IMG/VR virus record: IMGVR_UViG_3300034071_001414
Coordinates: 1-64,000 of that record
Reading direction: 5' to 3' (one strand)
DNA from: a virus
DNA length: 64,000 nucleotides
Part shown: in pieces, positions 1-64,000 of the stretch
Layout: every line of letters starts with the position of its first letter
How positions within the stretch are numbered: the stretch's first letter is position 1
Position numbers and translations under genes: made by a program
Notes under the pieces: generated by a model
Told to the model about the DNA's origin: nothing
What the model saw: the letters and a program-made list of their open reading frames with translations, nothing else
The model's database searches: none

Positions 1-167
1 ATGAGTTTCTCAAAGGTTCTAAAGCAAATCTACTTGCGGTAGGTAAAGAACGCATCTTGGAAGCAAGACGACTTGCGTTTAATCATATTGACGAACTACC
101 ACCTCATACATTAGAATGGGGACTTGCGTATATCTTTAGTTTTGCTGAATGGATACCTTATGATTGA
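1..167 (+). CDS. 3' end of an unknown small phage protein
   Basis: An open frame runs from the window edge to a TGA at 165-167, with 54 codons visible and no start, so the 5' end lies outside. The visible part is a mixed acidic and aromatic tail ending AEWIPYD. Its stop overlaps the next start, the tight packing seen throughout this array. I recognise no family. Confidence 0.6.
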   Translation, partial: EFLKGSKANLLAVGKERILEARRLAFNHIDELPPHTLEWGLAYIFSFAEWIPYD

Positions 168-294
168 ACCAACCGACGAACAACTTGATGAACTTTGGGA
201 TGAGATTGGAGGTTATTACAATCTTTATCCCGAAGTTAGAAATACTATTCGTGAAGCACTCAATCGTTGGGGAAATGTGGAGATTGAAGAATGA
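160..294 (+). CDS. small acidic hypothetical protein (44 aa)
   Basis: The ATG lies inside the last codons of the preceding gene and the TGA overlaps the next ATG (ATGA). The product is rich in Glu and Asp with a central LYPEVRNTIREAL helix-like stretch. It is supported mainly by the unbroken chain of overlapping starts and stops. Function unknown. Confidence 0.55.
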   Translation: MIEPTDEQLDELWDEIGGYYNLYPEVRNTIREALNRWGNVEIEE

Positions 295-431
295 TTGACT
301 ATACCCTAATGGAACTGGAACTTATCTGTGAGGAAGTCGCAAAACTTCCAACAACCACAGATACTTCCTATGTGCCCCCCGATGTGTTAGAATTGGTGGA
401 ACAACGGATTTGGGATTATTGCTACAAATGA
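291..431 (+). CDS. small hypothetical protein (46 aa)
   Basis: It starts in an ATGA overlap with the upstream stop and ends in another ATGA overlap. The protein has two predicted amphipathic helices (MELELICEEVAKL and LELVEQRIWDY) joined by a Thr/Pro linker. No family recognised; the coupled position suggests translation from the same early operon mRNA. Confidence 0.55.
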   Translation: MIDYTLMELELICEEVAKLPTTTDTSYVPPDVLELVEQRIWDYCYK

Positions 432-637
432 CTGAACTCCTTAAAACTCCAGTAAAATATGTGGTAGATATTCAAAATAAAAAGATTTCTCTTCATCAAG
501 AAGAGGACTTTGAAGTATTATCTTTCAATACCGTTGATGAGTTTATGTATGCTCTAACAGATATTCGCAAAACAAACAACATTATCTGGTATGTAATTCC
601 ACCAGGATTGATTGACCCCCCTATTAAGGTGAACTGA
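428..637 (+). CDS. hypothetical protein (69 aa)
   Basis: I chose the ATG at 428, which overlaps the previous TGA, instead of a TTG 18 bases upstream, because ATGA coupling is the local rule. The product is soluble and mixed alpha/beta by eye, ending in a proline-rich tail (PPGLIDPPIKVN). Function not recognised. Confidence 0.6.
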   Translation: MTELLKTPVKYVVDIQNKKISLHQEEDFEVLSFNTVDEFMYALTDIRKTNNIIWYVIPPGLIDPPIKVN

Positions 638-638
638 A

Positions 639-788
639 ATGACTAAACACGAGATTGTTGAAACAATTGGATTTTATATTTTTGTGGGATTGATGGGTTG
701 GGCACTTGTGTCTTTATTTCCTCTTACTTGGGGGCAGGCACTCATAATCTCTTGGATGTTTAACAAACTTATTGATGTATTAGAATGA
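639..788 (+). CDS. small membrane protein (49 aa)
   Basis: It starts one base after the previous stop and ends in an ATGA overlap with the next gene. Residues 9-29 and roughly 31-45 are hydrophobic and aromatic with few charges, suggesting one or two membrane spans. The short charged N-terminus (MTKHE) carries no cleavable signal. Function unknown. Confidence 0.5.
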   Translation: MTKHEIVETIGFYIFVGLMGWALVSLFPLTWGQALIISWMFNKLIDVLE

Positions 789-970
789 CTTCTATTCTCC
801 AACAATACACTCTTGAAGATTTTGTAAAATGTCGTAATCAAAAAGAGTGGGTTTGTGATAATTGTATGAAATGTGGTGATAGAGATTGTTGCTCTGGAAA
901 TCACATTATGTTTAGAGTTCCTAAAACTGATGATTGTCCTTGTTCTATTTGTATGAGTGGATTGAAATGA
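785..970 (+). CDS. cysteine-rich protein, possible zinc binder (61 aa)
   Basis: The ATG overlaps the upstream TGA. The product has nine cysteines and one central histidine, including CDNCMKCGDRDCC (residues 24-36) and CPCSIC near the C-terminus. This spacing is typical of small zinc-finger or treble-clef modules, but I cannot assign a named family. It may bind nucleic acid or protein in the host cytoplasm; that is inference from the cysteines. Confidence 0.65.
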   Translation: MTSILQQYTLEDFVKCRNQKEWVCDNCMKCGDRDCCSGNHIMFRVPKTDDCPCSICMSGLK

Positions 971-990
971 AACCCTTTTTGGGATAAAAA

Positions 991-1137
991 ATGACTTACG
1001 AAGTTCAAACTTGGGATGACGCAGATAAAACTGTGTATTATGAAACCGTAAAGGATGCTATTGATTATGAGAGTGCTCGTGATATAATTGTAGAGAAGTA
1101 TCCAAATCGTAAAGTAATTGCTGTGATTAGAAAATGA
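991..1137 (+). CDS. small hypothetical protein (48 aa)
   Basis: The ATG follows a 20-base gap after the previous stop, and the TGA overlaps the next ATG. The product reads as a small beta-alpha-beta fold: MTYEVQTWDD, a helix with DAIDYESARDIIVEKYP, then KVIAVIRK. No family recognised. Confidence 0.6.
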   Translation: MTYEVQTWDDADKTVYYETVKDAIDYESARDIIVEKYPNRKVIAVIRK

Positions 1138-1670
1138 CTGAAAAAATAGGATATAAACTCAATCCAAAGAAACTCAAAGGAGCCCCTCAAGGTATTCTTC
1201 CTTATGTTGTTGGTGCTTTTTATTACACCGAAGATTTTGAGTATTTTGATGTAATCAAACCATACTTGGATATTCCAGAGAAACCCAAAACTCTGGATGA
1301 AATCACACAAGAATTTGATGAGAAGATTGATAAACTGATTGAGACAACAAAAGAAAAGTTTGAGTGCTCCAAATATTTTGCTGGAAAAAGGTACAATCAA
1401 AAGTTTGATAAGATTATTGAGAACTTTGAGTATGCTCGTAAAAATGAATGTTTTCCACAAAAACTTACTCTTGATTACTCCAAGTTTTGTGCGACTGGTA
1501 GTTCTGTGGAAACCTCTTTTGTAATCAAACAAGGAAATAACCACGAAGGTTATTATACGATTGGAAATGGTTATTTAAGGTTCTATATGCCGACTAAACC
1601 AAATGCTATTACTCGTTGGTTTATGAATAAATGTCTTTCTATTAGATGGGTGGATGAGAAAAATGACTAA
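1134..1670 (+). CDS. hypothetical protein (178 aa)
   Basis: This is one of the larger genes of the first array. It starts in an ATGA overlap. The sequence is Lys, Tyr and Phe rich with a helical, Glu/Lys-dense middle (about residues 60-105) and a C-terminal region with paired tryptophans and ITRWFMNKCLSIRW. No catalytic motif or membrane span is apparent and I do not recognise the family. Confidence 0.7.
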   Translation: MTEKIGYKLNPKKLKGAPQGILPYVVGAFYYTEDFEYFDVIKPYLDIPEKPKTLDEITQEFDEKIDKLIETTKEKFECSKYFAGKRYNQKFDKIIENFEYARKNECFPQKLTLDYSKFCATGSSVETSFVIKQGNNHEGYYTIGNGYLRFYMPTKPNAITRWFMNKCLSIRWVDEKND

Positions 1671-1866
1671 ACTATCAGCAGCAGACCTTATGGTAATTCA
1701 TAACACTCTTTATAAAAGTTTGAGTGTCGTTGGAAATAGTATTTGGACACAAGAAACCAGAGAAAGAGTTATGGATAAGGTGTCTATTATTATGGAACAA
1801 ATGAACGCAGAAGTTGTCTGTGGTGATGTAGAACCTATTGTAGTGAGTGGAGATTTGGGAGGATGA
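1663..1866 (+). CDS. hypothetical helical protein (67 aa)
   Basis: Two in-frame ATGs are possible, at 1654 and 1663. I prefer 1663 (MTKLSAADL) because it gives the short overlap typical here. The product looks mostly helical (HNTLYKSLSVV, RVMDKVSIIMEQM) with a hydrophobic, glycine-ended tail. Function unknown. Confidence 0.6.
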   Translation: MTKLSAADLMVIHNTLYKSLSVVGNSIWTQETRERVMDKVSIIMEQMNAEVVCGDVEPIVVSGDLGG

Positions 1867-1970
1867 CCCACCCATCTTATTGTTGTCCTAAATGTGGAGA
1901 TATGATAGGATGGACTGGAAGGTTCTTTCAGTTTCTTCGTATTCCATTACATCGGTGTAAGGACACTTGA
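1863..1970 (+). CDS. tiny zinc-ribbon-like protein (35 aa)
   Basis: It begins in an ATGA overlap with the preceding stop. The N-terminus carries SYCCPKCGDM and a later Cys in LHRCKDT, resembling half of a zinc ribbon, followed by an aromatic basic stretch. It is short, so confidence is moderate. It is the last gene before an intergenic promoter module. Confidence 0.45.
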   Translation: MTHPSYCCPKCGDMIGWTGRFFQFLRIPLHRCKDT

Positions 1971-2034
1971 CGAACTGGCACAGGGGACGCTCTGGGTGCC
2001 TCTGTGGGTGGTATGATACTCTCATACACAAAGG
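1961..2034 (+). promoter_or_regulatory. intergenic promoter module A with hairpin
   Basis: A hairpin (CACAGGGG at 1979-1986 against CCTCTGTG, one G-U pair) precedes a -10-like TATGAT at 2012-2017 and the transcribed-side sequence ACTCTCATACACAAAG. The block GGACACTT..GAACTGG at its start and the ACTCTCATACACA tail both recur around 4681-4756, and the tail recurs at 2334, so this is a repeated regulatory module. The -35 is weak here. Confidence 0.55.
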
Positions 2035-2042
2035 AACTCCAA

Positions 2043-2327
2043 ATGTTTGATGCCTTTACTGATTATCCCATTCCATCTTATGGTGATGTTGCGGGAGAAA
2101 AAGCACCTATTCGTAGAGCAAAAATCCTGACTTATGATGGAAATAAGTATTGTGATGTGCTTGTCTATCAAGTAGATGAAGATGGAGATTTGAGGGGAAC
2201 TGTTGTTAATTTTAAGCAGTTTTATCTTTATAAAAATGAAGCACGACTTGATGATGGCATTCCATTCACCTATGCAGAACTGGAAACTCTTCCTTTGACT
2301 GAAATAAGTTCTCCTCATTCCATTTGA
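2043..2327 (+). CDS. hypothetical protein (94 aa)
   Basis: I place the start at 2043 because the promoter-like module ends just upstream and AAGGAAC is a plausible ribosome-binding site; a GTG at 2004 would lie inside the promoter. The protein is acidic with a beta-rich centre (ILTYDGNKYCDVLVYQVDED) of the type seen in small SH3-like phage proteins. Function not recognised. Confidence 0.65.
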   Translation: MFDAFTDYPIPSYGDVAGEKAPIRRAKILTYDGNKYCDVLVYQVDEDGDLRGTVVNFKQFYLYKNEARLDDGIPFTYAELETLPLTEISSPHSI

Positions 2328-2351
2328 TATAATACTCTCATACACACAGAT
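2328..2351 (+). promoter_or_regulatory. extended -10 promoter, ACTCTCATACACA family
   Basis: TATAAT at 2328-2333 is preceded by TGA, giving a TGnTATAAT extended -10. It is followed by the same ACTCTCATACACA initial sequence found at 2018 and 4739. There is no good -35 at 17 bases. It sits directly after the stop of the upstream gene and before the gene at 2357. Confidence 0.6.
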
Positions 2352-2356
2352 ACCTG

Positions 2357-2599
2357 ATGACTGAACAAGAACTTATTGAACTCTGGGGTGATGGAACCCA
2401 GTTTGGAATGAATACTCTTGGTGCTGGTGTTATGACTGGTGCTATGAATAATGCCTTTCGTGAGGTTGCTGTAAAGTTTGCTCTTGTAGTTGCTGATAAA
2501 GCATATGGTATTGGTTATGATATTGGGGCAGGTGATGAGTATGATAGGGGATATGTTGATGGTGTGGAAAGTGTAAGGTCTGGTGTTCTTGGAGATTGA
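2357..2599 (+). CDS. hypothetical protein (80 aa)
   Basis: This is the first gene after the extended -10 promoter at 2328. The N-terminus is acidic (MTEQELIELWGDG), the middle is Gly/Ala/Met-rich and weakly hydrophobic, and the tail repeats aromatic-glycine patterns (YGIGYDIGAGDEYDRGY). The C-terminal DRGYVDGVE pattern resembles small phage proteins of unknown function. Confidence 0.6.
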   Translation: MTEQELIELWGDGTQFGMNTLGAGVMTGAMNNAFREVAVKFALVVADKAYGIGYDIGAGDEYDRGYVDGVESVRSGVLGD

Positions 2600-2600
2600 A

Positions 2601-2960
2601 ATGACTGAACTTGAACTTGGGCAAATGTTATGTGGAAATGCCACAGAGGAATATAGTGTTCCTCGTGAGAAGTGGATGGGTGGTCCATTCCAAATCCTGA
2701 TTGATGCGATCACAGAAAATACAGGAGAAAAAGATTATGGATACACTCCACATTTCTCCAACGACTTCTTTATCATCCGTCCTTATTATTGGGGTGATGA
2801 AGAAGATGAAATGGATAAACCTAACTTTCAAATCCCAAGTGAAAACTTCCGTTTGACTTGGTATAAGTATCCTTTTAGGAGTTCTTATGCGAGTGAGAAA
2901 CTTACTCCAAAGAGGTGGAATGACCTGATTCAAAAATGTATTAAAAGTTTGGAAGAATGA
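2601..2960 (+). CDS. hypothetical protein (119 aa)
   Basis: I chose the ATG at 2601, one base after the previous stop, over an in-frame upstream ATG at 2583 inside that gene. The protein is soluble and aromatic-rich (FFIIRPYYWGDEEDEMD, residues about 61-77), with a C-terminal helix KRWNDLIQKCIKSLEE. Its stop overlaps the next ATG. Family not recognised. Confidence 0.65.
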   Translation: MTELELGQMLCGNATEEYSVPREKWMGGPFQILIDAITENTGEKDYGYTPHFSNDFFIIRPYYWGDEEDEMDKPNFQIPSENFRLTWYKYPFRSSYASEKLTPKRWNDLIQKCIKSLEE

Positions 2961-3142
2961 CTAACAAACTAAAATTCACACAAGTATCCAGAGTCATCTG
3001 CCCCAAGACTGGTGTTCATTATCTTGATGCGATTGATGAAAATGGAATACACTGGGTTGCTCAACAAGAAATTGGTGTGGAACGGTGGATTACTTATAAG
3101 GAAACTTGGAAAAGAGACCCTCAACAACCTTTGGACTTATGA
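2957..3142 (+). CDS. small hypothetical protein (61 aa)
   Basis: It starts in an ATGA overlap. The pattern VICPKTGVHYLDAIDENGIHWV suggests a compact beta-hairpin fold. Its end overlaps the start of the following gene. Function unknown. Confidence 0.6.
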   Translation: MTNKLKFTQVSRVICPKTGVHYLDAIDENGIHWVAQQEIGVERWITYKETWKRDPQQPLDL

Positions 3143-3381
3143 CTCATCCTACGAAAGATTGGGACTTTGATGATACAATTGAAGAAGCATTTCAGGAATG
3201 GTTTAATGACCTTAATGGTGGTTTTGCATTTTGTAGTGAATATTTTTTCGGTGATTGTGAAGTTGAGGATGTGAATACTCGTAAGGATTTGATGTATAAG
3301 TGGTTGCACTCTGCGTTTGTTGTGGGGTATAATATGGGAAGAATGGAAGGACTTGAAGTAGGACTGACGAACAATGACTGA
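3139..3381 (+). CDS. acidic hypothetical protein (80 aa)
   Basis: The ATG at 3139 overlaps the previous TGA; an upstream in-frame ATG at 3106 would overlap too far. The protein is strongly acidic in its first half and has a Gly/Met-rich C-terminal helix (VVGYNMGRMEGLEVG) resembling the end of the next protein. The similar tails suggest small related phage proteins. Confidence 0.6.
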   Translation: MTHPTKDWDFDDTIEEAFQEWFNDLNGGFAFCSEYFFGDCEVEDVNTRKDLMYKWLHSAFVVGYNMGRMEGLEVGLTNND

Positions 3382-3874
3382 AATTGAACTGGTAAAACAA
3401 GAAATCAAAATGCTCCAATCCAAACTCTCATTTTTGGAAGAACTGGAAAAGACAAAAACACCAGTAGAAGAAGCATACAAAGATTGGTGGGGACAATATC
3501 CTGAATTGGAAACTGATTCCAAGTATGATGATATGAGATGGAGGGGTTTCCAAGCAGGTTTTCAGGCAGCATACGAAGAGAAGGTAAGAGAAGATGATTA
3601 TTATAATGAAGTAAAGTGTGATGAGAAAGATAATCCAAAACCTTTGGATGATGTGGTGAATAGGTTGGTGAAAAAATATCAAGCACAAAAGCTTTTTAAT
3701 AGATTGGTAGATGAACTTGTTTTTGATTTTGATACCTGTAATGATATTGTAGATTTGGTGGAGGACTGGATTTTGGATGAACAAAATTCTGACGGTTCAC
3801 AGAATGTGAACACTGAACTTCTTGTGGAGGGATTTAATGATGCAATACGCAAAATGAAGGAGATGTTGAGGTAA
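3374..3874 (+). CDS. coiled-coil hypothetical protein (166 aa)
   Basis: The first 32 residues form a likely coiled coil (IELVKQEIKMLQSKLSFLEELEK). A region with WRGFQAGFQAAYEEK at about 55-70 and a C-terminal LLVEGFNDAIRKMKEML resemble the helix of the upstream gene. It is acidic and probably cytosolic. Its TAA stop lies inside an AATAAATA late-promoter-like sequence that begins the leader of a homing endonuclease gene. Confidence 0.7.
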   Translation: MTEIELVKQEIKMLQSKLSFLEELEKTKTPVEEAYKDWWGQYPELETDSKYDDMRWRGFQAGFQAAYEEKVREDDYYNEVKCDEKDNPKPLDDVVNRLVKKYQAQKLFNRLVDELVFDFDTCNDIVDLVEDWILDEQNSDGSQNVNTELLVEGFNDAIRKMKEMLR

Positions 3875-3921
3875 TAAATAATAGTGTCTGTTTGGACGGC
3901 AATCTCTACAGACAAAAGATT

Positions 3922-3946
3922 AGGTGCTCTTATGGGCACCTTTTCT
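3922..3946 (+). terminator. intrinsic terminator inside HEG leader 1
   Basis: AGGTGCTC pairs with GGGCACCT (one G-U) around a TTAT loop and is followed by TTTTCT. It would stop early transcription from the array before the homing endonuclease gene. Confidence 0.8.
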
Positions 3947-3948
3947 AC

Positions 3949-3956
3949 TATAAATA
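3949..3956 (+). promoter_or_regulatory. T4-type late promoter TATAAATA
   Basis: A perfect TATAAATA. In T4 this is the whole late promoter core read by the gp55/gp33-modified polymerase. Its expected start falls at the beginning of the right hairpin arm, so late mRNA would escape the hairpin. Confidence 0.75.
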
Positions 3957-3981
3957 ATAATGCCGTCCAAATAGAATAGAA

Positions 3982-4680
3982 ATGAATTATCTAAAGGTTT
4001 ATTGTAACCTCATAAGGAAAGCGGAGAATAGAACTCTTCCTGAAGGTTACACGGAAAAACACCATACCTTTCCAGTAAGTATATTTGGAAAAAATAAAAG
4101 AATTGTAGTTCTTTCTGGTAGAGAACACTATATTGCTCACGCATTATTAGAAAAGATTTGTATAAAAAGGTATGGATTACATCATTATAAAACACACAAA
4201 ATGATAAAAGCATTTTGGTGTATGAATAATCAAATGAAAGAAAGTAGATATGTTAATTCTCATTTATATGAAAGTTCTAAAAAAATATATACTGAAACTA
4301 TAAAAGGTGAAAATCATCATTTTTATGGTAAAAAACATTCATTAGAAACTAAAAGAAAGATTAGTAGACGAGGAGAAAAAAGTCCAAATTATGGTAGAAA
4401 GGCATCAATAGAAACAAGGCAAAAATTAAGTGAAATGCGTAAAGGAAGACCTGGAACATTTGGATTTAGAGGAAAACAACATACAGAAGAACATAAACAA
4501 AAAATGAGAGAACAAAGAGAAGTTAAATCTTTTTGTGTGATTAGTCCTACTGGGGAAATTATTTTTGATAAAAATATGAAGGAATTTTGTAGAAAAAATA
4601 ATTTAGATAGAGGGCATTTTTCTTGTGTTTTAAGTGGAAAAAGAAAATCGCATAAAGGATTTCGTCTTTATCCTGGTTAA
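3982..4680 (+). CDS. HNH-type homing endonuclease with NUMOD3 repeats (232 aa)
   Basis: The N-terminal third carries EKHHTFPVSIFG (about residues 25-36) and REHYIAHALLEKI, the spaced His/Asn pattern of HNH nucleases found in phage homing genes. Residues about 109-175 contain repeated NUMOD3 DNA-binding motifs (GENHHFYGKKHSLETKRKIS and variants). The tail (FDKNMKEFCRKNNLDRGHFS..GK) is an IENR1-like helix-turn-helix. Such enzymes nick or cut a specific site and copy their own gene into it. It is A+T richer than its neighbours, fitting recent transfer, and is probably expressed late from TATAAATA at 3949. Confidence 0.8.
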   Translation: MNYLKVYCNLIRKAENRTLPEGYTEKHHTFPVSIFGKNKRIVVLSGREHYIAHALLEKICIKRYGLHHYKTHKMIKAFWCMNNQMKESRYVNSHLYESSKKIYTETIKGENHHFYGKKHSLETKRKISRRGEKSPNYGRKASIETRQKLSEMRKGRPGTFGFRGKQHTEEHKQKMREQREVKSFCVISPTGEIIFDKNMKEFCRKNNLDRGHFSCVLSGKRKSHKGFRLYPG

Positions 4681-4703
4681 GGACACTTAAAGAACTGGTA
4701 CAG

Positions 4704-4728
4704 AGGCACTTGAAACAGAGTGCCTTTT
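4704..4728 (+). terminator. intrinsic terminator after HEG 1
   Basis: AGGCACT pairs with AGTGCCT around a TGAAACAG loop and is followed by TTTT. The loop also carries the -35 of the next promoter. Confidence 0.75.
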
Positions 4729-4738
4729 GTTGTATAAT
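4710..4738 (+). promoter_or_regulatory. sigma70-like promoter overlapping the terminator
   Basis: TTGAAA (4710-4715), exactly 17 bases, then TATAAT (4733-4738). The -35 box begins at the last base of the left terminator arm and lies mainly in the loop. Downstream is the ACTCTCATACACAAAG sequence shared with 2018 and 2334, then the gene at 4765. Confidence 0.75.
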
Positions 4739-4764
4739 ACTCTCATACACAAAGACACCTCTTG

Positions 4765-4917
4765 ATGACTGAAGACCAAATCAAAATGCTTCGTTTCTTA
4801 ATTCAACAAGAAATTGAAATTGCTCAAATTGATGGTATGGAACACGGTGTTTGGGGTTGGGCAGAAAAACAAGCAGATGAAAATTGGAAGAAGTTTCGGG
4901 AGAGTTTTAATGACTGA
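4765..4917 (+). CDS. small hypothetical protein (50 aa)
   Basis: First gene after the 4710 promoter. It looks helical (MTEDQIKMLRFLIQQEIEIA), with an aromatic middle (HGVWGWAEKQADENW). Its end overlaps the next ATG by eight bases. Unknown function. Confidence 0.6.
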   Translation: MTEDQIKMLRFLIQQEIEIAQIDGMEHGVWGWAEKQADENWKKFRESFND

Positions 4918-5155
4918 AGAAGATAAGTATGCTCTCAAAGAGTTTCTCCGTGCTGTTGGTGTTACTGCTGGTGTCTTTGTTGTCTTTGGTATAATCTTTC
5001 TTGTGATTATTAATCTTTCCACAGGTGGTGATAAACCACTGAATTCTTCATCATTTGAAGTGGTTGATAAGTACAAAGAATGCGATGTAGTAAGATATGC
5101 ACCGCACCAAGTTGCCGAGTACAAGTATTTCCTGTATTGTGAGAAGAACAAATGA
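4910..5155 (+). CDS. single-pass membrane protein (81 aa)
   Basis: The ATG at 4910 gives a short overlap with the upstream stop. Residues about 15-37 (VGVTAGVFVVFGIIFLVIINL) form one clear transmembrane helix after a charged N-terminus, leaving a 40-residue soluble C-terminal part with two cysteines. It is probably inserted in the host membrane; role unknown. Confidence 0.65.
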   Translation: MTEEDKYALKEFLRAVGVTAGVFVVFGIIFLVIINLSTGGDKPLNSSSFEVVDKYKECDVVRYAPHQVAEYKYFLYCEKNK

Positions 5156-5565
5156 ACGATGATATGCCTTGGGTTAATCTCACACAAGAGGAAGTAGAAG
5201 AACTCCGCAAACAAAAATACGAACTGACTGAATACGCCAAAGAGAAACTGAGGAAACTTATGAACAAACCTATTGAAGCAAAAGTATCTGAAGAAGATTA
5301 CCAGAAAGTTCTGGATCTCATGAACAATCAAGAACCTTATCCAGATGCAATGTTTGAGGAAGCAGAGCGTCGTGAAAAGAGTAATCGTGTTCTTCAACGA
5401 TATAATGACTTTCACAATCTTGAAACTTCTGGACTTCCTCACGGCACACCAATCACACCAGAGCATCAACAGATTATTGCAATGGAAAGTATGATTGATG
5501 CTATTCGTTGTGAATATCTCAATCGGGAGTATAATCATATTGCGATTGAGATATTGAGGATTTGA
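5152..5565 (+). CDS. acidic helical hypothetical protein (137 aa), possibly frameshift-shortened
   Basis: It overlaps the upstream stop at ATGA. The product is Glu/Lys rich and helical throughout (for example QEEVEELRKQKYELTEYAKEKL, split over two turns) with no catalytic motif. The frame ends at AIEILRI and stop, but coding-like sequence continues in another frame to 5630 (separate entry), suggesting a one-base change removed about 25 C-terminal residues. Confidence 0.65.
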   Translation: MNDDMPWVNLTQEEVEELRKQKYELTEYAKEKLRKLMNKPIEAKVSEEDYQKVLDLMNNQEPYPDAMFEEAERREKSNRVLQRYNDFHNLETSGLPHGTPITPEHQQIIAMESMIDAIRCEYLNREYNHIAIEILRI

Positions 5566-5630
5566 TTGAACGACTTCGTGAGCAAGCAGATGAGTATCTT
5601 GAAAGAGTGAGGAAGAATAATGAGCGATAA
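5550..5630 (+). pseudogene. out-of-frame coding remnant after the 5152 gene
   Basis: The frame at 5550-5630 reads DIEDLIERLREQADEYLERV and a few more charged residues to TAA. It is a coiled-coil-like stretch with no start codon. It would join the upstream protein in frame if one base were restored near 5550, and its stop would overlap the next ATG as is usual here. Confidence 0.4.
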
Positions 5631-5922
5631 ACCATTCTATCGTTTCTTTGCGATTGATTATTGTGCAACTGGTGAAGGTCGTTCATTCTGGTTGAAGATC
5701 TGTCGCAACTATCAAAGAGTTGATGATAGAGACCGTGAATATGAAAAGTTCGTAAAGTTTGTTGATTGTGATCATTATATGCACGGATTTGATGAACTGA
5801 CGGAGAGAGAGTTTCTGGACAAATATACAAGGTTCATTCCCTATTTTGTCGCAGAAATGATGCAAAGGAAAGACCAACCAGCATTCACTTGGGAAACTCA
5901 TTTACACTTCAATTACTCATGA
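5620..5922 (+). CDS. hypothetical protein (100 aa)
   Basis: It starts at ATGAGCGATAAA. The product is soluble, with DYCATGEGRSFWLKICRNYQ in the N-terminal half and an acidic, aromatic centre (CDHYMHGFDELTEREFLDKY). No known family is apparent. Its stop overlaps the next gene. Confidence 0.65.
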   Translation: MSDKPFYRFFAIDYCATGEGRSFWLKICRNYQRVDDRDREYEKFVKFVDCDHYMHGFDELTEREFLDKYTRFIPYFVAEMMQRKDQPAFTWETHLHFNYS

Positions 5923-6068
5923 ACCTCACATACAGACAACTGATTTTCTTGACAACGGCACTCACAGTGTTTTATGATGAGGTCGCAAAGACTTCTACTC
6001 CTGAAATGAAACAGGAACTCATGGAACTTGGTGAGATTATTCAATCTGCTGCGATGAAAGCAAAATGA
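5919..6068 (+). CDS. small helical protein (49 aa)
   Basis: The ATG overlaps the previous TGA. The N-terminal half is moderately hydrophobic (RQLIFLTTALTVFYDEV) and the rest is an amphipathic Met/Glu/Lys helix. It could be membrane associated. Its TGA overlaps the next ATG. Confidence 0.55.
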   Translation: MNLTYRQLIFLTTALTVFYDEVAKTSTPEMKQELMELGEIIQSAAMKAK

Positions 6069-6265
6069 AACTCTGTAAAGATTGTAAGTATTATCGTAAG
6101 GATTGGGGATCTCATATTTTCCATAGAACTGATTATTGGGATGTTTGTGTTCGTCCCGACCAGGAAAATCCTGTGAGTGGAGGAACAAAAGCACATCGTT
6201 GTGGATATGAAAGAATGTATGATATGTGTTGTGGTCCTGATGGTAAGTTCTGGGAGGCAAAATGA
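6065..6265 (+). CDS. cysteine-rich hypothetical protein (66 aa)
   Basis: It opens with MKLCKDCKYYRKDW, a CxxC followed by an aromatic/basic stretch, and has further cysteines in WDVCVRP, HRCGYE and MCCGP. This resembles small zinc-binding phage proteins that start with CKDCKYY. Exact function unknown. Confidence 0.65.
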   Translation: MKLCKDCKYYRKDWGSHIFHRTDYWDVCVRPDQENPVSGGTKAHRCGYERMYDMCCGPDGKFWEAK

Positions 6266-6432
6266 AAGCATTTAAAATATGTTTTGAGTTGTGGAAACAA
6301 CTGATGACTTATGATGGTCGTGACCCTGAATGGGACTTTGAAGATTATCAAGGTATTTTTTGGGATTATCTAAACTACTCTTACATTAGAACAGAGTGGA
6401 GTATCAAGAGTGAATGGAAGTGGAAAAAATGA
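6262..6432 (+). CDS. tryptophan-rich small protein (56 aa)
   Basis: Contains seven Trp and many Tyr/Phe, with the segment QGIFWDYLNYSYI followed by RTEWSIKSEWKWKK. It is the first of several neighbouring aromatic-rich proteins (6262-7733) sharing FW..L...W-type patterns. ATGA overlaps at both ends. Function unknown. Confidence 0.55.
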   Translation: MKAFKICFELWKQLMTYDGRDPEWDFEDYQGIFWDYLNYSYIRTEWSIKSEWKWKK

Positions 6433-6623
6433 CTAAACTAATAAGGTGGGAAGAAAACCCTGATGAAATTGTGCTGGAAGAAGTGAAGTTGTTTCACCTG
6501 GAGAGTATGAATGAACGAGCACTGTGGATTGGTGTTTATGGCAAGGATGGTAAGATCTACCACTTGAATATTTCTGCAGATGGTGATAGACTGAGGTACT
6601 ATTGGAGCGATGAAACAGTATGA
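6429..6623 (+). CDS. small hypothetical protein (64 aa)
   Basis: I prefer the ATG at 6429 in an ATGA overlap; an upstream in-frame ATG at 6414 lies inside the previous gene. The product appears beta-rich (ALWIGVYGKDGKIYHLNISA), like a small beta-barrel. No family recognised. Confidence 0.6.
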   Translation: MTKLIRWEENPDEIVLEEVKLFHLESMNERALWIGVYGKDGKIYHLNISADGDRLRYYWSDETV

Positions 6624-6850
6624 CCTGGAAAGAATACTGGCAGATGACAAAATGGGAATGGTTTATTGAGGGTTTCCGCAATATTGAGTATATCATTGAT
6701 TGTCGTGTTACTATGAATCATTTTGGATATGATGACTTCTGGGAGGCACTTTCTTGGGGTTGGTGTTGCGAATACATCTATCCTTATGATGATCCATACA
6801 ATCCATACATATCAAAAGAACGCAAACTACGATTGGGAAGATGGTCTTAA
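6620..6850 (+). CDS. tryptophan-rich hypothetical protein (76 aa)
   Basis: The middle reads FGYDDFWEALSWGWCCEYIY, matching the pattern in the flanking aromatic-rich genes (compare FWSSLNGGWLDMNYQW in the next protein). This suggests local tandem duplication and divergence. It ends in a basic tail. Function unknown. Confidence 0.6.
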   Translation: MTWKEYWQMTKWEWFIEGFRNIEYIIDCRVTMNHFGYDDFWEALSWGWCCEYIYPYDDPYNPYISKERKLRLGRWS

Positions 6851-7185
6851 TAAACAAATTGATAATCTCCAATAGATTTCTCCGTTATCGTCCCATATGG
6901 TGGTGGTATAGGTTGATTTCTCACGAAGGATTTAGATTTGATGATTACCATATTTGGGGAGAGTTTTGGAGTTCTCTGAATGGTGGATGGTTGGATATGA
7001 ACTATCAGTGGGAGTTTGAAAAGTTCTGGGGTAAGGGAGCAAAACCTGAGCGTATTGTACTTCCTGCAAAGGACTTTGATGCTCTTGTAGAACGATTGAA
7101 TCAACCACCAGACCCTAAAGTAGTGGAAAGATTGAAAGAGATTATGTCCAAAAAAGCACCTTGGGATGATGACAGAGAAATCTAA
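6841..7185 (+). CDS. Trp-rich protein with a DUF1778-like C-terminal segment (114 aa)
   Basis: The N-terminal half is aromatic (RPIWWWYRLISHEGF, FWSSLNGGWLDMNYQW). The C-terminal segment, about residues 76-110 (LPAKDFDALVERLNQPPDP then KVVERLKEIMSKKAPWD), resembles the toxin-binding tail of DUF1778/TacA antitoxins. No DNA-binding ribbon-helix-helix domain is seen, and the match is by eye only. It could mimic an antitoxin or simply share a helical motif. Confidence 0.6.
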   Translation: MVLINKLIISNRFLRYRPIWWWYRLISHEGFRFDDYHIWGEFWSSLNGGWLDMNYQWEFEKFWGKGAKPERIVLPAKDFDALVERLNQPPDPKVVERLKEIMSKKAPWDDDREI

Positions 7186-7342
7186 AATCTTTTATAACAT
7201 CTGGTGTTGTGCATATCAGCGCCGATATTTGTATAGGGGGACACCAAGAGAACAGAGAGAGCATAGCACAATTCGTATGTGCCTAGATATGAAAGACGTT
7301 AAGTTCTACCAGTTTGATAAGGAGAAACCGCGATATGTTTAG
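7169..7342 (+). CDS. small basic hypothetical protein (57 aa)
   Basis: Two adjacent ATGs (7166, 7169) can start it; both lie in the tail of the preceding gene. The sequence is aromatic and basic (IFYNIWCCAYQRRYLYRG) with a charged C-terminus. Its stop overlaps the next start. Unknown function. Confidence 0.5.
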   Translation: MTEKSKIFYNIWCCAYQRRYLYRGTPREQREHSTIRMCLDMKDVKFYQFDKEKPRYV

Positions 7343-7733
7343 CAAGCCACTTCTGGGAACAAATGCAAAGAAAACCAAACTGTCTTGGTTTGAATACATT
7401 TGGCACTCCTGTATCATTCAGGGGTGGTATAATTGTTGGTATGCTTTCAAGAATTGGGGAGACTTGATGGGAGACAACTATCAAGAGTATGCTCTTCTTG
7501 TATCTGATGATCCATTGGAACAGTGTATTCTTTACTTCTGGGATAGTTTGGAAGATGAGATTTATCCCAAACATTTCTTAGAAAGTTTACTTCAAATGGT
7601 TGATGATATTGAAACTGGTAAAGAAAAAGTAGTCCCACTTGATAAGGATTTCTTTGATAGAATGAAAGAACTTGTTAGGGATATTGAAGTAGATCTTGAC
7701 GAAAAGTTAGAGGAAGACGATGGGACTTTATGA
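7335..7733 (+). CDS. aromatic-rich acidic-tailed protein (132 aa)
   Basis: I chose the ATG at 7335 rather than the TTG at 7314. The N-terminal half (WFEYIWHSCIIQGWYNCWYA, then KNWGDLMGDNYQEYALLV) follows the local Trp-rich pattern. The C-terminal half has PLDKDFFDRMKELVRDIEV, comparable in layout to the LPAKDFDALVERL segment two genes upstream, then a run of acidic residues. It may be a diverged paralogue of the 6841 gene. Confidence 0.6.
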   Translation: MFSKPLLGTNAKKTKLSWFEYIWHSCIIQGWYNCWYAFKNWGDLMGDNYQEYALLVSDDPLEQCILYFWDSLEDEIYPKHFLESLLQMVDDIETGKEKVVPLDKDFFDRMKELVRDIEVDLDEKLEEDDGTL

Positions 7734-8100
7734 TGAAATTCGTTCTTCTTATGACCTGGGAGAACAATTTACCAATGTAGAAATGCAAACCAAAGGCCTT
7801 GCTTGTGCAATGTGTCGTTATTGGATTTCTCCTGATGGTTCTTTGTATGAAATAACCCATAGGGAAACTCATACATTTGAAACTATTGAAGAGGACGATG
7901 AACGTTATGATCCCAAAAAGTTATTCTTGAATTTTGAGTGGATTCCAACAGGAAAACATGGTAAAGTAGAGCCGTGCTATATTACTGATTATGTTGAGGT
8001 TTATCCTACAACTGGCCAGTGGGAGGATTGGCCTCGATTGAAATTACACTTCAAACTTGGAAAACTTATTGATTATGAAGACATCACAGGACAACATTGA
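7720..8100 (+). CDS. hypothetical protein (126 aa)
   Basis: Starts MGLYDEIRSSYDLGEQFTNV, a beginning I associate with small conserved cyanophage proteins. A Cys pair (ACAMCRYW, residues 29-36) and beta-rich segments with acidic loops follow. No enzyme motif is seen. It overlaps genes on both sides, consistent with one operon. Confidence 0.7.
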   Translation: MGLYDEIRSSYDLGEQFTNVEMQTKGLACAMCRYWISPDGSLYEITHRETHTFETIEEDDERYDPKKLFLNFEWIPTGKHGKVEPCYITDYVEVYPTTGQWEDWPRLKLHFKLGKLIDYEDITGQH

Positions 8101-8401
8101 ACTATTTCCTTATGAGTCTTTTGGTGTAAGACTAGAACACATAAATGAAAAAAGAGTCTGTTGGTTTAAGGATGATTATGACTTGCAAAAATATCTAGAA
8201 AGATATAAACTGGACAAGAGAACTATTAAGATTGATTATCGTGATGGACAACCCACTCAACCCAGTAAAAAACACAAGAGAGATTTGGAGCAAAAACCTG
8301 AACCAAAAAGTAACAGAGGTTCAGGTACAAGTAAAGGACGAACCACCCGCTTGGATTCCTCTTCAAACTCTGCTGGCGCTACAAAACGCAAGAAAAAATG
8401 A
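8075..8401 (+). CDS. hypothetical protein with basic low-complexity tail (108 aa)
   Basis: I place the start at the ATG at 8075; a TTG at 8057 is less likely. The first 60 residues (ESFGVRLEHINEKRVCWFKD, then DLQKYLERYKLDKRTIKIDY) look like a compact conserved phage domain. The last 45 are Lys/Arg/Ser-rich and disordered, ending KRKKK, suggesting nucleic-acid binding. Confidence 0.65.
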   Translation: MKTSQDNIELFPYESFGVRLEHINEKRVCWFKDDYDLQKYLERYKLDKRTIKIDYRDGQPTQPSKKHKRDLEQKPEPKSNRGSGTSKGRTTRLDSSSNSAGATKRKKK

Positions 8402-8559
8402 CATCTAAAACTAATTTAATCTTTGCTCTCATGCAAATTGATAATCTCACAAGTCTTCTAGAGGGGAATGAGTACCAAGACTTTCTGTATAGCAAACTGA
8501 TCTCTGCGAGAATAGAATTACAAAGACAATTAAATCATTATGGAACAACAACTAATTGA
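8398..8559 (+). CDS. small helical protein (53 aa)
   Basis: ATGA overlap with the upstream stop. Two helices are likely (LIFALMQIDNLTSLLEG and YSKLISARIELQRQLNHY). Similar small helical proteins are common in T4-like cyanophages. Function unknown. Confidence 0.6.
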   Translation: MTSKTNLIFALMQIDNLTSLLEGNEYQDFLYSKLISARIELQRQLNHYGTTTN

Positions 8560-8755
8560 TGAAGCATTTTATGTGGAAGAAAAAAAATATGGATTGTGGC
8601 AATCACATTATCCTGACGGTAAAGGTATTATCACTTCACTGACTGAAGAAGAATGCGTGAGAGCAACACGTTGGTATTTAAAACAAAAACAAGAGGGTGC
8701 ATTTGACAACGCATCCGAAAAAACTTACGATTCATTTGTTGGAGGAAAACTTTAA
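8540..8755 (+). CDS. conserved-type small phage protein (71 aa)
   Basis: It overlaps the preceding gene by 20 bases in another frame. The segment LTEEECVRATRWYLKQKQEG (residues about 33-52) is a charged amphipathic helix followed by a Lys-ended tail. I regard it as a typical cyanophage small protein, but without a role. Confidence 0.6.
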   Translation: MEQQLIDEAFYVEEKKYGLWQSHYPDGKGIITSLTEEECVRATRWYLKQKQEGAFDNASEKTYDSFVGGKL

Positions 8756-8934
8756 TGACACTACGCACTTTTACTGACAAAAATGGAAATGTTTGGAATT
8801 GGGAAGAATCTGCAGCAACTGTAGAAGCACTTAAAAACTTTCATGCAGGAAATTATGAGGGACCTCTATATGCTCCACACCCAGATTTGAATAATGAAAA
8901 TAAAACTAACACCCAATCAACAGATGTGGGCTAA
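8755..8934 (+). CDS. small hypothetical protein (59 aa)
   Basis: The ATG shares the last base of the previous TAA. The product begins MTLRTFTDKNGNVWNWEESA and ends in an Asn/Thr-rich tail. The next gene begins inside it in another frame. Unknown. Confidence 0.5.
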   Translation: MTLRTFTDKNGNVWNWEESAATVEALKNFHAGNYEGPLYAPHPDLNNENKTNTQSTDVG

Positions 8935-9067
8935 TATCTTTCAGTGTGCTGTTGAAAGGTCTAATCTTTATTTTCAAGATAAAGACCTTGATAGACATGC
9001 AAGAGAGCATACAACTGTTGTATTAGCACTTCAAAAAGGAGAGCAATTTTGGAAAGAACTACTCTAG
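8894..9067 (+). CDS. small hypothetical protein (57 aa)
   Basis: Starts 41 bases inside the previous gene. The protein is helical and charged (QMWANIFQCAVERSNLYFQD), with C-terminal VLALQKGEQFWKELL. A good AAAAGGAGAG Shine-Dalgarno for the next gene lies within its 3' end. Confidence 0.5.
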   Translation: MKIKLTPNQQMWANIFQCAVERSNLYFQDKDLDRHAREHTTVVLALQKGEQFWKELL

Positions 9068-9228
9068 AATATCCATATCATGTTCTTGATAAAACTACTC
9101 CTTGGTATGAGTGGTTATGTTATTGTGAAGTGTGCCATCAACTAAATGCTCCAAGACAACCATCTCTGGGGCGTTTTATGTCATATAGACGTTACTTAAA
9201 ATCTGTTGGACTTCTTGATAATGATTAG
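9049..9228 (+). CDS. hypothetical protein with TTG start (59 aa)
   Basis: No ATG is available near the 5' end. A TTG at 9049 sits about seven bases after AGGAG, an unusually strong ribosome-binding site for this region, so I infer a TTG start. The product has CYCEVCHQLNAPRQPSLGRF, a possible metal-binding CxCxxCH followed by a basic stretch. Its stop overlaps the next ATG region. Confidence 0.5.
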   Translation: MERTTLEYPYHVLDKTTPWYEWLCYCEVCHQLNAPRQPSLGRFMSYRRYLKSVGLLDND

Positions 9229-9448
9229 AAATTTTATTGAATGGTTTATTTCTCCCTCGGAAAAATTTGCAATTGAAGATGACGATGTTTATTCAAAATT
9301 GGTTGAATTGCAAGAACGTATTGAAATTCTTGAAGCAGAAAATATAGAGACAAGTAACTGTCTTTATGAACTTTCTAATTCTATCGATGCAGTTGATACT
9401 CGTATAGATATTCTAACTCTTGAAAAATGGAAAGATGGGAATGTATGA
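9221..9448 (+). CDS. coiled-coil protein (75 aa)
   Basis: I use the ATG at 9221. After a hydrophobic start (MIRNFIEWFISP) residues about 23-65 form a clear heptad coiled coil (LVELQERIEILEAENIETS and onward). It probably forms a dimer or trimer and may touch the membrane through its N-terminus. Role unknown. Confidence 0.6.
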   Translation: MIRNFIEWFISPSEKFAIEDDDVYSKLVELQERIEILEAENIETSNCLYELSNSIDAVDTRIDILTLEKWKDGNV

Positions 9449-9620
9449 ATTAGACTCATTTGAAACTGCTCTTGCACATTTTGGAACAAGAGTGGACATT
9501 ATCATAGCGATGGAAATGGGAGGCAAATTAGATGCTGACGCTGCTTACAAAAATATTAAAATGGAACTTAAAGAACTCAAGCGAGTTCGAAAGTCCATCA
9601 AGAAAGATAAGGATTTGTGA
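9435..9620 (+). CDS. conserved-type small phage protein (61 aa)
   Basis: Starts at ATG 9435 or 9441; the family form appears to begin MYELDSFETALAHFGTRVD. The C-terminal half is a Lys/Glu helix (KMELKELKRVRKSIKKDK). It is similar in style to widespread cyanophage small proteins of unknown function. It overlaps the coiled-coil gene. Confidence 0.65.
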   Translation: MGMYELDSFETALAHFGTRVDIIIAMEMGGKLDADAAYKNIKMELKELKRVRKSIKKDKDL

Positions 9621-9735
9621 TAAATGTGGAGTGAAAAAACCACTTGACAAAGACCACTATCAGGTTGTAAAATACTTCCGTGATGGTTTCTCCTATTATT
9701 GTCACGATTGTTCTAAACCTAAACCCAGAGATTGA
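9532..9735 (+). CDS. zinc-ribbon protein, start uncertain
   Basis: The informative part is residues 26 onward of this frame: ICDKCGVKKPLDKDHYQ, then GFSYYCHDCSKPKPRD, a two-CxxC treble-clef or zinc-ribbon layout like the knuckle of phage HNH or endonuclease VII-type proteins but without their catalytic part. The only ATG (9532) lies deep in the preceding gene; a non-ATG start near 9607 would give a 42-residue domain. Confidence 0.5.
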   Translation: MLTLLTKILKWNLKNSSEFESPSRKIRICDKCGVKKPLDKDHYQVVKYFRDGFSYYCHDCSKPKPRD

Positions 9736-9737
9736 TT

Positions 9738-10259
9738 ATGAACTTTGATTATAAAAAGTATTCGCTTGAAAATCTTGAGAATTGGATTCACGACGCAATC
9801 TCTTGTAGTGAAGCATCGCCGCAAGAGATTTATGATGTAATTAAAGGTGTGGTGGATGAAAACTATTACATTCATAAACTACATGCAAGTCGTTGTTATG
9901 AACTTCTTGCTCTTTTGAACGGTAATGGTAAAGGGCATATTCAAGCATATGATGACTATTTGAAGTCAGAAAATAAACTTGAATGTGATAAAGATGACCC
10001 ATCACCTGAATGTAAAAATGCTTGGGCAGATTTTTGGGAAGACGAACCTTATTCACTTCATGTGAGTGAAGATGGTGACATTTATCCAGTAAAAGATAAA
10101 GTTGTAAAGTGGCAACTTCCTGTAGAAGTTGATGGATCGAGTGGTGAATATTTCGTCACTTTCCCCGATGATCTTCTGGGAGCAGTAAATCTAAAAGAAG
10201 GTGACCAAGTAGAGTGGGTGGAACAAGGTGATGGTTCATACCTTTTGCGTAAAGTATGA
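9738..10259 (+). CDS. hypothetical protein with AbrB-like C-terminal domain (173 aa)
   Basis: The ATG at 9738 follows the upstream stop by two bases. The first 90 residues are helical (SLENLENWIHDAISCSEASP, YELLALLNGN). The last 40, with VTFPDDLLGAVNLKEGDQVE then WVEQGDGSYLLRKV, match the swapped-hairpin SpoVT/AbrB pattern of small transcription factors and antitoxins. It may bind DNA through that domain. Similar proteins are common in T4-like cyanophages. Confidence 0.7.
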   Translation: MNFDYKKYSLENLENWIHDAISCSEASPQEIYDVIKGVVDENYYIHKLHASRCYELLALLNGNGKGHIQAYDDYLKSENKLECDKDDPSPECKNAWADFWEDEPYSLHVSEDGDIYPVKDKVVKWQLPVEVDGSSGEYFVTFPDDLLGAVNLKEGDQVEWVEQGDGSYLLRKV

Positions 10260-10450
10260 TTGATTTTTTAGTTTGTGGATATAACATATTTTGCCATCTT
10301 GGCAATATTAATGATAATATGGTAAAATCTAAGTATCCACAAGATGTTGTTCAACTCTGTACTTACTTTGAGGAACAAAAAACACAATTACCAGATTATT
10401 GTTTTTATAAATCATCAATCAAACCACCAAGACATAGGAATGAATACTAA
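10256..10450 (+). CDS. small hypothetical protein (64 aa)
   Basis: ATGA overlap with the upstream stop and a one-base overlap with the next ATG. The product begins hydrophobic (MIDFLVCGYNIFCHLG) and ends basic and Pro-rich. No family recognised; position supports it more than sequence does. Confidence 0.5.
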   Translation: MIDFLVCGYNIFCHLGNINDNMVKSKYPQDVVQLCTYFEEQKTQLPDYCFYKSSIKPPRHRNEY

Positions 10451-10674
10451 TGGCACTTTCTAAACAAACACTTGACAACTTATTGGAAGCAGAATCACAT
10501 CTTCGTGCTGCGATTAAGTCTGCTGCCACAAATGAAAAACCATTAGTAGTTAAACAACTGTCACAACTTCTTCTTGATATTGAACAATGTAAGAAGTTTG
10601 AGGAGATTATGGATATGCTAGAAGATAGGAAACCTGGAAGTCGTGGTAACTTTGGTCCCTTCTTTAATGATTAA
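10450..10674 (+). CDS. conserved-type helical protein (74 aa)
   Basis: Starts TAATGG with a one-base overlap. Residues 5-60 are helical (LDNLLEAESHLRAAIKSAAT, LSQLLLDIEQCKKFEEIMDM), with a short glycine-rich tail ending GPFFND. It looks like a small helical-bundle phage protein. Role unknown. Confidence 0.65.
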   Translation: MALSKQTLDNLLEAESHLRAAIKSAATNEKPLVVKQLSQLLLDIEQCKKFEEIMDMLEDRKPGSRGNFGPFFND

Positions 10675-10762
10675 GAAGTGTAAAGCAATTCCAAAGACAT
10701 TCTTAAGAAGTCTTCACTTTGATAGATAAGATGTTAGGATAGCAACACAATAATTGTGAATT

Positions 10763-10927
10763 ATGACTCTTTCATCGGGAAAACAAAATAAACTTAGTGA
10801 CGAAGAATGGAAAGAAATGGTAGCACTCAAAAATGCTATCAATGAAAGACCTGAGACAGTAATTCCTGAGAAGATGGAACAGTTTACTGAGTATCTTGTA
10901 AGAAGTATTAAGGAGATGGGCGGTTGA
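10763..10927 (+). CDS. small helical protein (54 aa)
   Basis: An 88-base gap precedes it, in which I see no clear promoter. The product is charged and helical (LSDEEWKEMVALKNAINERP), ending EYLVRSIKEMGG. It is followed directly by a strong terminator. Confidence 0.55.
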   Translation: MTLSSGKQNKLSDEEWKEMVALKNAINERPETVIPEKMEQFTEYLVRSIKEMGG

Positions 10928-10939
10928 TAAACTGTCACA

Positions 10940-10965
10940 AGGATGCTTGACTAGCATCCTTTTTT
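10940..10965 (+). terminator. intrinsic terminator
   Basis: AGGATGCT pairs with AGCATCCT around a TGAC/TGACT loop, followed by a run of T. It closes the first gene array. Its loop carries the -35 of the next promoter. Confidence 0.85.
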
Positions 10966-10975
10966 CATATATAAT
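10947..10975 (+). promoter_or_regulatory. sigma70-like promoter inside terminator
   Basis: TTGACT (10947-10952), 17 bases, TATAAT (10970-10975). The -35 starts at the last base of the left terminator arm, the spacer contains the right arm and the T-run. It drives the secreted-protein gene at 10998. Confidence 0.8.
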
Positions 10976-10997
10976 CTCTTAAGAATCAAAAAAATCA

Positions 10998-11405
10998 ATG
11001 TCTATCAAAGCAGTTTTACTTGCTAGTTTGATTGTAGCACCTATTCCTGCTTTTTCTCAACAAACAAATATCTATTCAGTTTGCACTAATTATCAAGAAA
11101 ACTACACTCCTGGATATTATGACCAATATGGCAATTATGTACAAGGGAGAGTAAATACTGAAAGATATAATGTTGAGTGTGGAACTGGTACATATTATCG
11201 ACCAAATGGTGGGGTACTATATCAGTCTCCAGTAAATACTCCTGTTCAACAACCTGGAAGATATTGTTCTCCCGCAAGAACAACTCTTGGTGGTCTTTTG
11301 GGGGGAGGAATTGCTGCTGCAGTATCTAAGAAAAATTCTTGGAGTTGGGCAATTCCTTTAGGTGCAGTTCTTGGAACTGGTGCTGCACAAGTAGGTTGTT
11401 ATTGA
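10998..11405 (+). CDS. exported glycine-zipper protein (135 aa)
   Basis: A Sec-type signal peptide is clear: MSIKAVLLASLIVAPIPAFS with likely cleavage after AFS. The mature part is Tyr/Asn/Gln/Pro-rich with four cysteines, and residues about 96-133 (TTLGGLLGGGIAAAVSKK, then GAVLGTGAAQVGCY) are a Gly/Ala zipper that could insert in a membrane. It is probably exported to the host periplasm or outer membrane, perhaps for envelope modification or superinfection exclusion. That role is inference. Confidence 0.75.
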   Translation: MSIKAVLLASLIVAPIPAFSQQTNIYSVCTNYQENYTPGYYDQYGNYVQGRVNTERYNVECGTGTYYRPNGGVLYQSPVNTPVQQPGRYCSPARTTLGGLLGGGIAAAVSKKNSWSWAIPLGAVLGTGAAQVGCY

Positions 11406-11408
11406 TAG

Positions 11409-11437
11409 TTGACAATTTTATTTTTTTAGTTTATACT
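11409..11437 (+). promoter_or_regulatory. consensus sigma70 promoter
   Basis: TTGACA (11409-11414), exactly 17 bases, TATACT (11432-11437). One of the best matches to a bacterial housekeeping promoter in the window. It drives the 460-aa gene and, through overlap, the methyltransferase. Confidence 0.8.
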
Positions 11438-11503
11438 AAATATGCTCTGATAAAGCAAACCATTACACGCTTTATCACTCCAAACCATTATTCGGAGCAA
11501 ATT

Positions 11504-12886
11504 ATGACTACTTATGCTTTTACCCAGGTTAAAACTTGGCAGGAAAAACTTATTGACAAAGTTCTAAAATCTGATAAAAAATCTTTTAGGACTTCTCTTA
11601 AAGTTCGTGGAGAACTTATTGTTCGCAAAGGAAATCGGTGGACAAAAAATACGAACCCAGTTACTATGCAACGCCTTTCAGAAGAAAGGGCCCTGACTGA
11701 TGTATTAAAAGCATACTATTTTAAGAAGAATCCAGATACTGGGAGGTGTCGTGGATATGATACTATTGCTGCAAATCGGGGAAATACTTTAATTGTTACC
11801 ACAAAGGATATTGTAGATATTTTTGGTACTCTAATTCCAGCATATAGTATTCTTCAGTTGGATGGAAACACTAATATTGTCGCACAATGTCAACTCTTGA
11901 ATGGGGATGTGAAAATTCCAAATGATTATACTTTGGATGACTTTGTAGCACCTGAAGATGAAGTTTTGGACTTTGATGTTATCCTTGTATCAACTCAAGC
12001 ACAGTTGAACTTCTACTACGATACGATTGATAACACCACAAGTGCAAAATCTAAAGATGATAATTATTCATCTTGTCTTGTGGGTCATGGTCTTTTGAAC
12101 TATGAAACTGGAGAAACGAATCTTATTGATTGGACCGTAAAGGATATGGATCGCCCCCTCTCCTATTTGAGTGGTGTAACGATTCCCAAAGACATTCCAA
12201 GTATGAATTTTATCGTCACTGACTATCTTTCCACTATAAAAAATGTCAGAGAAGAAACTACTCCTATTATTAACAATGGTGGAAGTAATAAAGCAATTTG
12301 GAAAGCATTCTGCCTTGATATTACACAACTTGAATCGTGCGGAAAGTTTCCAGAAATGCAAGTTGTTTCTTTTCTTGACAACATTGGTAAGCAAATTAAA
12401 ATTGCTTCTGATTGTAATGTAGAAGAATATTGGAATAATAGGTTTTTTAGTGTCAAGAAATCAAAAGGTTTTTCTAAAATTGACACAAAACTTGATTCAT
12501 TCAAGAAGTTTGTTTGTTCTCCAAAGTCAAGTTGGACTCAACTATATTTCACTGCGGAAGATTGGATTCTTTGGGAACTTTTTTCTGTGAATAGGGATGA
12601 TGTAAGAGATGTTCAAGATCACCGTCTTTATGGTCACGGAGGTTCCGATATTCTTGGTGGGAAAGATAGGGCAGATTCTGCACATCAGGCACTTAATTAC
12701 TTGAGAATTATGCTTTTGTTTGGAATTTCTATTAACTTTAGTCGTCGTTTTAGTGCTATTGAAGCATTTGAATGGGCAGCAGAAAATATTGCTATAAAAT
12801 GTGCTGCTATTGACCAAATTGATCGTCTTGACATTCTTTCTGATAAGAAAGTAAAGTTGGCACTAAAGTCTTACATTTACTCTTGA
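11504..12886 (+). CDS. unrecognised 460-aa protein upstream of Dam
   Basis: I use the ATG at 11504 (about 60 bases after the predicted transcription start, with CGGAG upstream), not the longer frame that starts inside the preceding gene. The first 70 residues are basic (KVLKSDKKSFRTSLKVRGEL). A central part is Asp/Thr/Asn-rich with LVGHGLLNYETGETNLIDW, and the last 60 are helical (SAIEAFEWAAENIAIKCAAI). I find no nuclease, ATPase or membrane motif. Its stop overlaps the Dam start (TGATG), so the two proteins are co-translated and may work together. Confidence 0.75.
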   Translation: MTTYAFTQVKTWQEKLIDKVLKSDKKSFRTSLKVRGELIVRKGNRWTKNTNPVTMQRLSEERALTDVLKAYYFKKNPDTGRCRGYDTIAANRGNTLIVTTKDIVDIFGTLIPAYSILQLDGNTNIVAQCQLLNGDVKIPNDYTLDDFVAPEDEVLDFDVILVSTQAQLNFYYDTIDNTTSAKSKDDNYSSCLVGHGLLNYETGETNLIDWTVKDMDRPLSYLSGVTIPKDIPSMNFIVTDYLSTIKNVREETTPIINNGGSNKAIWKAFCLDITQLESCGKFPEMQVVSFLDNIGKQIKIASDCNVEEYWNNRFFSVKKSKGFSKIDTKLDSFKKFVCSPKSSWTQLYFTAEDWILWELFSVNRDDVRDVQDHRLYGHGGSDILGGKDRADSAHQALNYLRIMLLFGISINFSRRFSAIEAFEWAAENIAIKCAAIDQIDRLDILSDKKVKLALKSYIYS

Positions 12887-13704
12887 TGAATCGCACATTT
12901 CTTAAGTGGGCAGGAAACAAAACAAGGGTCCTGCCCCATCTTATTCCACATATCGGTTATCCAAAACGATATTGTGAACCATTTAGTGGCAGTCTATCTG
13001 TTGCACTAAACACATCAGCAGAGCAATACATTCTGAATGATATCAATAAAGATTTGGTTGCAATCTATCTGAACTTGGTGAATCCAAATGATGATAGTTT
13101 TATTAAATATTGTGAAGAACTGTTTATTCCCGAAAACAATACAAAAGAAGCATATCTAGAGTTTAGGGAATACTTCAATAAATGCGCAAATAGCATAGAG
13201 AGAGCAAGACTGTTTATCTACTTAAATCGTCATTGCTTTAATGGGTTATCACGATATAATAGTAAAGGAATGTTTAATGTTCCCTTTGGTAAGTATGATA
13301 AACCATCGTGCCCATCAGAGGAAATGTGGAACTTCCGTATGTTCTTCTTATCAAAGAAACTTGTGAGATTTACATCACTTTCCTTTGAAGATTCATCTCT
13401 TTATGATGAACTTGAAGCAGGTGATACTGTCTATATGGACCCACCCTATGTTCCTGCCTCTGATACTGCAAACTTTACAAGTTATGCAACAGAAGGATTT
13501 ACTCATCAGCAGCAAGTTCAATTAGTAGAATTGGCAGAATCTCTTGCATCCAGAGGTATTAAAGTAATCGTATCAAATCATAATGTTCCAATCACACAGG
13601 AACTTTATAAAAATGCAACGATATATCCGATTCAAGTGACTAGAACTATTGCTGCCAAGGGTGGAAGTAGAAAGAAAGCAAATGAACTTATTGCTGTTTA
13701 CTAA
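12886..13704 (+). CDS. dam: Dam-type DNA adenine-N6 methyltransferase (272 aa)
   Basis: A D12-class methyltransferase. FLKWAGNK at residues 5-12 is the AdoMet-binding FxGxG-type motif, EPFSGS at 31-36 follows, and the catalytic DPPY is at 185-188. HCFNGLSRYNSKGMFNVPFG at 117-136 matches the conserved region of T4 Dam and bacterial Dam. It should methylate adenine, most likely in GATC, on phage DNA, protecting it or marking promoters. T4 Dam is 259 aa. The start overlaps the upstream stop; the repeat promoter begins at the next base after the stop. Confidence 0.9.
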   Translation: MNRTFLKWAGNKTRVLPHLIPHIGYPKRYCEPFSGSLSVALNTSAEQYILNDINKDLVAIYLNLVNPNDDSFIKYCEELFIPENNTKEAYLEFREYFNKCANSIERARLFIYLNRHCFNGLSRYNSKGMFNVPFGKYDKPSCPSEEMWNFRMFFLSKKLVRFTSLSFEDSSLYDELEAGDTVYMDPPYVPASDTANFTSYATEGFTHQQQVQLVELAESLASRGIKVIVSNHNVPITQELYKNATIYPIQVTRTIAAKGGSRKKANELIAVY

Positions 13705-13738
13705 CTTGGATCCTCTAAAGTGTTCCAGTAATGTAAGC
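13705..13738 (+). promoter_or_regulatory. GATC promoter repeat, copy 1
   Basis: TTGGAT, 17-base spacer beginning CCTCTAAAGTGT, then TAATGT. It is the first of 16 copies and begins directly after the Dam stop. No start codon can be read from the element in the frame of the downstream gene, whose ATG is at 13749. Confidence 0.75.
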
Positions 13739-13748
13739 AACACTTCAA

Positions 13749-14162
13749 ATGGCAACTCGCTCACGAATCGGTCTTGAACTTGCAGACGGTTCTATTCTCT
13801 CCATCTACTGCCATTATGATGGTTATCCTGAGTTCAATGGTGCAAAACTTGTAGAAAACTTTAACTCCTACGAAAAAGCATCTGAACTGGTTGATCTTGG
13901 AGATATTTCTTGTCTTTGGACTAACGCTGGTTGGAATAATGAAACTCTCCCAGAAACTGGTCCTCTTCCTTACTCTCAGCGTGGTGATAATTGTCCTCCT
14001 CGCCTTGATGCTGACCTGTGTGAGTATCTTCTGCCTGATAATAGCGAAGAGTTTGCATATGTCTTCCGCAATGGTGAGTGGGTGTGCTATAATATGAATC
14101 AGTTTGATGATGCCAAACTGCCCGAAATTGTTGAAATCCCCTCTGCTGCTCTTGCTGTTTGA
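13749..14162 (+). CDS. conserved phage protein, MATRSRIG family (137 aa)
   Basis: The N-terminus (MATRSRIGLELADGSILSIY then CHYDGYPEFNG) is a recurrent signature of a small protein widespread in phages and some plasmids. It is soluble, acidic and beta-rich, with no catalytic residues assigned. Its ATG is 15 bases after the -10 of repeat copy 1, so the leader is very short and lacks a Shine-Dalgarno. Confidence 0.75.
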   Translation: MATRSRIGLELADGSILSIYCHYDGYPEFNGAKLVENFNSYEKASELVDLGDISCLWTNAGWNNETLPETGPLPYSQRGDNCPPRLDADLCEYLLPDNSEEFAYVFRNGEWVCYNMNQFDDAKLPEIVEIPSAALAV

Positions 14163-14165
14163 TAT

Positions 14166-14357
14166 ATGAAAACTTCTACTACTCTTGCTGCTGCCTTTGT
14201 TGTTATTGTCCTTGCTACTGCTGGACTTTTCTTTGAAGCGTGGTTACTTGGACTCATTCTGTCTTGGTTCAATGTATCGTTGACCTTCTGGCAGAACTTT
14301 GCTATCATTGCTCTTGCTAATCTGATTTTTAAAAATACTGGAGTTTCTTCTAAATGA
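14166..14357 (+). CDS. two-span membrane protein (63 aa)
   Basis: Almost entirely hydrophobic: residues 7-32 (LAAAFVVIVLATAGLFFEAW) and about 35-56 form two membrane helices with a short tail. It is followed in an overlap by another membrane protein, so a small membrane operon is likely. Function unknown. Confidence 0.65.
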   Translation: MKTSTTLAAAFVVIVLATAGLFFEAWLLGLILSWFNVSLTFWQNFAIIALANLIFKNTGVSSK

Positions 14358-14773
14358 ACAAACAAAACGGATTTATTGACCCCAGTGTTGCTGTTGTTGG
14401 TCTTGCTGGTGTAGTTATTATTTTTGGTCTTGCTTTTGGTCTTCCACAGTATGGCGTTTATACCAAATCTCTAAATGGTAAAGCGCAACTTATGGAGGCG
14501 GAGTACACACGTCAAACTGCCGTATTGGAAGCACAAGCAAAGAAAGATTCTGCACAACAACTTGCTGATGCTGAAGTGATTCGTGCTCAAGGTGTAGCAA
14601 AAGCGAACTCCATTATCGGAGATAGTCTAAAAGGTAATCCTGCTTATCTTCAGTACCTATGGATTACTCAAGGAGAAGAAAACACCAGTCGAACTGTTTA
14701 TATGGTTCCCAGTAATGGTGGCGCACCTGTACCTACTTTTGATATTCAACAAGCACCTGTTATCAAGAAATGA
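14354..14773 (+). CDS. membrane-anchored protein resembling the tail of SPFH/prohibitin proteins (139 aa)
   Basis: A transmembrane helix at residues 12-33 (VAVVGLAGVVIIFGLAFGLP) is followed by an Ala/Gln/Glu coiled coil and the segment RAQGVAKANSIIGDSL, then NPAYLQYLWITQG. This order matches the C-terminal coiled coil of prohibitin/HflC-like proteins, but the SPFH domain itself is missing. It could assemble on the membrane or interfere with host HflKC/FtsH control. That is inference. Confidence 0.65.
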   Translation: MNKQNGFIDPSVAVVGLAGVVIIFGLAFGLPQYGVYTKSLNGKAQLMEAEYTRQTAVLEAQAKKDSAQQLADAEVIRAQGVAKANSIIGDSLKGNPAYLQYLWITQGEENTSRTVYMVPSNGGAPVPTFDIQQAPVIKK

Positions 14774-14904
14774 CCAAAAAGCACATTGTCGCTGGATTGA
14801 TTGGTTTTGCAGTCATTCTTGGTTGGAATGTCTTTCTAATCCAGCGTGATGATAAGATGTATGATGCTTACTATCGTCAACAAGCAGTTCAACAACAAAA
14901 ATGA
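14770..14904 (+). CDS. small single-pass membrane protein (44 aa)
   Basis: ATGA overlaps at both ends. MTKKHIVAGLIGFAVILGWN gives a short basic N-terminus and one transmembrane helix. The C-terminus is Gln/Tyr-rich (YYRQQAVQQQK). Role unknown. Confidence 0.55.
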   Translation: MTKKHIVAGLIGFAVILGWNVFLIQRDDKMYDAYYRQQAVQQQK

Positions 14905-15017
14905 CACTCCCATTTGGTATTGTACTTTACTTGTTAATTACTGCACTTGTGTTAGGATTGATTACATACTATTTCAAAGTGATTAGACCTAATGATGAAA
15001 GACGATTTGACACCTGA
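14901..15017 (+). CDS. small membrane protein (38 aa)
   Basis: Overlaps the previous gene at ATGA. Residues 4-26 (PFGIVLYLLITALVLGLITY) form one membrane span and the tail is charged (RPNDERRFDT). The next gene begins inside it. Confidence 0.5.
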   Translation: MTLPFGIVLYLLITALVLGLITYYFKVIRPNDERRFDT

Positions 15018-15162
15018 AGAGAAAAAGATTATCTTTCATGCTGTCAGGTATTGGCAAATGCACAAAGCAGCATTGAACGGCAAGGAATATCAAACCTGTG
15101 AGAACATTCTAAATCGCTGGTTTGATGATGTCTACACTCAACGAAAGGAGCAACAACGATGA
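14995..15162 (+). CDS. small charged protein (55 aa)
   Basis: Two consecutive ATGs (14992, 14995) can start it. The product is helical and charged (MKDDLTPEEKKIIFHAVRYW) with KGKEYQT-like and RKEQQR tails. Overlaps on both sides support it. No family recognised. Confidence 0.55.
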   Translation: MKDDLTPEEKKIIFHAVRYWQMHKAALNGKEYQTCENILNRWFDDVYTQRKEQQR

Positions 15163-15290
15163 TTGAATACAACGAAGAACGCAAAGATCTGCAAATTGAT
15201 CGTAATGCTGATGACTTTTGTATGTGGGTAGAGGAGCAAGCAGCAAAACTGGAAATTACTTGCGACTATTATCTTGCGGAGTTTATGTGA
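15159..15290 (+). CDS. small acidic protein (43 aa)
   Basis: ATGA overlap with the upstream stop. The sequence is acidic with two cysteines (DDFCMWVEEQ and ITCDYYLAEFM). Short but flanked by overlapping genes on both sides. Confidence 0.5.
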   Translation: MIEYNEERKDLQIDRNADDFCMWVEEQAAKLEITCDYYLAEFM

Positions 15291-15361
15291 CATTCATCTT
15301 TGGATTTGCACTTGGAGTTCTTGCAACACTGGGAGTAGCACTTATTCTTGCTGCCGAATAA
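15287..15361 (+). CDS. membrane micropeptide (24 aa, GTG start)
   Basis: A GTG overlaps the previous TGA (GTGA) and the frame encodes an almost purely hydrophobic peptide starting MTFIFGFALGVLATLGVAL. This is one membrane helix with no room for anything else. The overlap pattern and composition are the only support. Such micropeptides are easily missed by gene callers. Confidence 0.45.
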   Translation: MTFIFGFALGVLATLGVALILAAE

Positions 15362-15420
15362 AACCCACTTGACGAAGACGACAACAACAACTAAAATAAA
15401 GAGGTAATTTACAACAGACG

Positions 15421-15651
15421 ATGAAGCATTTTTACATTGTTGACTACTGGGTTCCGTTTCCTTCTTCCGAATATGGTGGAGTAATCAATGTTATCGCAGA
15501 AAATGACATTGAATGTCACGATATTCTACGAGACTCAGATGATTATGATGCTAGGTATCACTCAAAGATTATGGAACGAGTAGTTGCTGCTCCTCGCTTC
15601 ACTCTTGTAGATGAAGAAGAGTCCCGTATTGTTGAATCCTTTACCACCTGA
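15421..15651 (+). CDS. small hypothetical protein (76 aa)
   Basis: Preceded by a 59-base gap with AGAGGTAA as a possible ribosome-binding site. The product begins beta-like (MKHFYIVDYWVPFPSSEYGG) and is acidic; it resembles small cyanophage proteins beginning with a similar strand. Function unknown. Confidence 0.6.
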   Translation: MKHFYIVDYWVPFPSSEYGGVINVIAENDIECHDILRDSDDYDARYHSKIMERVVAAPRFTLVDEEESRIVESFTT

Positions 15652-15653
15652 TT

Positions 15654-15821
15654 ATGACTCATCACGTTGCACACACAAACAAAATGCTTTTTGACTTGAA
15701 AGAACAGTATCAGGCACAAATTCAACGTCTGCAATCTAAAATTGATGATCAAGAGCAAGAGATTGCTAAACTCAAAACTATGATTACTCTTTTGTCTACA
15801 GAACGTGATTATGACTGCTGA
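15654..15821 (+). CDS. coiled-coil protein (55 aa)
   Basis: Residues 11-48 are a continuous heptad coil (MLFDLKEQYQAQIQRLQSKI onward). It starts two bases after the upstream stop and ends in a one-base overlap with the next ATG. Probably an oligomeric adaptor; role unknown. Confidence 0.6.
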   Translation: MTHHVAHTNKMLFDLKEQYQAQIQRLQSKIDDQEQEIAKLKTMITLLSTERDYDC

Positions 15822-16120
15822 TGAAACTCTCCATTGATTTGATACCTCAATTCAAGCATAAACCACCTGAAGGTTATTCTTATGAAGTTGAAGAGTTCAA
15901 GCGTAACGTGTTTTCTATTTGGTTGCGTTGTCACCGCCAGTTTGATTACAATAATGGAAAATCTACACGCACCATCTGGGGGTGGTACGACTACAAAAAG
16001 TGTAAGTTCTTTAGTCCTGTAAATAGTACCACAGTTGGCAAAGAAGTGAAGTTCAGTGATACTCGTTGCTGGACTTCTATGCCCATTAACTATCAAGGAT
16101 TGGAGGCATTTTTCGTATGA
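15821..16120 (+). CDS. hypothetical protein (99 aa)
   Basis: The protein is aromatic and basic with paired strands (EEFKRNVFSIWLRCHRQFDY, TRTIWGWYDYKKCKFF), suggesting a small beta-barrel. Two cysteines flank the strands. It overlaps genes on both sides. Family not recognised. Confidence 0.65.
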   Translation: MKLSIDLIPQFKHKPPEGYSYEVEEFKRNVFSIWLRCHRQFDYNNGKSTRTIWGWYDYKKCKFFSPVNSTTVGKEVKFSDTRCWTSMPINYQGLEAFFV

Positions 16121-16293
16121 TTTTCAGCGAAGGAACAGAAGTGATTTACAAAACTATCTCTGGAGTGGTAGCATTTGCCTCTGAGCAATCTATCTCAATT
16201 CTAGTCAGTGAGGGAAATCACAAATCACAAGATGTTCGCGTAGTTGTCTATCAATCTGATTTCAATCAAGTTGTTTTTGCAGATGGGAAATGA
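16117..16293 (+). CDS. small beta-rich protein (58 aa)
   Basis: ATGA overlap at the start and near-overlap at the end. The pattern GTEVIYKTISGVVAFASEQS then SISILVSEGNHKSQDVRVVV is that of a small SH3-like barrel. Such barrels often bind DNA, RNA or a protein partner. Role unknown. Confidence 0.6.
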   Translation: MIFSEGTEVIYKTISGVVAFASEQSISILVSEGNHKSQDVRVVVYQSDFNQVVFADGK

Positions 16294-16499
16294 AGAAGAA
16301 TAGCAACTGGTGGAGATGGTGGGCAAAGTCAATTGGAGAGAAAGCATCCAAATGCGATAAAGAAAGCGACACGGTTGCGGTCATTCGCACCGTGATTTTT
16401 GCTACTTACTTGATTACAAACTGTTTTATCATTTATGGTGTACTGAGAACTCATCACTTTCCAACACAACCTAAAGTTGTTAGATGTTCGATAAAATAA
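16290..16499 (+). CDS. membrane protein with Trp-rich N-terminus (69 aa)
   Basis: A basic aromatic start (MKKNSNWWRWWAKSIGEKAS) is followed by one transmembrane helix (VIRTVIFATYLITNCFIIYG, residues about 30-49) and a short basic tail. The TAA stop lies within an AATAAATA late promoter for the next gene. Confidence 0.6.
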   Translation: MKKNSNWWRWWAKSIGEKASKCDKESDTVAVIRTVIFATYLITNCFIIYGVLRTHHFPTQPKVVRCSIK

Positions 16500-16502
16500 A
16501 TA
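16495..16502 (+). promoter_or_regulatory. late promoter AATAAATA
   Basis: AATAAATA overlaps the TAA stop of the membrane protein and stands 20 bases before the internal-protein gene at 16522. It is one base from TATAAATA. It would place this virion-like gene under late control inside an otherwise early region. Confidence 0.6.
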
Positions 16503-16521
16503 TCTAAAAAGTATAAGTAAA

Positions 16522-16920
16522 ATGCTGACATTTAGAGAGTTTTATACTATTTGCGAAGGGAAAAAACCAAATGTTCACCCCTATGCAGTTCCTGGTACTT
16601 ATCAAGAAAAAGATGGTGTAAAGACATATACTCTCAAGAGAGATGATGCACCAAAGAGAGAACCAATCAAGTCTGCAAAGAAAATAACCAAAATGCTTGA
16701 TAAGCAGGGTGGAATTGGTGGTAAAGCAATCAAGAAAGCAAAGAAGATTGAAGAACAACATCCAATAATGCAACCTAATGAGTATAACAAGCAAATTGCG
16801 CGTCAATCTGTTCGTTGGAAGGGAATGCAGATCCGTCAGGCACACGGAGAAATGGAGCACGAAGCAGGAGCACAACTAGCAGCAAAGAAAGCAAGAATGA
16901 AAGCAATTATGAGTCGTTGA
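16522..16920 (+). CDS. basic protein with capsid-targeting-like N-terminus (132 aa)
   Basis: The first residues MLTFREFYTICEGKKP resemble the T4 internal-protein targeting sequence (MKTYQEFIAEA). YTICE|G fits the gp21-type cleavage rule of an aliphatic residue, any residue, Glu, then a small residue. The rest is Lys/Ala/Gln-rich and strongly basic, suiting a DNA-packaged protein. With a late promoter upstream, I infer an internal head protein injected with DNA. No enzymatic domain is seen. Confidence 0.65.
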   Translation: MLTFREFYTICEGKKPNVHPYAVPGTYQEKDGVKTYTLKRDDAPKREPIKSAKKITKMLDKQGGIGGKAIKKAKKIEEQHPIMQPNEYNKQIARQSVRWKGMQIRQAHGEMEHEAGAQLAAKKARMKAIMSR

Positions 16921-16926
16921 TACTTA

Positions 16927-16960
16927 CTTGGATCCTCTAAAGTGTTCTAGTAATGTAAGC
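16927..16960 (+). promoter_or_regulatory. GATC promoter repeat, copy 2
   Basis: TTGGAT, CCTCTAAAGTGTTCTAG spacer, TAATGT. The downstream ATG is at 16973 and no ATG lies in the element. Confidence 0.75.
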
Positions 16961-16972
16961 ACAAAACAAATT

Positions 16973-17125
16973 ATGGACCGTTTCGACGATATTCAAATTG
17001 AAGAGTTTTCTTCTTTTGATTTTGTTGAGGAAATGAATGAAGGTCTCTTTGATGAAGATGAAGAAGGTGAACAACCTTCAAAGTTTAACCTGAATGAGTA
17101 CATCAACGGCAATTATGATTATTGA
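16973..17125 (+). CDS. very acidic small protein (50 aa)
   Basis: The start ATG is 17 bases after the -10 of repeat copy 2. Composition is extreme in Asp/Glu (FDFVEEMNEGLFDEDEEGEQ). It may be a DNA mimic or a charged partner of a basic protein; this is speculative. It ends two bases before the next ATG. Confidence 0.55.
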   Translation: MDRFDDIQIEEFSSFDFVEEMNEGLFDEDEEGEQPSKFNLNEYINGNYDY

Positions 17126-17127
17126 TT

Positions 17128-17307
17128 ATGACTGCTGATACTTATACTTTTACTGGTGATGCTGTTACCTTCCTTGGTTTGGTTGGTGTTATCTCAGCGT
17201 TTTTTATTGTTGTTACTTCTTTTCGCAGGTTTTTCAACAGTCCTTATAACATTCGTATAACTCCTAAAGTTAATCAAAAAACCACTACTGAAACTACTGA
17301 ATCCTGA
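17128..17307 (+). CDS. single-pass membrane protein (59 aa)
   Basis: I use the ATG at 17128, just after the upstream stop. Residues about 11-33 (AVTFLGLVGVISAFFIVVTS) form a membrane helix followed by FRRFF and a Thr/Lys-rich tail. Function unknown. Confidence 0.6.
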   Translation: MTADTYTFTGDAVTFLGLVGVISAFFIVVTSFRRFFNSPYNIRITPKVNQKTTTETTES

Positions 17308-17311
17308 ACTA

Positions 17312-17530
17312 ATGACTCAAACTGTAAATGTTCTGCCTCATCTTAACGAACTGAAAGATGCTTGGCGTAAGCAAGATTTCAAATTCACTGCATCACAACA
17401 AGAGCAATATGATATTTTGATTGCTGCTCGTCGTGAGCGTGTTCATTACTTCTATGAGAACAATCTAGTGTTCAAAGGTTCTAAAGCAGCAGCAGATAAG
17501 GCACTTGGTCTACTTGAGGATGCTGACTGA
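17312..17530 (+). CDS. conserved-type small phage protein (72 aa)
   Basis: Helical and charged: LNELKDAWRKQDFKFTASQQ, then YDILIAARRERVHYFYEN and a C-terminal KAAADKALGLLEDAD helix. It resembles small cyanophage proteins. Its TGA stop overlaps a GATAAATA late-promoter-like box. Confidence 0.65.
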   Translation: MTQTVNVLPHLNELKDAWRKQDFKFTASQQEQYDILIAARRERVHYFYENNLVFKGSKAAADKALGLLEDAD

Positions 17531-17536
17531 TAAATA
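17529..17536 (+). promoter_or_regulatory. late promoter GATAAATA
   Basis: GATAAATA overlaps the TGA stop of the upstream gene and stands 25 bases before the second capsid-targeting-like gene. Both internal-protein candidates thus share an overlapping-stop late promoter. Confidence 0.55.
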
Positions 17537-17560
17537 ACTCAAAGTAGTTTTTAGATACAG

Positions 17561-18145
17561 ATGAAAACCTTTCAGGAGTTTATTGTCGAAGCATACGATA
17601 AGGAGGTTATGGGTTCTTCTCAAATTAGAAGAACTGGTGAAGGTGGACGTATCGGTGCGGATCGTCGTAAATCAACTCCTGAAAGGCGTAGGGTTAAGGC
17701 AGTTGGTGGTGGTAAAACTGAACCAGTTGCCTATAAAGATAGAAAGGATATTGGTACTCAAAGACAAGCATCCACAAGAGTTCAACAACCAACACAAGAA
17801 CGTGGAAGTGCTGATGTAAAAGCAAAGGCAGCAGAAGCAGCAAAAGAAGAAAGAAAGAAAGCAGCATTAGCAAGAATTGCTGCTAAGAAAGCAGGTGGAT
17901 CTGCACCAGCAGCATCTCAACCTAAAGCAAAGGAAGCATCTGCAACTGCAAGCAAACTTCTATCCAAAAAGAAAGAAGAAAAACCTGTAAGTCCTGATTA
18001 TAAACCAGCAAAAGCATCTGGTTTAAGCAGACAAGAAAGATTGAAAGTAACCAGACAAGGTGAAGCAAAACTGAGAGATTTGGTTCTTAAATCAACAGGC
18101 AAGACATCTGAAAAGCAATTAAAGCATCGCTACACTTCTCGCTGA
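17561..18145 (+). CDS. predicted internal head protein with T4-like targeting sequence (194 aa)
   Basis: The start MKTFQEFIVEAYDKE is almost the T4 IPIII targeting peptide (MKTYQEFIAEA), and IVE|A matches the gp21 cleavage consensus. The rest is a long Lys/Ala/Arg-rich helix (AKAAEAAKEERKKAALARIA, residues about 86-105) and basic disordered segments, as expected for a DNA-packaged, injected protein. A late promoter lies upstream and repeat copy 3 follows. The targeting role is strong by analogy; any activity after injection is unknown. Confidence 0.7.
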   Translation: MKTFQEFIVEAYDKEVMGSSQIRRTGEGGRIGADRRKSTPERRRVKAVGGGKTEPVAYKDRKDIGTQRQASTRVQQPTQERGSADVKAKAAEAAKEERKKAALARIAAKKAGGSAPAASQPKAKEASATASKLLSKKKEEKPVSPDYKPAKASGLSRQERLKVTRQGEAKLRDLVLKSTGKTSEKQLKHRYTSR

Positions 18146-18151
18146 TACCTA

Positions 18152-18185
18152 CTTGGATCCTCTAAAGTGTCTCAGTAGTATAAGC
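18152..18185 (+). promoter_or_regulatory. GATC promoter repeat, copy 3
   Basis: TTGGAT, spacer with CCTCTAAAGTGT, TAGTAT followed by AAGC; the ATG is lost here, so the gene must start at 18198. Confidence 0.75.
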
Positions 18186-18197
18186 ACTGAGCACTAA

Positions 18198-18431
18198 ATG
18201 ACCTTCACTGTTACTGACAAACCCCAAATCATTAACGGCATTGAGCACACTGTCACTGCAGTTAATGGTTTGGACCGTGTTGAAATCAATAACAAACTGC
18301 ATGACATTGGCGACCAAATTATGAAACTGCGGATGCAACAAGATGCACTCGTTCAGATGCGTAACCTGATTGACCGACAATGTGAAATCAGTGAAATGGA
18401 TTCCTTGTTTGATGAGATGTTTGGTAGTTGA
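18198..18431 (+). CDS. small helical protein (77 aa)
   Basis: The first 25 residues form strands (TFTVTDKPQIINGIEHTVTA) and the rest is helical with Met/Gln/Leu heptads (IGDQIMKLRMQQDALVQMRN), suggesting a coiled-coil dimer. Start is 17 bases after the repeat -10. Role unknown. Confidence 0.6.
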   Translation: MTFTVTDKPQIINGIEHTVTAVNGLDRVEINNKLHDIGDQIMKLRMQQDALVQMRNLIDRQCEISEMDSLFDEMFGS

Positions 18432-18443
18432 TATAGTGTCGCC

Positions 18444-18480
18444 AGAGCAGTCTAGATGCCTCTAGAAGTGCTCTATTTTA
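18444..18480 (+). terminator. hairpin terminator
   Basis: Nested stems AGAGCA/TGCTCT and TCTAGA/TCTAGA around TGCC, followed by ATTTTAGT. The T-run is short, so termination may be partial. The 77-base gap to the next gene holds no clear -10/-35 pair. Confidence 0.55.
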
Positions 18481-18508
18481 GTCTTTAGATACCAAACCAC
18501 TTGAACTG

Positions 18509-18700
18509 ATGAAATACATTAAAGTCCCCGAAACTGCACTTGAAAGGCTAATTGAAGGACTTGAAAGTGCAGTGAATGTGTGCTATACTGCTCCTAACAA
18601 TCCTGGTATTGAAGGGTATCCTTATGCGACTGGATATTCTCGCTCTGCGATGCAACAAGTTATCAAAGACCTTCAATCGCTGAAGACTCAGGCAAAGTGA
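18509..18700 (+). CDS. small hypothetical protein (63 aa)
   Basis: N-terminal helix (VPETALERLIEGLESAVNVC) and C-terminal helix (AMQQVIKDLQSLKTQ) separated by a Gly/Tyr/Pro-rich loop (GIEGYPYATGYSRS). The layout is that of a small helical hairpin. Function unknown. Confidence 0.6.
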   Translation: MKYIKVPETALERLIEGLESAVNVCYTAPNNPGIEGYPYATGYSRSAMQQVIKDLQSLKTQAK

Positions 18701-18706
18701 CTGTAA

Positions 18707-18740
18707 CTTGGATCCTCTAAAGTGTCCTTATAATATGATG
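18707..18740 (+). promoter_or_regulatory. GATC promoter repeat, copy 4
   Basis: TTGGAT, spacer CCTCTAAAGTGTCCTTA, TAATAT, the strongest -10 of the family. It overlaps three consecutive ATG codons of the helicase gene. Confidence 0.75.
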
Positions 18741-19982
18741 ATGAACCAAATGCAAATCCAACTCCGTCCGCATCAGGAACGTGGCGTTGCTGCGATGGCA
18801 AAGTATAACAAAGGTCAGGTGATTGTCCCCACTGGTGGTGGCAAGACTCTGAAGATGATCTATGATGCTCTGCGTGAGTTGCAGTCTGAAACTCCCCAGA
18901 CTATTGTAGTGGTTGCTCCTCGCATTCTGCTGGCAGAGCAACTCTCTGCAGAGTTCCTTGAGTTTATCACCAATGCTGCGGTGCTTCACATTCACAGCGG
19001 TGAAACTCATCACGAATCCTCTACTCATCCTCGTGTAATCCGTAAGTGGGTTGATGCCAATGCTGACAATCACAAACTGATTGTAACCACCTATCACTCT
19101 CTGTCTCGCCTTCAAGCAGCAGAGATTGATGTGGATACGATTTACTTTGACGAGGCACATAACAGCGTTCAGCGTCACTTCTTCCCTGCAACAGAGCACT
19201 TTGCTGCTAATGCACGACGCTGCTACTTCCTGACGGCAACCCCGAAACATTCCCTTGCTATGGGTAAACCTGGGATGAATGATGCGTCTGTTTATGGTCA
19301 GGTAATCTGCAAAGTTCCTGCTCCTGAACTTGTTGAGGGTGGATACATTGTGCCCCCTAAAGTTATCGTCAAGCAACTGGAGATGGTGAAGGGCAAGCAG
19401 ACCAACTTTGACCGCGATGCAGAGAATCTGCTGGAAACGATTGATGAGAACAGCGTTGGTAAGATTCTGATTTGTGCTAAGGCAACCAAGCAAATCGTGT
19501 CTCTGGTGTCTGAAACTGACTTCTGCCACGAACTACAGCAGCGTGGTTACTCTTGGATGTATATCACTGCCAAGACTGGTGCAGTGATTGATGGCAAGAA
19601 AGTGAACCGTGAGGTATTCTTTGACACTCTCTCTGCCTGGGGTAAGGATAACGACAAGAAGTTTGTTGTTCTACACCATAGCATCCTAAGTGAGGGCATC
19701 AATGTGTCTGGACTTGAGGCAGTGTTGTTTATGCGGAATATGGACTTTATTGGCATTTCCCAAACTATCGGACGCTGCATCAGGTTGCATCACGATGATG
19801 CTCGTAATCTTGCTGCTGGCAATATCCAACCAGGCGCTCTGGATTCCTATACCAAATCGTTCGGTCTTGTGTGTATTCCAGTTTACTCAAAAGTAGGAAT
19901 TGCTACTGCTCGCTCGGTGCAGGCAGTTGTTGATACGATTTTTGAAAAGGGAGAACCTGCTGTGTCGGTGGTGAGGCGGTGA
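18735..19982 (+). CDS. DEAH-box superfamily 2 helicase (about 415 aa)
   Basis: Motif I is VPTGGGKT (about residue 33), motif II DEAH in YFDEAHNS, motif III TATP in FLTATPK, and motif VI QTIGRCIRL, in the right order for two RecA-like domains. It should unwind or remodel nucleic acid with ATP; T4 UvsW and cyanophage helicases of this type act in recombination and fork restart. ATGs at 18735, 18738, 18741 and 18750 are all possible starts; the repeat -10 favours 18750. It is more G+C rich than its neighbours and is followed by a strong terminator. Confidence 0.85.
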   Translation: MMMNQMQIQLRPHQERGVAAMAKYNKGQVIVPTGGGKTLKMIYDALRELQSETPQTIVVVAPRILLAEQLSAEFLEFITNAAVLHIHSGETHHESSTHPRVIRKWVDANADNHKLIVTTYHSLSRLQAAEIDVDTIYFDEAHNSVQRHFFPATEHFAANARRCYFLTATPKHSLAMGKPGMNDASVYGQVICKVPAPELVEGGYIVPPKVIVKQLEMVKGKQTNFDRDAENLLETIDENSVGKILICAKATKQIVSLVSETDFCHELQQRGYSWMYITAKTGAVIDGKKVNREVFFDTLSAWGKDNDKKFVVLHHSILSEGINVSGLEAVLFMRNMDFIGISQTIGRCIRLHHDDARNLAAGNIQPGALDSYTKSFGLVCIPVYSKVGIATARSVQAVVDTIFEKGEPAVSVVRR

Positions 19983-20016
19983 GTCTCACCCCAGTCTCAC
20001 TGAGACCTCAGTGTTC

Positions 20017-20041
20017 ATCGGGGTCAAAACCCCGATTTTTC
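20017..20041 (+). terminator. strong intrinsic terminator
   Basis: ATCGGGG pairs with CCCCGAT around TCAAAA and is followed by TTTTTC. It ends the helicase transcript. The next 70 bases hold only a weak GCAG/CTGC hairpin and no confident promoter. Confidence 0.85.
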
Positions 20042-20113
20042 TTCAATTCTACTGCAGAGGTGTCATAGGTCATCCGCTGCAATCAAATCACCGATTTTTT
20101 AGAAAGTGTAACT

Positions 20114-20293
20114 ATGAAACAAGGATTCACGATGTTCAAAGACACATATGCTGCAATTCCTTACGGGAATCAGTATCTCATCATCTATAATGGTCAGCAA
20201 CTTGATAAACTTTGTAGGACTGAGAGTTCTGCCCGCAAATATATCACAGACCACAGAAAAAATTGTTCTAATGCAAAATTACCTATTGAGTAA
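20114..20293 (+). CDS. conserved-type small phage protein (59 aa)
   Basis: Begins MKQGFTMFKDTYAAIPYGNQ, strand-rich (YLIIYNGQQLDKLC), with a basic helix (SSARKYITDHRKN) at the end. I associate this kind of start with T4-like cyanophages. Its stop is just before an AATAAATA box that begins the second HEG leader. Confidence 0.6.
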   Translation: MKQGFTMFKDTYAAIPYGNQYLIIYNGQQLDKLCRTESSARKYITDHRKNCSNAKLPIE

Positions 20294-20344
20294 TTAAATA
20301 AATAATAGTGCCTGAAGTTGACTGACATCTCTACAGGTGAGAGG

Positions 20345-20364
20345 GGAGCAGAGATGCTCCTTTT
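20345..20364 (+). terminator. intrinsic terminator inside HEG leader 2
   Basis: GGAGCA pairs with TGCTCC around GAGA, followed by TTTT. It would stop upstream transcripts before the endonuclease gene. Confidence 0.8.
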
Positions 20365-20368
20365 CTTG

Positions 20369-20376
20369 TATAAATA
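20369..20376 (+). promoter_or_regulatory. T4-type late promoter TATAAATA
   Basis: Perfect TATAAATA five bases before the right hairpin arm. The expected start is at or just inside that arm, so late mRNA would lack the left arm. Confidence 0.75.
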
Positions 20377-20405
20377 CTTAAGTCAGTCAACTTAAGAGCA
20401 GAACT

Positions 20406-21080
20406 ATGGTAAATCCATACAGATTTTATACTTATGCTTATTTGCGTGAGGATAGAACTCCTTATTATATTGGGAAGGGAACTAATAAAAGATTATATGT
20501 TAGGGGAAAAACAGATATAAAACCACCAAAAGATAAGTATAGAATAATCTATCTCAAACAAAATCTAACTGAAGAAGAAGCATTTAAACACGAAACTTAT
20601 ATGATTGCGGTATTCGGTAGAAAAGATTTAGGAACTGGTATTCTTCATAACAGAACTAATGGTGGTGATGGATCTTCGGGAGTGGTAGTAAGTGAGGAAA
20701 CTAAATTGAAAATGAGCAAAACAAGAAAAGGAAAATCTTTTAGTGGGGAGCATAAAAGGAAAATAAGTGAGGCAAAGAAACAACAAACAGAAGAAACGAG
20801 AAAGAAGATAAGTCAGGCAAATAGGGGCAAAAAACGTAGTGAAGAACAAAGGAAGTTAATGAGTGAAAGAGTAAAGGGGAGAAAACACTCTGAAGAAACT
20901 AAAAAGAAAATGAGTGAAAAAAGAAAGGGAAGAGTTTTTTCTGAAGAACATAAACAAAAAATAAGAGAAGCACTTTCTGGTATAAAACGTTCAGAAGAAA
21001 CTAAGAAAAAGATTAGTGAAGCATCAAAGGGAAGAACTCCTTGGAATAAAGGTGTATCAATGGGCAAACTTCCTTTGTGA
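20406..21080 (+). CDS. GIY-YIG homing endonuclease with NUMOD3 repeats (224 aa)
   Basis: The N-terminus FYTYAYLREDRTPYYIGKGT (about residues 7-26) is the GIY-YIG nuclease signature, and AFKHETYMIAVFGRKDLGTG supplies the downstream catalytic Glu region. Residues about 95-215 hold six or seven NUMOD3 repeats (SEETKKKISEASKGR and variants) that grip target DNA. It should cut one specific site and spread its own gene. Only the module order and NUMOD3 repeats link it to the HNH gene at 3982. Expression is expected late. Confidence 0.85.
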   Translation: MVNPYRFYTYAYLREDRTPYYIGKGTNKRLYVRGKTDIKPPKDKYRIIYLKQNLTEEEAFKHETYMIAVFGRKDLGTGILHNRTNGGDGSSGVVVSEETKLKMSKTRKGKSFSGEHKRKISEAKKQQTEETRKKISQANRGKKRSEEQRKLMSERVKGRKHSEETKKKMSEKRKGRVFSEEHKQKIREALSGIKRSEETKKKISEASKGRTPWNKGVSMGKLPL

Positions 21081-21086
21081 TACTAA

Positions 21087-21120
21087 CTTGGATCGTCCAA
21101 AGTGTCCTTGTAGTATAACC
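21087..21120 (+). promoter_or_regulatory. GATC promoter repeat, copy 5
   Basis: TTGGATCGTCC variant, spacer ending CCTTG, TAGTAT then AACC. GATC is kept although the following bases differ; no ATG in the element. Confidence 0.75.
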
Positions 21121-21132
21121 ACTCATCTCTGA

Positions 21133-21375
21133 ATGACTTTTTACTGGAAGTTCTTTGATACTCTTGTCTATAATGTTGCTACTATCTGTGCATTTGTTGT
21201 TGCAGTGAGTCAGTTCCTGATTCGCTCTTTCAATGAGAACGATGGAAGCAATAAAGTTCGCAAGTTTATCAACCAAACTCTTCTGTTTGTGAATCGTTCT
21301 ACCTCTACAGTGTATAACTTCGTTAATGAAGATACTCTGCCTGAAGTAAAGAAACCCAAGCGTAGTGCCGCTTGA
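21133..21375 (+). CDS. membrane protein (80 aa)
   Basis: Starts 17 bases after the repeat -10. Residues about 10-34 (LVYNVATICAFVVAVSQFLI) form a membrane helix, then a charged region and a basic C-terminus (KKPKRSAA). Role unknown. It is followed by a terminator with a built-in promoter. Confidence 0.6.
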   Translation: MTFYWKFFDTLVYNVATICAFVVAVSQFLIRSFNENDGSNKVRKFINQTLLFVNRSTSTVYNFVNEDTLPEVKKPKRSAA

Positions 21376-21386
21376 TAAACTAGCAC

Positions 21387-21420
21387 AGGAGCACTTGCAA
21401 TTTAGCGTGTGCTCCTTTAT
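21387..21420 (+). terminator. intrinsic terminator
   Basis: AGGAGCAC pairs with GTGCTCCT around a 14-base loop, followed by TTATTG. The T-run is interrupted. The loop contains the -35 of the next promoter. Confidence 0.7.
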
Positions 21421-21423
21421 TGT
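21395..21423 (+). promoter_or_regulatory. sigma70-like promoter inside terminator loop
   Basis: TTGCAA (21395-21400), exactly 17 bases, TATTGT (21418-21423). This is the third module where the -35 sits in the terminator loop and the -10 just after the T-run. It serves the gene at 21445. Confidence 0.65.
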
Positions 21424-21444
21424 ACCTTTGTTCTTGAAACTCCA

Positions 21445-21648
21445 ATGATTTTTCTCACTGTTCCTGGTCACGGTTGCGTTTATACTCTCTCGCAAGAAGA
21501 TGGAGATGAGTTGTACTATGCACCCATTATGCAAGATGGTAGTGTAAATCTAGAGGAGTTTGCACCTGTAGATCTTGACGCTGCAGATATGGACGAAATG
21601 GAACTGTTTGACATTCGCAATCGTCTTCAAAAACTGGTTGAGGTTTGA
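21445..21648 (+). CDS. conserved-type acidic small protein (67 aa)
   Basis: I use the ATG at 21445, shortly after the promoter. Strand-rich start (MIFLTVPGHGCVYTLSQEDG) and an acidic C-terminal helix (MDEMELFDIRNRLQKLVEV). It is similar to small cyanophage proteins. Function unknown. Confidence 0.6.
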   Translation: MIFLTVPGHGCVYTLSQEDGDELYYAPIMQDGSVNLEEFAPVDLDAADMDEMELFDIRNRLQKLVEV

Positions 21649-21693
21649 TTATAATAAATAATGATGCTTATGTTTGGTCGCACAAGCACATTG

Positions 21694-21717
21694 GAGGGGC
21701 AGAAATGTCCCTCTTTT
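21694..21717 (+). terminator. intrinsic terminator inside HEG leader 3
   Basis: GAGGGGC pairs with GTCCCTC region (GAGGG/CCCTC plus G-U and C-G) around AGAAAT, followed by TTTT. Confidence 0.8.
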
Positions 21718-21719
21718 GA

Positions 21720-21727
21720 TATAAATA
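21720..21727 (+). promoter_or_regulatory. T4-type late promoter TATAAATA
   Basis: Perfect TATAAATA five bases before the right hairpin arm, as in leader 2. Confidence 0.75.
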
Positions 21728-21751
21728 ATCAAGACCAAACATAAAGCAGTT

Positions 21752-22378
21752 ATGAATAAAATTATCCTTTTACGGGATGAAATAATTTCCGTATACAAAC
21801 AAACTTACTCTGTTATTCAAGTTTTAGAGCATTTTGGTTATTCTCGAAAGAGTGTAGAAGGAAGAAAACAAATAACTGACATTCTAAAAGAAGAAGGTAT
21901 ATTTGAGGGATTGACTGGTCCTAATGTCATAAAAATGAAGCATCAAAGGGCAAAGAAAACTATGCTCGAAAAATATGGTGTAGACAACTACTCTCACACT
22001 GAATGTGGATCTAAAAATCTACATAATCACAGACAAAAAAGTTATTTTCCTGTAATAGAAGAGTTTAGAAAATATCAGAGTGAAGTTAATAAAGAAACAA
22101 AAAAGGCAATGAGAAAGATAAAAGATAAACCAACTCATTGTGAATACCTTGGTATCAAGTTTGTAGATGATAAAATAGCAAATCCTAACGACCAATTAAA
22201 AAGGACAATAGACCATAAGAAGTCGGTTTATAATTGTTGGTTAGAGGGAATATCTGCAAAAGAAGCATCTTCGCCAGATAATCTTGCTTGGGTTTGTAGA
22301 TACATCAACAGTATAAAAGGAAATGCTGATTATGATGACATTAAACACATTTTTCCCAAAATAAAAGACAAATTGTGA
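21752..22378 (+). CDS. HNH-like homing endonuclease (208 aa)
   Basis: The N-terminal 60 residues form a helix-turn-helix-like region (VIQVLEHFGYSRKSVEGRKQ). A central AKKTMLEKYGVDNYSHTECG is typical of phage and plasmid endonucleases. The C-terminal part has KRTIDHKKSVYNCWLEG, then SSPDNLAWVCRYINSIKGN, a His..Asn..Asn/Lys arrangement like HNH/His-Me nucleases. Together with the shared leader and A+T-rich insertion I infer a homing endonuclease; the exact subclass is uncertain. Confidence 0.7.
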   Translation: MNKIILLRDEIISVYKQTYSVIQVLEHFGYSRKSVEGRKQITDILKEEGIFEGLTGPNVIKMKHQRAKKTMLEKYGVDNYSHTECGSKNLHNHRQKSYFPVIEEFRKYQSEVNKETKKAMRKIKDKPTHCEYLGIKFVDDKIANPNDQLKRTIDHKKSVYNCWLEGISAKEASSPDNLAWVCRYINSIKGNADYDDIKHIFPKIKDKL

Positions 22379-22413
22379 CACTTTAACAACTGACCACCCC
22401 TTCTTAACTTTAA

Positions 22414-22447
22414 CTTGGATCCTCTAAAGTGTCCTTATAGTATGAGC
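22414..22447 (+). promoter_or_regulatory. GATC promoter repeat, copy 6
   Basis: TTGGAT, spacer CCTCTAAAGTGTCCTTA, TAGTAT. The ATG formed by TATG (22442) seems to be the only start for the ligase-like gene, so its mRNA may be leaderless or start upstream. Confidence 0.75.
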
Positions 22448-23353
22448 AAGACAACCACTAAAAACCTGCACCTTGAGCACCCTGAAGATATGGTGCTGAC
22501 TGGAAATCTTGAGGTTCTTGATTGGTTCTCCGAACCTGATAGTTTTATCTCTGTAAAACTTGATGGTGCGCCTGCTGTGTGTTGGGGCACTAATCCTGCC
22601 AATGGCAAGTTCTTTGTGGGCACCAAATCTGTGTTCAACAAAGTTAAAATCAAAATCAATCATTCTCACGATGAAATTGATTTGAACCATCAGGGCAAGG
22701 TTGCTGATATTCTTCACGCTTGCCTTGATTATCTCCCTCGCATCGCAGGTATTGTTCAGGGTGACTTTATTGGTTTTGGTGGTTCTGATACTTATTGCCC
22801 CAATACTATCACCTATAAGTTTCCTGAGGTAATCACCCAAAAGATTATCATTGCTCCGCATACTTGCTACACTGCAAAGAATGATTTGCGTGATGCAGTT
22901 GCTCAACCCGACTTCTATTTGTGGGTGGATACTGCAGATGTGATGTTTGTCAAACCTGAAGCATCACTGAGTCCTTATCGTGAGGATTTGGAGGATGTGT
23001 GTAAGTTTGCCAAGCAAATGAGCACTCTATGTGAGTTTGTGAGCGATAAGAAGGCAACACAAATCAAAAAAGAGATTAACTCCTGCATCAGGGAGCAACG
23101 GGTCATCTGTGAGGATGAAATTGCAGAAAAATGTAATTGTGATAAGAACCTGATTCGTTTGTGGAAGTTGGTTGCATCTATTAAAGCAGATTTGTTCCTG
23201 TTCATTCACGAAGAGGATGAGATTGAATGTTATCTGTGGGATGTGCAATCCTTTCACGAGGGTTATGTCATCACCAACAAGTTTGGCACCTATAAAGTAG
23301 TTGACCGCGAGACATTCTCTCACGCAAACTTTACTGCTGCCAAGAGTTGGTAA
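22442..23353 (+). CDS. nucleotidyltransferase-superfamily protein, putative polynucleotide ligase (303 aa)
   Basis: ISVKLDGAPAVCWG (about residues 36-50) is motif I of covalent nucleotidyltransferases, with K39 as the predicted AMP-binding lysine. FVGTKSVFNK suits motif Ia, GIVQGDFIGFGG motif III, HEGYVI (E273) motif IV, and YKVVDR (K285) motif V. All are in the expected order, so an RNA or DNA ligase, perhaps a DUF6267-like phage type, is likely. T4 Rnl2 is of similar length. Substrate unknown. It is transcribed from repeat copy 6 and followed directly by copy 7. Confidence 0.7.
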   Translation: MSKTTTKNLHLEHPEDMVLTGNLEVLDWFSEPDSFISVKLDGAPAVCWGTNPANGKFFVGTKSVFNKVKIKINHSHDEIDLNHQGKVADILHACLDYLPRIAGIVQGDFIGFGGSDTYCPNTITYKFPEVITQKIIIAPHTCYTAKNDLRDAVAQPDFYLWVDTADVMFVKPEASLSPYREDLEDVCKFAKQMSTLCEFVSDKKATQIKKEINSCIREQRVICEDEIAEKCNCDKNLIRLWKLVASIKADLFLFIHEEDEIECYLWDVQSFHEGYVITNKFGTYKVVDRETFSHANFTAAKSW

Positions 23354-23359
23354 TGCTTA

Positions 23360-23393
23360 CTTGGATCCTCTAAAGTGTCCCAGTAGTATGAGA
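23360..23393 (+). promoter_or_regulatory. GATC promoter repeat, copy 7
   Basis: TTGGAT, spacer CCTCTAAAGTGTCCCAG, TAGTAT. It starts five bases after the ligase-like stop. Confidence 0.75.
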
Positions 23394-23546
23394 AAAACAC
23401 ATCGCTTCCAAACTTTCAAAGAGGCACTCAACTTTCTGATGAGTGAGTTGAAGATGAGCAATCAACAGGCAACTCATTTCATTTGGGACAATCAGTTTAC
23501 TGTGGGAACTGACCGTGCAATTTGGATTACTGAACCTGCAAACTGA
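23388..23546 (+). CDS. small helical protein (52 aa)
   Basis: The ATG lies inside repeat copy 7 and no other start is near. Helical (FQTFKEALNFLMSELKMSNQ), then an aromatic FIWDNQFTV segment. Unknown function. Confidence 0.55.
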   Translation: MRKTHRFQTFKEALNFLMSELKMSNQQATHFIWDNQFTVGTDRAIWITEPAN

Positions 23547-23548
23547 TT

Positions 23549-23758
23549 ATGACTGACTTCTACGATTATGTTTTGAGTTTTTATGGTGCTGATGGATTGT
23601 ATCCTATGGGAGCAACTCTGAAACTCATCAAACAAGCAACTTCCACTCACATTAAGATACTTAAACTGAAAGGTGATGAGTTTGCTGGTGACAGTATTGA
23701 CCGCGAATGTGTAAGGGATTTGTTGATTAGTAAGTATAATCTTAAGTTTCCACGATGA
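23549..23758 (+). CDS. hypothetical protein (69 aa)
   Basis: Begins MTDFYDYVLSFYGADGLYPM. The first half resembles a small conserved phage fold (FYGxxGLYPMGAT), the second is a charged helix (DSIDRECVRDLLISKYNLK). It ends in an ATGA overlap with the next gene. Confidence 0.65.
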   Translation: MTDFYDYVLSFYGADGLYPMGATLKLIKQATSTHIKILKLKGDEFAGDSIDRECVRDLLISKYNLKFPR

Positions 23759-24018
23759 CTTACTCTAACCTCTCCAAGATTAAACCTAAACTTCGCACTG
23801 AAGGTAGGGTTTCTGGTAATTTCGGCAAATTGAAAGTTAAAGCAGGTTCTTCACTTAATGAGATTGGAATGAGCAACAAAGAGACTATCAAATGTGCCAC
23901 ACCTGATGAGTATCTGGCACGGCTTCATTATGCCTTTGACAATACTGAAGACAAGAAATTGAAACAGTTTCTTTACACTGAGATTCGCAAGATTCATGTT
24001 CAGCGTGGCACTTGGTAG
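23755..24018 (+). CDS. basic hypothetical protein (87 aa)
   Basis: ATGA overlap at the start. Lys/Arg-rich N-terminal half (LSKIKPKLRTEGRVSGNFGK), then a helical acidic/basic tail. Possibly nucleic-acid binding. Ends shortly before repeat copy 8. Confidence 0.6.
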   Translation: MTYSNLSKIKPKLRTEGRVSGNFGKLKVKAGSSLNEIGMSNKETIKCATPDEYLARLHYAFDNTEDKKLKQFLYTEIRKIHVQRGTW

Positions 24019-24028
24019 GGGTTAGTAA

Positions 24029-24062
24029 CTTGGATCCTCTAAAGTGTCCTAGTAGTATGAAC
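24029..24062 (+). promoter_or_regulatory. GATC promoter repeat, copy 8
   Basis: TTGGAT, spacer CCTCTAAAGTGTCCTAG, TAGTAT: the majority form of the family. Confidence 0.8.
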
Positions 24063-24296
24063 AACACCATCGTTTCCGAAATCTACTCTTACCACACCGA
24101 TTGGAAGGAAGGTAAAGTCAATCAAATGTGGATTGAACAAATTGGTAATGCTGATTGTGGCAACAAATATGTCGCTGTTGCACACAATCCTCGCAATGGT
24201 TCTACAATGGAGATGAGCAACCCTCGCACATCTTACCACGAAACTCTCAACTGGGTTCGCGGTTTCTGTGGCACTTTCTGTATCCTCCCTGCCTGA
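24057..24296 (+). CDS. hypothetical protein (79 aa)
   Basis: The ATG inside repeat copy 8 appears to be the only start. Strand-rich with MWIEQIGNADCGNKYVAVAH and three cysteines in the second half (CGNKY, FCGTFC). No family recognised. Confidence 0.6.
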   Translation: MNNTIVSEIYSYHTDWKEGKVNQMWIEQIGNADCGNKYVAVAHNPRNGSTMEMSNPRTSYHETLNWVRGFCGTFCILPA

Positions 24297-24298
24297 TT

Positions 24299-24451
24299 AT
24301 GACTAATCCAACTTGGGAAGAACTCAAACAAGAGGCACTCACTGAAGCATTAGAGTTCTACATCTATCGACTCAAAGAGGACAACTGCAATCAAGCAGCA
24401 ATAGATTTATTCACTCAAGTTCTCAAGGAAGTTAATCCTAACGATGATTAA
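24299..24451 (+). CDS. small acidic helical protein (50 aa)
   Basis: Starts two bases after the upstream stop. MTNPTWEELKQEALTEALEF and VLKEVNPNDD give an acidic helical protein. Overlaps the next gene by eight bases. Confidence 0.6.
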   Translation: MTNPTWEELKQEALTEALEFYIYRLKEDNCNQAAIDLFTQVLKEVNPNDD

Positions 24452-24605
24452 CAATATCAGTCGCCAACACTGGGACACTCTTTATACCAAACTCTACGAG
24501 GCATATGAAGAATGTTCTAAGAACTATGATGAGACTTATCGCCAAATGATTGGTCAGGTTCTTGACCATATGATTTACAATCAACCCTACCTGAACATCA
24601 AATGA
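24444..24605 (+). CDS. small hypothetical protein (53 aa)
   Basis: Overlaps both neighbours. Tyr-rich helical sequence (YTKLYEAYEECSKNYDETYR). Unknown function. Confidence 0.55.
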   Translation: MINNISRQHWDTLYTKLYEAYEECSKNYDETYRQMIGQVLDHMIYNQPYLNIK

Positions 24606-24745
24606 AATACGAAGTTAAACTCTACGTCGGTGGCAAAGTCTTCAAAGAGGAAGTATATGCTAACTCTCCAAAGGATGCCGGCGAAACAGCAACAGCACGA
24701 AATCCTACAGCAAAAGTAATCGGAGTGAATGTGAAGTTTCTGTGA
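24602..24745 (+). CDS. conserved-type small phage protein (47 aa)
   Basis: ATGA overlap. MKYEVKLYVGGKVFKEEVYA then a Lys/Ala/Thr loop and VIGVNVKFL; a small beta-alpha-beta pattern seen in cyanophage micro-genes. Followed closely by repeat copy 9. Confidence 0.6.
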   Translation: MKYEVKLYVGGKVFKEEVYANSPKDAGETATARNPTAKVIGVNVKFL

Positions 24746-24751
24746 TAGAAA

Positions 24752-24785
24752 CTTGGATCGTCCAAATTGTCCCTATAGTATGAGC
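24752..24785 (+). promoter_or_regulatory. GATC promoter repeat, copy 9
   Basis: TTGGATCGTCC variant with AAATTGTCC in the spacer and TAGTAT. Close sibling of copy 10. Confidence 0.75.
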
Positions 24786-25046
24786 ACTTCCCAAACGATG
24801 ATTGAGTTCCCTACACTTCAGTCTAAAGACGGCACAATGCTGGTAGGTTTCTATCCTATCGCTGATTCCTCTAATCACACTCTCAAGGTTCTATCTTGGA
24901 AGGGTGTTGATACTATCTCCCGCAAGTGCATCAGCAAAAAAGATGCAATCCGTGAGATTGATGAGCGTCTCGCAATGGATTATCTTATCACTGGTGATAA
25001 CATTGATCTGGTGCAAGAATACAACATTATGCAAGGTGCAGTTTGA
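24780..25046 (+). CDS. hypothetical protein (88 aa)
   Basis: The ATG in the repeat or a downstream ATG at 24798 can start it. The product has strands (MLVGFYPIADSSNHTLKVLS) and a helix (KDAIREIDERLAMDYLITG), a small alpha/beta pattern. Ends with an ATGA overlap. Confidence 0.6.
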   Translation: MSTSQTMIEFPTLQSKDGTMLVGFYPIADSSNHTLKVLSWKGVDTISRKCISKKDAIREIDERLAMDYLITGDNIDLVQEYNIMQGAV

Positions 25047-25216
25047 TGACGAAAACCACTCTTACTTTCAAAGAGATTGATGCACTTCTCAAGTTCATTG
25101 AATTTCACACTGATTCATTCTCCGATGAAGAATCTGCAGAAGAATTGAATGAACTTGTGGGGTGTGATGTTGATGCACTCTACAACAAACTTTCTGAAAT
25201 GCAGGATGAAGTCTGA
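25046..25216 (+). CDS. small acidic protein (56 aa)
   Basis: ATGA overlap at both ends. Acidic and helical (FKEIDALLKFIEFHTDSFSD; SAEELNELVGCDVDALYNKL), reminiscent of a small helical hairpin. Unknown. Confidence 0.6.
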   Translation: MTKTTLTFKEIDALLKFIEFHTDSFSDEESAEELNELVGCDVDALYNKLSEMQDEV

Positions 25217-25350
25217 TGCGAATTGCCTTTTTGATTGTTACTCTTGCTCTTGGACTTCGCGTAGGTAATGCAGCATATGCAACCGTAAATGAGTATCAAG
25301 AACAACAAGCAGACAATTTCTGTCAAATAGACCCCAACTATTGCAAATGA
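25216..25350 (+). CDS. small exported protein (44 aa)
   Basis: MRIAFLIVTLALGLRVGNAA then YA|TVNEY gives a plausible Sec signal with cleavage after AYA, leaving about 20 residues with two cysteines. Could act in the periplasm. ATGA overlaps on both sides. Confidence 0.55.
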   Translation: MRIAFLIVTLALGLRVGNAAYATVNEYQEQQADNFCQIDPNYCK

Positions 25351-25556
25351 TTGCCCTTCCTAATCCTACAAGCAAAATGACATTCAACCGCGAACAACTC
25401 ATCGCTGATTATGCTCAGCAAATCCTAGATGGGATGGATATGAAAACAATGGAGTGTTTCGTTTATGACACTTTGAAAGACAATCTTATGCCATATACTG
25501 ATGAGGAACTGATTGAAGAGGTTAGAGAATACAATCCCGAATTGCTGGATGATTGA
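25347..25556 (+). CDS. conserved-type acidic small protein (69 aa)
   Basis: Start 25347 gives the ATGA overlap; 25377 (MTFNREQLIADYAQQIL) fits the related phage proteins I recall, so the N-terminus is uncertain. The sequence is an acidic helical domain with GMDMKTMECFVYDTL and a DEELIEEVREYNPELL tail. Repeat copy 10 follows. Confidence 0.65.
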   Translation: MIALPNPTSKMTFNREQLIADYAQQILDGMDMKTMECFVYDTLKDNLMPYTDEELIEEVREYNPELLDD

Positions 25557-25558
25557 AA

Positions 25559-25592
25559 CTTGGATCGTCCAAATTGTCCCTATAGTGTAAGA
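25559..25592 (+). promoter_or_regulatory. GATC promoter repeat, copy 10
   Basis: TTGGATCGTCC variant, AAATTGTCC spacer, TAGTGT then AAGAC. It is the apparent promoter of the MutH-like gene. No ATG in the element. Confidence 0.75.
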
Positions 25593-25602
25593 CTCAACCA
25601 CA

Positions 25603-26193
25603 ATGCCAAAACTTACCACTCTGCAGGTATCTGCCAAACTGAAAGTAACTGATTTCAGTGCATTTGGCAAACCAGCAAAGAACAAAGGTGCTCGCGGGCA
25701 ACTGTTAGAAACTGCTCTGGGAGTTCCTAACTCATCTGACCTCAAAGATCTGGAGGATGGTGAGATTAAGACTTTCACTGTTGGTGAGAGCATCGCAGCA
25801 ACACAATTGAAGCACTGTTTGTCTGAAATCATCGAAGATTCTGTGTCATTTGATGAGAGTAAGGTTGGACAGAAACTACAACAAACTGTGTATGTTGGAT
25901 TCACACGTTCCAACGATTATGTGGGTTCTGCTATTCTGAATGAGGAAACTCACCCTGAACATTATCAGGAACTGCGTGAGGATTACGATTTCATTTGTAA
26001 CAGCATCCGCACACTTTTTGATGCTGGTAAACAACTTTCTACCATCACTGGACCTAACGGATTGCTGCAGATTCGCACAAAAGCATCTAAAACCAATGGT
26101 TGCTATGTACCTCTGACCTTTGCAGGTGTGACGCTTAAGGATAAGGGAATGGCATTCTATCTGTGTGGTCAATTTGGACGCAACCTGTTCTGA
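25603..26193 (+). CDS. MutH/Sau3AI-family endonuclease-like protein (196 aa)
   Basis: GARGQLLETALGV (E36) followed by SSDLKDL and then EDGEIKTFTV (E54, K56) reproduces the G..LLE..LG...D.....(G)ELK(T) active-site pattern of E. coli MutH and Sau3AI, both GATC-specific nucleases. It is slightly shorter than MutH (229 aa). The catalytic Asp would be D46 or D49. It may cut hemimethylated or unmethylated GATC and act in mismatch repair, host DNA attack or control of methylated phage DNA. The assignment is from motif spacing by eye. It starts 15 bases after repeat copy 10. Confidence 0.7.
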   Translation: MPKLTTLQVSAKLKVTDFSAFGKPAKNKGARGQLLETALGVPNSSDLKDLEDGEIKTFTVGESIAATQLKHCLSEIIEDSVSFDESKVGQKLQQTVYVGFTRSNDYVGSAILNEETHPEHYQELREDYDFICNSIRTLFDAGKQLSTITGPNGLLQIRTKASKTNGCYVPLTFAGVTLKDKGMAFYLCGQFGRNLF

Positions 26194-26200
26194 ACAGTAA

Positions 26201-26234
26201 CTTGGATCCTCTAAAGTGTCCTAGTAGTATGAAC
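26201..26234 (+). promoter_or_regulatory. GATC promoter repeat, copy 11
   Basis: Majority form: TTGGAT, CCTCTAAAGTGTCCTAG, TAGTAT. Begins seven bases after the MutH-like stop. Confidence 0.8.
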
Positions 26235-26411
26235 ACCAATCAAATCGACTTTCAAACCGACATCACTCCTACACTTTTGGAGTTTATGTGCAACAATCAC
26301 ACTGACTTGAATGACTGTGTAGACTTTGTTTGCTGTCTCTTTGATCTCAATGCAACTGATGAATTGATCGATCAGATTGCAGATGAGTTTGATGCTTTCT
26401 TCGGCAACTGA
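26229..26411 (+). CDS. very acidic small protein (60 aa)
   Basis: The only nearby start is the ATG inside copy 11. Asp-rich and Cys-containing (CNNHTDLNDCVDFVCCLFDL) with an acidic helical tail. Could mimic DNA or pair with a basic protein; function not known. Confidence 0.55.
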   Translation: MNTNQIDFQTDITPTLLEFMCNNHTDLNDCVDFVCCLFDLNATDELIDQIADEFDAFFGN

Positions 26412-26447
26412 TTCACACTAACTGTTTTCCCACTAAATTACACTGAA

Positions 26448-26630
26448 ATGACAAACAAAAACCCTTACGTTCAAACCCTAATTGAGATGGGTTATGATGA
26501 AGCAGACTGCCAAATGGTTGCTGATGCTGGAAGAGTAAATGTAACCTATCCGCGTAACATTTACGGTCGCATCTTTGAGACTGAAGCAGAGTACAAAGAT
26601 GCTCTTGCTGATTATATCAACGGTCTCTGA
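26448..26630 (+). CDS. small acidic protein (60 aa)
   Basis: Preceded by a 36-base gap (CACTAACTG...CACTGAA) with no obvious Shine-Dalgarno. Helical and acidic (YVQTLIEMGYDEADCQMVAD; EAEYKDALADYINGL). Unknown function. Confidence 0.6.
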   Translation: MTNKNPYVQTLIEMGYDEADCQMVADAGRVNVTYPRNIYGRIFETEAEYKDALADYINGL

Positions 26631-26647
26631 CTGATAAGCATCAGTAA

Positions 26648-26681
26648 CTTGGATCCTCTAAAGTGTCCTAGTAGTATGAAC
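26648..26681 (+). promoter_or_regulatory. GATC promoter repeat, copy 12
   Basis: Majority form. The gene can start at the ATG in the element (26676) or a later ATG following CCCAA. Confidence 0.8.
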
Positions 26682-26927
26682 GCTTCCCAAATGCAAAACA
26701 CTTACACTTCACCCGATACAAACAAAGTTTATACCATCATCGAATCGCAATCTGAGCGTGGTGCATGGGATGAAAATGGCAATTATGCTCCGAAAGTTGT
26801 CACTCAGTACAGCATCTATGATAATACTCAGATGGTACAATTTGCATTCGATGTAGATGGAATTGCCAAATCTGTGAGGCATTATGAAGGTTTCACTGAT
26901 GGTTGGACTTCCTCACGATTTGACTGA
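26676..26927 (+). CDS. hypothetical protein (83 aa)
   Basis: MNASQMQNTYTSPDTNKVYT then strands (YTIIESQSERGAWDENG; VTQYSIYDNTQMVQFAFDVD). A compact beta-sheet protein by eye. The N-terminus is ambiguous because of the repeat. Unknown function. Confidence 0.6.
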   Translation: MNASQMQNTYTSPDTNKVYTIIESQSERGAWDENGNYAPKVVTQYSIYDNTQMVQFAFDVDGIAKSVRHYEGFTDGWTSSRFD

Positions 26928-26933
26928 TAGTAA

Positions 26934-26967
26934 CTTGGATCCTCTAAAGTGTCCTAGTAGTATGAGC
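26934..26967 (+). promoter_or_regulatory. GATC promoter repeat, copy 13
   Basis: Majority form, seven bases after the upstream stop. Confidence 0.8.
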
Positions 26968-27303
26968 ACTAACCAAATGATTCAAGATAACATCGACCGC
27001 ATTCAAGATAGCATCAATCTCACGTCTAAACTTGCCCGAGACAATTATGATGCTCGCAATGGCATTATTGACCACATGAGAATTGATTGGTCTGAACATG
27101 CTCATCGTTTGACTTATATTGCAGGTGAGTGTTCTTATTACTTTCCTCTGCACAATCAGAACGGTGATAAGATTAACGAGGTAAAACTCTATTGTCGTTG
27201 CTCTCCTACTGTAAAAGGTGGAGTTCGCTTCTCTTATACTCTGAACGGTAAGACTATTGCTCGTTCTAAGATTGTAAATCGGATGATTGAATTGGGAGTC
27301 TGA
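26962..27303 (+). CDS. hypothetical protein (113 aa)
   Basis: N-terminal helix (MIQDNIDRIQDSINLTSKLA) then strands with two cysteines (ECSYYFPLHN; VKLYCRCSPTVKGGVRFSYT) and a helix KIVNRMIELGV. It can start at 26962 or at an ATG 15 bases later. Family not recognised. Confidence 0.6.
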   Translation: MSTNQMIQDNIDRIQDSINLTSKLARDNYDARNGIIDHMRIDWSEHAHRLTYIAGECSYYFPLHNQNGDKINEVKLYCRCSPTVKGGVRFSYTLNGKTIARSKIVNRMIELGV

Positions 27304-27456
27304 ATGTCACGCAAGACTCTAACATTCAAATCCCCAGATAGAATGAAAGTTGTCACATTAGTTTTCATTGTTGCACTTGTCTTTTCACCATCAGTAAGAC
27401 AAACAACCGCATCCATTCTTCATACCACTGCCGACATTCTTTCCCCACAACAATGA
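27304..27456 (+). CDS. small membrane or exported protein (50 aa)
   Basis: Adjacent to the upstream stop. A basic start and residues 14-30 (MKVVTLVFIVALVFSPS) give an uncleaved anchor or signal. Rest is Thr/Ser/Ile-rich. Unknown role; overlaps the next gene. Confidence 0.5.
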   Translation: MSRKTLTFKSPDRMKVVTLVFIVALVFSPSVRQTTASILHTTADILSPQQ

Positions 27457-27629
27457 AGCAAACTCTAATCGATTCGATGTCGTCTACACTTATGGAGCGT
27501 CTTGAGTTCTTTGTAAGTCAAGATGATTATGCCACCTCAGATGCACTTTACTCTGAGTTTATTGTGAATGGAGTAGATCCAGAAGATGGAGAGTATGAGT
27601 GGTTTTTTATGAAATCCCTTTGCTGTTAG
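27453..27629 (+). CDS. small acidic protein (58 aa)
   Basis: ATGA overlap. Contains an acidic, aromatic centre (ERLEFFVSQDDYATSDALYS) and ends in MKSLCC. Repeat copy 14 begins three bases after the stop. Confidence 0.55.
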   Translation: MKQTLIDSMSSTLMERLEFFVSQDDYATSDALYSEFIVNGVDPEDGEYEWFFMKSLCC

Positions 27630-27632
27630 AAA

Positions 27633-27666
27633 CTTGGATCCTCTAAAGTGTCCTAGTAGTATGAGC
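27633..27666 (+). promoter_or_regulatory. GATC promoter repeat, copy 14
   Basis: Majority form. Confidence 0.8.
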
Positions 27667-27897
27667 ACCAACGAAACCAAGAAAATGAATCTGTATATCA
27701 TCAACAACGTCCTGTCTGATTATACCTCTGGAATGGCAGTGATTGCTGCTGAATCTAAAGAACAGTGCCGTGAGTTCTTTATAGCAGAGTTCAGCGAATA
27801 TCATGCTGATGAGTTCGATAAGTGTGCAAAGTTCACTGTGATTGAAGGTGTGAATCATTCTGCTGGTATGGTAGACTATGTGTACGGTGGAGGTTAA
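27661..27897 (+). CDS. conserved-type small protein (78 aa)
   Basis: It can start at 27661 or at the ATG giving MNLYIINNVLSDYTSGM, a strand-rich start I associate with cyanophage small proteins. It continues SDYTSGMAVIAAESKEQCRE and an acidic helix. Unknown function. Confidence 0.65.
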   Translation: MSTNETKKMNLYIINNVLSDYTSGMAVIAAESKEQCREFFIAEFSEYHADEFDKCAKFTVIEGVNHSAGMVDYVYGGG

Positions 27898-27924
27898 TCA
27901 AACTTATTCCTTCAGTAACAGAAA

Positions 27925-27958
27925 CTAGGATCCTCTAAAGTGTCCTAGTAGTATAAGC
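27925..27958 (+). promoter_or_regulatory. GATC promoter repeat, copy 15 (degenerate -35)
   Basis: CTAGGAT replaces CTTGGAT, but GGATCC and the rest of the spacer are intact, followed by TAGTAT and AAGC. The changed -35 with preserved GATC shows which part is most constrained. Confidence 0.7.
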
Positions 27959-27974
27959 ACTCAACCCCAAACAA

Positions 27975-28289
27975 ATGACCCGCCTAATCGAACAACAAAT
28001 GAACATTGCAATCAATCAAGAGGTTGATTGGAAGAAGGATAACACTCAAGTGATTAACATTGAAGGCGTAAGTTTCGTCTATCTGTTTGACAATCTGATT
28101 GCAATGATTGGTGATACTTGGATGGAATTGTTTGATGGTGGTTATAAGTCAGTAACCACAAAGTCGCGTCTCAATGCTATTCTCCAAGCACACGGAAATG
28201 GAGAGTATGTGTATCAAAAGAACTTCAACTGGTTTGTATCAACCAAGGATGGAGAAGTTGCTTTCAACAATGGTATCAAACTGAACTAA
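27975..28289 (+). CDS. hypothetical protein (104 aa)
   Basis: ATG 21 bases after the -10. A helix (LIEQQMNIAINQEVDWKKDN) is followed by strands (GVSFVYLFDNLIAMIGDTWM) and aromatic YVYQKNFNWFVS. Unknown. Confidence 0.6.
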   Translation: MTRLIEQQMNIAINQEVDWKKDNTQVINIEGVSFVYLFDNLIAMIGDTWMELFDGGYKSVTTKSRLNAILQAHGNGEYVYQKNFNWFVSTKDGEVAFNNGIKLN

Positions 28290-28292
28290 GTT

Positions 28293-28496
28293 ATGAACAA
28301 TCAAGTCTTCGGAGTCTTTGCCCGTGATAATGATTATTACGCACAACTTGAACTTCACAAACTATTCTTCAACGAACAAGATGCAGAGGTTTATGCACAA
28401 CAACTTCGTGAAATGAATTATACTGATGATGATGCTAATGCTAATGATGAGATGATATATGAAGAAGTTGAAGTCTGCAAACTGAAGGTGAATTAA
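28293..28496 (+). CDS. small acidic protein (67 aa)
   Basis: Starts MNNQVFGVFARDNDYYAQLE; after a helical middle it has a DDDANANDE acidic run and a beta tail (EEVEVCKLKVN). Resembles small cyanophage acidic proteins. Unknown. Confidence 0.6.
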   Translation: MNNQVFGVFARDNDYYAQLELHKLFFNEQDAEVYAQQLREMNYTDDDANANDEMIYEEVEVCKLKVN

Positions 28497-28499
28497 CTG

Positions 28500-28637
28500 A
28501 TGAAAAAGTATATTTTCCAACACTGCAATAGTAACAAGATTAAGACCATACTTGCAAGGTCAGAGTATAAAGCAACGACTCAAAACTTTGGCAATCTTGC
28601 TGGTTACAAGTTCGTTCAATCATTCTCTCTTAACTGA
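28500..28637 (+). CDS. small basic protein (45 aa)
   Basis: The ATG is three bases after the upstream stop. Lys/Asn/Ser-rich (YIFQHCNSNKIKTILARSEY), ending FVQSFSLN. Overlaps the next ATG. Confidence 0.5.
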   Translation: MKKYIFQHCNSNKIKTILARSEYKATTQNFGNLAGYKFVQSFSLN

Positions 28638-28813
28638 TGACTAACGAACAAAAGATTGATGCACTCGTTGAACTTCTCAATGACGTAATGCACACTCTGA
28701 ATATGAAACAGTATTGTATTGATGATGCAACTGAATCTCATCAATGTGAGGTAGAAGCAGACAACTATCACCAACAAATGCTGAACATTCTTCACTCTCA
28801 AGAAAACAACTAA
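28637..28813 (+). CDS. small helical protein (58 aa)
   Basis: One-base overlap with the previous stop. Helical (EQKIDALVELLNDVMHTLNM) with two central Cys/His pairs (YCIDD, HQCEVE) that could bind metal. Unknown. Confidence 0.55.
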   Translation: MTNEQKIDALVELLNDVMHTLNMKQYCIDDATESHQCEVEADNYHQQMLNILHSQENN

Positions 28814-28945
28814 ATGACATTCACGATTCGTTATTTTACTCCCTATCAACAAGTCTGGAGAACGCAATCATTCTCTACACTTGATGAAGCAAAACGTATG
28901 GTTGAGTTTTATCGTTCTTGTGGTAGTCCTGCAGAGTTAGTATAA
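28814..28945 (+). CDS. small basic protein (43 aa)
   Basis: Directly follows the previous TAA. MTFTIRYFTPYQQVWRTQSF then a helix (TLDEAKRMVEFYRSCG). The 92-base gap after it holds no gene and leads to a terminator. Confidence 0.55.
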   Translation: MTFTIRYFTPYQQVWRTQSFSTLDEAKRMVEFYRSCGSPAELV

Positions 28946-29037
28946 TCATAAGAGGAAAGGAGTTTGCCTCTATTAAGTAAAGAAAGTGACTTCCGTAGAG
29001 TATAGATAATTCAACTAATTGGTGGATGGGTGTATAG

Positions 29038-29068
29038 AGAGAGGGACTGGTTATCCCTCTCTTTTTTT
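29038..29068 (+). terminator. strong intrinsic terminator
   Basis: AGAGAGGGA pairs with TCCCTCTCT around CTGGTTA, followed by seven T. It ends the + strand operon before the oppositely oriented homing gene. Confidence 0.85.
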
Positions 29069-29074
29069 ATGCTT

Positions 29075-29614
29075 TTATGGATGAGGTAAAGTATTCATTA
29101 CCTTACGCAATCCGTATTGGTTGATATATTGTTCTAATGCACCTTCAATTATACTATTTGTGAACTCATAAGAGTTAGGAACTGGTAATCCTTTACGATG
29201 AGAAGCAGCGTGAACTTCTTTAATCTTATTCGTTACATAATTATCCAGAACAAATCCCTTAGTTTGTGATAAATGTTCCATATTTTGTTTTCTACTTATC
29301 CACTCAAGATTCTCAATTCTGTTATCACATTGGTTGCGATTGATATGATTAACTTCCAGTGTGAAATCGTCACAGGGTAAGTATGCCATAGCAACTAACC
29401 TATGAACATACAAATTACGCTTGTTTCCCTTGTCATCAGATAGTCTAACGAACAAATAGTTGCCCCTTTTCTTTGCCCATCCTGGACGTAGTTTCTTTAC
29501 CTTGTTATACTTGAAAGACCAAACATTGCCATTTACATCTATAGCATAATCACCAAACTTCTCTAAACCTTTGATTTCATTCAGGTTCTTAAGTCTAACT
29601 GTTGGGACTTCCAT
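29075..29614 (-). CDS. HNH homing endonuclease with NUMOD4 domain (179 aa)
   Basis: Residues about 14-50 (IKGLEKFGDYAIDVNGNVWS) match the NUMOD4 DNA-binding motif and 88-112 (EVNHINRNQCDNRIENLEWI) are the HNH core with His, Asn and final Asn. The only clear minus-strand gene in the window, so a likely separate insertion. It should cut a specific DNA site and be copied into it. A 14-bp hairpin lies five bases upstream of its ATG. Confidence 0.85.
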   Translation of the reverse strand: MEVPTVRLKNLNEIKGLEKFGDYAIDVNGNVWSFKYNKVKKLRPGWAKKRGNYLFVRLSDDKGNKRNLYVHRLVAMAYLPCDDFTLEVNHINRNQCDNRIENLEWISRKQNMEHLSQTKGFVLDNYVTNKIKEVHAASHRKGLPVPNSYEFTNSIIEGALEQYINQYGLRKVMNTLPHP

Positions 29615-29619
29615 TTCAT

Positions 29620-29655
29620 AGTATTTTCTACTAAATCTATGTAGTAGAAAATACT
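29620..29655. promoter_or_regulatory. 14-bp perfect hairpin before the minus-strand HEG
   Basis: AGTATTTTCTACTA pairs with TAGTAGAAAATACT around an 8-base loop. Read on the minus strand its base is five nucleotides before the endonuclease ATG, so it could hide the ribosome-binding zone. On the + strand a TTTTT run follows, so it could also be a terminator. No TATAAATA is present in it. Confidence 0.6.
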
Positions 29656-29929
29656 TTTTAGAGAGTGGATAATGTATGATTAAATTATAGTGAGTAAATG
29701 ATAAAAAGGTATAATAGTTGTGTAATCTCTCTGTGTGCTTATAAATGTGCTGAGGTCTTGTTAGCTAAGACAGCATAACATAAGGACCGCACTTTTGTCA
29801 ACTCCGGGGTCACAAAATCCTCACAATCCCCTGCCAAAATGTCACACCCCGAGCATAAATACCCCCAACACCCTTGACATTAACCCCACAGCATCTTATA
29901 GTAGTTCCATAACACCAAGGAGAACACTT
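29656..29929. other. intergenic region with hairpins and promoter
   Basis: No gene seen. It holds a GTCTT/AAGAC hairpin near 29757, late-promoter-like ATAAAT boxes near 29741 and 29855, a C-rich stretch (29810-29895), and a near-consensus promoter at 29874. It separates the minus-strand HEG from the next + strand gene. Confidence 0.5.
29874..29902 (+). promoter_or_regulatory. near-consensus sigma70 promoter
   Basis: TTGACA (29874-29879), 17 bases, TATAGT (29897-29902), with an AAGGAG ribosome-binding site downstream. The best promoter of the region and unrelated to the GATC repeat. Confidence 0.85.
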
Positions 29930-30103
29930 ATGTCGGTTGCATATCAACAAGCACAGAAGCAGCGTTATAGGGTCACTCTGGATTTGGCAGTGTTCGGTGA
30001 CTTCGATCCACATCAAATCGACTGGGAGCGGTTATTTAAGTTGGAACCTGCTGAACACTGTGAGGCATATGTTGAGGACTTAAATACACCTGATAGTTGG
30101 TGA
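29930..30103 (+). CDS. conserved-type early phage protein (57 aa)
   Basis: MSVAYQQAQKQRYRVTLDLA then FGDFDPHQIDWERLFKLEP is a start and body I associate with a short early protein found across T4-like cyanophages. It has both a strong promoter and a strong AAGGAG, unlike most genes here. Its role is unknown, but immediate early expression is likely. Confidence 0.75.
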   Translation: MSVAYQQAQKQRYRVTLDLAVFGDFDPHQIDWERLFKLEPAEHCEAYVEDLNTPDSW

Positions 30104-30137
30104 GTTGGTATCATTTTATACCAAAAGTAGGGGTTTT

Positions 30138-30186
30138 ATTTTGTTAACATAAAGCATACATATTAGGTCCTTTATGTTAACAAAAT
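30138..30186 (+). promoter_or_regulatory. 17-bp perfect inverted repeat covering a start codon
   Basis: ATTTTGTTAACATAAAG (30138-30154) pairs perfectly with CTTTATGTTAACAAAAT (30170-30186) around a 15-base loop. The A and T of the next gene's ATG are in the right arm. It may act as a translation block in longer transcripts or as a dyad operator (GTTAAC core). A weaker TTGGTAT/ATACCAA hairpin precedes it. Confidence 0.7.
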
Positions 30187-30364
30187 GAGAACTCTAAAAT
30201 ATAGTCATTTGGGTGAAATGGTCATCATAAGAGTAGCACAGAAAACGACCAAAGTGCTACCTTACCTGCAAGACCTTATGCAACAATTAGAGGAGAACGG
30301 TAGGGATAGTGATGAGGTGATACTGCAGGTCCTCGGAGAACTTGAAGAACGCTTGAGTAACTGA
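30185..30364 (+). CDS. small helical protein (59 aa)
   Basis: The ATG is inside the 17-bp stem; an internal ATG at 30218 is an alternative. Basic N-terminus, then acidic helix (DLMQQLEENGRDSDEVILQV). Stop is followed directly by repeat copy 16. Unknown function, but its start looks structurally controlled. Confidence 0.6.
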   Translation: MRTLKYSHLGEMVIIRVAQKTTKVLPYLQDLMQQLEENGRDSDEVILQVLGELEERLSN

Positions 30365-30366
30365 AA

Positions 30367-30400
30367 CTTGGATCCTCTAAAGTGTCCTAGTAGTATGAGC
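30367..30400 (+). promoter_or_regulatory. GATC promoter repeat, copy 16
   Basis: Majority form, the last copy, 2.4 kb from the previous one and beyond the minus-strand HEG. Confidence 0.8.
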
Positions 30401-30670
30401 ACAACCAGCACCCGCAAGATGACAACCTACCAAACCAATTTTCTGGAAACTGGTTATAATGGATGGAGTACTTATGAGACCTGGAACGTTGCTCTCTGGA
30501 TCAACAATGATGAGGGTCTTTATCACCTTGCTGCTGAGTGTGGTGATTACGAAACCCTTGTAAATCGTCTGTATGATGATTATGGGGTGCGTGAAACTAA
30601 GGACGGTGTAAAGTTCAATGACCCCAAAGTGAACGTGATTCAGATTAACTCTGATGTCTTTGATTTCTAG
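30395..30670 (+). CDS. conserved DUF1249-style phage protein of unknown role (91 aa)
   Basis: Starts in the repeat or at the ATG giving MTTYQTNFLETGYNGWSTYE. The stretch NGWSTYETWNVALWINNDEG is a widespread phage signature (GWSTYETWNVxLWI). No catalytic role known to me; I do not rely on a specific DUF number. Transcribed from copy 16. Confidence 0.7.
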   Translation: MSTTSTRKMTTYQTNFLETGYNGWSTYETWNVALWINNDEGLYHLAAECGDYETLVNRLYDDYGVRETKDGVKFNDPKVNVIQINSDVFDF

Positions 30671-30711
30671 TCCTAAGTAACACTCACTGAACACACACTA
30701 CATAACACACA

Positions 30712-30873
30712 ATGCGTTACATTGCTTCCAGTCGTTATACTCTTGATGAGATTGCTGAGCAGTGTCGTCTGGCAGTATTGAGAGTACAAGGTAACAACAA
30801 CTGTCAGACAGTAGATTACACTGAGGTTCGCAAGTTCTTCCGCTATGATAATGCTCTGCTAGTCGCACAGTAG
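30712..30873 (+). CDS. small basic protein (53 aa)
   Basis: A 41-base leader made of ACAC repeats (ACACTCACTG...ACACACAC) without Shine-Dalgarno precedes the ATG. The product is helical and basic (YTLDEIAEQCRLAVLRVQGN) with an RKFFRYDNA tail. Unknown. Confidence 0.55.
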   Translation: MRYIASSRYTLDEIAEQCRLAVLRVQGNNNCQTVDYTEVRKFFRYDNALLVAQ

Positions 30874-30952
30874 GCATCAGTCAATGGGAATGAGATGCTG
30901 CCCTATAAAGACACTCACTGTTCACACACTAACTAACACACTTTTCCTGATT

Positions 30953-31093
30953 ATGTCCAAGTCCGTGATGCTTTCTCTGCTTGCTCAAGGTAACACTGGC
31001 AGCGAGATTCTGTCTATTCTGGATACACTTGCATCTGATAATGTTTCGGAGTCTGATGATAACGGTCCTACGCTGAATGCGATTGAATTCTGA
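30953..31093 (+). CDS. conserved-type small protein (46 aa)
   Basis: I use ATG 30953 (MSKSVMLSLLAQGNTGSEIL), a start I associate with cyanophage genes. It is preceded by an ACAC-rich leader like that of the gene at 30712 and by a possible TATAAA box. Acidic Ser/Asp tail. Unknown. Confidence 0.6.
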   Translation: MSKSVMLSLLAQGNTGSEILSILDTLASDNVSESDDNGPTLNAIEF

Positions 31094-31322
31094 TAGTTAA
31101 CTGTGTGCCCCTTGGATGTCAATCTGAGCGTCAGCGATGTTGACACTGGGGGGCACTTATGTTATGCTTGGTGATTATAGTGATTCGACAGTATTTTGCC
31201 GCCGATTGTTGATGTCGCGGCGCGGCGGTGCGGTTTATAAAAACCCCTAACTACCCTAACCTACAGAGGTGACAAATCGACCGATAGATATCATTATCAT
31301 AAAAATTTTCCGGAGGTAAAAA
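31094..31322. other. intergenic region with two large hairpins
   Basis: A long hairpin joins GTGCCCC (31105-31111) with GGGGCAC (31150-31156) and has inner TGTCAA/TTGACA and CTGA/TCAG stems. A second pairs GCCGCCG (31198-31204) with CGGCGGT (31223-31229) in a very G+C-rich patch. The first may end the early region; the rest could be a small RNA or a control site. No gene is seen. Confidence 0.55.
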
Positions 31323-31400
31323 ATGGGTGTGAAATGGATTCATAATGGTGGTAAGTCTCGCCCTGATAAAAGAACCTTGAAGAAGGGTGGAAAGAAATAA
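31323..31400 (+). CDS. very basic micropeptide (25 aa)
   Basis: A perfect CGGAGGT Shine-Dalgarno precedes the ATG, so the short size is not an accident of chance. MGVKWIHNGGKSRPDKRTLK and a GGKK tail are highly basic. Similar to basic micropeptides before late genes in cyanophages; may bind nucleic acid. Confidence 0.6.
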   Translation: MGVKWIHNGGKSRPDKRTLKKGGKK

Positions 31401-31403
31401 ACA

Positions 31404-31562
31404 ATGATTAGTCCTGTGAACCCCCTCCGATATACTCGAAGGCGCCCTTATTGGAATTTTTGGAAAGTAGTATTAGCGGGCTGGATGATTCGTTATCCAC
31501 GCCCTTTCTTTTTAGCACTAGGATTTTGTGTGGTTGTGATATATAATGCAGTAACAAAATGA
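31404..31562 (+). CDS. membrane protein (52 aa)
   Basis: Arg/Pro-rich start (LRYTRRRPYWNFW) then a hydrophobic C-terminal half (FFLALGFCVVVIYNAV), one membrane span. Starts three bases after the preceding stop. Unknown. Confidence 0.55.
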   Translation: MISPVNPLRYTRRRPYWNFWKVVLAGWMIRYPRPFFLALGFCVVVIYNAVTK

Positions 31563-31592
31563 AATAGAAAAAAAATTCCGGAGAAATTTTTT

Positions 31593-31787
31593 ATGACTAG
31601 CAAGATATATCACATATATGCAAAGGACAGGTGTTTATTTCATTCAATCAAAGAAGAAGAATTTAAGACGACTTGGAACACTTTGAGAAATATGGTTGGA
31701 TTAATGAAAACAGATTATACTGTAGATGATTTGTCATATGAAGAGTTGACTGTAAATAAAGAAATAATTCTAAATTCTTCACATTGA
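31593..31787 (+). CDS. conserved-type phage protein (64 aa)
   Basis: MTSKIYHIYAKDRCLFHSIK then FKTTWNTLRNMVGLMKTDYT, an alpha/beta start I associate with T4-like cyanophages. CCGGAG about 12 bases upstream serves as ribosome-binding site. Role unknown. Confidence 0.7.
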   Translation: MTSKIYHIYAKDRCLFHSIKEEEFKTTWNTLRNMVGLMKTDYTVDDLSYEELTVNKEIILNSSH

Positions 31788-31837
31788 CAAAACATATATA
31801 GACTGTTAAAATTGATATTGAAGGTTATTTTTAACTT

Positions 31838-32605
31838 ATGGCAAAAGGATTTACCGTTAAAGCTACTGCACCAAAACCCAAGGAACATGAATGGGATATT
31901 GATGCAATTAAAGAAAGAATGCGAGGCAAATCAATTGTATTCTGTCTTCCTGGAAGAGGATGTTCATTTATTTTCTTAAAAGCATTTGTACAACTTTGTT
32001 TTGATTTAGTTCAAAATGGAATGAGTATTCAAATTTCACAAGATTACTCATCAATGGTCAATTTTGCACGTTGTAAATGTTTGGGTGCTAATGTTCTTCG
32101 TGGACCTAAACAAGTCCCTTGGGATGGCAAACTCGAATATGATTATCAACTCTGGATTGACTCGGATATTGTCTTTGACTCTACCAAATTCTGGCAACTC
32201 TGTGACCTGGCTTTACCTGCTGAGGAAGAAGAGAAGGAAATTGTTGCTGGATGGTATGCAACTGAAGATGGTCACACAACCTCTGTCGCACACTGGTTGG
32301 AAGAAGATGATTTCCGCAAAAATGGTGGAGTCATGAATCATGAGACTGTAGAATCAATCAGCAAGCGCCGCAAGCCATTCACTGTAGATTACACAGGTTT
32401 TGGATGGGTTCTGATTAAGAAAGGAGTATTTGAGAATCTTGAATATCCTTGGTTTGCTCCGAAGATGCAACAATTTGAATCTGGCAACGTTCAAGATATG
32501 TGTGGAGAGGATGTTTCATTCTGCCTTGATGCAAAAGAGGCTGGGTTTGAGATTTGGTGCGATCCTCGTATTAGAGTTGGGCATGAGAAAACTCGTATTA
32601 TCTGA
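31838..32605 (+). CDS. GT-A-type glycosyltransferase-like protein (255 aa)
   Basis: KSIVFCLPGRGCSFIFLKAF begins a Rossmann-like fold; QLWIDSDIVFDSTKFW (DSD, about residues 106-121) is the DxD metal/nucleotide-sugar motif; EIVAGWYATEDG, DYTGFGWVLIKKGVFENLEY and MCGEDVSFCLDAKEAGFEIW complete a GT-A layout with the GEDV acidic motif. Likely transfers a sugar to phage DNA, a virion protein or host glycan. Proteins of this type are common near structural genes in T4-like cyanophages. Confidence 0.75.
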   Translation: MAKGFTVKATAPKPKEHEWDIDAIKERMRGKSIVFCLPGRGCSFIFLKAFVQLCFDLVQNGMSIQISQDYSSMVNFARCKCLGANVLRGPKQVPWDGKLEYDYQLWIDSDIVFDSTKFWQLCDLALPAEEEEKEIVAGWYATEDGHTTSVAHWLEEDDFRKNGGVMNHETVESISKRRKPFTVDYTGFGWVLIKKGVFENLEYPWFAPKMQQFESGNVQDMCGEDVSFCLDAKEAGFEIWCDPRIRVGHEKTRII

Positions 32606-32760
32606 TGAACTACAACGTACTTTACAAAGGACGTAAAATTTATATGAATCTCACTGCAGATGAATGCAGTGAGATTCTTCAAGACTTTGCTGAGCGTTTT
32701 TACTCGGATGAAGATATTGATCCTAATTTAATTGAACTGGAGGAAATTAACAATGGCTAA
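32605..32760 (+). CDS. conserved-type small acidic protein (51 aa)
   Basis: ATG overlaps the glycosyltransferase TGA. MNYNVLYKGRKIYMNLTADE then CSEILQDFAERFYSDEDIDP; an acidic helical protein seen with this neighbour order in cyanophages. Its end overlaps the next gene by eight bases. Confidence 0.7.
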   Translation: MNYNVLYKGRKIYMNLTADECSEILQDFAERFYSDEDIDPNLIELEEINNG

Positions 32761-32893
32761 AGGTGGAAGTAATAAAACCGTGTTCGAACCAGGAACACCT
32801 AAAAAGACTCGTCAGGGACGTTCGGCAAGAACTCTTCTAAGTGCGACTTCTCGTAATGGTAAAAAGAAACGATATCGTGGACAAGGTAAATAG
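32753..32893 (+). CDS. highly basic small protein (46 aa)
   Basis: MAKGGSNKTVFEPGTPKKTR then SARTLLSATSRNGKKKRYRG. Strongly basic; probably binds DNA or RNA. I recall nearly the same sequence in T4-like cyanophages at this position. A terminator follows. Confidence 0.7.
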   Translation: MAKGGSNKTVFEPGTPKKTRQGRSARTLLSATSRNGKKKRYRGQGK

Positions 32894-32900
32894 ATTTAAC

Positions 32901-32925
32901 AGCATGTAGAAATACATGCTTTTTT
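32901..32925 (+). terminator. intrinsic terminator
   Basis: AGCATGTA pairs with TACATGCT around GAAA, followed by six T. Confidence 0.85.
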
Positions 32926-32936
32926 AATGGAATTTT

Positions 32937-33644
32937 ATGGCATATCTTAATCACAACCTACCAACAATCACTTGTTATATTCGTAATGAATTTCTCTACA
33001 ATCATAAAAAAGGTCATGGTGAGGTAACTTTATGCGACGTACACTCTGTAGCGTCCTTAGAGAAGCATGTACCCCTCTTTGAGGCATTTCTAGAGAATGG
33101 GGTCAATTGGACACGTAGACCAATTCATGCGTTCTGTTGGAAACCAGATGCTCCAGTTCCAGAGTTAGAAGAGTGTATGTGGTGGGATTGCTTTTCTCCT
33201 TATATTGATGTTCAAGTTCGTTCAAGATTATCTAACTTACGTGCTGAACTTATCAATTATAAGGGAAAGAAGAATGAAGGAACTTATATGTTCACTCTTG
33301 ATTGGTCATGGGAGTCAAAATCTACGTTGAATACTAATTTTAGTGAGACTCCAGAGCATAAATGTGCTCATTTTTTTAAGATGGATAATGGAAATTTCTA
33401 TGCATACCCTAATAATAAGATATTATGGTATGATGATGCGTGGACAAAGAATAGAATTACCAAAAATCCAGGTTATGAAATTGATTTAACCGAATATTCT
33501 GTCGAAAATCGTCGAAAAATAGAAACATCGGACGATTTTATGTACGAAATCAAAGAAATTCGGGATAGCAACCCCGTAAAAAGTTCTGATTTAACAGATC
33601 AGGAGCAAAAAAATGGAAGAAAAGATGCTGAGGGAAATCGCTAA
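32937..33644 (+). CDS. conserved phage protein of unknown role (235 aa)
   Basis: A Trp/Cys-rich N-terminal domain (TITCYIRNEFLYNHKKGHGE; CMWWDCFSPYIDVQVRSRL) and a middle with FTLDWSWESKSTLNTNFSET. The last 40 residues are charged and disordered. I associate this protein with the boundary before tail genes in T4-like cyanophages. Possibly a minor structural or assembly protein; not proven. Confidence 0.7.
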   Translation: MAYLNHNLPTITCYIRNEFLYNHKKGHGEVTLCDVHSVASLEKHVPLFEAFLENGVNWTRRPIHAFCWKPDAPVPELEECMWWDCFSPYIDVQVRSRLSNLRAELINYKGKKNEGTYMFTLDWSWESKSTLNTNFSETPEHKCAHFFKMDNGNFYAYPNNKILWYDDAWTKNRITKNPGYEIDLTEYSVENRRKIETSDDFMYEIKEIRDSNPVKSSDLTDQEQKNGRKDAEGNR

Positions 33645-33777
33645 TGACGATTTAACTCCCAAAAAACATGATTTTAAGGTTCAAAATGAAATTCATGAGA
33701 AAATTCGTAATGATGAAGACTATGATGACTGGGAATACGGCACAGAACCTCTTTATGAATCGAAAAAAGGCGAATAA
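33613..33777 (+). CDS. acidic small protein (54 aa)
   Basis: Overlaps the end of the previous gene, after AGGAG. MEEKMLREIANDDLTPKKHD and an acidic tail. Its TAA lies inside the AATAAATA late promoter of gene 25. Confidence 0.6.
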   Translation: MEEKMLREIANDDLTPKKHDFKVQNEIHEKIRNDEDYDDWEYGTEPLYESKKGE

Positions 33778-33780
33778 ATA
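33773..33780 (+). promoter_or_regulatory. late promoter AATAAATA before the tail block
   Basis: AATAAATA overlapping the upstream stop, 20 bases before gene 25. First late promoter of the structural block. Confidence 0.65.
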
Positions 33781-33800
33781 AAGTAGATTTAAAATAATTC

Positions 33801-34202
33801 ATGCCTCTAGAGCGGGTAAGTCAAAGTTTTAAGGACGTTAGTATGACTTTTCAGACTAATCCTCTGAATAGTGATCTTATTGCATTGAAAAATGAAACTG
33901 CCATCTCCCGCTCTATTAAAAATATTGTCTTTACTCTCCCTGGAGAAAAGTTCTTTAATGAAAATTTTGGTTCCAATATTTCAAGAGTTCTTTTTGAAAA
34001 TGTAGACGAAATTTCAGCATCAATCATTGCAGATGAAATCAGACAGTCAATAATAAACTATGAGCCAAGAGTTAGACTGATTGATATTCAAATTTTTCCA
34101 GATTATGATAATGGTTCTTTTGATGTAATTATCATATATGAGATTATAGGAGTGGACGTTGCTCCACAACAATTACAATTTGTATTGCAACCTACTAGGT
34201 AA
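33801..34202 (+). CDS. 25: baseplate wedge protein gp25 (133 aa)
   Basis: Length equals T4 gp25 (132 aa), with its pattern: NETAISRSIKNIVFTLPGEK (about residues 31-50) then FNENFGSNISRVLFENVD and the C-terminal VIIIYEIIG strand. gp25 links the baseplate wedge to the sheath end. The stop abuts the start of gp6, the T4-like 25-6 order. Confidence 0.9.
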   Translation: MPLERVSQSFKDVSMTFQTNPLNSDLIALKNETAISRSIKNIVFTLPGEKFFNENFGSNISRVLFENVDEISASIIADEIRQSIINYEPRVRLIDIQIFPDYDNGSFDVIIIYEIIGVDVAPQQLQFVLQPTR

Positions 34203-36128
34203 ATGCCATTAGTAAATTTTTCAAATCTGGACTTCGACCAGATTAAAACAACACTTAAAGATTACTTAAAAGCGAATTCTAATTTTACTGATTATGATTT
34301 TGAAGGGTCTAACCTTTCATCAATTCTTGATGTTTTGGCATACAATACCTATATAACCTCATATAATGCAAATATGGTTGCAAATGAGGTTTTTATAGAT
34401 AGTGCAACTCTTAGAGAAAATGTAGTTGCCCTTGCTAGGAATATAGGATATGTGCCAAGATCTAGGGAGGCAGCAACTGCAACAATAAGTTTCTTTGTTG
34501 ATGTATCGAATGTCTTTCCAAAACTATCTTCTCTTACATTAAAAAAAGGACCTATTGCAACATCATTTGGATCTTTTGGTAATCAATCATTTATTTTTTC
34601 AATATTAGATGATATTACAGTCCCAGTTTTTAACGGAATTGCTTCATTTGACAACATAATAGTTTACGAAGGAATTCTTTTATCAAATAATTTTACGTAT
34701 TCTTCAAGGAATCCGAATCAAAGATTTATTTTACCAAATTCTGGTGTAGACACAGATTTGATATCAGTAAATGTTAAGAATAATGAACAATCATCAATAG
34801 TTCAAAAATATACGTCTCAAGATAGTCTTTTCGATATTGATAAAGAGTCTAGAGTTTATTTTTTACAAGAAATAGAAGATGAGAGATATGAAATTATTTT
34901 TGGTGATGGAGTGTTTGGAAAAAAACTTGATGAGGGAAATTACATAACTATCAATTATATTACTTCAAACGGTGATAGTGCAAATGGAGTTTCTCAGTTC
35001 ACTTTTTCTGGGAGATTAACATATACAAGAAATTCTATAGAATATACTGTATCGACAGGAATTTCTCTAGTAACCACCATTTTATCATCTTCTGGTGGCG
35101 AAAATATAGAATCAGTAGAATCAATAAAAAAATATGCACCTAGAATATATTCCTCTCAGAATAGAGCTGTCACGGTAAATGATTTTGAAACTCTAATACC
35201 TTCCAAAATTTACAAAGAAACAGAATCCATATCAGTTTTTGGTGGAGAAGATTTAGTACCACCACAATATGGAAAGGTTTTTATAAGCATTAAACCAAGA
35301 TTTGGAGATTTTATTCCAAATTTAATAAAAGAGGATATTAAGTTAAAATTAAAAAAATATGCAATATCTGGTATAGTTCCAGAAATACTCGATCTTAAGT
35401 ATCTTTATCTTGAGGTAAACTCTAAAGTATACTATAACACAAACTTATCACCATCCTCAGAATATGTGTCAAGCATTGTTCAACAAAATGCATTGAAATA
35501 TTCAGAGTCTACTGAGTTAAATCAATATGGAGCAAGATTTAAATATAGTAAATTTTTGAAAATAATAGATGATAGTCATGAATCAGTCACCTCAAATATA
35601 ACAACACTTCAAATGAGAAGAGATTTGAGAGTAACTTTAAATACTTATGCAGAATATCAAATTGGATTTGGAAATGAATTTCATATAAAAAATACAAATG
35701 GTTATAACATTAAAACATCTGGATTTAGAATTGATGGATCAACTCAGACAGTTTACATAGGAGATGTTCCTAATGCAGACGGAATAACGGGTTCTTTATT
35801 TTTGTTCACCCTAGATTCAATAAATTCAACTTCTCCAACAATTTTAAGAAGAAATATTGGAAATATTGATTATATAAAAGGTGTACTTACAATAAATCCG
35901 ATTAATATTTTATCTGGAAAGGTAAAAGATGGTCAAACTATCATTGAAATATCTGCTATCCCAAAATCAAATGATGTTGTCGGAAAACAAGATCTTTATT
36001 TGCAACTAGATATTAATAACAGTATTTTTGATATGGTTATTGATAACATTTCAACTGGATTAGACCCTTCAGCATCAAATTATATTGTATCATCAAGTTA
36101 TAACAACGGAAATTTAGTAAGATCATAA
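34203..36128 (+). CDS. 6: baseplate wedge protein gp6 (641 aa)
   Basis: Close in length to T4 gp6 (660 aa). DYDFEGSNLSSILDVLAYNT (about residues 27-46) and DSATLRENVVALARNIGYVP are the N-terminal J-like gp6 signature, and APRIYSSQNRAVTVNDFETL lies mid-protein. It dimerises to form the baseplate inner ring. Directly follows gp25 and precedes the giant protein. Confidence 0.88.
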   Translation: MPLVNFSNLDFDQIKTTLKDYLKANSNFTDYDFEGSNLSSILDVLAYNTYITSYNANMVANEVFIDSATLRENVVALARNIGYVPRSREAATATISFFVDVSNVFPKLSSLTLKKGPIATSFGSFGNQSFIFSILDDITVPVFNGIASFDNIIVYEGILLSNNFTYSSRNPNQRFILPNSGVDTDLISVNVKNNEQSSIVQKYTSQDSLFDIDKESRVYFLQEIEDERYEIIFGDGVFGKKLDEGNYITINYITSNGDSANGVSQFTFSGRLTYTRNSIEYTVSTGISLVTTILSSSGGENIESVESIKKYAPRIYSSQNRAVTVNDFETLIPSKIYKETESISVFGGEDLVPPQYGKVFISIKPRFGDFIPNLIKEDIKLKLKKYAISGIVPEILDLKYLYLEVNSKVYYNTNLSPSSEYVSSIVQQNALKYSESTELNQYGARFKYSKFLKIIDDSHESVTSNITTLQMRRDLRVTLNTYAEYQIGFGNEFHIKNTNGYNIKTSGFRIDGSTQTVYIGDVPNADGITGSLFLFTLDSINSTSPTILRRNIGNIDYIKGVLTINPINILSGKVKDGQTIIEISAIPKSNDVVGKQDLYLQLDINNSIFDMVIDNISTGLDPSASNYIVSSSYNNGNLVRS

Positions 36129-36132
36129 TAAA

Positions 36133-39100
36133 ATGACAGAAAAAAGAATTCAAATTAAAGACATTGTAAATAACCAACTTCCACAATATGTGAAGGAAGA
36201 TTATCCTCTTGTTGCTGAATTTCTTAAACAGTACTATTTGTCTCAGGAATTTCCAGGTGGTCCTGCTGATTTAATACAAAATATTGATAGGTATGTAAAA
36301 GTAGATAGCACAACAGAACTGGTAGATTTTGTTCTTTTACAATCTGATATTTCTAGTATAGATGAAAACATATCAGTAGATTTTTTAAATTTTGAGCAAA
36401 ATCAAATTGATTTTCCAGATAATTACGGTTTAATATCAATAGATGATGAATTAATTTTATATGAAAATAAAACTACATTTGGATTTGAAAATTGTCACAG
36501 AGGATTTAGTGGCATAATATCTCACAAAAATATAAACGTTGGAATAGCTTCTACTTATATTCTTCGTCCTTCCGATGAATTAATTTTTAAAAAATCAGAC
36601 TCTTCTTCACATAAATCTGGTACAAAAATTTATAATTTAAGTTCTTTATTTTTAAAAGAATTTTTACTTAAATTAAAATATCAATTAACACCAGGATTTG
36701 AGGGTAGAAGTTTTGTCGAAAAAGCGAACGAAGCAACTATCATTAAACAAATAAAAGATTTTTATAAAAGTAAAGGTACAGATCAATCGTTTGAAATTTT
36801 ATTTAGATCTTTATATGGCGAAGACGTAGAAGTATTACGCCCAAAAAATTTCCTTTTTAGACCATCAGACGCTCAGTATAAAATAACAAATGATTTTATT
36901 GTAGAAAAAATATCTGGTCCAATAGAAAAAATTAGAAATCTGACATTATTTCAGAATGAATATTTAAATATTACAAAAGCTTATGGTACAATAACTGAAC
37001 CTCTTGAAGAGATAGTTACAAGCGATGGTAAAATATTTTATAAGTTAAAAATTGATGGTGGATATAATAGGGATATTATATCTGATGGTGCCATTTATGG
37101 AGGTTTTTCCGTACATCCAAAAACTAGAGTTATTGGAGATTATAATACGCAATCTACTACAATAGATGTTGATTCCACTGTAGGGTTCCCAAATAAAGGT
37201 GAATTTTTAGTAAATTATGAGGATGGTACACAGGGCGTAGTTTCATACAATTCCAAAAGTTTAACCCAGTTTATTGAATGCTCTGGCATTACAAAAAATA
37301 TTTTAGATAATTCTATAATTGGGGTTAACACTTACGCATATGCTAATACAGAAGATGGTGAAGAAATTAGAGTAAGAATTGTTTCTACTTTAAATGATTT
37401 GGATATTCCGGATGATAATATTTTGTTTACTGAAGGTGATACTATAAAAATAAAAACACTTGGTTTTGAAGATGGTGATACAAGATTAAACGAGTGGTTA
37501 TTTAACTTACCTATTGTTTATGATGTAGAGTCTTATGGTATAGTTGACAATTTTGATAATACTTATTCATTATCTTTAAAAGATACCCACAATTTAAAAG
37601 TTGGTGATGTATTGCAAATTATTGATAATTTGGGTAATAGGAAGCAATCTACTATAATTGACGTAATTTCAAATAAAACAATTATTATTTCTGGACAGGG
37701 ATTTTTGCCCGAAAGTTTATACAAAGTAAAGAGAAATATTTTAAAAGGAAATTCATCAAAATATTCATATATTGGAGAAATTTCAACAGATATTCAAAAT
37801 GTTTATACAAACAAAAATAATGATATATTAATATCTTCCCCATCTATTCCATATTATCCAAATGCCCAATTAAATTTAAATAATAGAACTATTTCTTTTT
37901 CTGGATCTTACAGTGCAGGATCTACAATATTTAAATTAACATCTACCATCGATCACGGATTTTATACGGGAGATTGCGTTTATTATACACCAGAAAAGGA
38001 AACAATTCAATCTAGAGACATTGATGGAAATATAAACAATCTTGAAATAATATCAACTTCTTTATTTGATGAAGGAATTTATTTCATTAAAAGAATTGAT
38101 AAAAACAATGTTAAATTATCAAAAAGTAAATCTGATATTCTATATGAAAAGTATGTATCTCCGGAAGATGACGTTGTAATTAATAATAATAAGATAGAAC
38201 CTATAGAATTTAGAGGTAAAGCGATAAAATCGCAAAAATTACTAAGAGAAATTTCTACACCAATTATATCAGAAAAATTAGAAAAAACATCTCCTGGATT
38301 TACTGGTATTTTAATCAATGGCACAGAAATTTTAAATTATAAATCAAAGGACAAAATTATCTTTGGTCCTTTAGAACAAATTGATGTAGTTTCGGGTGGA
38401 TCTGATTATGATGTAATAAATCCACCTAGAGTAATAATTTCAGATTCGGTAGGGAGTGGAGCCACTGGACATTGTTCAGTTTCTGGTTCTTTAAAAGAAA
38501 TTCGCATACTAGATCCTGGTTTTGACTATTTGGAAGATCCAATTGTACAAATTACCGGAGGTAATGGAATTGGTGCTATAGCCAAATGTAACACTAAATT
38601 GATTACACACAAATCCACATTTAATTCAGAAAAAGGTTCTGGATTGGTTGGGATTGGCAGCACTATCTCTACTATTGGATTCTCTACTTATCATAAATTT
38701 AGAAATGGAGAAGAGGTAATATATAAAACCAACTCTCATATCTCAGTTGGTGGATTGTCTACAGATTCAAAGTATTACGTTTCTACAGTTTCTGCAACAA
38801 AAATAAAATTACACAAAACACTAGGTGATTCTATTTCAGGAATAAACACAGTAACATTAACTGATTATGGAGTAGGAAATCACGATTTTGAATCTGTAAA
38901 TCTGAAAAGAATCCTATCATCTATAAATGTAGAAAATTCCGGAAGTGGATATCAAAATAAAAAAAGAACGGTTTCATATTCAGGTATTAATATTGCTTCA
39001 GATATAATAACAATAGAAAATCATGGTTTTCTTTCTAAAGAAATTGTAAAATATAGCACAATAGGGACTGTTATTGGTGGATTGGTAGAAGATAAAAATT

Positions 39101-42100
39101 ATTATGTATTAAAAATAGATGATAATCAATTTAAACTCTGCGAAATTGGAACTGGTATCTATACCCAAGATTATTTTTATAATACAGGACAGTTTATAAA
39201 TTTAACATCAAGAAATTCTGACATTCATGCATTCAATTATCCAGATATTGAAGTTGAAATAATTGGAACTGTTGGATTATCGTCATATTACAAAGCAAAA
39301 ATTGATCCTATTTTTAGAGGAGAAATAACTTCATTTCATTTAGAATCAAAAGGTTCTTCGTATGGTGTTGAAGAAGTATTTAATATAGAAAGACAACCTT
39401 CACTCAGCATTTTATCTGGATCTGGGTCAGAATTTGATGTAATAGTTTCAAATGGACGTATACAAAAAGTTCTCATAAATTCTGTTGGTGAAAATTATAC
39501 ATGCTCTCCAGATTTAATCGTAGTCGGAGATGGAAATGGTGCAGTATTAACTCCAGTAGTTTTAAATAATCAAATTGTTGACGTTAAAGTTATTGAACCA
39601 GGTGCCGGATATTCTTCTAATAATACGCAAATAATTGTTTCTCATCCAGGAAGTGGAGTTAAATTTACTTCCAAAATTAAAACTTGGACCGTAAATTTAT
39701 TTGCAAAATATTTAAATATATTTGCAGAAGATGATGGATGTTTAAGTCCAGGACTAAATGAACAGTATGAAATTCAATATTGCCATATATACGCACCAAG
39801 AAAATTAAGACAAATCTTATATTCTAGAGATCAATCAGGAAAAATTTTATTTTCAAATCCAGATTTAAAATTTTCTAGAAACAAAGAAATAAAATCAACG
39901 GATCATTCTCCAATAATTGGATGGTCTTACGATGGACATCCAATTTATGGACCATATGGATATTCCAAAAAATCTGGTGGAGGTGTTTCTCAAATAAAAA
40001 GTGGATATAATTTAATTATTGAACAAAATAGACCATCTACAAATTATTTTCCACTTGGATTTTTTGTTGAAGATTACAAATATCAAAAATCAAACGACGA
40101 ATCTATATTAGATGAAAATAATGGAAGATTTTGTATAACTCCAGAATTTCCAAATGGAACTTATGCATATTTTGCAACATTTAATGAATCTTCAGTAGAT
40201 TCTTCAGGACCATTTAAAGGATACTATAGACCAAAATTCCCATACTTAATAGGAAATTTTTTCAATTCAAAACCAAATGATTTTAATTTTAAGAAAAAAT
40301 CTAATCAAGATGACATAGATCTTAATGAAACTGATTGGATTAGAAATACTTATGCTTATAATATAACAAAAACTAATTCTAGATATGAATATATAACTTT
40401 ACCAAATAATTTAAATCAATCTATAGATGTTAGTGGAGTTTCTCCAGGTTCAATTGATAATATTGGAATATCTACTGGAGGAAATGATTATAAAGTAAAT
40501 GATAAATTGATATTTAATAATGTAGATTTTGAGGGCAATTCTAGAACTTTAGGAAGTTCTGCATCAGCAGTTGTTTCTGAATTGGTTGGAAAATCAATTT
40601 CTACAGTGAGCACCGCAAGTACTTATTTTTATGATGTTTCAATATATCCATCAAGTAATAAAGGAGAATATGTTTTATATAACAGTTCCCCACATAATAT
40701 TACTGCTTATGATTTGATTAAAATATCCGGATTAAATACAACTTCAAATATAATTAATGGAAATTATGTAGCTGGAGTTACAACAACCAGATTAGTTTTA
40801 GTTGGTTTGGGATCTACAGCGGTAGGAATTCCATCTGCAAATATAACCGGAATAGTTACTTACATATCGGTTAGAGGAAATTTAGATTTTCCAAATATAA
40901 GAGAAAATGATATTTTTCAGATTGATAGCGAAAAAATAAAAATTCTAAACGTTGATAAAAAATCTTCAAGATTAAGAATTTTAAGGCAAATTGAGGGAAC
41001 ACTTGGATTGTCCCATAGTGTTACAACATTTTTATATGAAGACCCTAGAAAGTTATTTGTAAATATTTCTAAAGAAAATGATATAACAAATTACAGTTCA
41101 TATTTAGAAAATAAGCAAATTTATTTCAATCCAAAAGAATCATTGGGAATAGGAACTAATATTAATGTTGGAATAGGGACAACAATTTATTTTTCTAATC
41201 CGGGGGCGGGGGAGACACAGGTATTCATACCTCTTAGAACAATTTATTTACCAGATCATGGACTAAGCACCGGAGATTTATTGACTTATGAAGTTAACAA
41301 TGGAAGCCCTATTGTCATTTCTTCCACTGGAATAGGAACTACAACTTTATCAAATAATTCATCGGTATATGTTGCAAAAATAAACGAGAATTTGATAGGC
41401 ATTTCCACAATACAAGTTGGTTTAGGAAGTACTGGATTTTTCTCTGGTATAACACCATCCACACAAAATATTGGATTGCTATTTTTTGCAGGAATAGGCA
41501 CAGGAACCTATCATAGTTTCAAAACAAATTATCCAGAAGTTAAAGGTGATTTATCAAAACATGTTGTCACAGTTTCTACCGCACAAACTCATGGATTGAT
41601 AACTGATGATATTGTTAATGTAATGGTAAGTGTATCATCTACAACTATTGTCATAAAATATAATGATTCTAATAGAAGGATTATAGTAAATCCTAGAGAT
41701 TTTATCGGGGCAAATATAAGTACATCAAACAGTACGATTACTATTCCAAATCATGGGTATGTCAATGGTCAAAAAGTGATTTATACTTCAGATTCTCCTT
41801 CTGGAGGATTAGTCAATAATCAAATCTATTATGTTGTTCCAATCAATAAAGATATTATTAAACTTTCAAATTCTTATTATGATTCTACTATAGAAAGACC
41901 CAATACTATTGATATTACAAGTGCGTCAAACGGAATTATATCACCAATAAATCCACCAATAGATCTTTATAGAAACTCAACAGTAACATTTGATTTATCT
42001 GATTCATCTCTTTCATATGTTAACGCTTTTAAAACATATCCATCCTTTAAATTTGAATTATATGTAGATGAACAATTTAGAAAAGTTTTTGATTCTGATC

Positions 42101-45100
42101 AAAGAGATAATAGTTTTAATGTGCAAAGAGTAGGAGTAGTTGGAACTCCTGGTGCTATTTTGACTTTAAAAATTAATGAATTTATACCAAATACTTTGTA
42201 TTACGATTTAATTCCATTAGATTCTAATGGTCTTTTCTTACCTGAAGTGCAGAAAGAAATTATAAAAGATAATATTGTAAATTCTTATAATCAACTTAGG
42301 ATAAAAAATAGCATTTATAATGGCACTTATAAAATAAGAGTTTCCAATCCAAACTCTTTCGAATATTTTCTTCCAACAATTCCAGAAGTCCAATCATATA
42401 CATCTGAAATTTCTACCACATCTACCTTATCATCATATTTGAAATATACTACAAAATCTTTAACTGCATCTGGTGCAATTTCTAACATAAGAGTAACAAA
42501 TAAAGGTACTAATTATTATTCTTTACCAGGAATAACTTCGGTAAGTTCTTTAAATGGTAGGGGGTGTATATTAAATGCAGAAAGTAATACAATAGGAAAA
42601 ATTAAAAAAATAAAAATAGTAGATGGTGGTTTTGATTTTACGTCAGATAAAACTTTAAGACCATATGCAGAATTTCCAAAAAATATAAAAATTGATAATT
42701 TATATTCCATTGATAACATTGGAATATCTTCTCAAGGAAGAGGATATACAACCACACCAAAACTTGTAGTTTTGGATGGGAAAACTAAAAAAGCAATACC
42801 ATCCGATTTGAGTTATAAACTTGGAGATAGTAAAGTAACAATCAAAACCAATGCCAAAGGTTTAACTGACTCTATTCCAACGATAATTCCCACACAAAAT
42901 TCAAATGGTATAGGAATAACAGATATAACATATAATCCAACTACTAAAGAAGTAAAAGTTTATCTACCATTTTCTTTCAGTGATATTGGAAACTTTGACG
43001 CTAATACATACCCAATTAGAGTCAATGATAGAGTTTTAATTGAAAATATCAGCGTGGGTGTAAATTCTACATATAAAGGATTTAATTCTTCAAACTACGG
43101 GTATTCTTTATTCGCAATAACAAATGTAGACTTGAACATAGGTGGTGTTAGTGCTGTAACTTATAGTTTAGATGGATACCTCTTAGATTCCGAATTGCCA
43201 GGTACATATGACCCAGTTAATTCTTCAGGAAGAGTAGTTCCAGAAAGAAATTTCCCCACGTTTGAAACAACAATTAAACAGGATGGATATAAAAAGGGAG
43301 AAACTGTAATATCTAATGGCTCTTTTGGAGTTGTCGAAAATTGGGATGCTATTACCAAATATTTAAAAATATCATCAAAAAGTGACTTTGAAATTGGTAA
43401 CATTGTAGAGGGATTATCTTCAAAAACAGTAGGAACTGCATCATCAATAATTGATTTAAATTCTTATGCAAAAACTGATTTTTCGATCAAAGTACTAGGT
43501 GGGTGGGAGTCTAATGCCGGATTTTTAAATGACAATGCACAAAGAATTCAAGATAGTTTATACTATCAAAATTTTTCATATTCATTGAAATCAAGAGTTG
43601 ACTATGATACTTGGAATGATGCTGTCAGTGCTTTAAATCACACTGTTGGATTTAAAAAATACTCAGATTTCCAAATGGAGTCCAAATTAGACAATGACTT
43701 CAGTAATTTGTTTGTAGGTCTTTCTACAGATACAACTGCCACTAATGTTAAAGTAGAAATGACCAGTTATGGTGATTTAAATTGCGTTTCTGATTTTGAT
43801 TTGGGAAAAGAAAATTATTTGAATTTGAATTCAAGAATTGTAAGTAATAAAATATATTTTGATAATATACCTCTTACCGATTATTATGAGGCAAGAGGAA
43901 ATAGAGTTTTACTAATAGATGATATTAGCTCTAATTTTAATAGTGGAGAAAGACCAGAAAAATATTCAGATGTTTACAAGTTTAATATTAACACAAATAG
44001 ATCTCTAAAGTTTCTTTCATATATCAGAGATAAAAAATTTACTGGACAAAGACAGGTAATGTTGACATCTATGATTCATAATGATTCATATGGTGTCGTA
44101 AACCAATATGGAAGAATTGAAACTGCATATGATTTGGGTTCTTTTGATTTTGTAGTCGATCAACCATTTGGAATTATTCGTTTTTATCCAACAAGATATA
44201 CTATTAATAATTATGACGTTGCTTTATTATCATATAATTTAGACGATGCTTTTACTGGAGTCGGAACAACAACAATTGGTTCAATTGCTAAAGTAGATAC
44301 AAAAAATATATCTTCATCCGCTTCTACAATAAATGTTGTTAGTTTGGCAACTACATACACCTCAGCTAAAATTTTAGTACAGATATACAGAGATAGTTTA
44401 AATTATCAATTTAATGAATTAAATGTAGTTCATAATGGAACAAATATTGATTTTATTGAATATGGTGAATTGTCAACAAAAACAAGGACTGTAGAGTCAT
44501 CTGGATATGGAACATATTATCCATATATTTCTGGTGGAAATCTAAAAATAGATTTTATACCAAATGTTTCTGTTGGAAATACTTTTTATATAAACACTGC
44601 CAATGTCGCTCTTGGTGATACAAATTCATCCGGAATTGGAACTATTGAATTAGAATATGGTGAAATAAGAGCAAATAGCGTTTCTATACCTAGTTCGCCA
44701 ACACCATCTGCATCAGCAATTTTAAGTTTTACGGGAGAGCATGATTGTGCATATTGTTTAGTTCAAGTTTCCGATATTACAAATAATCGTTGTGCTTTTT
44801 CAGAGGTTATTTTGATAGTTGACGATGTAACTTCAGAACCTCTAATAACAGAATATGGTAATGTTAATACTTTTGCTGGTCTGGGTACAATTGGTGCATC
44901 AGTAACTGGAATTGGATCGACAACTCAACTAGTATTTACTCCATTACCAAATATTCAAGTCCAGGTAAAAGTATATGCCAATTTACTTGGACTTGAAGGT
45001 AATGATATAAAATCATACCAATTAAGTAACCTAAATATTAATTCTCAGTACGGATCTTACAGTGGTACTGAAGTTGACCAAGTAAGAACATTCAATTTAA

Positions 45101-48100
45101 CACACAAAGGATATCCACTTTTCGAAAGATATTTTTCAGGATCCGATTCTTCCGTTGTAGATTTATCAAGAAACACTATAAAAATTCCATCTCATTTTTA
45201 TTCAACAGGGGAAAAAATAACATATGATTCTAACTTTGGAAATCCGATAGGAATAGCAACAACAACTATTACGGGAATAGGTTCTACAGATATACTCCCA
45301 AGCACGTTATATGTTGTAAGTTTGAACAACAACAAAATTAGAGTTGCGGCTTCTGCTTCCGAAGCATTGAGACCAATCCCCAACGTATTAAACCTAACTT
45401 CACTTGGCAGTGGAACACAACATAAATTTTTAGCTCAAAATAAAAATTCTAGAGTGGTAATTGCTATTGATAATATTATTCAATCACCAATAGTAGCAAC
45501 CGGATTAACTGCAGCATTGACATCTTCGGTATTTTTAACTGACGAAAGTATTGTATTAGATAATTCAACCTCTTTCTATGGTGGAGATTTGATAAAAATT
45601 GATGATGAGGTCATGCGAATCACTTCTATTCAAAAAAACAATGTAGTTAATGTTAGAAGATCATGGATGGGAACGGATATTGCAAATCATTCTGGTGGTT
45701 CGTTAGTCAACACGGTGGTTGGTTCTTATAATATTGTTGACAATAATCTTAGTTTTGCGGAATCACCTTACGGCAATGTTCCACAGACATATTCGACAAG
45801 TCCTCCCGATGAACAAGATTGGGTTGGAATATCTACAGGTTCTAGTTTTTCTGGTAGATGTTTTATGAGGTCTGGAATACAAGGTTCCTCAAATGATACT
45901 TATTCTAAAAACTACATTTTTGATGACATATCAACAGGATTTAATGGAATAACTTCTACTTTTACACTAAAATCTTCACAATCAAATATTACAGGAATTT
46001 CTGAAGAGGGAGCCTTGATATTGATTAATGATATAGTTCAAGCAAGAGGTTTATCTGGTGATTTGGAAAATGTGAGAAAAGGTATAAATTTCATTCTTTC
46101 AGAATCAAGTGGAATAACATCCACTACTTTCATTGGTTCAGCAACCTCAGTTTCGTATGATATAAATTCATCTGGATTGCCTAAGGGTGGAATCATAGTT
46201 TCTGTTGGGTCTACTGAAGGTCTTGGATATCAACCTTTAATTTCTGCCGGTGGTACTGCTATTGTTTCTTTAGCAGGAACAATCCAATCAATTTCTATAG
46301 GAAATACTGGTTCTGGATATAGAGCAAGTGCTTATTATGATATTCCTACAAATATTTCATCAGTGGTTGGAGTAGGTTCAACTTCAATTTTTATTGAAAA
46401 TAAAAATAGCGTTTTTGGATTGCTAAATCTACTTAACACCGGTTCAAATTGTTCTATTGGAGTTGGCACATTTATTTTAACAACAAATATAGTATCTATC
46501 GGTTCATCTTTTGTGAGAATTGGTATCGCAAGTACGAGTTCTAAGCAAATCCCAGTTGGAACTCCTGTAAATATTAAGATTTCAAATCCACAAATTGGAA
46601 TAGTAAATGTTGGCATTTCTAGCACTTCTGCAGAAAATTCTACAGAAACTCATATTGGATTTACCACAATTATAAAAGGAAAAATCTCAGAATCTGTTAC
46701 AATAACAAAAGTTGCTTCTGGATACACTTCAACAAATCCACCACAAGTTATAATTGACGATCCTTTATCATACTCGGATATTCCTTTAGTATACAGTTCA
46801 TCCTCTATTTCTGGAGTGGGAACAGCAGCTACTATTGATATAGTTGTTGGTCAAGGATCTAGTGTTATTGATTTTGAGATAAAAAATACAGGTTATAATT
46901 ATAGAGCAGGTCAAACACTAACTGTTCCTATCGGAGGACTAACTGGTATTCCAACAACATCTTTATTCAAAGAGTTTCAAATATCAATTCAAGAAGTTTT
47001 TAACGATAAATTTACAGGATGGGCTTTTGGTGAATTACAAATACTTGATGACATTTCAAATTTATTTGATGGCGAAAGAGTTGCATTTCCACTCAAATAT
47101 TTTGGTGAATTTGTTTCAATTAGATCTGCAAGAGGATCTAATATCAATCCACAGGAATTATTGCTGGTCTTTATAAACGATGTTTTACAGGAACCAGGAA
47201 AAGGTTATACTTTTAGGGGTGGTAGTAACATTTTCTTCACAGAACCACCAAAACCACCAGTTTTAGAAATTCCTAATACTGGAGATTCTTGCAAAATACT
47301 ATTCTATAAAGGTACTGCGTCAGTTGACGTTGTTTATAAGAACATAATAGAAACTGTTAAACCAGGAGATGGACTAACACTCGGATTCGATTCAACATTA
47401 AACCAATCATATGGTCTTCAAGAAGATGAAAGAATTGTTGATGCAATTTTATCCTCAGATTCAGTATCTACAAATCCATATTATGGACCAGGAAACACTA
47501 AAGATGAAACATTAACAAGACCAATTACTTGGTGCAGACAAACTGAAGATAAAATTATTGATGAGCAAGAAGTTTCAAAAGATAGAATGTTATATGAACC
47601 AGTTATTAATCCATCATCATACCTTATAAAATCTGTTGGGATAGGTTCCACCGTAGTTTTCGTTGACAATTTAAAGCCAATCTTTAATCAGGTTAATGAA
47701 AATAAATCACAAATTCCAGCATTCCAAGATGAATTTTTGAGTTTCCAAAAACAAATTACATTTATTCCACAAGAAACAAAAAGAAATGCATTTGCTACTG
47801 CTATTGTTTCTGTAGCAGGTACAATAAATTCTATAGCAATTTCTACAGGAGGATTTGGATATCTCTCGGTTCCCGATGTAGTCATTCAAAACCCAATTGG
47901 ATTTGGAACTACGTATAGAGCAGAAGCAACTGCTTCTATTTCGTCCGGAATTGTAACATCAATAACAATAACGGGTCCTGGAACAGAATATTCACAAGAT
48001 AACCCCCCTATTGTTTTAATTTCTCCACCATCATTTGAATCTGAAACTAATACTGTTATTCAGTATGAAGGAGATTTTGGAATTATTTCTGGTATTTCAA

Positions 48101-48615
48101 CAACTTCTGTTGGAATTGCTTCAACTGGCATTGTTTTTGATTTTGCTATAGAAAAAGATTCCATTCTTAGGGTTGTTGGTATTGCATCAACTTCAATAAC
48201 TGGGGTAACTACAATTAGTGGCATACAAACTGGATATTATTTTACAGTATATAATTCTAGAGTTGGTAATGGTGTTACTTCTTTAGATGAAAATCGACAA
48301 ATTATTGGTATAGGAACTACGGGGTTAGATAACATTTATAGAGTTGCAAGTGTTTCCTTGGCACAAACTGCAGTTCCGGGATTAGGTGTAACTTATGTTG
48401 CTAGAGTTACTGTTAGTGTTTCCGGGTATAATGGCCTGAGTGGCATTGGATACAGTTCTTTATTTGCAGAATATAGTTGGGGTAAAATTATATTAAAAAC
48501 CAGAACAAAAGATAACGAATATAATTCATATACAAGGTCTGGTTTTTCTGGAATATCAACTGGAACTATGATAATGAGAACTAACCCACTCAAATATTAT
48601 AACTATGGTATATGA
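36133..48615 (+). CDS. giant virion protein with YHYH domain, gp7-position (4160 aa)
   Basis: Position after gp6 and before gp8 is that of T4 gp7 (1032 aa), but it is four times longer. Residues 1-255 (VNNQLPQYVKEDYPLVAEFL; KSKGTDQSFEILFRSLYGED) look like a conserved wedge-binding region. A YHYH domain (about 1216-1375) shows IGWSYDGHPIYGPYGY and FPNGTYAYF. At least six copies of an HGF.TGD.V.Y..YYV..I unit occur (about 604, 849, 960, 1705, 1870, 3016), with many GSGY..PP.V.I glycine-rich repeats. It is probably a baseplate wedge organiser with peripheral arms. The long uninterrupted frame shows it is real. Confidence 0.85.
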   Translation: MTEKRIQIKDIVNNQLPQYVKEDYPLVAEFLKQYYLSQEFPGGPADLIQNIDRYVKVDSTTELVDFVLLQSDISSIDENISVDFLNFEQNQIDFPDNYGLISIDDELILYENKTTFGFENCHRGFSGIISHKNINVGIASTYILRPSDELIFKKSDSSSHKSGTKIYNLSSLFLKEFLLKLKYQLTPGFEGRSFVEKANEATIIKQIKDFYKSKGTDQSFEILFRSLYGEDVEVLRPKNFLFRPSDAQYKITNDFIVEKISGPIEKIRNLTLFQNEYLNITKAYGTITEPLEEIVTSDGKIFYKLKIDGGYNRDIISDGAIYGGFSVHPKTRVIGDYNTQSTTIDVDSTVGFPNKGEFLVNYEDGTQGVVSYNSKSLTQFIECSGITKNILDNSIIGVNTYAYANTEDGEEIRVRIVSTLNDLDIPDDNILFTEGDTIKIKTLGFEDGDTRLNEWLFNLPIVYDVESYGIVDNFDNTYSLSLKDTHNLKVGDVLQIIDNLGNRKQSTIIDVISNKTIIISGQGFLPESLYKVKRNILKGNSSKYSYIGEISTDIQNVYTNKNNDILISSPSIPYYPNAQLNLNNRTISFSGSYSAGSTIFKLTSTIDHGFYTGDCVYYTPEKETIQSRDIDGNINNLEIISTSLFDEGIYFIKRIDKNNVKLSKSKSDILYEKYVSPEDDVVINNNKIEPIEFRGKAIKSQKLLREISTPIISEKLEKTSPGFTGILINGTEILNYKSKDKIIFGPLEQIDVVSGGSDYDVINPPRVIISDSVGSGATGHCSVSGSLKEIRILDPGFDYLEDPIVQITGGNGIGAIAKCNTKLITHKSTFNSEKGSGLVGIGSTISTIGFSTYHKFRNGEEVIYKTNSHISVGGLSTDSKYYVSTVSATKIKLHKTLGDSISGINTVTLTDYGVGNHDFESVNLKRILSSINVENSGSGYQNKKRTVSYSGINIASDIITIENHGFLSKEIVKYSTIGTVIGGLVEDKNYYVLKIDDNQFKLCEIGTGIYTQDYFYNTGQFINLTSRNSDIHAFNYPDIEVEIIGTVGLSSYYKAKIDPIFRGEITSFHLESKGSSYGVEEVFNIERQPSLSILSGSGSEFDVIVSNGRIQKVLINSVGENYTCSPDLIVVGDGNGAVLTPVVLNNQIVDVKVIEPGAGYSSNNTQIIVSHPGSGVKFTSKIKTWTVNLFAKYLNIFAEDDGCLSPGLNEQYEIQYCHIYAPRKLRQILYSRDQSGKILFSNPDLKFSRNKEIKSTDHSPIIGWSYDGHPIYGPYGYSKKSGGGVSQIKSGYNLIIEQNRPSTNYFPLGFFVEDYKYQKSNDESILDENNGRFCITPEFPNGTYAYFATFNESSVDSSGPFKGYYRPKFPYLIGNFFNSKPNDFNFKKKSNQDDIDLNETDWIRNTYAYNITKTNSRYEYITLPNNLNQSIDVSGVSPGSIDNIGISTGGNDYKVNDKLIFNNVDFEGNSRTLGSSASAVVSELVGKSISTVSTASTYFYDVSIYPSSNKGEYVLYNSSPHNITAYDLIKISGLNTTSNIINGNYVAGVTTTRLVLVGLGSTAVGIPSANITGIVTYISVRGNLDFPNIRENDIFQIDSEKIKILNVDKKSSRLRILRQIEGTLGLSHSVTTFLYEDPRKLFVNISKENDITNYSSYLENKQIYFNPKESLGIGTNINVGIGTTIYFSNPGAGETQVFIPLRTIYLPDHGLSTGDLLTYEVNNGSPIVISSTGIGTTTLSNNSSVYVAKINENLIGISTIQVGLGSTGFFSGITPSTQNIGLLFFAGIGTGTYHSFKTNYPEVKGDLSKHVVTVSTAQTHGLITDDIVNVMVSVSSTTIVIKYNDSNRRIIVNPRDFIGANISTSNSTITIPNHGYVNGQKVIYTSDSPSGGLVNNQIYYVVPINKDIIKLSNSYYDSTIERPNTIDITSASNGIISPINPPIDLYRNSTVTFDLSDSSLSYVNAFKTYPSFKFELYVDEQFRKVFDSDQRDNSFNVQRVGVVGTPGAILTLKINEFIPNTLYYDLIPLDSNGLFLPEVQKEIIKDNIVNSYNQLRIKNSIYNGTYKIRVSNPNSFEYFLPTIPEVQSYTSEISTTSTLSSYLKYTTKSLTASGAISNIRVTNKGTNYYSLPGITSVSSLNGRGCILNAESNTIGKIKKIKIVDGGFDFTSDKTLRPYAEFPKNIKIDNLYSIDNIGISSQGRGYTTTPKLVVLDGKTKKAIPSDLSYKLGDSKVTIKTNAKGLTDSIPTIIPTQNSNGIGITDITYNPTTKEVKVYLPFSFSDIGNFDANTYPIRVNDRVLIENISVGVNSTYKGFNSSNYGYSLFAITNVDLNIGGVSAVTYSLDGYLLDSELPGTYDPVNSSGRVVPERNFPTFETTIKQDGYKKGETVISNGSFGVVENWDAITKYLKISSKSDFEIGNIVEGLSSKTVGTASSIIDLNSYAKTDFSIKVLGGWESNAGFLNDNAQRIQDSLYYQNFSYSLKSRVDYDTWNDAVSALNHTVGFKKYSDFQMESKLDNDFSNLFVGLSTDTTATNVKVEMTSYGDLNCVSDFDLGKENYLNLNSRIVSNKIYFDNIPLTDYYEARGNRVLLIDDISSNFNSGERPEKYSDVYKFNINTNRSLKFLSYIRDKKFTGQRQVMLTSMIHNDSYGVVNQYGRIETAYDLGSFDFVVDQPFGIIRFYPTRYTINNYDVALLSYNLDDAFTGVGTTTIGSIAKVDTKNISSSASTINVVSLATTYTSAKILVQIYRDSLNYQFNELNVVHNGTNIDFIEYGELSTKTRTVESSGYGTYYPYISGGNLKIDFIPNVSVGNTFYINTANVALGDTNSSGIGTIELEYGEIRANSVSIPSSPTPSASAILSFTGEHDCAYCLVQVSDITNNRCAFSEVILIVDDVTSEPLITEYGNVNTFAGLGTIGASVTGIGSTTQLVFTPLPNIQVQVKVYANLLGLEGNDIKSYQLSNLNINSQYGSYSGTEVDQVRTFNLTHKGYPLFERYFSGSDSSVVDLSRNTIKIPSHFYSTGEKITYDSNFGNPIGIATTTITGIGSTDILPSTLYVVSLNNNKIRVAASASEALRPIPNVLNLTSLGSGTQHKFLAQNKNSRVVIAIDNIIQSPIVATGLTAALTSSVFLTDESIVLDNSTSFYGGDLIKIDDEVMRITSIQKNNVVNVRRSWMGTDIANHSGGSLVNTVVGSYNIVDNNLSFAESPYGNVPQTYSTSPPDEQDWVGISTGSSFSGRCFMRSGIQGSSNDTYSKNYIFDDISTGFNGITSTFTLKSSQSNITGISEEGALILINDIVQARGLSGDLENVRKGINFILSESSGITSTTFIGSATSVSYDINSSGLPKGGIIVSVGSTEGLGYQPLISAGGTAIVSLAGTIQSISIGNTGSGYRASAYYDIPTNISSVVGVGSTSIFIENKNSVFGLLNLLNTGSNCSIGVGTFILTTNIVSIGSSFVRIGIASTSSKQIPVGTPVNIKISNPQIGIVNVGISSTSAENSTETHIGFTTIIKGKISESVTITKVASGYTSTNPPQVIIDDPLSYSDIPLVYSSSSISGVGTAATIDIVVGQGSSVIDFEIKNTGYNYRAGQTLTVPIGGLTGIPTTSLFKEFQISIQEVFNDKFTGWAFGELQILDDISNLFDGERVAFPLKYFGEFVSIRSARGSNINPQELLLVFINDVLQEPGKGYTFRGGSNIFFTEPPKPPVLEIPNTGDSCKILFYKGTASVDVVYKNIIETVKPGDGLTLGFDSTLNQSYGLQEDERIVDAILSSDSVSTNPYYGPGNTKDETLTRPITWCRQTEDKIIDEQEVSKDRMLYEPVINPSSYLIKSVGIGSTVVFVDNLKPIFNQVNENKSQIPAFQDEFLSFQKQITFIPQETKRNAFATAIVSVAGTINSIAISTGGFGYLSVPDVVIQNPIGFGTTYRAEATASISSGIVTSITITGPGTEYSQDNPPIVLISPPSFESETNTVIQYEGDFGIISGISTTSVGIASTGIVFDFAIEKDSILRVVGIASTSITGVTTISGIQTGYYFTVYNSRVGNGVTSLDENRQIIGIGTTGLDNIYRVASVSLAQTAVPGLGVTYVARVTVSVSGYNGLSGIGYSSLFAEYSWGKIILKTRTKDNEYNSYTRSGFSGISTGTMIMRTNPLKYYNYGI

Positions 48616-48617
48616 CT

Positions 48618-48625
48618 AATAAATA
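48618..48625 (+). promoter_or_regulatory. late promoter AATAAATA
   Basis: AATAAATA three bases after the giant gene's stop, and 18 bases before gp8. Confidence 0.6.
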
Positions 48626-48642
48626 AATAAAAAACCAAAAAA

Positions 48643-50190
48643 ATGGCTGCAATTGTAACTGATCAACTTAGAATATTAAATGCTAAAAATTTTGTAGAGA
48701 AAGTTTCATCTGAGGATAATTCATATTATTCATTTATTGGGTTACCCAATCCTTACGATTATCAAACTGACTGGGACGAGTCTCCACCTGTACCTAAAGA
48801 TAACTTTACGCAAGAAGATGATTATTGGGATACAATGATCGCTTTGAAGAAAATAAACTCCGATGATATTCGTCAAGTTGTTCCAAAAAGAGTTTGGACT
48901 TCTGGATTAATCTATGACATGTATAGGCATGATTATAGTAGAACAAACGTATCTCCAGTTGCTGGTGCAACAAATTTATATTCATCATCGTATTTTGTTA
49001 TCAATAGTGAGTATAGAGTTTATATTTGTTTGCAAAACAATTCAAATCCAGATACTCCGGGAGGTGGTCCTTCATTAGACGAACCCCTTTTTACTGATTT
49101 GGAACCAAGAGCAGCTGGAGATAGTGGAGATGGATATATCTGGAAATATCTTTATACTATAAAACCGGCAGATGTTATAAAATTTGAAACAACTGATTTT
49201 ATTCCCGTACCTAAAAATTGGGCAACATCTGCAGATTCTTCATTGATAAGAAATAATGCAGTAGATGGTTCAATAAAAACTATAGTAATTAAAAATAGAG
49301 GGAGTGGACTAGGCGAAGCAAATACATATGTTAATGTTCCAATAAGAGGAAATGGGTTCGGTTCCACATGCACTATTGTAGTAGATGAGAATGGTGAAGT
49401 AAGTACAGTAACAGTTTCAAATCAAGGTTCTGGATATACTTTTGGTAGTGTCGATTTATCTGGGGGAAATTTTCCGACAGGCGATACTATACCAACTTTT
49501 GATGTAATTATTTCACCAAAAGGTGGACATGGATATGACATTTATAGAGAACTTGGTGCGTTTAATGTTTTAATGTATTCTAGAATTGAAAATGATAATG
49601 AAAATCCAGATTTTATTACAGGAAACCAAATTGCCAGAATTGGAATAGTAGAAAATCCAGAAGTAAGTACCGGTACTATTTTAACATCAGACAAATCTAG
49701 TTCCGTTTATGCTATAAGATTGACTGGAACTGGGTATAGTAGTTCAAATTTTGACTACGATTCTTATATAACACAGACTATATCTACTGGAACAACTGCT
49801 GTTGGTAGAGTTATTAGTTATAATTCAACGACTGGTGTTTTAAAATATTGGCAAGATAGAAATTTATCTGGATTTAATACAGTAGGAACTGCACAAACTA
49901 ATCCAACTTATGGATTTAATCTCAATAGATTTACAAGTTCTCCATCTACCGGAGGAAATTTAGTTATATCTGGAAATATCGGTGGAACTTTATCTATAGA
50001 TACAACCTTTACAGGCATATCTACTACAATAAATAATAGAACATATTATCTAGGACAAACTTTTACAAATGGAATTTCCTCTCCAGAAGTAAAAAAATAT
50101 TCCGGAAATATTATTTACATCGATAATAGACCGGCAATAACTAGATCATCGAACCAAAAAGAAGATATTAAAGTCATTTTGCAGTTTTAA
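48643..50190 (+). CDS. 8: baseplate wedge protein gp8-like (515 aa)
   Basis: The first 200 residues have the gp8 signature: YYSFIGLPNPYDYQTDWDES (about 27-46), VPKRVWTSGLIYDMYRHDYS and YIWKYLYTIKPAD. T4 gp8 is 334 aa; the extra C-terminal part carries glycine-rich repeats (SGYTFGSVDLSGGNF) shared with the flanking giants. gp8 is a baseplate wedge component. Confidence 0.85.
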   Translation: MAAIVTDQLRILNAKNFVEKVSSEDNSYYSFIGLPNPYDYQTDWDESPPVPKDNFTQEDDYWDTMIALKKINSDDIRQVVPKRVWTSGLIYDMYRHDYSRTNVSPVAGATNLYSSSYFVINSEYRVYICLQNNSNPDTPGGGPSLDEPLFTDLEPRAAGDSGDGYIWKYLYTIKPADVIKFETTDFIPVPKNWATSADSSLIRNNAVDGSIKTIVIKNRGSGLGEANTYVNVPIRGNGFGSTCTIVVDENGEVSTVTVSNQGSGYTFGSVDLSGGNFPTGDTIPTFDVIISPKGGHGYDIYRELGAFNVLMYSRIENDNENPDFITGNQIARIGIVENPEVSTGTILTSDKSSSVYAIRLTGTGYSSSNFDYDSYITQTISTGTTAVGRVISYNSTTGVLKYWQDRNLSGFNTVGTAQTNPTYGFNLNRFTSSPSTGGNLVISGNIGGTLSIDTTFTGISTTINNRTYYLGQTFTNGISSPEVKKYSGNIIYIDNRPAITRSSNQKEDIKVILQF

Positions 50191-50196
50191 CGAATT

Positions 50197-53100
50197 ATGT
50201 CTCAGAAAACTAATCTAAACGTAGCACCATATTTTGACGACTTTAATCCAAATAATGATTACCATAGGGTTCTTTTTAAACCAGGATATCCCGTTCAGGC
50301 TAGGGAATTAACCACTCTTCAATCGATACTGCAAAATCAAATTGAAAAATTTGGTCAACATTTTTTCAAAGAAGGTGCAAAAGTAATACCGGGAAATACT
50401 GGGTACAGTAGATTATATTATTGTGTTCAATTAGAAAATAATTATCTAGGAGTTCCGATTGCAGCGTATATTGATCAACTTGTTGGTGCAAAAATAACCG
50501 GTCAAACATCTGGTGTTACTGCGGTAGTCGATAAGGTATTATTGCCACAGGACTCGGAAAGAGGAAATCTTACTTTATACATAAATTATTTGAGTTCTAG
50601 TACTCAAAATAACTCCACTCAACAATTTTCAGATGGAGAGGTATTAACTTCAAATATTATAATCACATCAGGTCTCCTAGGAAATACTTCTATTGCAGTA
50701 GGAGAACCTTTTGCATCAACAATTTCAACCAATAGCACTACTATTGCATCATGTTTTAATATTTCTGAAGGTGTTTATTTTATAAGAGGGCAATTTGTTA
50801 ATGTAAAGACTGAGACTTTGATACTTGATCAATATACAAATAATCCCAACTATAGAGTTGGACTTTATATTGATGAACAAATAGTAAATTCAAATACAGA
50901 CGAAACATTAAACGATAATTCTCAAGGATTTAATAATTATGCTGCTCCTGGAGCAGATAGATTAAAAATATCAGCATATTTATTTAAAAAATCATTAACG
51001 GATTTTGATGATGGCAACTTCGTAGAACTTGCCACTATTGTTGATGGAATAATTCGTTCAAAAACGGAAGATGATAAATATTCGTTCATAAAAGATGAGT
51101 TTGCAAGAAGAACTTATGCAGAATCGGGAAACTATTTGGTTTCTCCATTTGACATTTCAGTAGAAGAATCTCTGAACAATCAAAAGGGAAATAATGGCAC
51201 ATTTACTAAAACTCAAATTACTTACGGTGGAAATACTCCAAGTGAAAGTAAAGCAGTTTATAAAATATCTCCAGGAAAAGCATTTATCAGGGGATATGAA
51301 GTAGAAACAATTTCCAGTACATTTTTGGATGTAGATAAACCAAGAACTACACAGATTTTAGAAAATCAATCAATTAACTATAGCACAGGACCAACTTTAA
51401 AACTAAACAGAGTTTATGGTTCCTCTCCAGTTGGTTTAGGAAATACATTTATTTTGAGTTTAAGAAATGAAAGAGTAGGTTCTTCGGGCACATTAAGTGC
51501 AGGAAAAGAAATAGGTCTTGCTAGAGTTTATGATTTTTCATTAGACTCTGGTTCATATAGCACATCAAATTCTAATTTAAATGAGTGGAATATTTCATTA
51601 TTTGATATTCAAACTTTTACGAATATCACTTTAAATAATTCTGTCACTCTTTCGACTCCAACTTTCGTTAAAGGAAATAATAGTGGAGCAACAGCATTTT
51701 TAAAAGATAATATTGTTGGAACAGATTTAACTCTATATGATGTAAAAGGTTCTTTTATTCCATTTGAATCATTTTCATTTGACGGAATTGATTCCGGAAT
51801 CATAGGCATTGCGGTTACATCATATGGAATTTCTGATATAAAATCTGTTTATGGTAATGTAAGTTCTGCATCAACATTTTCTGCAGATGTAATACAATCA
51901 ACTGCTTTTAATGTGGGAATTGCAACAATAAGTGCGGTGTCTAGTGGAGTAAGCACTGTAAGAAGTTCTAACATTCTTTTCCCCGGAAATATTGTTAAAG
52001 TTGGGAATTTAGTTAAGTATTCAGACTCAACAAAAACTACTCCAGTTGTAGCAAAAGTAATTGGAGTGGGAGCATCGACTATTTCTATAACTGGAGTAAC
52101 TACGGTAAGTGGAATAGTGGATGGTTCTTTGCCGACATCTTCTTTAAATGTGACTGATTTTGCTGTTCTTAAAACAGATTTGGAAAAATCAACAGATAAT
52201 ACACTTTACTCAAGACTTCCAAAAACTAATATATCTAATGTCGATCTCTCAAATTCTACTCTTAATGTAAGAAAAACATTTACTGTTAATATTTCCAATA
52301 ATAAACTATCTACTGCAGTAACTTCTGGTACAAATGAAACTTTCTTACCATTTACAGAAAAAAGATATTCTTTAGTTAGATCTAATGGAACTACTGAGGT
52401 TTTAACTCCAGACAAATTTGAATTTACTTCTGGCGGGACAGAATTGCAAATTTATAATCTTGGTTCAAATGATACAAACGCTACTTTGGTAGCAACTTTA
52501 CAAAAAATAAAACCAAAAGCAAAAGTCAAGAGAAAAAATAGAGTAAATTCTATAATTATTGAAAATTCAAAATACGAAGGATCGGGAATTGGGGGAACTA
52601 CTTTAAATGATGGATTAGTATATGGAGAATATCCATATGGAACCAGAGTTCAGGATGAAAATATATGCTTAAATGTTGCAGATATTATAGAAATTCATGG
52701 AATTTATGAGTCAGAGGACACATCAAACCCTTCTGCACCCAAAGCAGTTCTTGCATCAATTACAAGTCAATCTTCTACAACTTCAGAACTAATAGTTGGA
52801 GAAGAAATTTTAGGGACAACTAGTGGTGCTGTAGCTATTGTTGCAGAAAAACTAACTTCATCACAAATATCATTATTGTACAAAAATCAAAATATATTTA
52901 ATGAGGGAGAAGTAATTACTTTCTCCGAGTCAAATATTCAAGCACAAATAGTAACCTTAGATACTCCTAGTTTTGAAATCTCATTTAATTACACCTTTAA
53001 CCGAGGTCAAAATGGAAGTTTTTATGATTATGGATATTTAACAAGAAAGGTGAATGTAAGTGAACCAACCAAAAAATTAAAAATATATTTTTCAAATGGA

Positions 53101-56100
53101 TATTACGAATCAACTGATGATGGAGATATTACCACAGTAAATTCATACAATTCTTTTGATTATATTTCTGATATTGGTAGTGTAAATGGAATTAGAAATA
53201 CTGATATTATTGATATTAGACCTGTAGTAAATAATTATTCTGTTTCAGTAGGTTCTCGTTCTCCTTTAGAATTTTATGGAAGAACTTTTAATTCTGTTTC
53301 AAATTCATCAAATACTATACTATCTTCCGACGAAAGTTTAATTACATCATTCTCATTTTATTTGGGAAGAATTGATTCAATTTATTTATCAAAAGATGGA
53401 AAGTTTCAAGTAAAATATGGAACTCCTTCGGAGAGACCAGAAAGACCAGTATCGGTAGATGATTCTTTAGAAATAGCAACAATTTCTTTACCCCCATATC
53501 TGTATTCTAATCGTCAAGCATCTATAAGATTTTTAGAATATAAAAGATATAGAATGAGTGATATAAAAAATCTTGAGAATAGAATTAAAAATCTAGAATA
53601 TTATACTTCTCTTTCATTATTAGAAACAAATACTTCTAATTTATTCATTTCCGATTCTGAAGGATTTAATAGATTTAAATCTGGATTTTTTGTGGATAAT
53701 TTTACCTCATATTTACCACAAGAATCTAGTACAGATATCAACAATTCTATCGATATTGAATTTAAAGAACTAAGACCAAAAGCTTATACGTCTTCAATAG
53801 ATTTAAAACCTGGATATTCTTCAGTAAACGCATCTACTGCAGATTTGGCATTTGAATCTCCAGATGGAATTAATATTAGAAAATCTGGTGATATCATAAC
53901 TTTGGATTATGCCGAAGTTGAATGGTTAAAACAATCTTTTGCAACAAGATCAGAAAGTGTAACACCATTCCTTATTAGTTTTTGGCAAGGAACTGTAGAA
54001 CTTACTCCAGCTTCAGATACCTGGATGGATACTGTTAGAATTGAAGCAAAAATCATTGATGTTGAAGGAAATTATTCAACAACTTTAGCAGATGCAACAA
54101 GAAGATTAAATGTTGACCCACAAACTGGTTTTGCACCAACTGTTTGGAATGCATGGACAACAAATTGGACAGGAAGATCAGTGTCCACAAGCACTAGAAA
54201 TGTAACTTCTTCTTCAATTAGTTCCTTTTGGTCAGGCGCTCAACTAATTGAACAGGTAGATAATGTTGTAATTCAGCAAACACTACAAAACATAACAGAG
54301 ACTGGAGTTGAATCAAGAACTGGAACTAGAACAGTAATCACTGAGCAATTTGATAGGACTTCTGTTGGTGATAGAGTTGTAAGTAGAGATATTATTCCGT
54401 ACATGAGGTCTAGAAACGTTCAATTTGTTTCCAAAAAACTTAAACCACTTACTCAAATTTATACATTTTTCGACGGAAAAGACGTAACAAAATACTGTGT
54501 TCCCAAACTTCTTGAAATTACTATGTCATCCGGAGTATTTCAAGTTGGAGAAACGATAACAGGATATATTCAACAAACTGGAACAGGTGTAAATGCAAAT
54601 AATATGTTAGCAAAGATTACTTTTAGAGTCGCACAAACTAATCATAGAGAAGGAGCATATAACTCACCCACAGTAACATATCCAAGAAATCCATACAATT
54701 CCCAAATTCTTCCTCCAACATATTCATCGACTTCAACGATATTGAACGTTGACACATTTTCTCTTTCAAATTCAACTCAAGGAGAATTTGGTGGATGGGT
54801 AGAAACCGGTATGATTTTAATAGGTAATACTAGCAAAGCACAAGCAACTATTACAAATTTAAGACTAATATCAGATTTATCTGCCACACTAATAGGAAGT
54901 TTTTATATTCCAAACCCAAATGCAAATATTCATCCAAGATTTGAGTCTGGAACAAAAACTTTCACTTTAGTCAATAGTGCAACTAATGATCAAAATGCAG
55001 CAACTACTATTGCAGAGGAGGCATTTACTTCCAGCGGAACTATTGAGACTGTTCAAGAAAATATTGTTTCAGTAAGAAACGCTAGAATTGAAAATAAGCA
55101 AGAATTTGATTCCAGAGCAGTTTCTAGGACAACTGGCACTCAAGTAGTAAATAGCAGAGTCATAGCATCATCATCCTCTAGCAGAGTTATAGGGTGGTAT
55201 GACCCATTAGCACAATCATTCTTAGTTGATAATGAAGATGGTGTTTTCTTGACTAGTTGTGATGTATTCTTCAAAACAAAGGATGATACAGATATTCCAG
55301 TTACTTTTCAATTGAGAACTATGAAGGGTGGATTTCCCACTCAATATGTTCTTCCACTATCAGAAATTATACTCAGTCCAGAACAGGTTAATGTTTCTGG
55401 CGATGGATCTGTATCAACTAGGGTAACATTTAAAGCACCAGTTTATTTACAGGGAGGAGGTGAATATTGCATTTGTCTTGCATCAAATTCTACAAAATAT
55501 AGTGTTTATATATCTAGAATAGGCGAAAATGATTTGTTGACGCAGACATTCATATCCAATCAACCATATCTAGGTTCATTATTTAAGTCGCAAAATGCTT
55601 CTACATGGGAAGCAAGTCAGTGGGAAGACCTCAAATTTACTTTATACAGAGCGGATTTTATTGAAAATGGTTCTATAGATTTTTACAATCCAGATTTAAC
55701 TGAAGGTAATGCGCAAATTGCAAAGTTAATGCCAAATTCTCTGCAATTCAATTCTAAAAAAATTAGAGTAAGTCTTTCATCTACTATTTCAGACTCTGAC
55801 ATAAGACTTGGAAATACAATAATCCAAGCAAATACTAGTGGAAGAGGAAATTATGTAGGAAGTGCTGGAAGTGCAACTGGGACTCTTTCAGTAAGCAATT
55901 CTGGTATTGGATACACTCCAGGCCCAGGTTCTGGTGGATATACATTCAATAATGTAAGTTTAACTACAATTACAGGTAAAGGTGCGGGAGCTACAGCAAA
56001 TATAACTATTTCAAATGGAGTTGCTGCAGCTGCCACGATTGTTAGTGGTGGAAGTGGATATCAATCTGGCGATGTTTTGGGGATTAGTAGTATTGGAAAT

Positions 56101-57657
56101 ACTCCAGTGGGAACAAATGCAAGATTAACTATAGTTTCCATAGGCAATACGAACCAAATTATTATAGATAATGTCCAAGGAGAATTTGAAACTGGTGTAG
56201 GAAAGACTATTAGATATATTAATAGTTCTGGAATTTCCACCAATTTAAATGCATCTTTTGGTGGAAATATTCTTGCAAATGAAATTATTACTGAAAGTGA
56301 CGGTTTGCATGTGAGAATAAATCATAAAAATCATGGAATGTATTTTGATAACAATTTTGTTAATATATTTGGAGTTGAATCTGATGTAAAGCCAACTAAA
56401 TTATCCGTACCATACTCATCAGACTCTACTGGAGAAATAACTGTTGAAGATGCATCACAATTTACAAATTTTGAAGGTGTGGGAGTTGGAACAACAAATC
56501 CAGGATATCTTCTAATAGGAAATGAATTAATAGAATATACTTCAGTTGTTGGTAATACTATTGGTGGAGATATAGTTAGAGGTTTACCATATGGACCAAA
56601 TACAGTCGCAGTAACTCATCCAACAAGTTCTGCAGTTTATAAGTATGAAATTAATAATGTTTCTCTCAGAAGAATTAATAAAACTCATGATTTAAATGAT
56701 GTAACATCAGAAAATCCTATTGGATTTGACTATTATAATATTAAATTGGATATGTCTTCGGATGGTGTTGACAGATCTGCTGGTATAGGTTTTAGCAACT
56801 TATATCAAAATTTAACTAAATCAGATGGTGGTTTTAATATAAGAGCATCTCAAAATATTCCATATGAAATTATTTTACCAAATGTTCATAATGTTACAGT
56901 AAATGGAACTTCATTGAGTGCAGAATTAAGAACTGTTACAGGAAAGAGTATAAGTGGAAATGAAATACCATTTATTGATAATGGATTTGAACCTGTCGCA
57001 ATAAGACAAAATAATTATCTTTCTTCACCAAGAATTGTTTGCTCTAAGGTTAATGAGAGAAATCTATTATCAACTTTACCGGAAAACAAATCTTTAACTC
57101 TAAGACTTACTTTAGGAACAACAAATCCATATCTTTCTCCGGTGATAGATACCCAAAGAATAAGTGCTCAGTTTGTTTCAAATAGGGTTAACAACGTTAT
57201 AACAAATTATGCAACCGACAATAGAGTCAATTCTATTTCAGATGATCCAACATCTTTCCAATACATTTCAAAAGAAATAAACTTAGAAAATTCAGCAACT
57301 TCACTTAAAATAATTTTAGAAGCTTATATTAATTCATATTCTGATATAAGATCTTTCTATTCTATTGGAGAAAATCCTGGATTTTCTCCAATATTCACGC
57401 CATTCCCCGGATATGATAATCTAAACGAAAAATCTCAAATTATTTCTTTGGAAGACAATAATGGAAGATCAGATTCATTTGTAACTCCAACAAGTTCTCT
57501 GGAATATATTTTAAATGATAGTGACTTTAAGGAATATGTTTTTACAGTTGACAACTTACCATCATTTAAGAATTTTAGAATTAAATTGTTGGGAACATCG
57601 ACAAATCAAGTTTTTGTTCCTAGAATAAGAAATTTAAGAGTTATTTCTCTTGCATAA
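50197..57657 (+). CDS. giant virion protein with DUF4815-like N-terminus (2486 aa)
   Basis: Residues 18-66 (NDYHRVLFKPGYPVQARELT; LQNQIEKFGQHFFKEGAKV) match DUF4815, a phage baseplate/tail protein domain. Around residues 1108-1140 a coiled coil (KNLENRIKNLEYYTSLSLLE) follows, and about 1885-1980 carries GSGY-type repeats (SGGSGYQSGDVLGISSI). Its place after gp8 is that of gp9/gp10. It may form a baseplate appendage or short tail-fibre connector. Confidence 0.8.
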   Translation: MSQKTNLNVAPYFDDFNPNNDYHRVLFKPGYPVQARELTTLQSILQNQIEKFGQHFFKEGAKVIPGNTGYSRLYYCVQLENNYLGVPIAAYIDQLVGAKITGQTSGVTAVVDKVLLPQDSERGNLTLYINYLSSSTQNNSTQQFSDGEVLTSNIIITSGLLGNTSIAVGEPFASTISTNSTTIASCFNISEGVYFIRGQFVNVKTETLILDQYTNNPNYRVGLYIDEQIVNSNTDETLNDNSQGFNNYAAPGADRLKISAYLFKKSLTDFDDGNFVELATIVDGIIRSKTEDDKYSFIKDEFARRTYAESGNYLVSPFDISVEESLNNQKGNNGTFTKTQITYGGNTPSESKAVYKISPGKAFIRGYEVETISSTFLDVDKPRTTQILENQSINYSTGPTLKLNRVYGSSPVGLGNTFILSLRNERVGSSGTLSAGKEIGLARVYDFSLDSGSYSTSNSNLNEWNISLFDIQTFTNITLNNSVTLSTPTFVKGNNSGATAFLKDNIVGTDLTLYDVKGSFIPFESFSFDGIDSGIIGIAVTSYGISDIKSVYGNVSSASTFSADVIQSTAFNVGIATISAVSSGVSTVRSSNILFPGNIVKVGNLVKYSDSTKTTPVVAKVIGVGASTISITGVTTVSGIVDGSLPTSSLNVTDFAVLKTDLEKSTDNTLYSRLPKTNISNVDLSNSTLNVRKTFTVNISNNKLSTAVTSGTNETFLPFTEKRYSLVRSNGTTEVLTPDKFEFTSGGTELQIYNLGSNDTNATLVATLQKIKPKAKVKRKNRVNSIIIENSKYEGSGIGGTTLNDGLVYGEYPYGTRVQDENICLNVADIIEIHGIYESEDTSNPSAPKAVLASITSQSSTTSELIVGEEILGTTSGAVAIVAEKLTSSQISLLYKNQNIFNEGEVITFSESNIQAQIVTLDTPSFEISFNYTFNRGQNGSFYDYGYLTRKVNVSEPTKKLKIYFSNGYYESTDDGDITTVNSYNSFDYISDIGSVNGIRNTDIIDIRPVVNNYSVSVGSRSPLEFYGRTFNSVSNSSNTILSSDESLITSFSFYLGRIDSIYLSKDGKFQVKYGTPSERPERPVSVDDSLEIATISLPPYLYSNRQASIRFLEYKRYRMSDIKNLENRIKNLEYYTSLSLLETNTSNLFISDSEGFNRFKSGFFVDNFTSYLPQESSTDINNSIDIEFKELRPKAYTSSIDLKPGYSSVNASTADLAFESPDGINIRKSGDIITLDYAEVEWLKQSFATRSESVTPFLISFWQGTVELTPASDTWMDTVRIEAKIIDVEGNYSTTLADATRRLNVDPQTGFAPTVWNAWTTNWTGRSVSTSTRNVTSSSISSFWSGAQLIEQVDNVVIQQTLQNITETGVESRTGTRTVITEQFDRTSVGDRVVSRDIIPYMRSRNVQFVSKKLKPLTQIYTFFDGKDVTKYCVPKLLEITMSSGVFQVGETITGYIQQTGTGVNANNMLAKITFRVAQTNHREGAYNSPTVTYPRNPYNSQILPPTYSSTSTILNVDTFSLSNSTQGEFGGWVETGMILIGNTSKAQATITNLRLISDLSATLIGSFYIPNPNANIHPRFESGTKTFTLVNSATNDQNAATTIAEEAFTSSGTIETVQENIVSVRNARIENKQEFDSRAVSRTTGTQVVNSRVIASSSSSRVIGWYDPLAQSFLVDNEDGVFLTSCDVFFKTKDDTDIPVTFQLRTMKGGFPTQYVLPLSEIILSPEQVNVSGDGSVSTRVTFKAPVYLQGGGEYCICLASNSTKYSVYISRIGENDLLTQTFISNQPYLGSLFKSQNASTWEASQWEDLKFTLYRADFIENGSIDFYNPDLTEGNAQIAKLMPNSLQFNSKKIRVSLSSTISDSDIRLGNTIIQANTSGRGNYVGSAGSATGTLSVSNSGIGYTPGPGSGGYTFNNVSLTTITGKGAGATANITISNGVAAAATIVSGGSGYQSGDVLGISSIGNTPVGTNARLTIVSIGNTNQIIIDNVQGEFETGVGKTIRYINSSGISTNLNASFGGNILANEIITESDGLHVRINHKNHGMYFDNNFVNIFGVESDVKPTKLSVPYSSDSTGEITVEDASQFTNFEGVGVGTTNPGYLLIGNELIEYTSVVGNTIGGDIVRGLPYGPNTVAVTHPTSSAVYKYEINNVSLRRINKTHDLNDVTSENPIGFDYYNIKLDMSSDGVDRSAGIGFSNLYQNLTKSDGGFNIRASQNIPYEIILPNVHNVTVNGTSLSAELRTVTGKSISGNEIPFIDNGFEPVAIRQNNYLSSPRIVCSKVNERNLLSTLPENKSLTLRLTLGTTNPYLSPVIDTQRISAQFVSNRVNNVITNYATDNRVNSISDDPTSFQYISKEINLENSATSLKIILEAYINSYSDIRSFYSIGENPGFSPIFTPFPGYDNLNEKSQIISLEDNNGRSDSFVTPTSSLEYILNDSDFKEYVFTVDNLPSFKNFRIKLLGTSTNQVFVPRIRNLRVISLA

Positions 57658-57658
57658 T

Positions 57659-57886
57659 ATGGATTATATAAAAGTGAGGGGTCATGAAGGTCTATTTCGT
57701 GACCCAAATACAAATTCAATTATTAATACAAACATGGCAGATTATCAAGAATACATCTCCAGAAAAAAATTGAAAGGCGAAGAAAATGATAAAATGAAAA
57801 TATTGGAATCTGAAGTTTCCAATATAAAAAATGATCTCGATGAGATTAAATCCATGTTAAGGAGTTTTATAAATGAACCCAAATGA
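57659..57886 (+). CDS. conserved-type small structural-region protein (75 aa)
   Basis: The ATG at 57659 (one base after the giant's stop) is preferred over TTG 57650. MDYIKVRGHEGLFRDPNTNS is a start known from T4-like cyanophages near gp13, ending in a coiled coil (KMKILESEVSNIKNDLDEIK). Possibly a small virion or assembly protein. Confidence 0.7.
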   Translation: MDYIKVRGHEGLFRDPNTNSIINTNMADYQEYISRKKLKGEENDKMKILESEVSNIKNDLDEIKSMLRSFINEPK

Positions 57887-58055
57887 TATAGAATTAGAAA
57901 ATTTGACAAAAAACTTTGAGTATGCAAAGGCATGTTTAGAAATAGATTCAATAGAAGATATTGAATCTCTGAAACAAATTTCAAAAGCATATATGAAATT
58001 ATATATGAAACAGCAAGAAGTTTTAATTCAGATGGGCACATCTGGTGTGCTATAA
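57873..58055 (+). CDS. small helical protein (60 aa)
   Basis: Overlaps the previous gene. Helical and acidic (IELENLTKNFEYAKACLEID; KQISKAYMKLYMKQQEVLI). Its TAA lies inside the perfect TATAAATA at 58051. Likely an assembly factor; not known. Confidence 0.65.
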   Translation: MNPNDIELENLTKNFEYAKACLEIDSIEDIESLKQISKAYMKLYMKQQEVLIQMGTSGVL

Positions 58056-58058
58056 ATA
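58051..58058 (+). promoter_or_regulatory. late promoter TATAAATA before gp13
   Basis: Perfect TATAAATA containing the upstream stop codon, 21 bases before the gp13 ATG. Confidence 0.75.
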
Positions 58059-58079
58059 TTTTTAGGAATAAAACTAGAT

Positions 58080-58925
58080 ATGGCGCAACCTACTACTAGA
58101 CAAGAACTAATAAATTATTGCAAAAGAAAACTGGGGGCGCCAGTTTTAGAAATTAATGTTGCAGATGAACAAATAGAAGACTTAGTTGATGATGCAATCC
58201 AATTCTTCCAAGAAAGACATTTTGATGGGGTATATCCAACATTTTACAAATACAAAATAACCCAAAATGATATTGATAGAGGAAGATCTAGGGGTAATAA
58301 TGTAGCAGTAGGAATAGCAACAACAACTGCAACTGCAAATATTGTGGGAGATAGTACCACTTTTACATATGAAGAAAATAGCAATTACTTACAAGTACCA
58401 CCTTCAGTAATTGGTGTAACTAAAATATTTCACTTTGATGGTTCAAATGCCATCACTCATAATATGTTTAGTGTAAAATATCAATTATTTTTAAATGATA
58501 TTTATTACTGGGGAACTACAGAATTGTTGAGTTATGCTATGGTTAAAACTTATTTGGAAGATATTAATTTTTTATTAACAACACAAAAACAAATACGATT
58601 TAATAAGAGGCAAGATAGATTATACTTAGATATAGATTGGAGTTCCATTTCAGTTAACGATTATATAATCATCGATTGCTATTCTACTTTAGATCCAAAT
58701 GACTATTCTAGAGTTTGGAATGATTCATTTTTAAAACCATATCTAACCTCTCTAATTAAACGTCAATGGGGTCAAAATCTCATAAAATTTCAGGGTGTTA
58801 AACTTCCAGGTGGCGTTGAATTAAATGGCAGACAAATATATGATGATGCCCAAAGGGAGATAGACATTTTAATGGAAAAAATGTCAAGTAATTATGAACT
58901 ACCCCCTTACGACATGATAGGTTAA
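58080..58925 (+). CDS. 13: neck protein gp13 (281 aa)
   Basis: TTRQELINYCKRKLGAPVLE then QIEDLVDDAIQFFQERHFDG is the gp13 N-terminal signature and DPNDYSRVWNDSFLKPYLTS lies near the C-terminus. T4 gp13 is 309 aa. It forms the neck ring below the portal after packaging. Followed immediately by gp14. Confidence 0.88.
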   Translation: MAQPTTRQELINYCKRKLGAPVLEINVADEQIEDLVDDAIQFFQERHFDGVYPTFYKYKITQNDIDRGRSRGNNVAVGIATTTATANIVGDSTTFTYEENSNYLQVPPSVIGVTKIFHFDGSNAITHNMFSVKYQLFLNDIYYWGTTELLSYAMVKTYLEDINFLLTTQKQIRFNKRQDRLYLDIDWSSISVNDYIIIDCYSTLDPNDYSRVWNDSFLKPYLTSLIKRQWGQNLIKFQGVKLPGGVELNGRQIYDDAQREIDILMEKMSSNYELPPYDMIG

Positions 58926-58930
58926 ATCAC

Positions 58931-60346
58931 ATGCTAAATCCTTTTTTTCAACAAGGAACTCCACTGGAGCAAGGATTAATACAAGATTTAATTAATGAAC
59001 AATTGAGGATGTATGGCGTAGAAGTACATTACTTACCAAGAAGATTCATAACTGAAAAAAAAGTCATAAAAGAAGTCATAGAATCTGCCTTTGATTCAGC
59101 ATATCCAATAGAAGCATATGTGAATAGTTATGAAGGTTATGCAGATAATTCAACTATTTTGTCAAAATTTGGAATACAAGCATTGAATGAAATAGTTTTA
59201 ACTATTTCTAGAGAAAGATTTTCAAATTATATTTCCCCACTTATAAAAAATAAAAGTAATATAAAATTATCATCAAGACCAAAGGAGGGAGATCTAATTT
59301 ATTTTCCTCTTGGAGATAGGTTATTTGAAATAAAGTACGTGGAGCATGAAAAACCTTTTTATCAATTGCAAGGAAATTACACTTATGAATTAAGATGCGA
59401 ACTATTCAGATATGAAGATGAAGTTATCGACACTGGTATTGAAGAAATAGATGATGTCCTTTCCGGAATAGGAACAGACTTGGATTCTGGATTTGTTGCA
59501 GTGGGTCCAATACAAACACTTACTATGATTGGTATTGGTATAACCGCAACAGCTAGTACTACTTTAGTAAATGGTGGAATAAGATTTATTACGGTGTCAA
59601 ATAGAGGAGGTGGATATACCAGTACTCCCAGGGTTGGAATATCATCTGCACCATCTGGCGGATTTGCGGGAATTGCAACAGCAATTATGATTGGTGGGGT
59701 TGTTGCATGTAACTCCAATGTAAATCCATCGGCAAAATCAGTTCAAGCAGTTGGTTTAATAAATCCGGGATATGGATATACGGTGGCACCAGGAATTAGA
59801 TTTATTGGTGGAGGCGGCGCTGGCGCTGGTGCGACAGCAACCATAGGAAATGGTATTATAGGCAGTATAACAATTTCAAATGCAGGTTCTGGTTACACAT
59901 CTTCTCCCACAATAACTTTTATAGGAGTATCTTCTGTCTCTGCTGCAGCGACTGCAATAATAAATGATGCAGGATCAATTACATCTATACAGATAACAAA
60001 TTCTGGACTAGGTTATACTCAGGCACCGTCAATAACTATTTCTTCACCTTTTATGTCGGGAATTGGAACATATCAATTTAACGAAGTGATAACTGGTTCC
60101 GCAAGTGGAACTACCGCAAGGGTTCGTTCTTGGAATTCAGTAACTAAAAAGTTGGAGGTTGCCACAATAGATGGAGAATTTATTGTTGGTGAAAACATAG
60201 TAGGAACTGCATCATCAGCTTCCTATAAGTTGAGAATAGTAAATAGTAACGTTGTTGATGATGGATATTCTGATAACACTAATATTGAGATAGAATCTGA
60301 TAAAATTATTGATTTTTCGGAAATTAATCCATTCGGTATGCCATAA
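58931..60346 (+). CDS. 14: neck protein gp14 with glycine-rich insertion (471 aa)
   Basis: Residues 1-180 (MYGVEVHYLPRRFITEKKVI; KSNIKLSSRPKEGDLIYFPL) match gp14. T4 gp14 is 256 aa; here residues about 200-400 are a glycine-rich repeat block (SNRGGGYTSTPRVGISSAPS; NAGSGYTSSPTITFIG) of the kind found in the giant proteins, followed by a final acidic segment ending FSEINPFGMP. The insertion suggests surface-exposed repeats on the neck. Confidence 0.85.
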   Translation: MLNPFFQQGTPLEQGLIQDLINEQLRMYGVEVHYLPRRFITEKKVIKEVIESAFDSAYPIEAYVNSYEGYADNSTILSKFGIQALNEIVLTISRERFSNYISPLIKNKSNIKLSSRPKEGDLIYFPLGDRLFEIKYVEHEKPFYQLQGNYTYELRCELFRYEDEVIDTGIEEIDDVLSGIGTDLDSGFVAVGPIQTLTMIGIGITATASTTLVNGGIRFITVSNRGGGYTSTPRVGISSAPSGGFAGIATAIMIGGVVACNSNVNPSAKSVQAVGLINPGYGYTVAPGIRFIGGGGAGAGATATIGNGIIGSITISNAGSGYTSSPTITFIGVSSVSAAATAIINDAGSITSIQITNSGLGYTQAPSITISSPFMSGIGTYQFNEVITGSASGTTARVRSWNSVTKKLEVATIDGEFIVGENIVGTASSASYKLRIVNSNVVDDGYSDNTNIEIESDKIIDFSEINPFGMP

Positions 60347-60349
60347 ATA
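60342..60349 (+). promoter_or_regulatory. late promoter CATAAATA
   Basis: CATAAATA containing the gp14 stop codon. The 51-base gap to the next gene holds nothing else. Confidence 0.55.
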
Positions 60350-60397
60350 TATTTTATTATACATATACATAAAAAACTAACATTAGATATTAGAAAG

Positions 60398-61399
60398 ATG
60401 TTTGAATATTTTTATCACGAAATATTAAGAAAAACTGTTATAGCTTTTGGTTCTTTATTCAATAACATTACAATCAAACATTTTGATTCCAATGGAAATG
60501 TATCTAGTGTTATTAAAGTTCCTCTCGCTTACGGACCATCACAAAAATTCTTGGCAAGATTAGAACAATCTCCAGATTTAAGTAAACCAGTTCAAATGAC
60601 CTTACCAAGAATGTCATTTGAACTTACGGGATTGACCTATGACACTTCCAGAAAAGTTTCAACAACTCAGTCATTTACAGTAAAAGATTCCAATGATGGT
60701 TCAATAATAAGAAAGTCATACATGCCTGTTCCATATAATTTACAGTTTGAACTTTCAATTATGGCAAAATTGAATGATGATGCTCTCCAAATAACCGAAC
60801 AAATATTACCATATTTTCAACCATCATACAATATAACAGTAGAATTGGTAGATTCAATCAACGAAAAGAAAGATATACCAATAGTTTTAGAAAACATTAC
60901 AATGCAGGATGATTATGAAGGCAATTTCACAACCAGACGTGTTTTAGTTTATACATTAAGATTTACTGCAAAAACATATCTATTTGGTCCAATATCGACT
61001 GCAACCAAAGATATCATCAAAAAAACTACTATCAGTTATATCACCGGAGAATCTACGGATACTCCAACCAGAAATGTTGTTTACTCTTCAACTCCAAGAG
61101 CTATCAAAAATTATACAGGGACAGTTCTCACAAACTTGACAAAAGATATTACAACAGAAGATATTTTAGTAACTGTAAATGATGCAAGTTCAATTTCAAT
61201 TAATACTTATCTAGATATTGAAGGAGAAGAACTATATGTTCGAGCAAAAAATGGAAATATATTAACTGTCGATAGAGGAAGAGATGATACTACGATAACT
61301 TCTCATTTATCTGGCGCTGAGGTCAAATCTATAACTACAGCAGATAATCTTTTGGTTGAGGAAGGTGATGATTTTGGATTTAGTGGTACAACCTTATAA
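60398..61399 (+). CDS. 15: tail sheath stabiliser gp15 (333 aa)
   Basis: MFEYFYHEILRKTVIAFGSL then LARLEQSPDLSKPVQMTLPR and MSFELTGLTYDTSRK form the gp15 signature (T4 gp15, 272 aa). It caps the tail and stabilises the sheath terminus. The C-terminal 100 residues carry a beta-rich extension (YLDIEGEELYVRAKNGNILT). Confidence 0.87.
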   Translation: MFEYFYHEILRKTVIAFGSLFNNITIKHFDSNGNVSSVIKVPLAYGPSQKFLARLEQSPDLSKPVQMTLPRMSFELTGLTYDTSRKVSTTQSFTVKDSNDGSIIRKSYMPVPYNLQFELSIMAKLNDDALQITEQILPYFQPSYNITVELVDSINEKKDIPIVLENITMQDDYEGNFTTRRVLVYTLRFTAKTYLFGPISTATKDIIKKTTISYITGESTDTPTRNVVYSSTPRAIKNYTGTVLTNLTKDITTEDILVTVNDASSISINTYLDIEGEELYVRAKNGNILTVDRGRDDTTITSHLSGAEVKSITTADNLLVEEGDDFGFSGTTL

Positions 61400-61401
61400 T
61401 T

Positions 61402-61839
61402 ATGAAAATGACAAAAAAATTCGATGAATTGAATAATACATTTAACGTCAATGGAGATATAGTTTCAACTACAGAGTCTGTAGAGATAGTAGAAAAAATT
61501 GAAAAAATATCGTCATCATTTGACGATGTTAAAAAGGATTATGATTATACAAGAGGAAATTTATACTCTCTTATAGAGAAAGGTCAAGAAGCAATCAATG
61601 GCATTCTTGAACTTGCACAAGAGAGTGAAATGCCAAGAGCATATGAAGTAGCGGGTCAACTTATAAAAAATGTTGCAGATGCTACAGATAAATTAATGGA
61701 CCTCCAAAAGAAACTCAAAGAAATTGAAGAAGAAAAAGTTGGTAAAGGTCCTACCACAGTTAACAATGCATTATTTGTTGGTTCCACTGCAGAATTAGCA
61801 AAACTTTTAAAGCAACAAAATCAGGATAGTTTAGAATAA
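61402..61839 (+). CDS. 16: small terminase subunit gp16 (145 aa)
   Basis: Helical with heptads (SSSFDDVKKDYDYTRGNLYS; PRAYEVAGQLIKNVADATDK) as in T4 gp16 (164 aa). Starts at 61402 or at ATG 61408. It would recognise packaging sites and stimulate gp17. The TAA overlaps AATAAATA at 61838. Confidence 0.8.
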   Translation: MKMTKKFDELNNTFNVNGDIVSTTESVEIVEKIEKISSSFDDVKKDYDYTRGNLYSLIEKGQEAINGILELAQESEMPRAYEVAGQLIKNVADATDKLMDLQKKLKEIEEEKVGKGPTTVNNALFVGSTAELAKLLKQQNQDSLE

Positions 61840-61845
61840 TAAATA
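61838..61845 (+). promoter_or_regulatory. late promoter AATAAATA
   Basis: AATAAATA overlapping the gp16 stop, 22 bases before the 575-aa gene. Confidence 0.6.
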
Positions 61846-61867
61846 TAAAAAGGTATTCCACAATTAA

Positions 61868-63595
61868 ATGCCAAGATTGAAGTCACATAAAACAGTTGAG
61901 CAGATTGCTAAGAAGCATCGTCTTGATGTGTCTTTTATACAAAAGCAGCTTGATATTGGAGAACCTATTGAACATGAACATACAAAGGATCATGAACTTG
62001 CAATGGATATTGCTCTTCAACATTTAGATGAAATTCCAGATTATTACACTCGTTTGAAGAAGATGGAATCAGATGCTAAAAAACATCATAAAAAATTTAA
62101 GGATGTAACGGAAGAAACTAAATCCGGAGATGAAGGTTTACATGATTGGTTTGGCAAATCAAAATCATCCGATGGTAAAAGTGGATGGGTCCAACTAGGA
62201 GGAAAATGGGCAGGTAAACCATGTGCTCGTCAACCTGGTCAAACTTCAACTCCAAAATGTGGAAGTTCTAAAATGAAGAGAGCACTTTCTAAAGACGAAG
62301 AAGAAGCAGCGAGACGTAGAAAAAATATTCAAGATCCTAATCAACCACAAAAAACTGGTGGATCAAAACCAACTAACGTAAGAACTGAAGAAATGGATTT
62401 ACAAGAAGTCAAAGACAAACCAGGAAAAGGTAGTGGTAAAAAAGATGCCTGCTACCACAAAGTGAAATCTCGTTATGACGTTTGGCCAAGTGCATATGCA
62501 TCTGGCGCACTTGTTAAATGTCGTAAAGTTGGTGCTGACAATTGGGGTACTAAATCTGAGGCAACTATGCATGAAGAAGAAAGATATTGTCCCCTATGTG
62601 ATAAAAGAGAAACTAGATCTCAGTGTTCTTATGGAGAAAAAGCGTGGGATAAAGTTTCTGTTAAAGATCAAGAGTATTCTATGGCAAGATCTGAACTAAA
62701 AAATATTATTGATGCAGCCAAAAGACTTGAAAAAAAGGTAGGAAAGGGAGAAGGATCATTAGAAGCGTGGGTGCAGTCAAAAATTACAAAAGCTGCCGAT
62801 TATATTGATACTGCAGCAGATTATGTTGCAAGCGGAGAAATGCAAGAACAAAAATTGGTAGATAAAATAATTGGAGAAATGAAGTGTTGGCCAGGATATG
62901 AAAAAAGGGGGACTCAAAAACTTTTTGGTAAAAAGTATAATAGATGCATAAAGGCAGAAGATGTAACCATTGAGGATGCTGATGGCAATACTTTTGCTGA
63001 AGTTGTTGATTTGATTAAACCAGAACCAATAAAAGGATTTAAGTCTCAAGTTCAAGAAGCAATAAGACTCCAAGCACAAACTGGAAATGTCATTGCAGTA
63101 ACTCTTTCCTGGAGAGGAAAGTATTATTCTCTTAAAATGTTCTTTCCTCAAATTAAAACACCAACAAAAAAAGAAATAAATGATGAACTCCAAAAAGTTT
63201 ATCCAGGTTCAATGGTTTTATATCATTCAATCTCAGAAATTCAACCAGGACAGCCTCTTATTCAGATGATTGGACCACAAGGTGGTTCAATGGCATCTCC
63301 CGGTCCATCTAAAAGATATATTAAGCCAATGGGAGAAGAAACTGAAACTGAAATTGATGAAGATTGGCAAAAAGTAAATCGCCAAGATAAAACTGATGGA
63401 TTAAGTCCAGCAGCAGTAAAGGCATATCGCAGAGAGAATCCAGGTTCAAAACTCAAATCCGCTGTTACCACACCACCTTCAGAATTAAAACCAGGTTCGG
63501 CAGATTGGAAAAGAAGAAAAAATTTCTGTAGTCGTTCTAGAAGTTGGACTGGAGAAAGAGGTAAAGCAGCACGTAAACGTTGGAATTGTAATTAA
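61868..63595 (+). CDS. multi-domain basic protein (DUF5661/DUF5872/DUF6321-like) inserted between terminase genes (575 aa)
   Basis: Residues about 1-75 with EHEHTKDHELAMDIALQHLD and EIPDYYTRLKKME resemble DUF5661. About 90-140 (LHDWFGKSKSSDGKSGWVQL; CARQPGQTSTPKCGSS) and about 195-230 resemble DUF5872-type modules. A CPLC zinc-knuckle region (about 240-260), a helical segment and a C-terminal DKTDGLSPAAVKAYRRENPG with ADWKRRKNFCSRSRSWTG (DUF6321-like) follow. It is Lys/Arg-rich and probably binds DNA. T4 has no gene here. It may be a packaged or packaging-related protein. Confidence 0.75.
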   Translation: MPRLKSHKTVEQIAKKHRLDVSFIQKQLDIGEPIEHEHTKDHELAMDIALQHLDEIPDYYTRLKKMESDAKKHHKKFKDVTEETKSGDEGLHDWFGKSKSSDGKSGWVQLGGKWAGKPCARQPGQTSTPKCGSSKMKRALSKDEEEAARRRKNIQDPNQPQKTGGSKPTNVRTEEMDLQEVKDKPGKGSGKKDACYHKVKSRYDVWPSAYASGALVKCRKVGADNWGTKSEATMHEEERYCPLCDKRETRSQCSYGEKAWDKVSVKDQEYSMARSELKNIIDAAKRLEKKVGKGEGSLEAWVQSKITKAADYIDTAADYVASGEMQEQKLVDKIIGEMKCWPGYEKRGTQKLFGKKYNRCIKAEDVTIEDADGNTFAEVVDLIKPEPIKGFKSQVQEAIRLQAQTGNVIAVTLSWRGKYYSLKMFFPQIKTPTKKEINDELQKVYPGSMVLYHSISEIQPGQPLIQMIGPQGGSMASPGPSKRYIKPMGEETETEIDEDWQKVNRQDKTDGLSPAAVKAYRRENPGSKLKSAVTTPPSELKPGSADWKRRKNFCSRSRSWTGERGKAARKRWNCN

Positions 63596-63611
63596 TTAAT
63601 AGGTCTTTGTT

Positions 63612-64000
63612 ATGCCAAATAATGATGTATATCTTGGTAATCCTTTATTAAAAAAGGCGAACACCCCTATTGAATTCACACAAGAACAAATTCTTGAATT
63701 TGTTAAGTGTAAAGACGATCCGGTTTACTTCGCAAATAATTACGTAAAGATTGTAACTCTAGATCATGGATTACAAACTTTTAAACCATATCATTTTCAA
63801 GAAAAGTTAATTAATAACTTCCACAATCACAGATTCAATATTTGCAAGATGCCACGGCAAACTGGTAAGTCTACTACTGTGGTATCTTTTTTGCTGCATT
63901 ATGCTGTATTTAATGATAATGTAAATATTGGTATCCTAGCAAACAAAGCAGCGACAGCCAGGGAACTCCTAGATAGGTTACAGACCGCATATGAGAATCT
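63612..64000 (+). CDS. 17: large terminase subunit gp17, 5' part
   Basis: The ATG at 63612 begins an open frame that runs past the right edge (129 codons visible). VYFANNYVKIVTLDHGLQTF is typical of gp17 N-termini, and MPRQTGKSTTVV (about residues 81-92) is the Walker A of the packaging ATPase. The later ATPase and nuclease domains are outside the window. gp17 powers DNA packaging and cuts the concatemer. Confidence 0.9.
   Translation, partial: MPNNDVYLGNPLLKKANTPIEFTQEQILEFVKCKDDPVYFANNYVKIVTLDHGLQTFKPYHFQEKLINNFHNHRFNICKMPRQTGKSTTVVSFLLHYAVFNDNVNIGILANKAATARELLDRLQTAYEN

Follow-up and report, generated by a model that had tools for sequence, protein, structure and literature searches.

The window analysed here covers 64 kb of a viral record of 98.5 kb, which has its nearest DNA matches in the T4-like cyanophages S-SRM01 (Kyanoviridae) and S-PM2. 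Three endonuclease genes in the window are each preceded by a leader that carries two predicted late promoters, a small hairpin, an intrinsic terminator and a pair of complementary arms placed around the second promoter. In the following list, "left RNA" denotes the transcript predicted to start in the left half of a leader and "box" the ribosome-site box just before the endonuclease AUG.

3873-3880, plus strand: leader 1, predicted upstream late promoter AATAAATA (motif N[AC]TAAATA); predicted left RNA start 3886
3886-3913, plus strand: leader 1, small hairpin GTCTG (3886-3890)/CAGAC (3909-3913), by fold and covariation; the left arm (3891-3901) sits in its loop in the predicted fold
3922-3947, plus strand: leader 1, intrinsic terminator (terminator-like site called)
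3949-3956, plus strand: leader 1, second predicted late promoter TATAAATA (motif); predicted mRNA start 3962
3961-3977, plus strand: leader 1, right arm (3961-3971) and box AGAAT (3973-3977), which also matches the 5' end of the left RNA
3982-4680, plus strand: homing endonuclease behind leader 1, NUMOD3/I-HmuI-like, phrog_655 (family match)
20114-20293, plus strand: small gene broken by the leader 2 cassette
20297-20304, plus strand: leader 2, predicted upstream late promoter AATAAATA (motif); predicted left RNA start 20310
20310-20338, plus strand: leader 2, small hairpin GCCTG/CAGGT with the left arm (20315-20326) in its loop, by fold and covariation
20345-20367, plus strand: leader 2, intrinsic terminator (fold)
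20369-20376, plus strand: leader 2, second predicted late promoter TATAAATA (motif); predicted mRNA start 20382
20382-20399, plus strand: leader 2, right arm (20382-20393) and box AGAGC (20395-20399)
20406-21080, plus strand: GIY-YIG-type endonuclease (N-terminus) with NUMOD3 repeats behind leader 2, phrog_314
21653-21660, plus strand: leader 3, predicted upstream late promoter AATAAATA (motif); predicted left RNA start 21666
21666-21687, plus strand: leader 3, small hairpin GCTT/AAGC (fold); the left arm (21668-21679) overlaps its 5' strand
21693-21717, plus strand: leader 3, intrinsic terminator (terminator-like site called)
21720-21727, plus strand: leader 3, second predicted late promoter TATAAATA (motif); predicted mRNA start 21733
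21733-21747, plus strand: leader 3, right arm (21733-21744) and box AAAGC (21743-21747)
21752-22378, plus strand: HNH/endonuclease-VII-like endonuclease behind leader 3 (weak match to phrog_1035; DH...N...N pattern by eye)

A first-pass annotation of this DNA had proposed one shared plan at 3873, 20297 and 21653, and both promoter boxes, the arms and the terminators are indeed found in this arrangement in all three leaders, with the start codons 7-12 bases beyond the right arm as it described. It had missed the small hairpin enclosing the left arm and the promoter nature of AATAAATA. The exact inverted arms measure 11, 12 and 12 bp in leaders 1, 2 and 3 and reach about 12-15 bp when wobbles and flanking pairs are counted, in line with the 12-14 bp of conserved pairing that had been claimed; the stem sequences are not completely different, as had also been claimed, since the arms of leaders 1 and 3 have GTTTGG in common. 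In folding predictions, each of the three left halves alone forms two hairpins, the late mRNA leader alone has an open 5' end, and the full leader folds at about -36 to -42 kcal/mol.

The three genes are classified as homing endonucleases by family and by the existence of relatives that lack the cassette at each of the three sites, the assignment of the third gene being weak; cleavage and homing themselves are putative. No solved structure matched the second of the three proteins. At the first site, relatives run directly from the equivalent of about 3870 to that of 5152. At the second, the small gene is uninterrupted in three relatives (L368, L374 and L366), where it ends in ...DHKKGVSMGKLPV; this original tail now forms the C-terminus of the endonuclease (KGVSMGKLPL), and the interrupted gene has acquired a new tail, NCSNAKLPIE, that resembles the original. 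Only a few bases separate the equivalents of 21648 and 22411 at the third site in relatives, which places the beginning of the cassette at or just before the leader promoter. Leader 3 also recurs elsewhere at 92-97% identity, with homology that stops just past the start codon.

Inverted repeats of at least 11 bp at a spacing of 20-150 are expected by chance 1-9 times per 64 kb, so the repeats in the window are not significant as evidence by themselves. It is their position, unlike the repeats themselves, that carries weight, and it is comparison with other leaders that argues for their being real. Public viral sequences (IMG/VR in three pattern scans, plus two isolate genomes and subsequent protein searches) yielded a family of about 195 distinct leaders with 81 arm cores. 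Rfam gave no family match at gathering score within the window, and a literature search for this leader type found no paper describing such a leader. The first-pass annotation had made its reading depend on similar leaders standing before other homing genes, and nearly all of the ~195 precede GIY-YIG or HNH-type endonucleases.

The pairing of the arms was evaluated in 130 leaders from viral contigs chosen by an upstream TAAATA, a small hairpin and a second ATAAATA, with the arms ignored. Because a MAFFT alignment of 78 leaders failed to keep arms and terminators in register, coordinates anchored on the individual elements were used to count pairs. Every left arm pairs with its own right arm (130/130, net 8-15, as against a median of 5 for exchanged arms), and the median duplex energy falls from -2.0 kcal/mol with swapped arms to -13.5 kcal/mol with the leader's own. 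Mispairs inside the arms are G.U in 35 cases and A.C in one, which places the pairing at the RNA level. That the arms pair as RNA and would cover the start region, as had been proposed, is in agreement with these data, and masking of the endonuclease start by RNA pairing is well supported and very probable.

The left half of the leader is conserved in its own right. Conservation starts exactly at [AC]TAAATA (A in 108 leaders, C in 25), with almost no information in the bases further upstream, and this box lies 5 nt before the small hairpin in 127 of 135 leaders. In S-SRM01, N[AC]TAAATA occurs at 39 sites upstream of 62 structural or other late-type genes, versus 4 upstream of 80 early-region genes. 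Late boxes of T4 have their first base at -13, roughly one turn ahead of the start, whereas for Aeh1 a C at -12 is described (PMC2988020); NATAAATA is the late motif of S-PM2 (PMC2984593). The T4 box-to-start distance puts the predicted starts on the first bases of the hairpin, for the left RNA, and of the right arm, for the mRNA. Judged by motif and spacing, the upstream AATAAATA is a predicted late promoter in its own right.

The hairpin behind this promoter covaries. Its 5' strand occurs as GCCTG, ACCTG, GCCTT, GCTTA, GTCTG, ATCTG, GCTCT or ACCTA, and the 3' strand changes to match: the second nucleotide forms C-G in 181 leaders and T-A in 7 (Fisher 2e-11), and the third C-G in 156 and T-A in 27 (Fisher 5e-26), all counts ignoring shared ancestry. 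An intrinsic terminator is present in 112 of the 130 test leaders; in the arm class GTTTGTTCGCA (about 13 leaders) the terminator stem is present and the U-run is poor. Orphan left halves without an endonuclease half were not found among the searched loci. With its own promoter (motif and spacing), its own terminator and an independent, covarying fold that is complementary to the ribosome site, the left half looks, at the sequence level, like a late small-RNA gene of ~50 nt.

Complementarity also exists between the 5' strand of the left hairpin and the box just before the endonuclease AUG. Strands beginning GCC or ACC are found with AGAG[C/T], GCTT with AAAGC, and GCTCT with AGAAGC; for GTCTG and ATCTG the partner is AGAAT in most cases. 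Pairing of the left RNA's initial base with the box is G-C in 77 leaders, A-U in 54, G-U in 38 and A-C in none (p 2e-19, with shared ancestry ignored); a previous count had given 74, 50, 26 and 0. The second base is less clean (C-A in 11 of 169), partly because the box was located by a simple pattern. The left RNA would thus have two options, self-folding and pairing with the start of the mRNA, and comparison indicates that both are maintained. Comparison of leaders shows the arm pairing at the RNA level, these two alternative structures, the signals for promoters and terminators and the tight linkage to endonucleases.

Complementary arms around a late promoter are a known device in T4-like phages. 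In I-TevI, segB, mobE, e and soc, the full-length RNA hides the ribosome site and the late mRNA does not (PMC2988022, PMC3014915). The window leaders share this arrangement with the T4-type hairpins (I-TevI, I-TevII, I-TevIII, segB, Aeh1 mobE, e and soc), but differ from them in two ways: a late promoter, a covarying hairpin and a terminator of its own accompany the left arm, and the right arm, instead of covering the AUG, forms the extreme 5' end of the late mRNA. A protein-anchored search also revealed a plainer class in cyanophages. Among 36 unique leaders of a GIY-YIG family, 31, including that of Sf-CH5, carry their arms on either side of a late promoter and lack a conserved promoter upstream, and 4 are of the window type. 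The plain hairpins resemble the window leaders in placing the arms around TATAAATA and in displaying the left arm in a hairpin loop of its own; unlike them, they have no separate terminator and their right arm runs into the ATG. The T4 logic is, on this evidence, present in the group, and the window type appears to add a promoter and a terminator to it.

Short antisense RNAs such as IS10 RNA-OUT and R1 CopA, which are made from the strand opposite their target, control mobile or copy-number genes. The RNA predicted here is similar in that a short RNA bearing a recognition loop would pair with the mRNA of a gene that drives spread, at its 5' end and ribosome site, but it would come from the same strand, just upstream, as an inverted copy. 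A cyanophage antisense RNA tied to a homing endonuclease gene is also known: CfrI of S-PM2 (Millard 2010), of about 225 nt, comes from the opposite strand and links psbA and an endonuclease gene (PMC2984593, PMC12197685). The predicted window RNA resembles it in this association, and no architecture in common with the window leaders has been described for CfrI.

Our analysis suggests that the leaders are self-contained control modules, each moving together with a mobile endonuclease gene. The late promoter N[AC]TAAATA would start an RNA of ~50 nt, consisting of a 5' hairpin with an 11-14 nt antisense loop and ending at the intrinsic terminator. Directly past the terminator, the second consensus late promoter TATAAATA would start the endonuclease mRNA, which opens with bases complementary to the short-RNA loop. 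When the two meet, the loop would pair with the 5' end of the mRNA and the hairpin would open; the freed 5' strand could then pair with the ribosome-site box, which lies about 5-10 nt upstream of the AUG, and block translation. In read-through transcripts, identical pairing would occur in cis. The likely role is to keep endonuclease synthesis low and dosed in the late phase, as a threshold or copy-number control. A separate, functional late antisense RNA that masks the endonuclease mRNA at its 5' end and ribosome site is the best explanation and one we favour with modest confidence, because the dedicated promoter, the terminator and the maintained self-hairpin have no role in a switch that works only in cis. 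We infer the existence of the short RNA, its action in trans and its purpose.

The first-pass annotation had instead read the leaders by the T4 logic, in which only transcripts reading in from upstream hold both arms and hide the ribosome site and the late mRNA from TATAAATA is translated. On such a reading, a separate left RNA would be functionless. Part of this stands: the arms are able to hide the ribosome site, a late promoter motif lies between them, and the predicted late mRNA starts beyond the left arm and folds with its 5' end open. The known cases cited above, the stability of the full leader and the 31 plain hairpins in the related GIY-YIG family, which make a cis ancestor plausible, also count in its favour. 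The left arm, however, is not mere read-through sequence. Confinement of this arm to early or middle upstream transcripts, as in the T4 type, is at odds with its own late promoter motif; late starts upstream of the left arm had been named as an observation that would speak against the T4 reading, and the predicted start lies there. A cis switch leaves unexplained why a dedicated late promoter should start at the first base of the hairpin, why there is a terminator that would already stop read-through, and why a hairpin competing with the long pairing is maintained. We therefore consider it rather unlikely as a full account. Two observations bear on a trans role from the other side. Arms of leaders on the same contig do not avoid cross-pairing (41 pairs, P 0.75; 58 pairs, P 0.40), and thus give no sign of the selection against cross-talk that a trans RNA might show. 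Also, the related class in which the left arm has a hairpin of its own but a conserved upstream promoter is missing makes a cis-only role possible.

An element acting at the DNA level, with the arms as an operator for the endonuclease or another protein or as a recombination signal, is very improbable. I-TevI is known to repress itself at an operator over its late promoter (PMC2988022), and the cassette moves as a unit whose left end coincides with the leader; but mispairs of the G.U rather than the A.C type, covariation with the ribosome-site box and the occurrence of 24 of the 81 arm cores in two or more endonuclease families all argue against it. That the leader is only an insulated promoter, in which a terminator and late promoter useful by themselves before an inserted gene are accompanied by incidental arms, has practically no likelihood and is refuted for the arms by their specific pairing in 130/130 leaders.

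Several kinds of gene stand behind the leaders. As the first-pass annotation had noted for the window, both HNH and GIY-YIG genes are served: by N-terminus, 176 of the 195 leaders precede five endonuclease groups (four GIY-YIG-like and one HNH), and behind the remaining 19 are, among others, additional HNH, HNH_3 and endonuclease VII proteins as well as broken or unclassified frames. One leader (L157) precedes an intact TnpB with OrfB_IS605 and Cas12f1-like domains, and another (L320) a TnpB fragment. The arm cores common to several families indicate that leaders have been swapped between genes. It is conceivable, at slightly below even chances in our view, that the leaders encode one family of small RNAs that act in trans, each accompanying a mobile endonuclease (GIY-YIG, HNH, EndoVII-like or even TnpB) and specific to it. 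Such RNAs would form a copy-number or co-infection brake on the synthesis of these enzymes in T4-like cyanophages, the same-strand module being swapped between unrelated nucleases. This suggests that unrelated selfish endonuclease families may have one swappable RNA brake in common. According to a 2010 review, T4 had yielded no functionally characterised small regulatory RNA that acts in trans; the review suggested related genomes as a candidate source (PMC3014915). The present family, with its testable base pairs, is a concrete candidate for such an RNA and supplies many natural matched RNA pairs.

The isolate S-SRM01 alone carries six leaders, all with different arms and all preceding endonuclease-type genes, and has other endonuclease genes without a leader. 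Among its leader-bearing genes, one is annotated only as a hypothetical protein and one as translation initiation factor 2.

The endonuclease leader was also found on an intact TnpB (IS605 OrfB) gene in one of the compared loci (L157), and in locus L320 a second leader stands upstream of a TnpB fragment. Coordinates of the intact TnpB gene and of other features are as follows:

L157, 8052-9245, minus strand: intact TnpB gene, leader at 9246-9355
L298, 12324 (plus) and 14262 (minus): two almost identical leaders in opposite orientations
L225, 1320-1390, and L445-L498: second leader class, upstream of cyanophage GIY-YIG genes
Window, 20114-20293 and 21045-21080: small gene hosting the leader-2 cassette insertion
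Window, 21084-21116 and 22411-22445, plus some ten sites in L365: repeated intergenic element CTTGGATCCTCTAAAGTGTCCTTATAGTAT

Downstream of each L298 leader lies a short frame that could not be classified, and in one of these frames a NUMOD3-like motif, PWNKGK, occurs; the pair of leaders may be an assembly artefact or decayed cassettes.

The second leader class consists, 5' to 3', of a GTGGGCAGCAAC-arm-GTTGCGTAAGTCCCAC hairpin, a late promoter and a matching arm extending into the ATG, and the stem of the hairpin displays matched-pair variation. In public records the GIY-YIG-type endonuclease genes S-SRM01 gp114, B23 gp45 and Sf-CH5 SfCH5_200 bear the label translation initiation factor 2, which is probably an annotation error.

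The small gene at 20114-20293 is split by the leader-2 cassette, whose endonuclease now terminates in the tail of the invaded gene (21045-21080), the original tail of the broken gene being replaced by a look-alike. The element CTTGGATCCTCTAAAGTGTCCTTATAGTAT, which repeats intergenically upstream of many small genes, is possibly an early promoter.

Follow-up and report, generated by a model that had tools for sequence, protein, structure and literature searches.

A promoter-like repeat of T4-like cyanophages whose genome-specific module co-varies with a putatively packaged protein

The repeated element and the gene among its copies

The window, a 64,000-nucleotide stretch (positions 1 to 64,000) of the 98.5-kb IMG/VR record IMGVR_UViG_3300034071_001414, comes from a freshwater T4-like cyanophage (Kyanoviridae), and within its early-gene region sixteen copies of a promoter-like element (at 13705-30396) each directly precede an open reading frame. 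The copies are given below in order, together with a gene that we treat as the candidate cognate factor and the motif upstream of it.

13705-13734, + strand: element copy 1; module CTTGGATCCTCT, core end TAATGT, TATG absent
16927-16956, + strand: element copy 2; TAATGT, TATG absent
17530-17536, + strand: late-promoter-like ATAAATA, 31 nt upstream of the factor gene
17561-18145, + strand: candidate cognate factor, 194 aa, by co-occurrence and co-variation with the element
18152-18181, + strand: element copy 3; immediately after the candidate factor's stop codon
18707-18736, + strand: element copy 4; precedes a helicase gene
21087-21116, + strand: element copy 5; module variant CTTGGATCGTCC, immediately after a GIY-YIG homing endonuclease gene
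22414-22443, + strand: element copy 6; precedes a HLEHPED-type gene (phrog_455)
23360-23389, + strand: element copy 7; gene start is the TATG
24029-24058, + strand: element copy 8; sole start is the TATG
24752-24781, + strand: element copy 9; CGTCC variant
25559-25588, + strand: element copy 10; CGTCC variant, TAGTGT
26201-26230, + strand: element copy 11
26648-26677, + strand: element copy 12
26934-26963, + strand: element copy 13
27633-27662, + strand: element copy 14; S-WAM1 and S-CREM1 orthologues start at the second ATG
27925-27954, + strand: element copy 15; CTAGGAT variant, TATG absent
30367-30396, + strand: element copy 16

The pattern CTTGGAT-N17-TAGTAT has 11 exact matches in the window, all on the + strand, against a mean of 0.02 in shuffled sequence, and a scan with a 30-base consensus, in which at least 23 of 30 matches defined a copy, returned the 16 copies listed, all on the + strand, with a runner-up anywhere of 19/30. 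The scan and this chance expectation bear out the sequence-only reading of sixteen promoter-like repeats before genes. A core-pattern search of the remainder of the record gave no additional copies. Five copies deviate from the exact pattern, with TAATGT (13705, 16927), TAATAT (18707), TAGTGT (25559) or CTAGGAT (27925). In the aligned window copies conservation spans about bases -2 to +35; the flanks are unlike one another and the element is found again in many other phages, so that it is neither confined to this genome nor a tandem duplication. Stops and changes of frame among the copies rule out a coding role for the repeat, as the sequence-only reading had held, and its observation that several copies lack the ATG of TATG is true of six of the 16 (13705, 16927, 18152, 21087, 25559 and 27925).

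A common core and a genome-specific module

The element family comprises 658 copies in 147 loci, sample sizes that are inflated because the loci come from metagenomic fragments, some of them related to one another. Its 3' half (AAAGTGTCC...TARTRT) is common to most phages of the family. The 5' 12 bases, the supposed -35 box included, differ by 0.093 between different genes of one genome and by 0.517 between genomes at the same gene; for the core, the corresponding values are 0.138 and 0.127. Within genomes the information content of bases 0-6 is about 1.4-1.6 bits; across the family it is 0.03-0.7 bits at most of these positions. TTGGAT is confined to the freshwater group, bases 1-6 being wholly different in other genomes, and minority modules are present in a few genomes, the window among them. 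Since the 5' 12 bases are nearly uniform within a genome and differ between genomes, TTGGAT is not a general -35 box, and a TTGACA-like -35 hexamer 16-18 bp away was not found across the family.

At the same time, T24, A25 and T29 are conserved at 0.96-0.99 (78 groups), which fits a -10 hexamer with A at its second position and T at its sixth, and in three complete genomes all copies lie in the early region, oriented with the genes. The proposed sigma70-type promoter therefore stands as a promoter-like element on one strand, with a -10 box, at early-region genes, but not in its -35 box. The further proposal that a regulator reads the conserved spacer holds insofar as something must read the conserved part; the core AAAGTGTCC, however, recurs in most of the family, and the part read by a specific regulator is most likely the genome-specific 5' module rather than the spacer core.

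One might suppose that these are ordinary sigma70 early promoters, made uniform within a genome by recent copying or gene conversion, with any associated protein co-varying by linkage. The TARTRT box is indeed -10-like, and in the window genome the TTGGAT-17-TAGTAT spacing is suitable. We nevertheless consider this account rather improbable, since the module survives where third positions have diverged by 18-31%: locus L009 retains it 10/10 despite 31%. In locus L070 it has changed in 6/6 copies at 12.5%.

In about 105 of 575 copies there is no good start other than the embedded TATG. Where TATG is present, it lies in frame with the downstream start in 158 cases and out of frame in 19, against an expected 121:132 (p = 3e-20). 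Its ATG is thus often a real start codon. The in-frame TATG shows that some messages include base 28, and starts seven bases after TAGTAT cannot be the sole message source for such TATG genes.

The same in-frame bias, the use of TATG as a start codon in many copies, and the adjacency of elements to the preceding gene's stop codon would all suit an RNA-level element, carried in polycistronic messages and governing translation from the AUG inside the element or from the one after it. We regard this as very unlikely: the start codon is missing from half of the copies, the sole possible hairpin (GGA/TCC) is by inspection lost in other modules, for example TTACTCACC, and other phages show clear promoters at the orthologous genes. 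Scarcely credible is a promoter for a T7-type single-subunit RNA polymerase, starting at base 26 of a CACTATAG-like core and giving near-leaderless messages. Such a promoter would explain the embedded ATG, and the S-B05 core reads CCACTATAG; the TA at bases 22-23 is unconserved, however, and the absence of such a polymerase largely refutes the idea (PF00940 is missing from three complete element-bearing genomes, with the P-SSP7 control positive). Endonuclease genes adjoin copies 5 and 6, but an origin of the modules as homing-endonuclease or restriction sites seems unlikely, the element being widespread without them. What counts against a promoter model is that a transcript beginning downstream of the -10 box would lack the start codon in the approximately 105/575 copies with TATG only, unless those genes are read from promoters further upstream.

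A protein that tracks the element

When the genes of SynMITS9220M01 were compared across genomes, exactly one of 286 was present in all the element-bearing genomes compared (S-SM2, S-B05 and its own) and in 0/8 element-free genomes. Among isolates examined whole, a profile search found the factor gene in 5/6 element-bearing and 0/11 element-free phages; S-B43 has at least six elements, yet the factor gene was undetected by this search, and Syn9 and P-TIM40 have neither the element nor the factor protein. The protein is encoded on 500 IMG/VR stretches, and in an independent set fetched by protein alone, elements lie on the gene's strand in 75/75 loci and on the opposite strand in 3/75. That ORF 17561-18145, which the sequence-only reading had not picked up as the likely partner, is the sole gene tracking the element argues against co-variation by mere linkage.

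The association resides in the protein's C-terminus. Rank Mantel correlation with the module is 0.51 for the C-terminus (p 0.0005) and 0.17 for the N-part, partial Mantel values are 0.49 versus 0.03, and control genes give 0.07-0.33; the association is highest at residues 161-167. In the protein-fetched set, predicting the module from the nearest neighbour by C-terminus leaves 1.24/9 mismatches (permutation p 0.0002), compared with 4.16/9 for the N-part neighbour and 4.74/9 at random. Predictions were borne out in P-TIM68, with 13 copies of module type GTTAGTTACCTCT that retain the spacing despite a different spacer, and in AG-345-O18, with module GGGGGGTCG.

The candidate factor consists of an N-terminal MKTFQEFIVEA, a basic, mostly disordered middle and a C-terminal helix (residues 157-179), to which confidence is limited in the predicted structures (two named-phage rows left out). 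Over the roughly 10 N-terminal residues it resembles MKTYQEFIAEA, the capsid-targeting sequence of T4 IPII and IPIII, and this N-terminus is conserved among the factor proteins; residues 1-14 weakly match phrog_2667, an internal head protein (E 0.05), and IxE/LxE-like sites, candidates for head-protease cleavage, are present. Beyond this N-terminal PHROG hint, Pfam, PHROG, PDB-sequence and fold searches returned no relative. A late motif ([ACT]TAAATA within -45 to -20 of the start, mostly at -29 to -33) precedes 45/48 factor genes and 2/558 early genes.

A late promoter motif would also suit a repressor acting at the same promoters, which host polymerase alone would fire, with the module-bound factor silencing early genes at a late stage or on superinfecting DNA. 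An operator classically sits at the -35 region, which the module overlaps, and genome-specific operators are reminiscent of immunity systems. Such a repressor is unlikely, although less so than the other alternatives considered here: packaging would be unnecessary for it, yet the capsid-targeting-like N-terminus is conserved, and the module of most genomes has no recognisable -35 box, which fits activator dependence better.

A proposed early switch and known systems

Overall, we put at about 0.6 the probability that the repeats are early promoters in which a -10 box is combined with a genome-specific binding site for an activator that is packaged in the capsid and injected. The -10 box would be TARTRT (bases 24-29), and the phage-specific activator site, spanning bases 0-11, would replace the -35 box; the family's common core occupies the 12 bp between the two. 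The activator would be the product of ORF 17561-18145, synthesized late, brought into the prohead by its T4-type capsid-targeting sequence, cleaved there, and injected along with the DNA. Its C-terminal helix would then bind the module, and the bound activator would bring the host's RNA polymerase to early genes of that phage as soon as infection begins. Of this scheme we infer that the protein is packaged and injected, that it binds DNA and activates instead of repressing, and where transcription starts. Because the module changes in step with an apparently packaged, injected protein, these viruses may bring their own genome-tuned gene switch; that T4-like cyanophage capsids carry a sequence-specific activator whose recognition helix and promoter module co-diversify into a lineage-private early switch is, judged from sequence comparison, about an even bet.

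T4 middle promoters likewise have a phage-specific site in place of a -35 box: the MotA box, placed 12 +/- 1 bp upstream of a -10 box of sigma70 type (PMC2988021). The geometry of the proposed activator box is the same, the module ending at base 11 and the -10 box lying at base 24, but the cyanophage site is uniform within each phage and varies between related ones, the candidate factor is apparently packaged, and the elements serve the early region. Module sequences do not match the MotA box TGCTT, and cyanophages reportedly have no T4-like middle promoters and no motA and/or asiA (PMC5780444).

The candidate factor also resembles the T4 internal proteins, in an N-terminal sequence almost identical to the capsid-targeting sequence of IPII/IPIII and in probable late expression. 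T4 Alt, a head protein, enters the cell by injection and influences early transcription by modifying polymerase, and IPI inhibits restriction enzymes (PMC3012670, PMC7697877, PMC2988021). The difference is that the candidate factor's putative role is promoter recognition. To our knowledge, no T4 internal protein recognises its own promoters by sequence. Herpesvirus VP16 is a virion protein that turns on immediate-early genes; the analogy is functional only, the proteins being unrelated, and a virion-delivered switch is proposed for the cyanophage factor.

Doron et al. reportedly described in 2016 (ISME J) an early regulatory element in cyanophages Syn9 and P-TIM40. Like the window element, it differs from host sequences and stands upstream of early genes in T4-like cyanophages, but these phages have their own, different repeated sequences, and identity is rejected since our element is absent from both. 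The PeSL are promoter/stem-loop cassettes of T4-type phages (cited in PMC4503421) and, like the present element, early promoters that recur between genes where gene shuffling is intense; a PeSL cassette is rejected because a scan for terminators gave none at the elements and the aligned copies show by inspection no conserved stem-loop, the window element having instead a genome-specific module and a covarying protein.

If the proposed activator is real, it would explain how a large group of cyanophages, with neither MotA/AsiA nor their own polymerase, take over transcription at infection, and it would raise the question of why an early promoter should be private to one lineage (co-infection and gene exchange come to mind), which is testable in cultured S-SM2, SynMITS9220M01 and P-TIM68. 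It would also provide a natural library of short peptides co-varying with DNA words of about 9 bp, a data set for decoding protein-DNA recognition. Among the 8-residue segments after 'ER', for example, KALYKKGE occurs with module GGGGGGACG and KAVTKKGE with module GGGGGGTCG.

The repeat and its genome-specific module

The sequence-only reading had proposed sigma70-type promoters of the form CTTGGAT-N17-TAGTAT, with a spacer read by a regulator, recurring on the + strand just ahead of genes. The repeat is real, with 11 exact sites against 0.02 expected. A consensus scan of the window with the full 30-base repeat (the element, bases numbered from 0) finds 16 copies with at least 23/30 matches, all on the + strand between 13705 and 30396 and clearly separated from the best non-copy, which scores 19/30. 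A gene start lies at every one of the 16, as that reading had held, and the other 34.5 kb of the 98.5-kb record contains no further copies.

The virus is a T4-like cyanophage; the window encodes tail sheath stabilizer and head closure proteins as well as giant baseplate-region ORFs, and the closest cultured relatives are Kyanoviridae, e.g. S-WAM1, S-CREM1 and S-RIM8. In these phages the corresponding small-ORF region sits ahead of the gp25/gp6 baseplate genes, and the orthologous genes have other promoters, partly classical TTGACA-17-AATACT followed by a short leader. The window itself has a classical promoter, TTGACA-17-TATAGT at 29874-29902, whose leader carries the Shine-Dalgarno sequence AAGGAG ahead of the ORF at 29931; it differs from the repeats and adds another class of promoter to this stretch. 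Small-gene boundaries between 13 and 30 kb show a recurrent stop-start junction, TGATTATGACT, at many ORF junctions (e.g. near 17125, 23546 and 24296). Three endonuclease-like genes also occur here:

20406-21080: GIY-YIG homing endonuclease gene, ending just ahead of element copy 5
21752-22378: endonuclease VII-like gene, ending just ahead of element copy 6
29075-29614, minus strand: HNH endonuclease-like gene, among the elements

Locus L009, from another phage, has a duplicated tail of the corresponding endonuclease.

IMG/VR scans find the element in many contigs, and our family collection comprises 147 loci with 658 copies. The family-wide part is the 3' half, running from the core AAAGTGTCC through the -10 box TARTRT (bases 24-29) to RAGCAC; per-position information from 522 copies in 78 contig groups shows conservation of bases 12-31 throughout the family. 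In the 5' part (bases 0-11, the module), positions from about -1 to 11 carry 1.0-1.6 bits within each genome, against a small-sample ceiling of about 1.63, while most are not conserved across genomes, bases 0, 1, 2, 4, 5 and 6 carrying 0.03-0.7 bits there; base 7 is an invariant C. The window's module is CTTGGATCCTCT and that of S-SM2 is GGGGGGTCGCCT; others are ACTGGGCCCCTG, TCTGGGGCCTTG, ACTGAGCCACTT, TTAGTAACCTCT, TTACTCACCTCT, TAGCTCACCTCT and GGGGGGACGTGC.

The module belongs to the genome and not to the gene, because copies at different genes of one genome differ by 9% in the module and copies at the same gene in different genomes by 52%, equal to random pairs; for the core the corresponding differences are 14% and 13%. 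Recent copying alone is insufficient to explain this uniformity, because L009 keeps the window's module in 10/10 copies despite 31% third-codon-position divergence of shared genes, and another locus, L070, has changed it (CGTCC in 6/6 copies) at only 12.5%. All copies found in three complete isolates fall within the early region and run in the direction of the genes. Minority modules occur in the window (CGTCC beside CCTCT, in the copies at 21087, 24752 and 25559), in L222 (one TTACTCACC copy), in L187 (GGGGGGACG beside CAGGGAGCC) and in L196 (ACTGAAGCC beside TTAGTTACC), and perhaps mark recently imported genes.

A protein that accompanies the element

A comparison of the 286 genes of SynMITS9220M01 against the window's own record plus ten further complete isolates left a single gene that is present in all element-bearing genomes compared and in 0/8 element-free ones; its element-bearing carriers include S-SM2, S-B05, the window's own record and many IMG/VR loci. 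In the window it is

17561-18145, + strand: ORF of 194 aa, candidate regulator of the element (the factor)

Profile searches of whole records find the gene in SynMITS9220M01, S-SM2, S-B05, RN05-S and RB11-B, and in 0/11 element-free phages. In S-B43 (MN018232.1; L452-L454) it is not detectable although at least six elements are present; there the match to S-B05 begins only at the helicase, the flank beside the helicase is not collinear, and replacement, loss or an assembly problem could each explain the exception. In 2016 Doron et al. reportedly described a new regulatory element of early genes, present in Syn9 and P-TIM40; we reject its identity with the present element, since neither element nor factor protein is present in those two phages. 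Both have repeated early motifs of their own, GTGACAGTTGGATTAGTGTCACA in P-TIM40 (L255) and TCGTGTATTCTATAAGAGTCAAAGG in Syn9 (L246/L247).

Across 53 loci, rank Mantel tests relate module distance to factor C-terminal distance at 0.51 (p = 0.0005) and to that of the N-terminal half at 0.17; the partial correlations are 0.49 for the C-terminus given the N-terminus and 0.03 for the reverse. Neighbouring genes give 0.07-0.33, and with any of them controlled the C-terminal correlation is 0.45-0.83. The association is concentrated in residues 151-194 and peaks at 161-167, in the C-terminal helix. The eight-residue stretch that follows 'ER' resembles a code for the module. One locus, L164, departs from the KA(V/L)TKKGE rule by pairing KALTKKGE with GGGGGGACG.

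Factor residues after 'ER' and the accompanying module
L(K/H)VTR(Q/K)GE: CTTGGATC
KALYKKGE: GGGGGGACG
KA(V/L)TKKGE: GGGGGGTCG
M(S/K)QQRKGE: TTAGTAACC
KK(I/M)VR(T/A)GK: ACTGGGCCC

A held-out test used loci fetched by the factor protein alone, the best 80 of 500 IMG/VR stretches encoding it. Of these loci, 75 have a complete C-terminus, and all 75 show elements on the factor-gene strand (mean 5.6 hits); the opposite strand has a mean of 0.04, in 3 loci. For 45 non-identical new cases (identical C-termini removed, some contigs overlapping or resembling first-set contigs), predicting the module from the nearest first-set C-terminus leaves 1.24 mismatches in 9 (permutation p = 0.0002), against 4.16 from the N-terminal part and 4.74 by chance. 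Two cases found via the protein only obey the rule: AG-345-O18 has KALTKKGE with GGGGGGTCG, and P-TIM68 has the C-terminus MTRAERMSVVRKGE with 13 copies, most of them GTTAGTTACCTCT. P-TIM68 keeps the module and its 12-bp distance to TAATGT, with a different core (AAATTGA). A limited, non-exhaustive literature search found no paper describing this module-protein pairing.

A packaged activator of early promoters as the proposed model

In T4 middle promoters the MotA box and the -10 box are separated by 12 +/- 1 bp (PMC2988021). The element is similarly built, its phage-specific site ending 12 bp before the -10 box, without a constant -35 box. Since the architecture of the element is that of T4 middle promoters, we propose activator-dependent early promoters; the main rival reading has the factor acting as a repressor. 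From the sequence comparisons, we propose that the factor is packed in the capsid and then injected, that its recognition helix, matched to the genome-wide module, would bind DNA, and that the early promoters would depend on the packaged factor as activator.

The factor begins with MKTFQEFIVEA, which matches MKTYQEFIAEA of T4 IPII and IPIII (NC_000866). T4 internal proteins enter the prohead via such a sequence of ~10 aa, later cut off by the head protease (PMC7697877), and Alt, a head protein of T4, influences early transcription after being injected (PMC2988021). A late-promoter-like [ACT]TAAATA lies upstream of the factor gene in 45/48 homologues and at 2/558 genes behind elements; an element directly follows the factor gene on its 3' side in 39/48. 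The middle of the protein is basic and probably disordered, the AlphaFold model is confident solely at residues 157-179, which form the C-terminal helix (pLDDT about 90), and Pfam, PDB and fold searches found no relatives. A second ORF has a similar start:

16522-16920, + strand: early-region ORF just ahead of element copy 2, with the capsid-targeting-like start MLTFREFYTICEGKK and the late motif ATAAATA at 16496; by its sequence probably another internal head protein

Start codons within the element

Bases 28-30 are ATG in 288 of 575 unique element copies. Of the 177 cases that also have a downstream ATG, the embedded one is in frame with it in 158, and the corresponding frame is found in only 121/253 where base 28 does not begin an ATG (Fisher p = 3e-20; median p = 0.001 with one copy per locus). 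TATG is the sole plausible start in about 105 copies (e.g. the MKNTHLEHPED, TVRF and SEIYSY genes), and ATG is nearly absent from bases 31-42, the next starts occurring from base 43 on. Because the embedded TATG serves as a gene start and is kept in frame, messages covering base 28 should exist. If polymerase starts 6-7 nt past TARTRT, the TATG-only genes need upstream promoters as well, and read-through from upstream is plausible given the dense same-strand array. The activator model does not account for the core, the embedded starts or S-B43. In P-TIM68, AATCAAGGA comes after the -10-like TAATGT, with an ATG about 25 nt further on, a layout that would be expected of a transcription start near bases 34-36.
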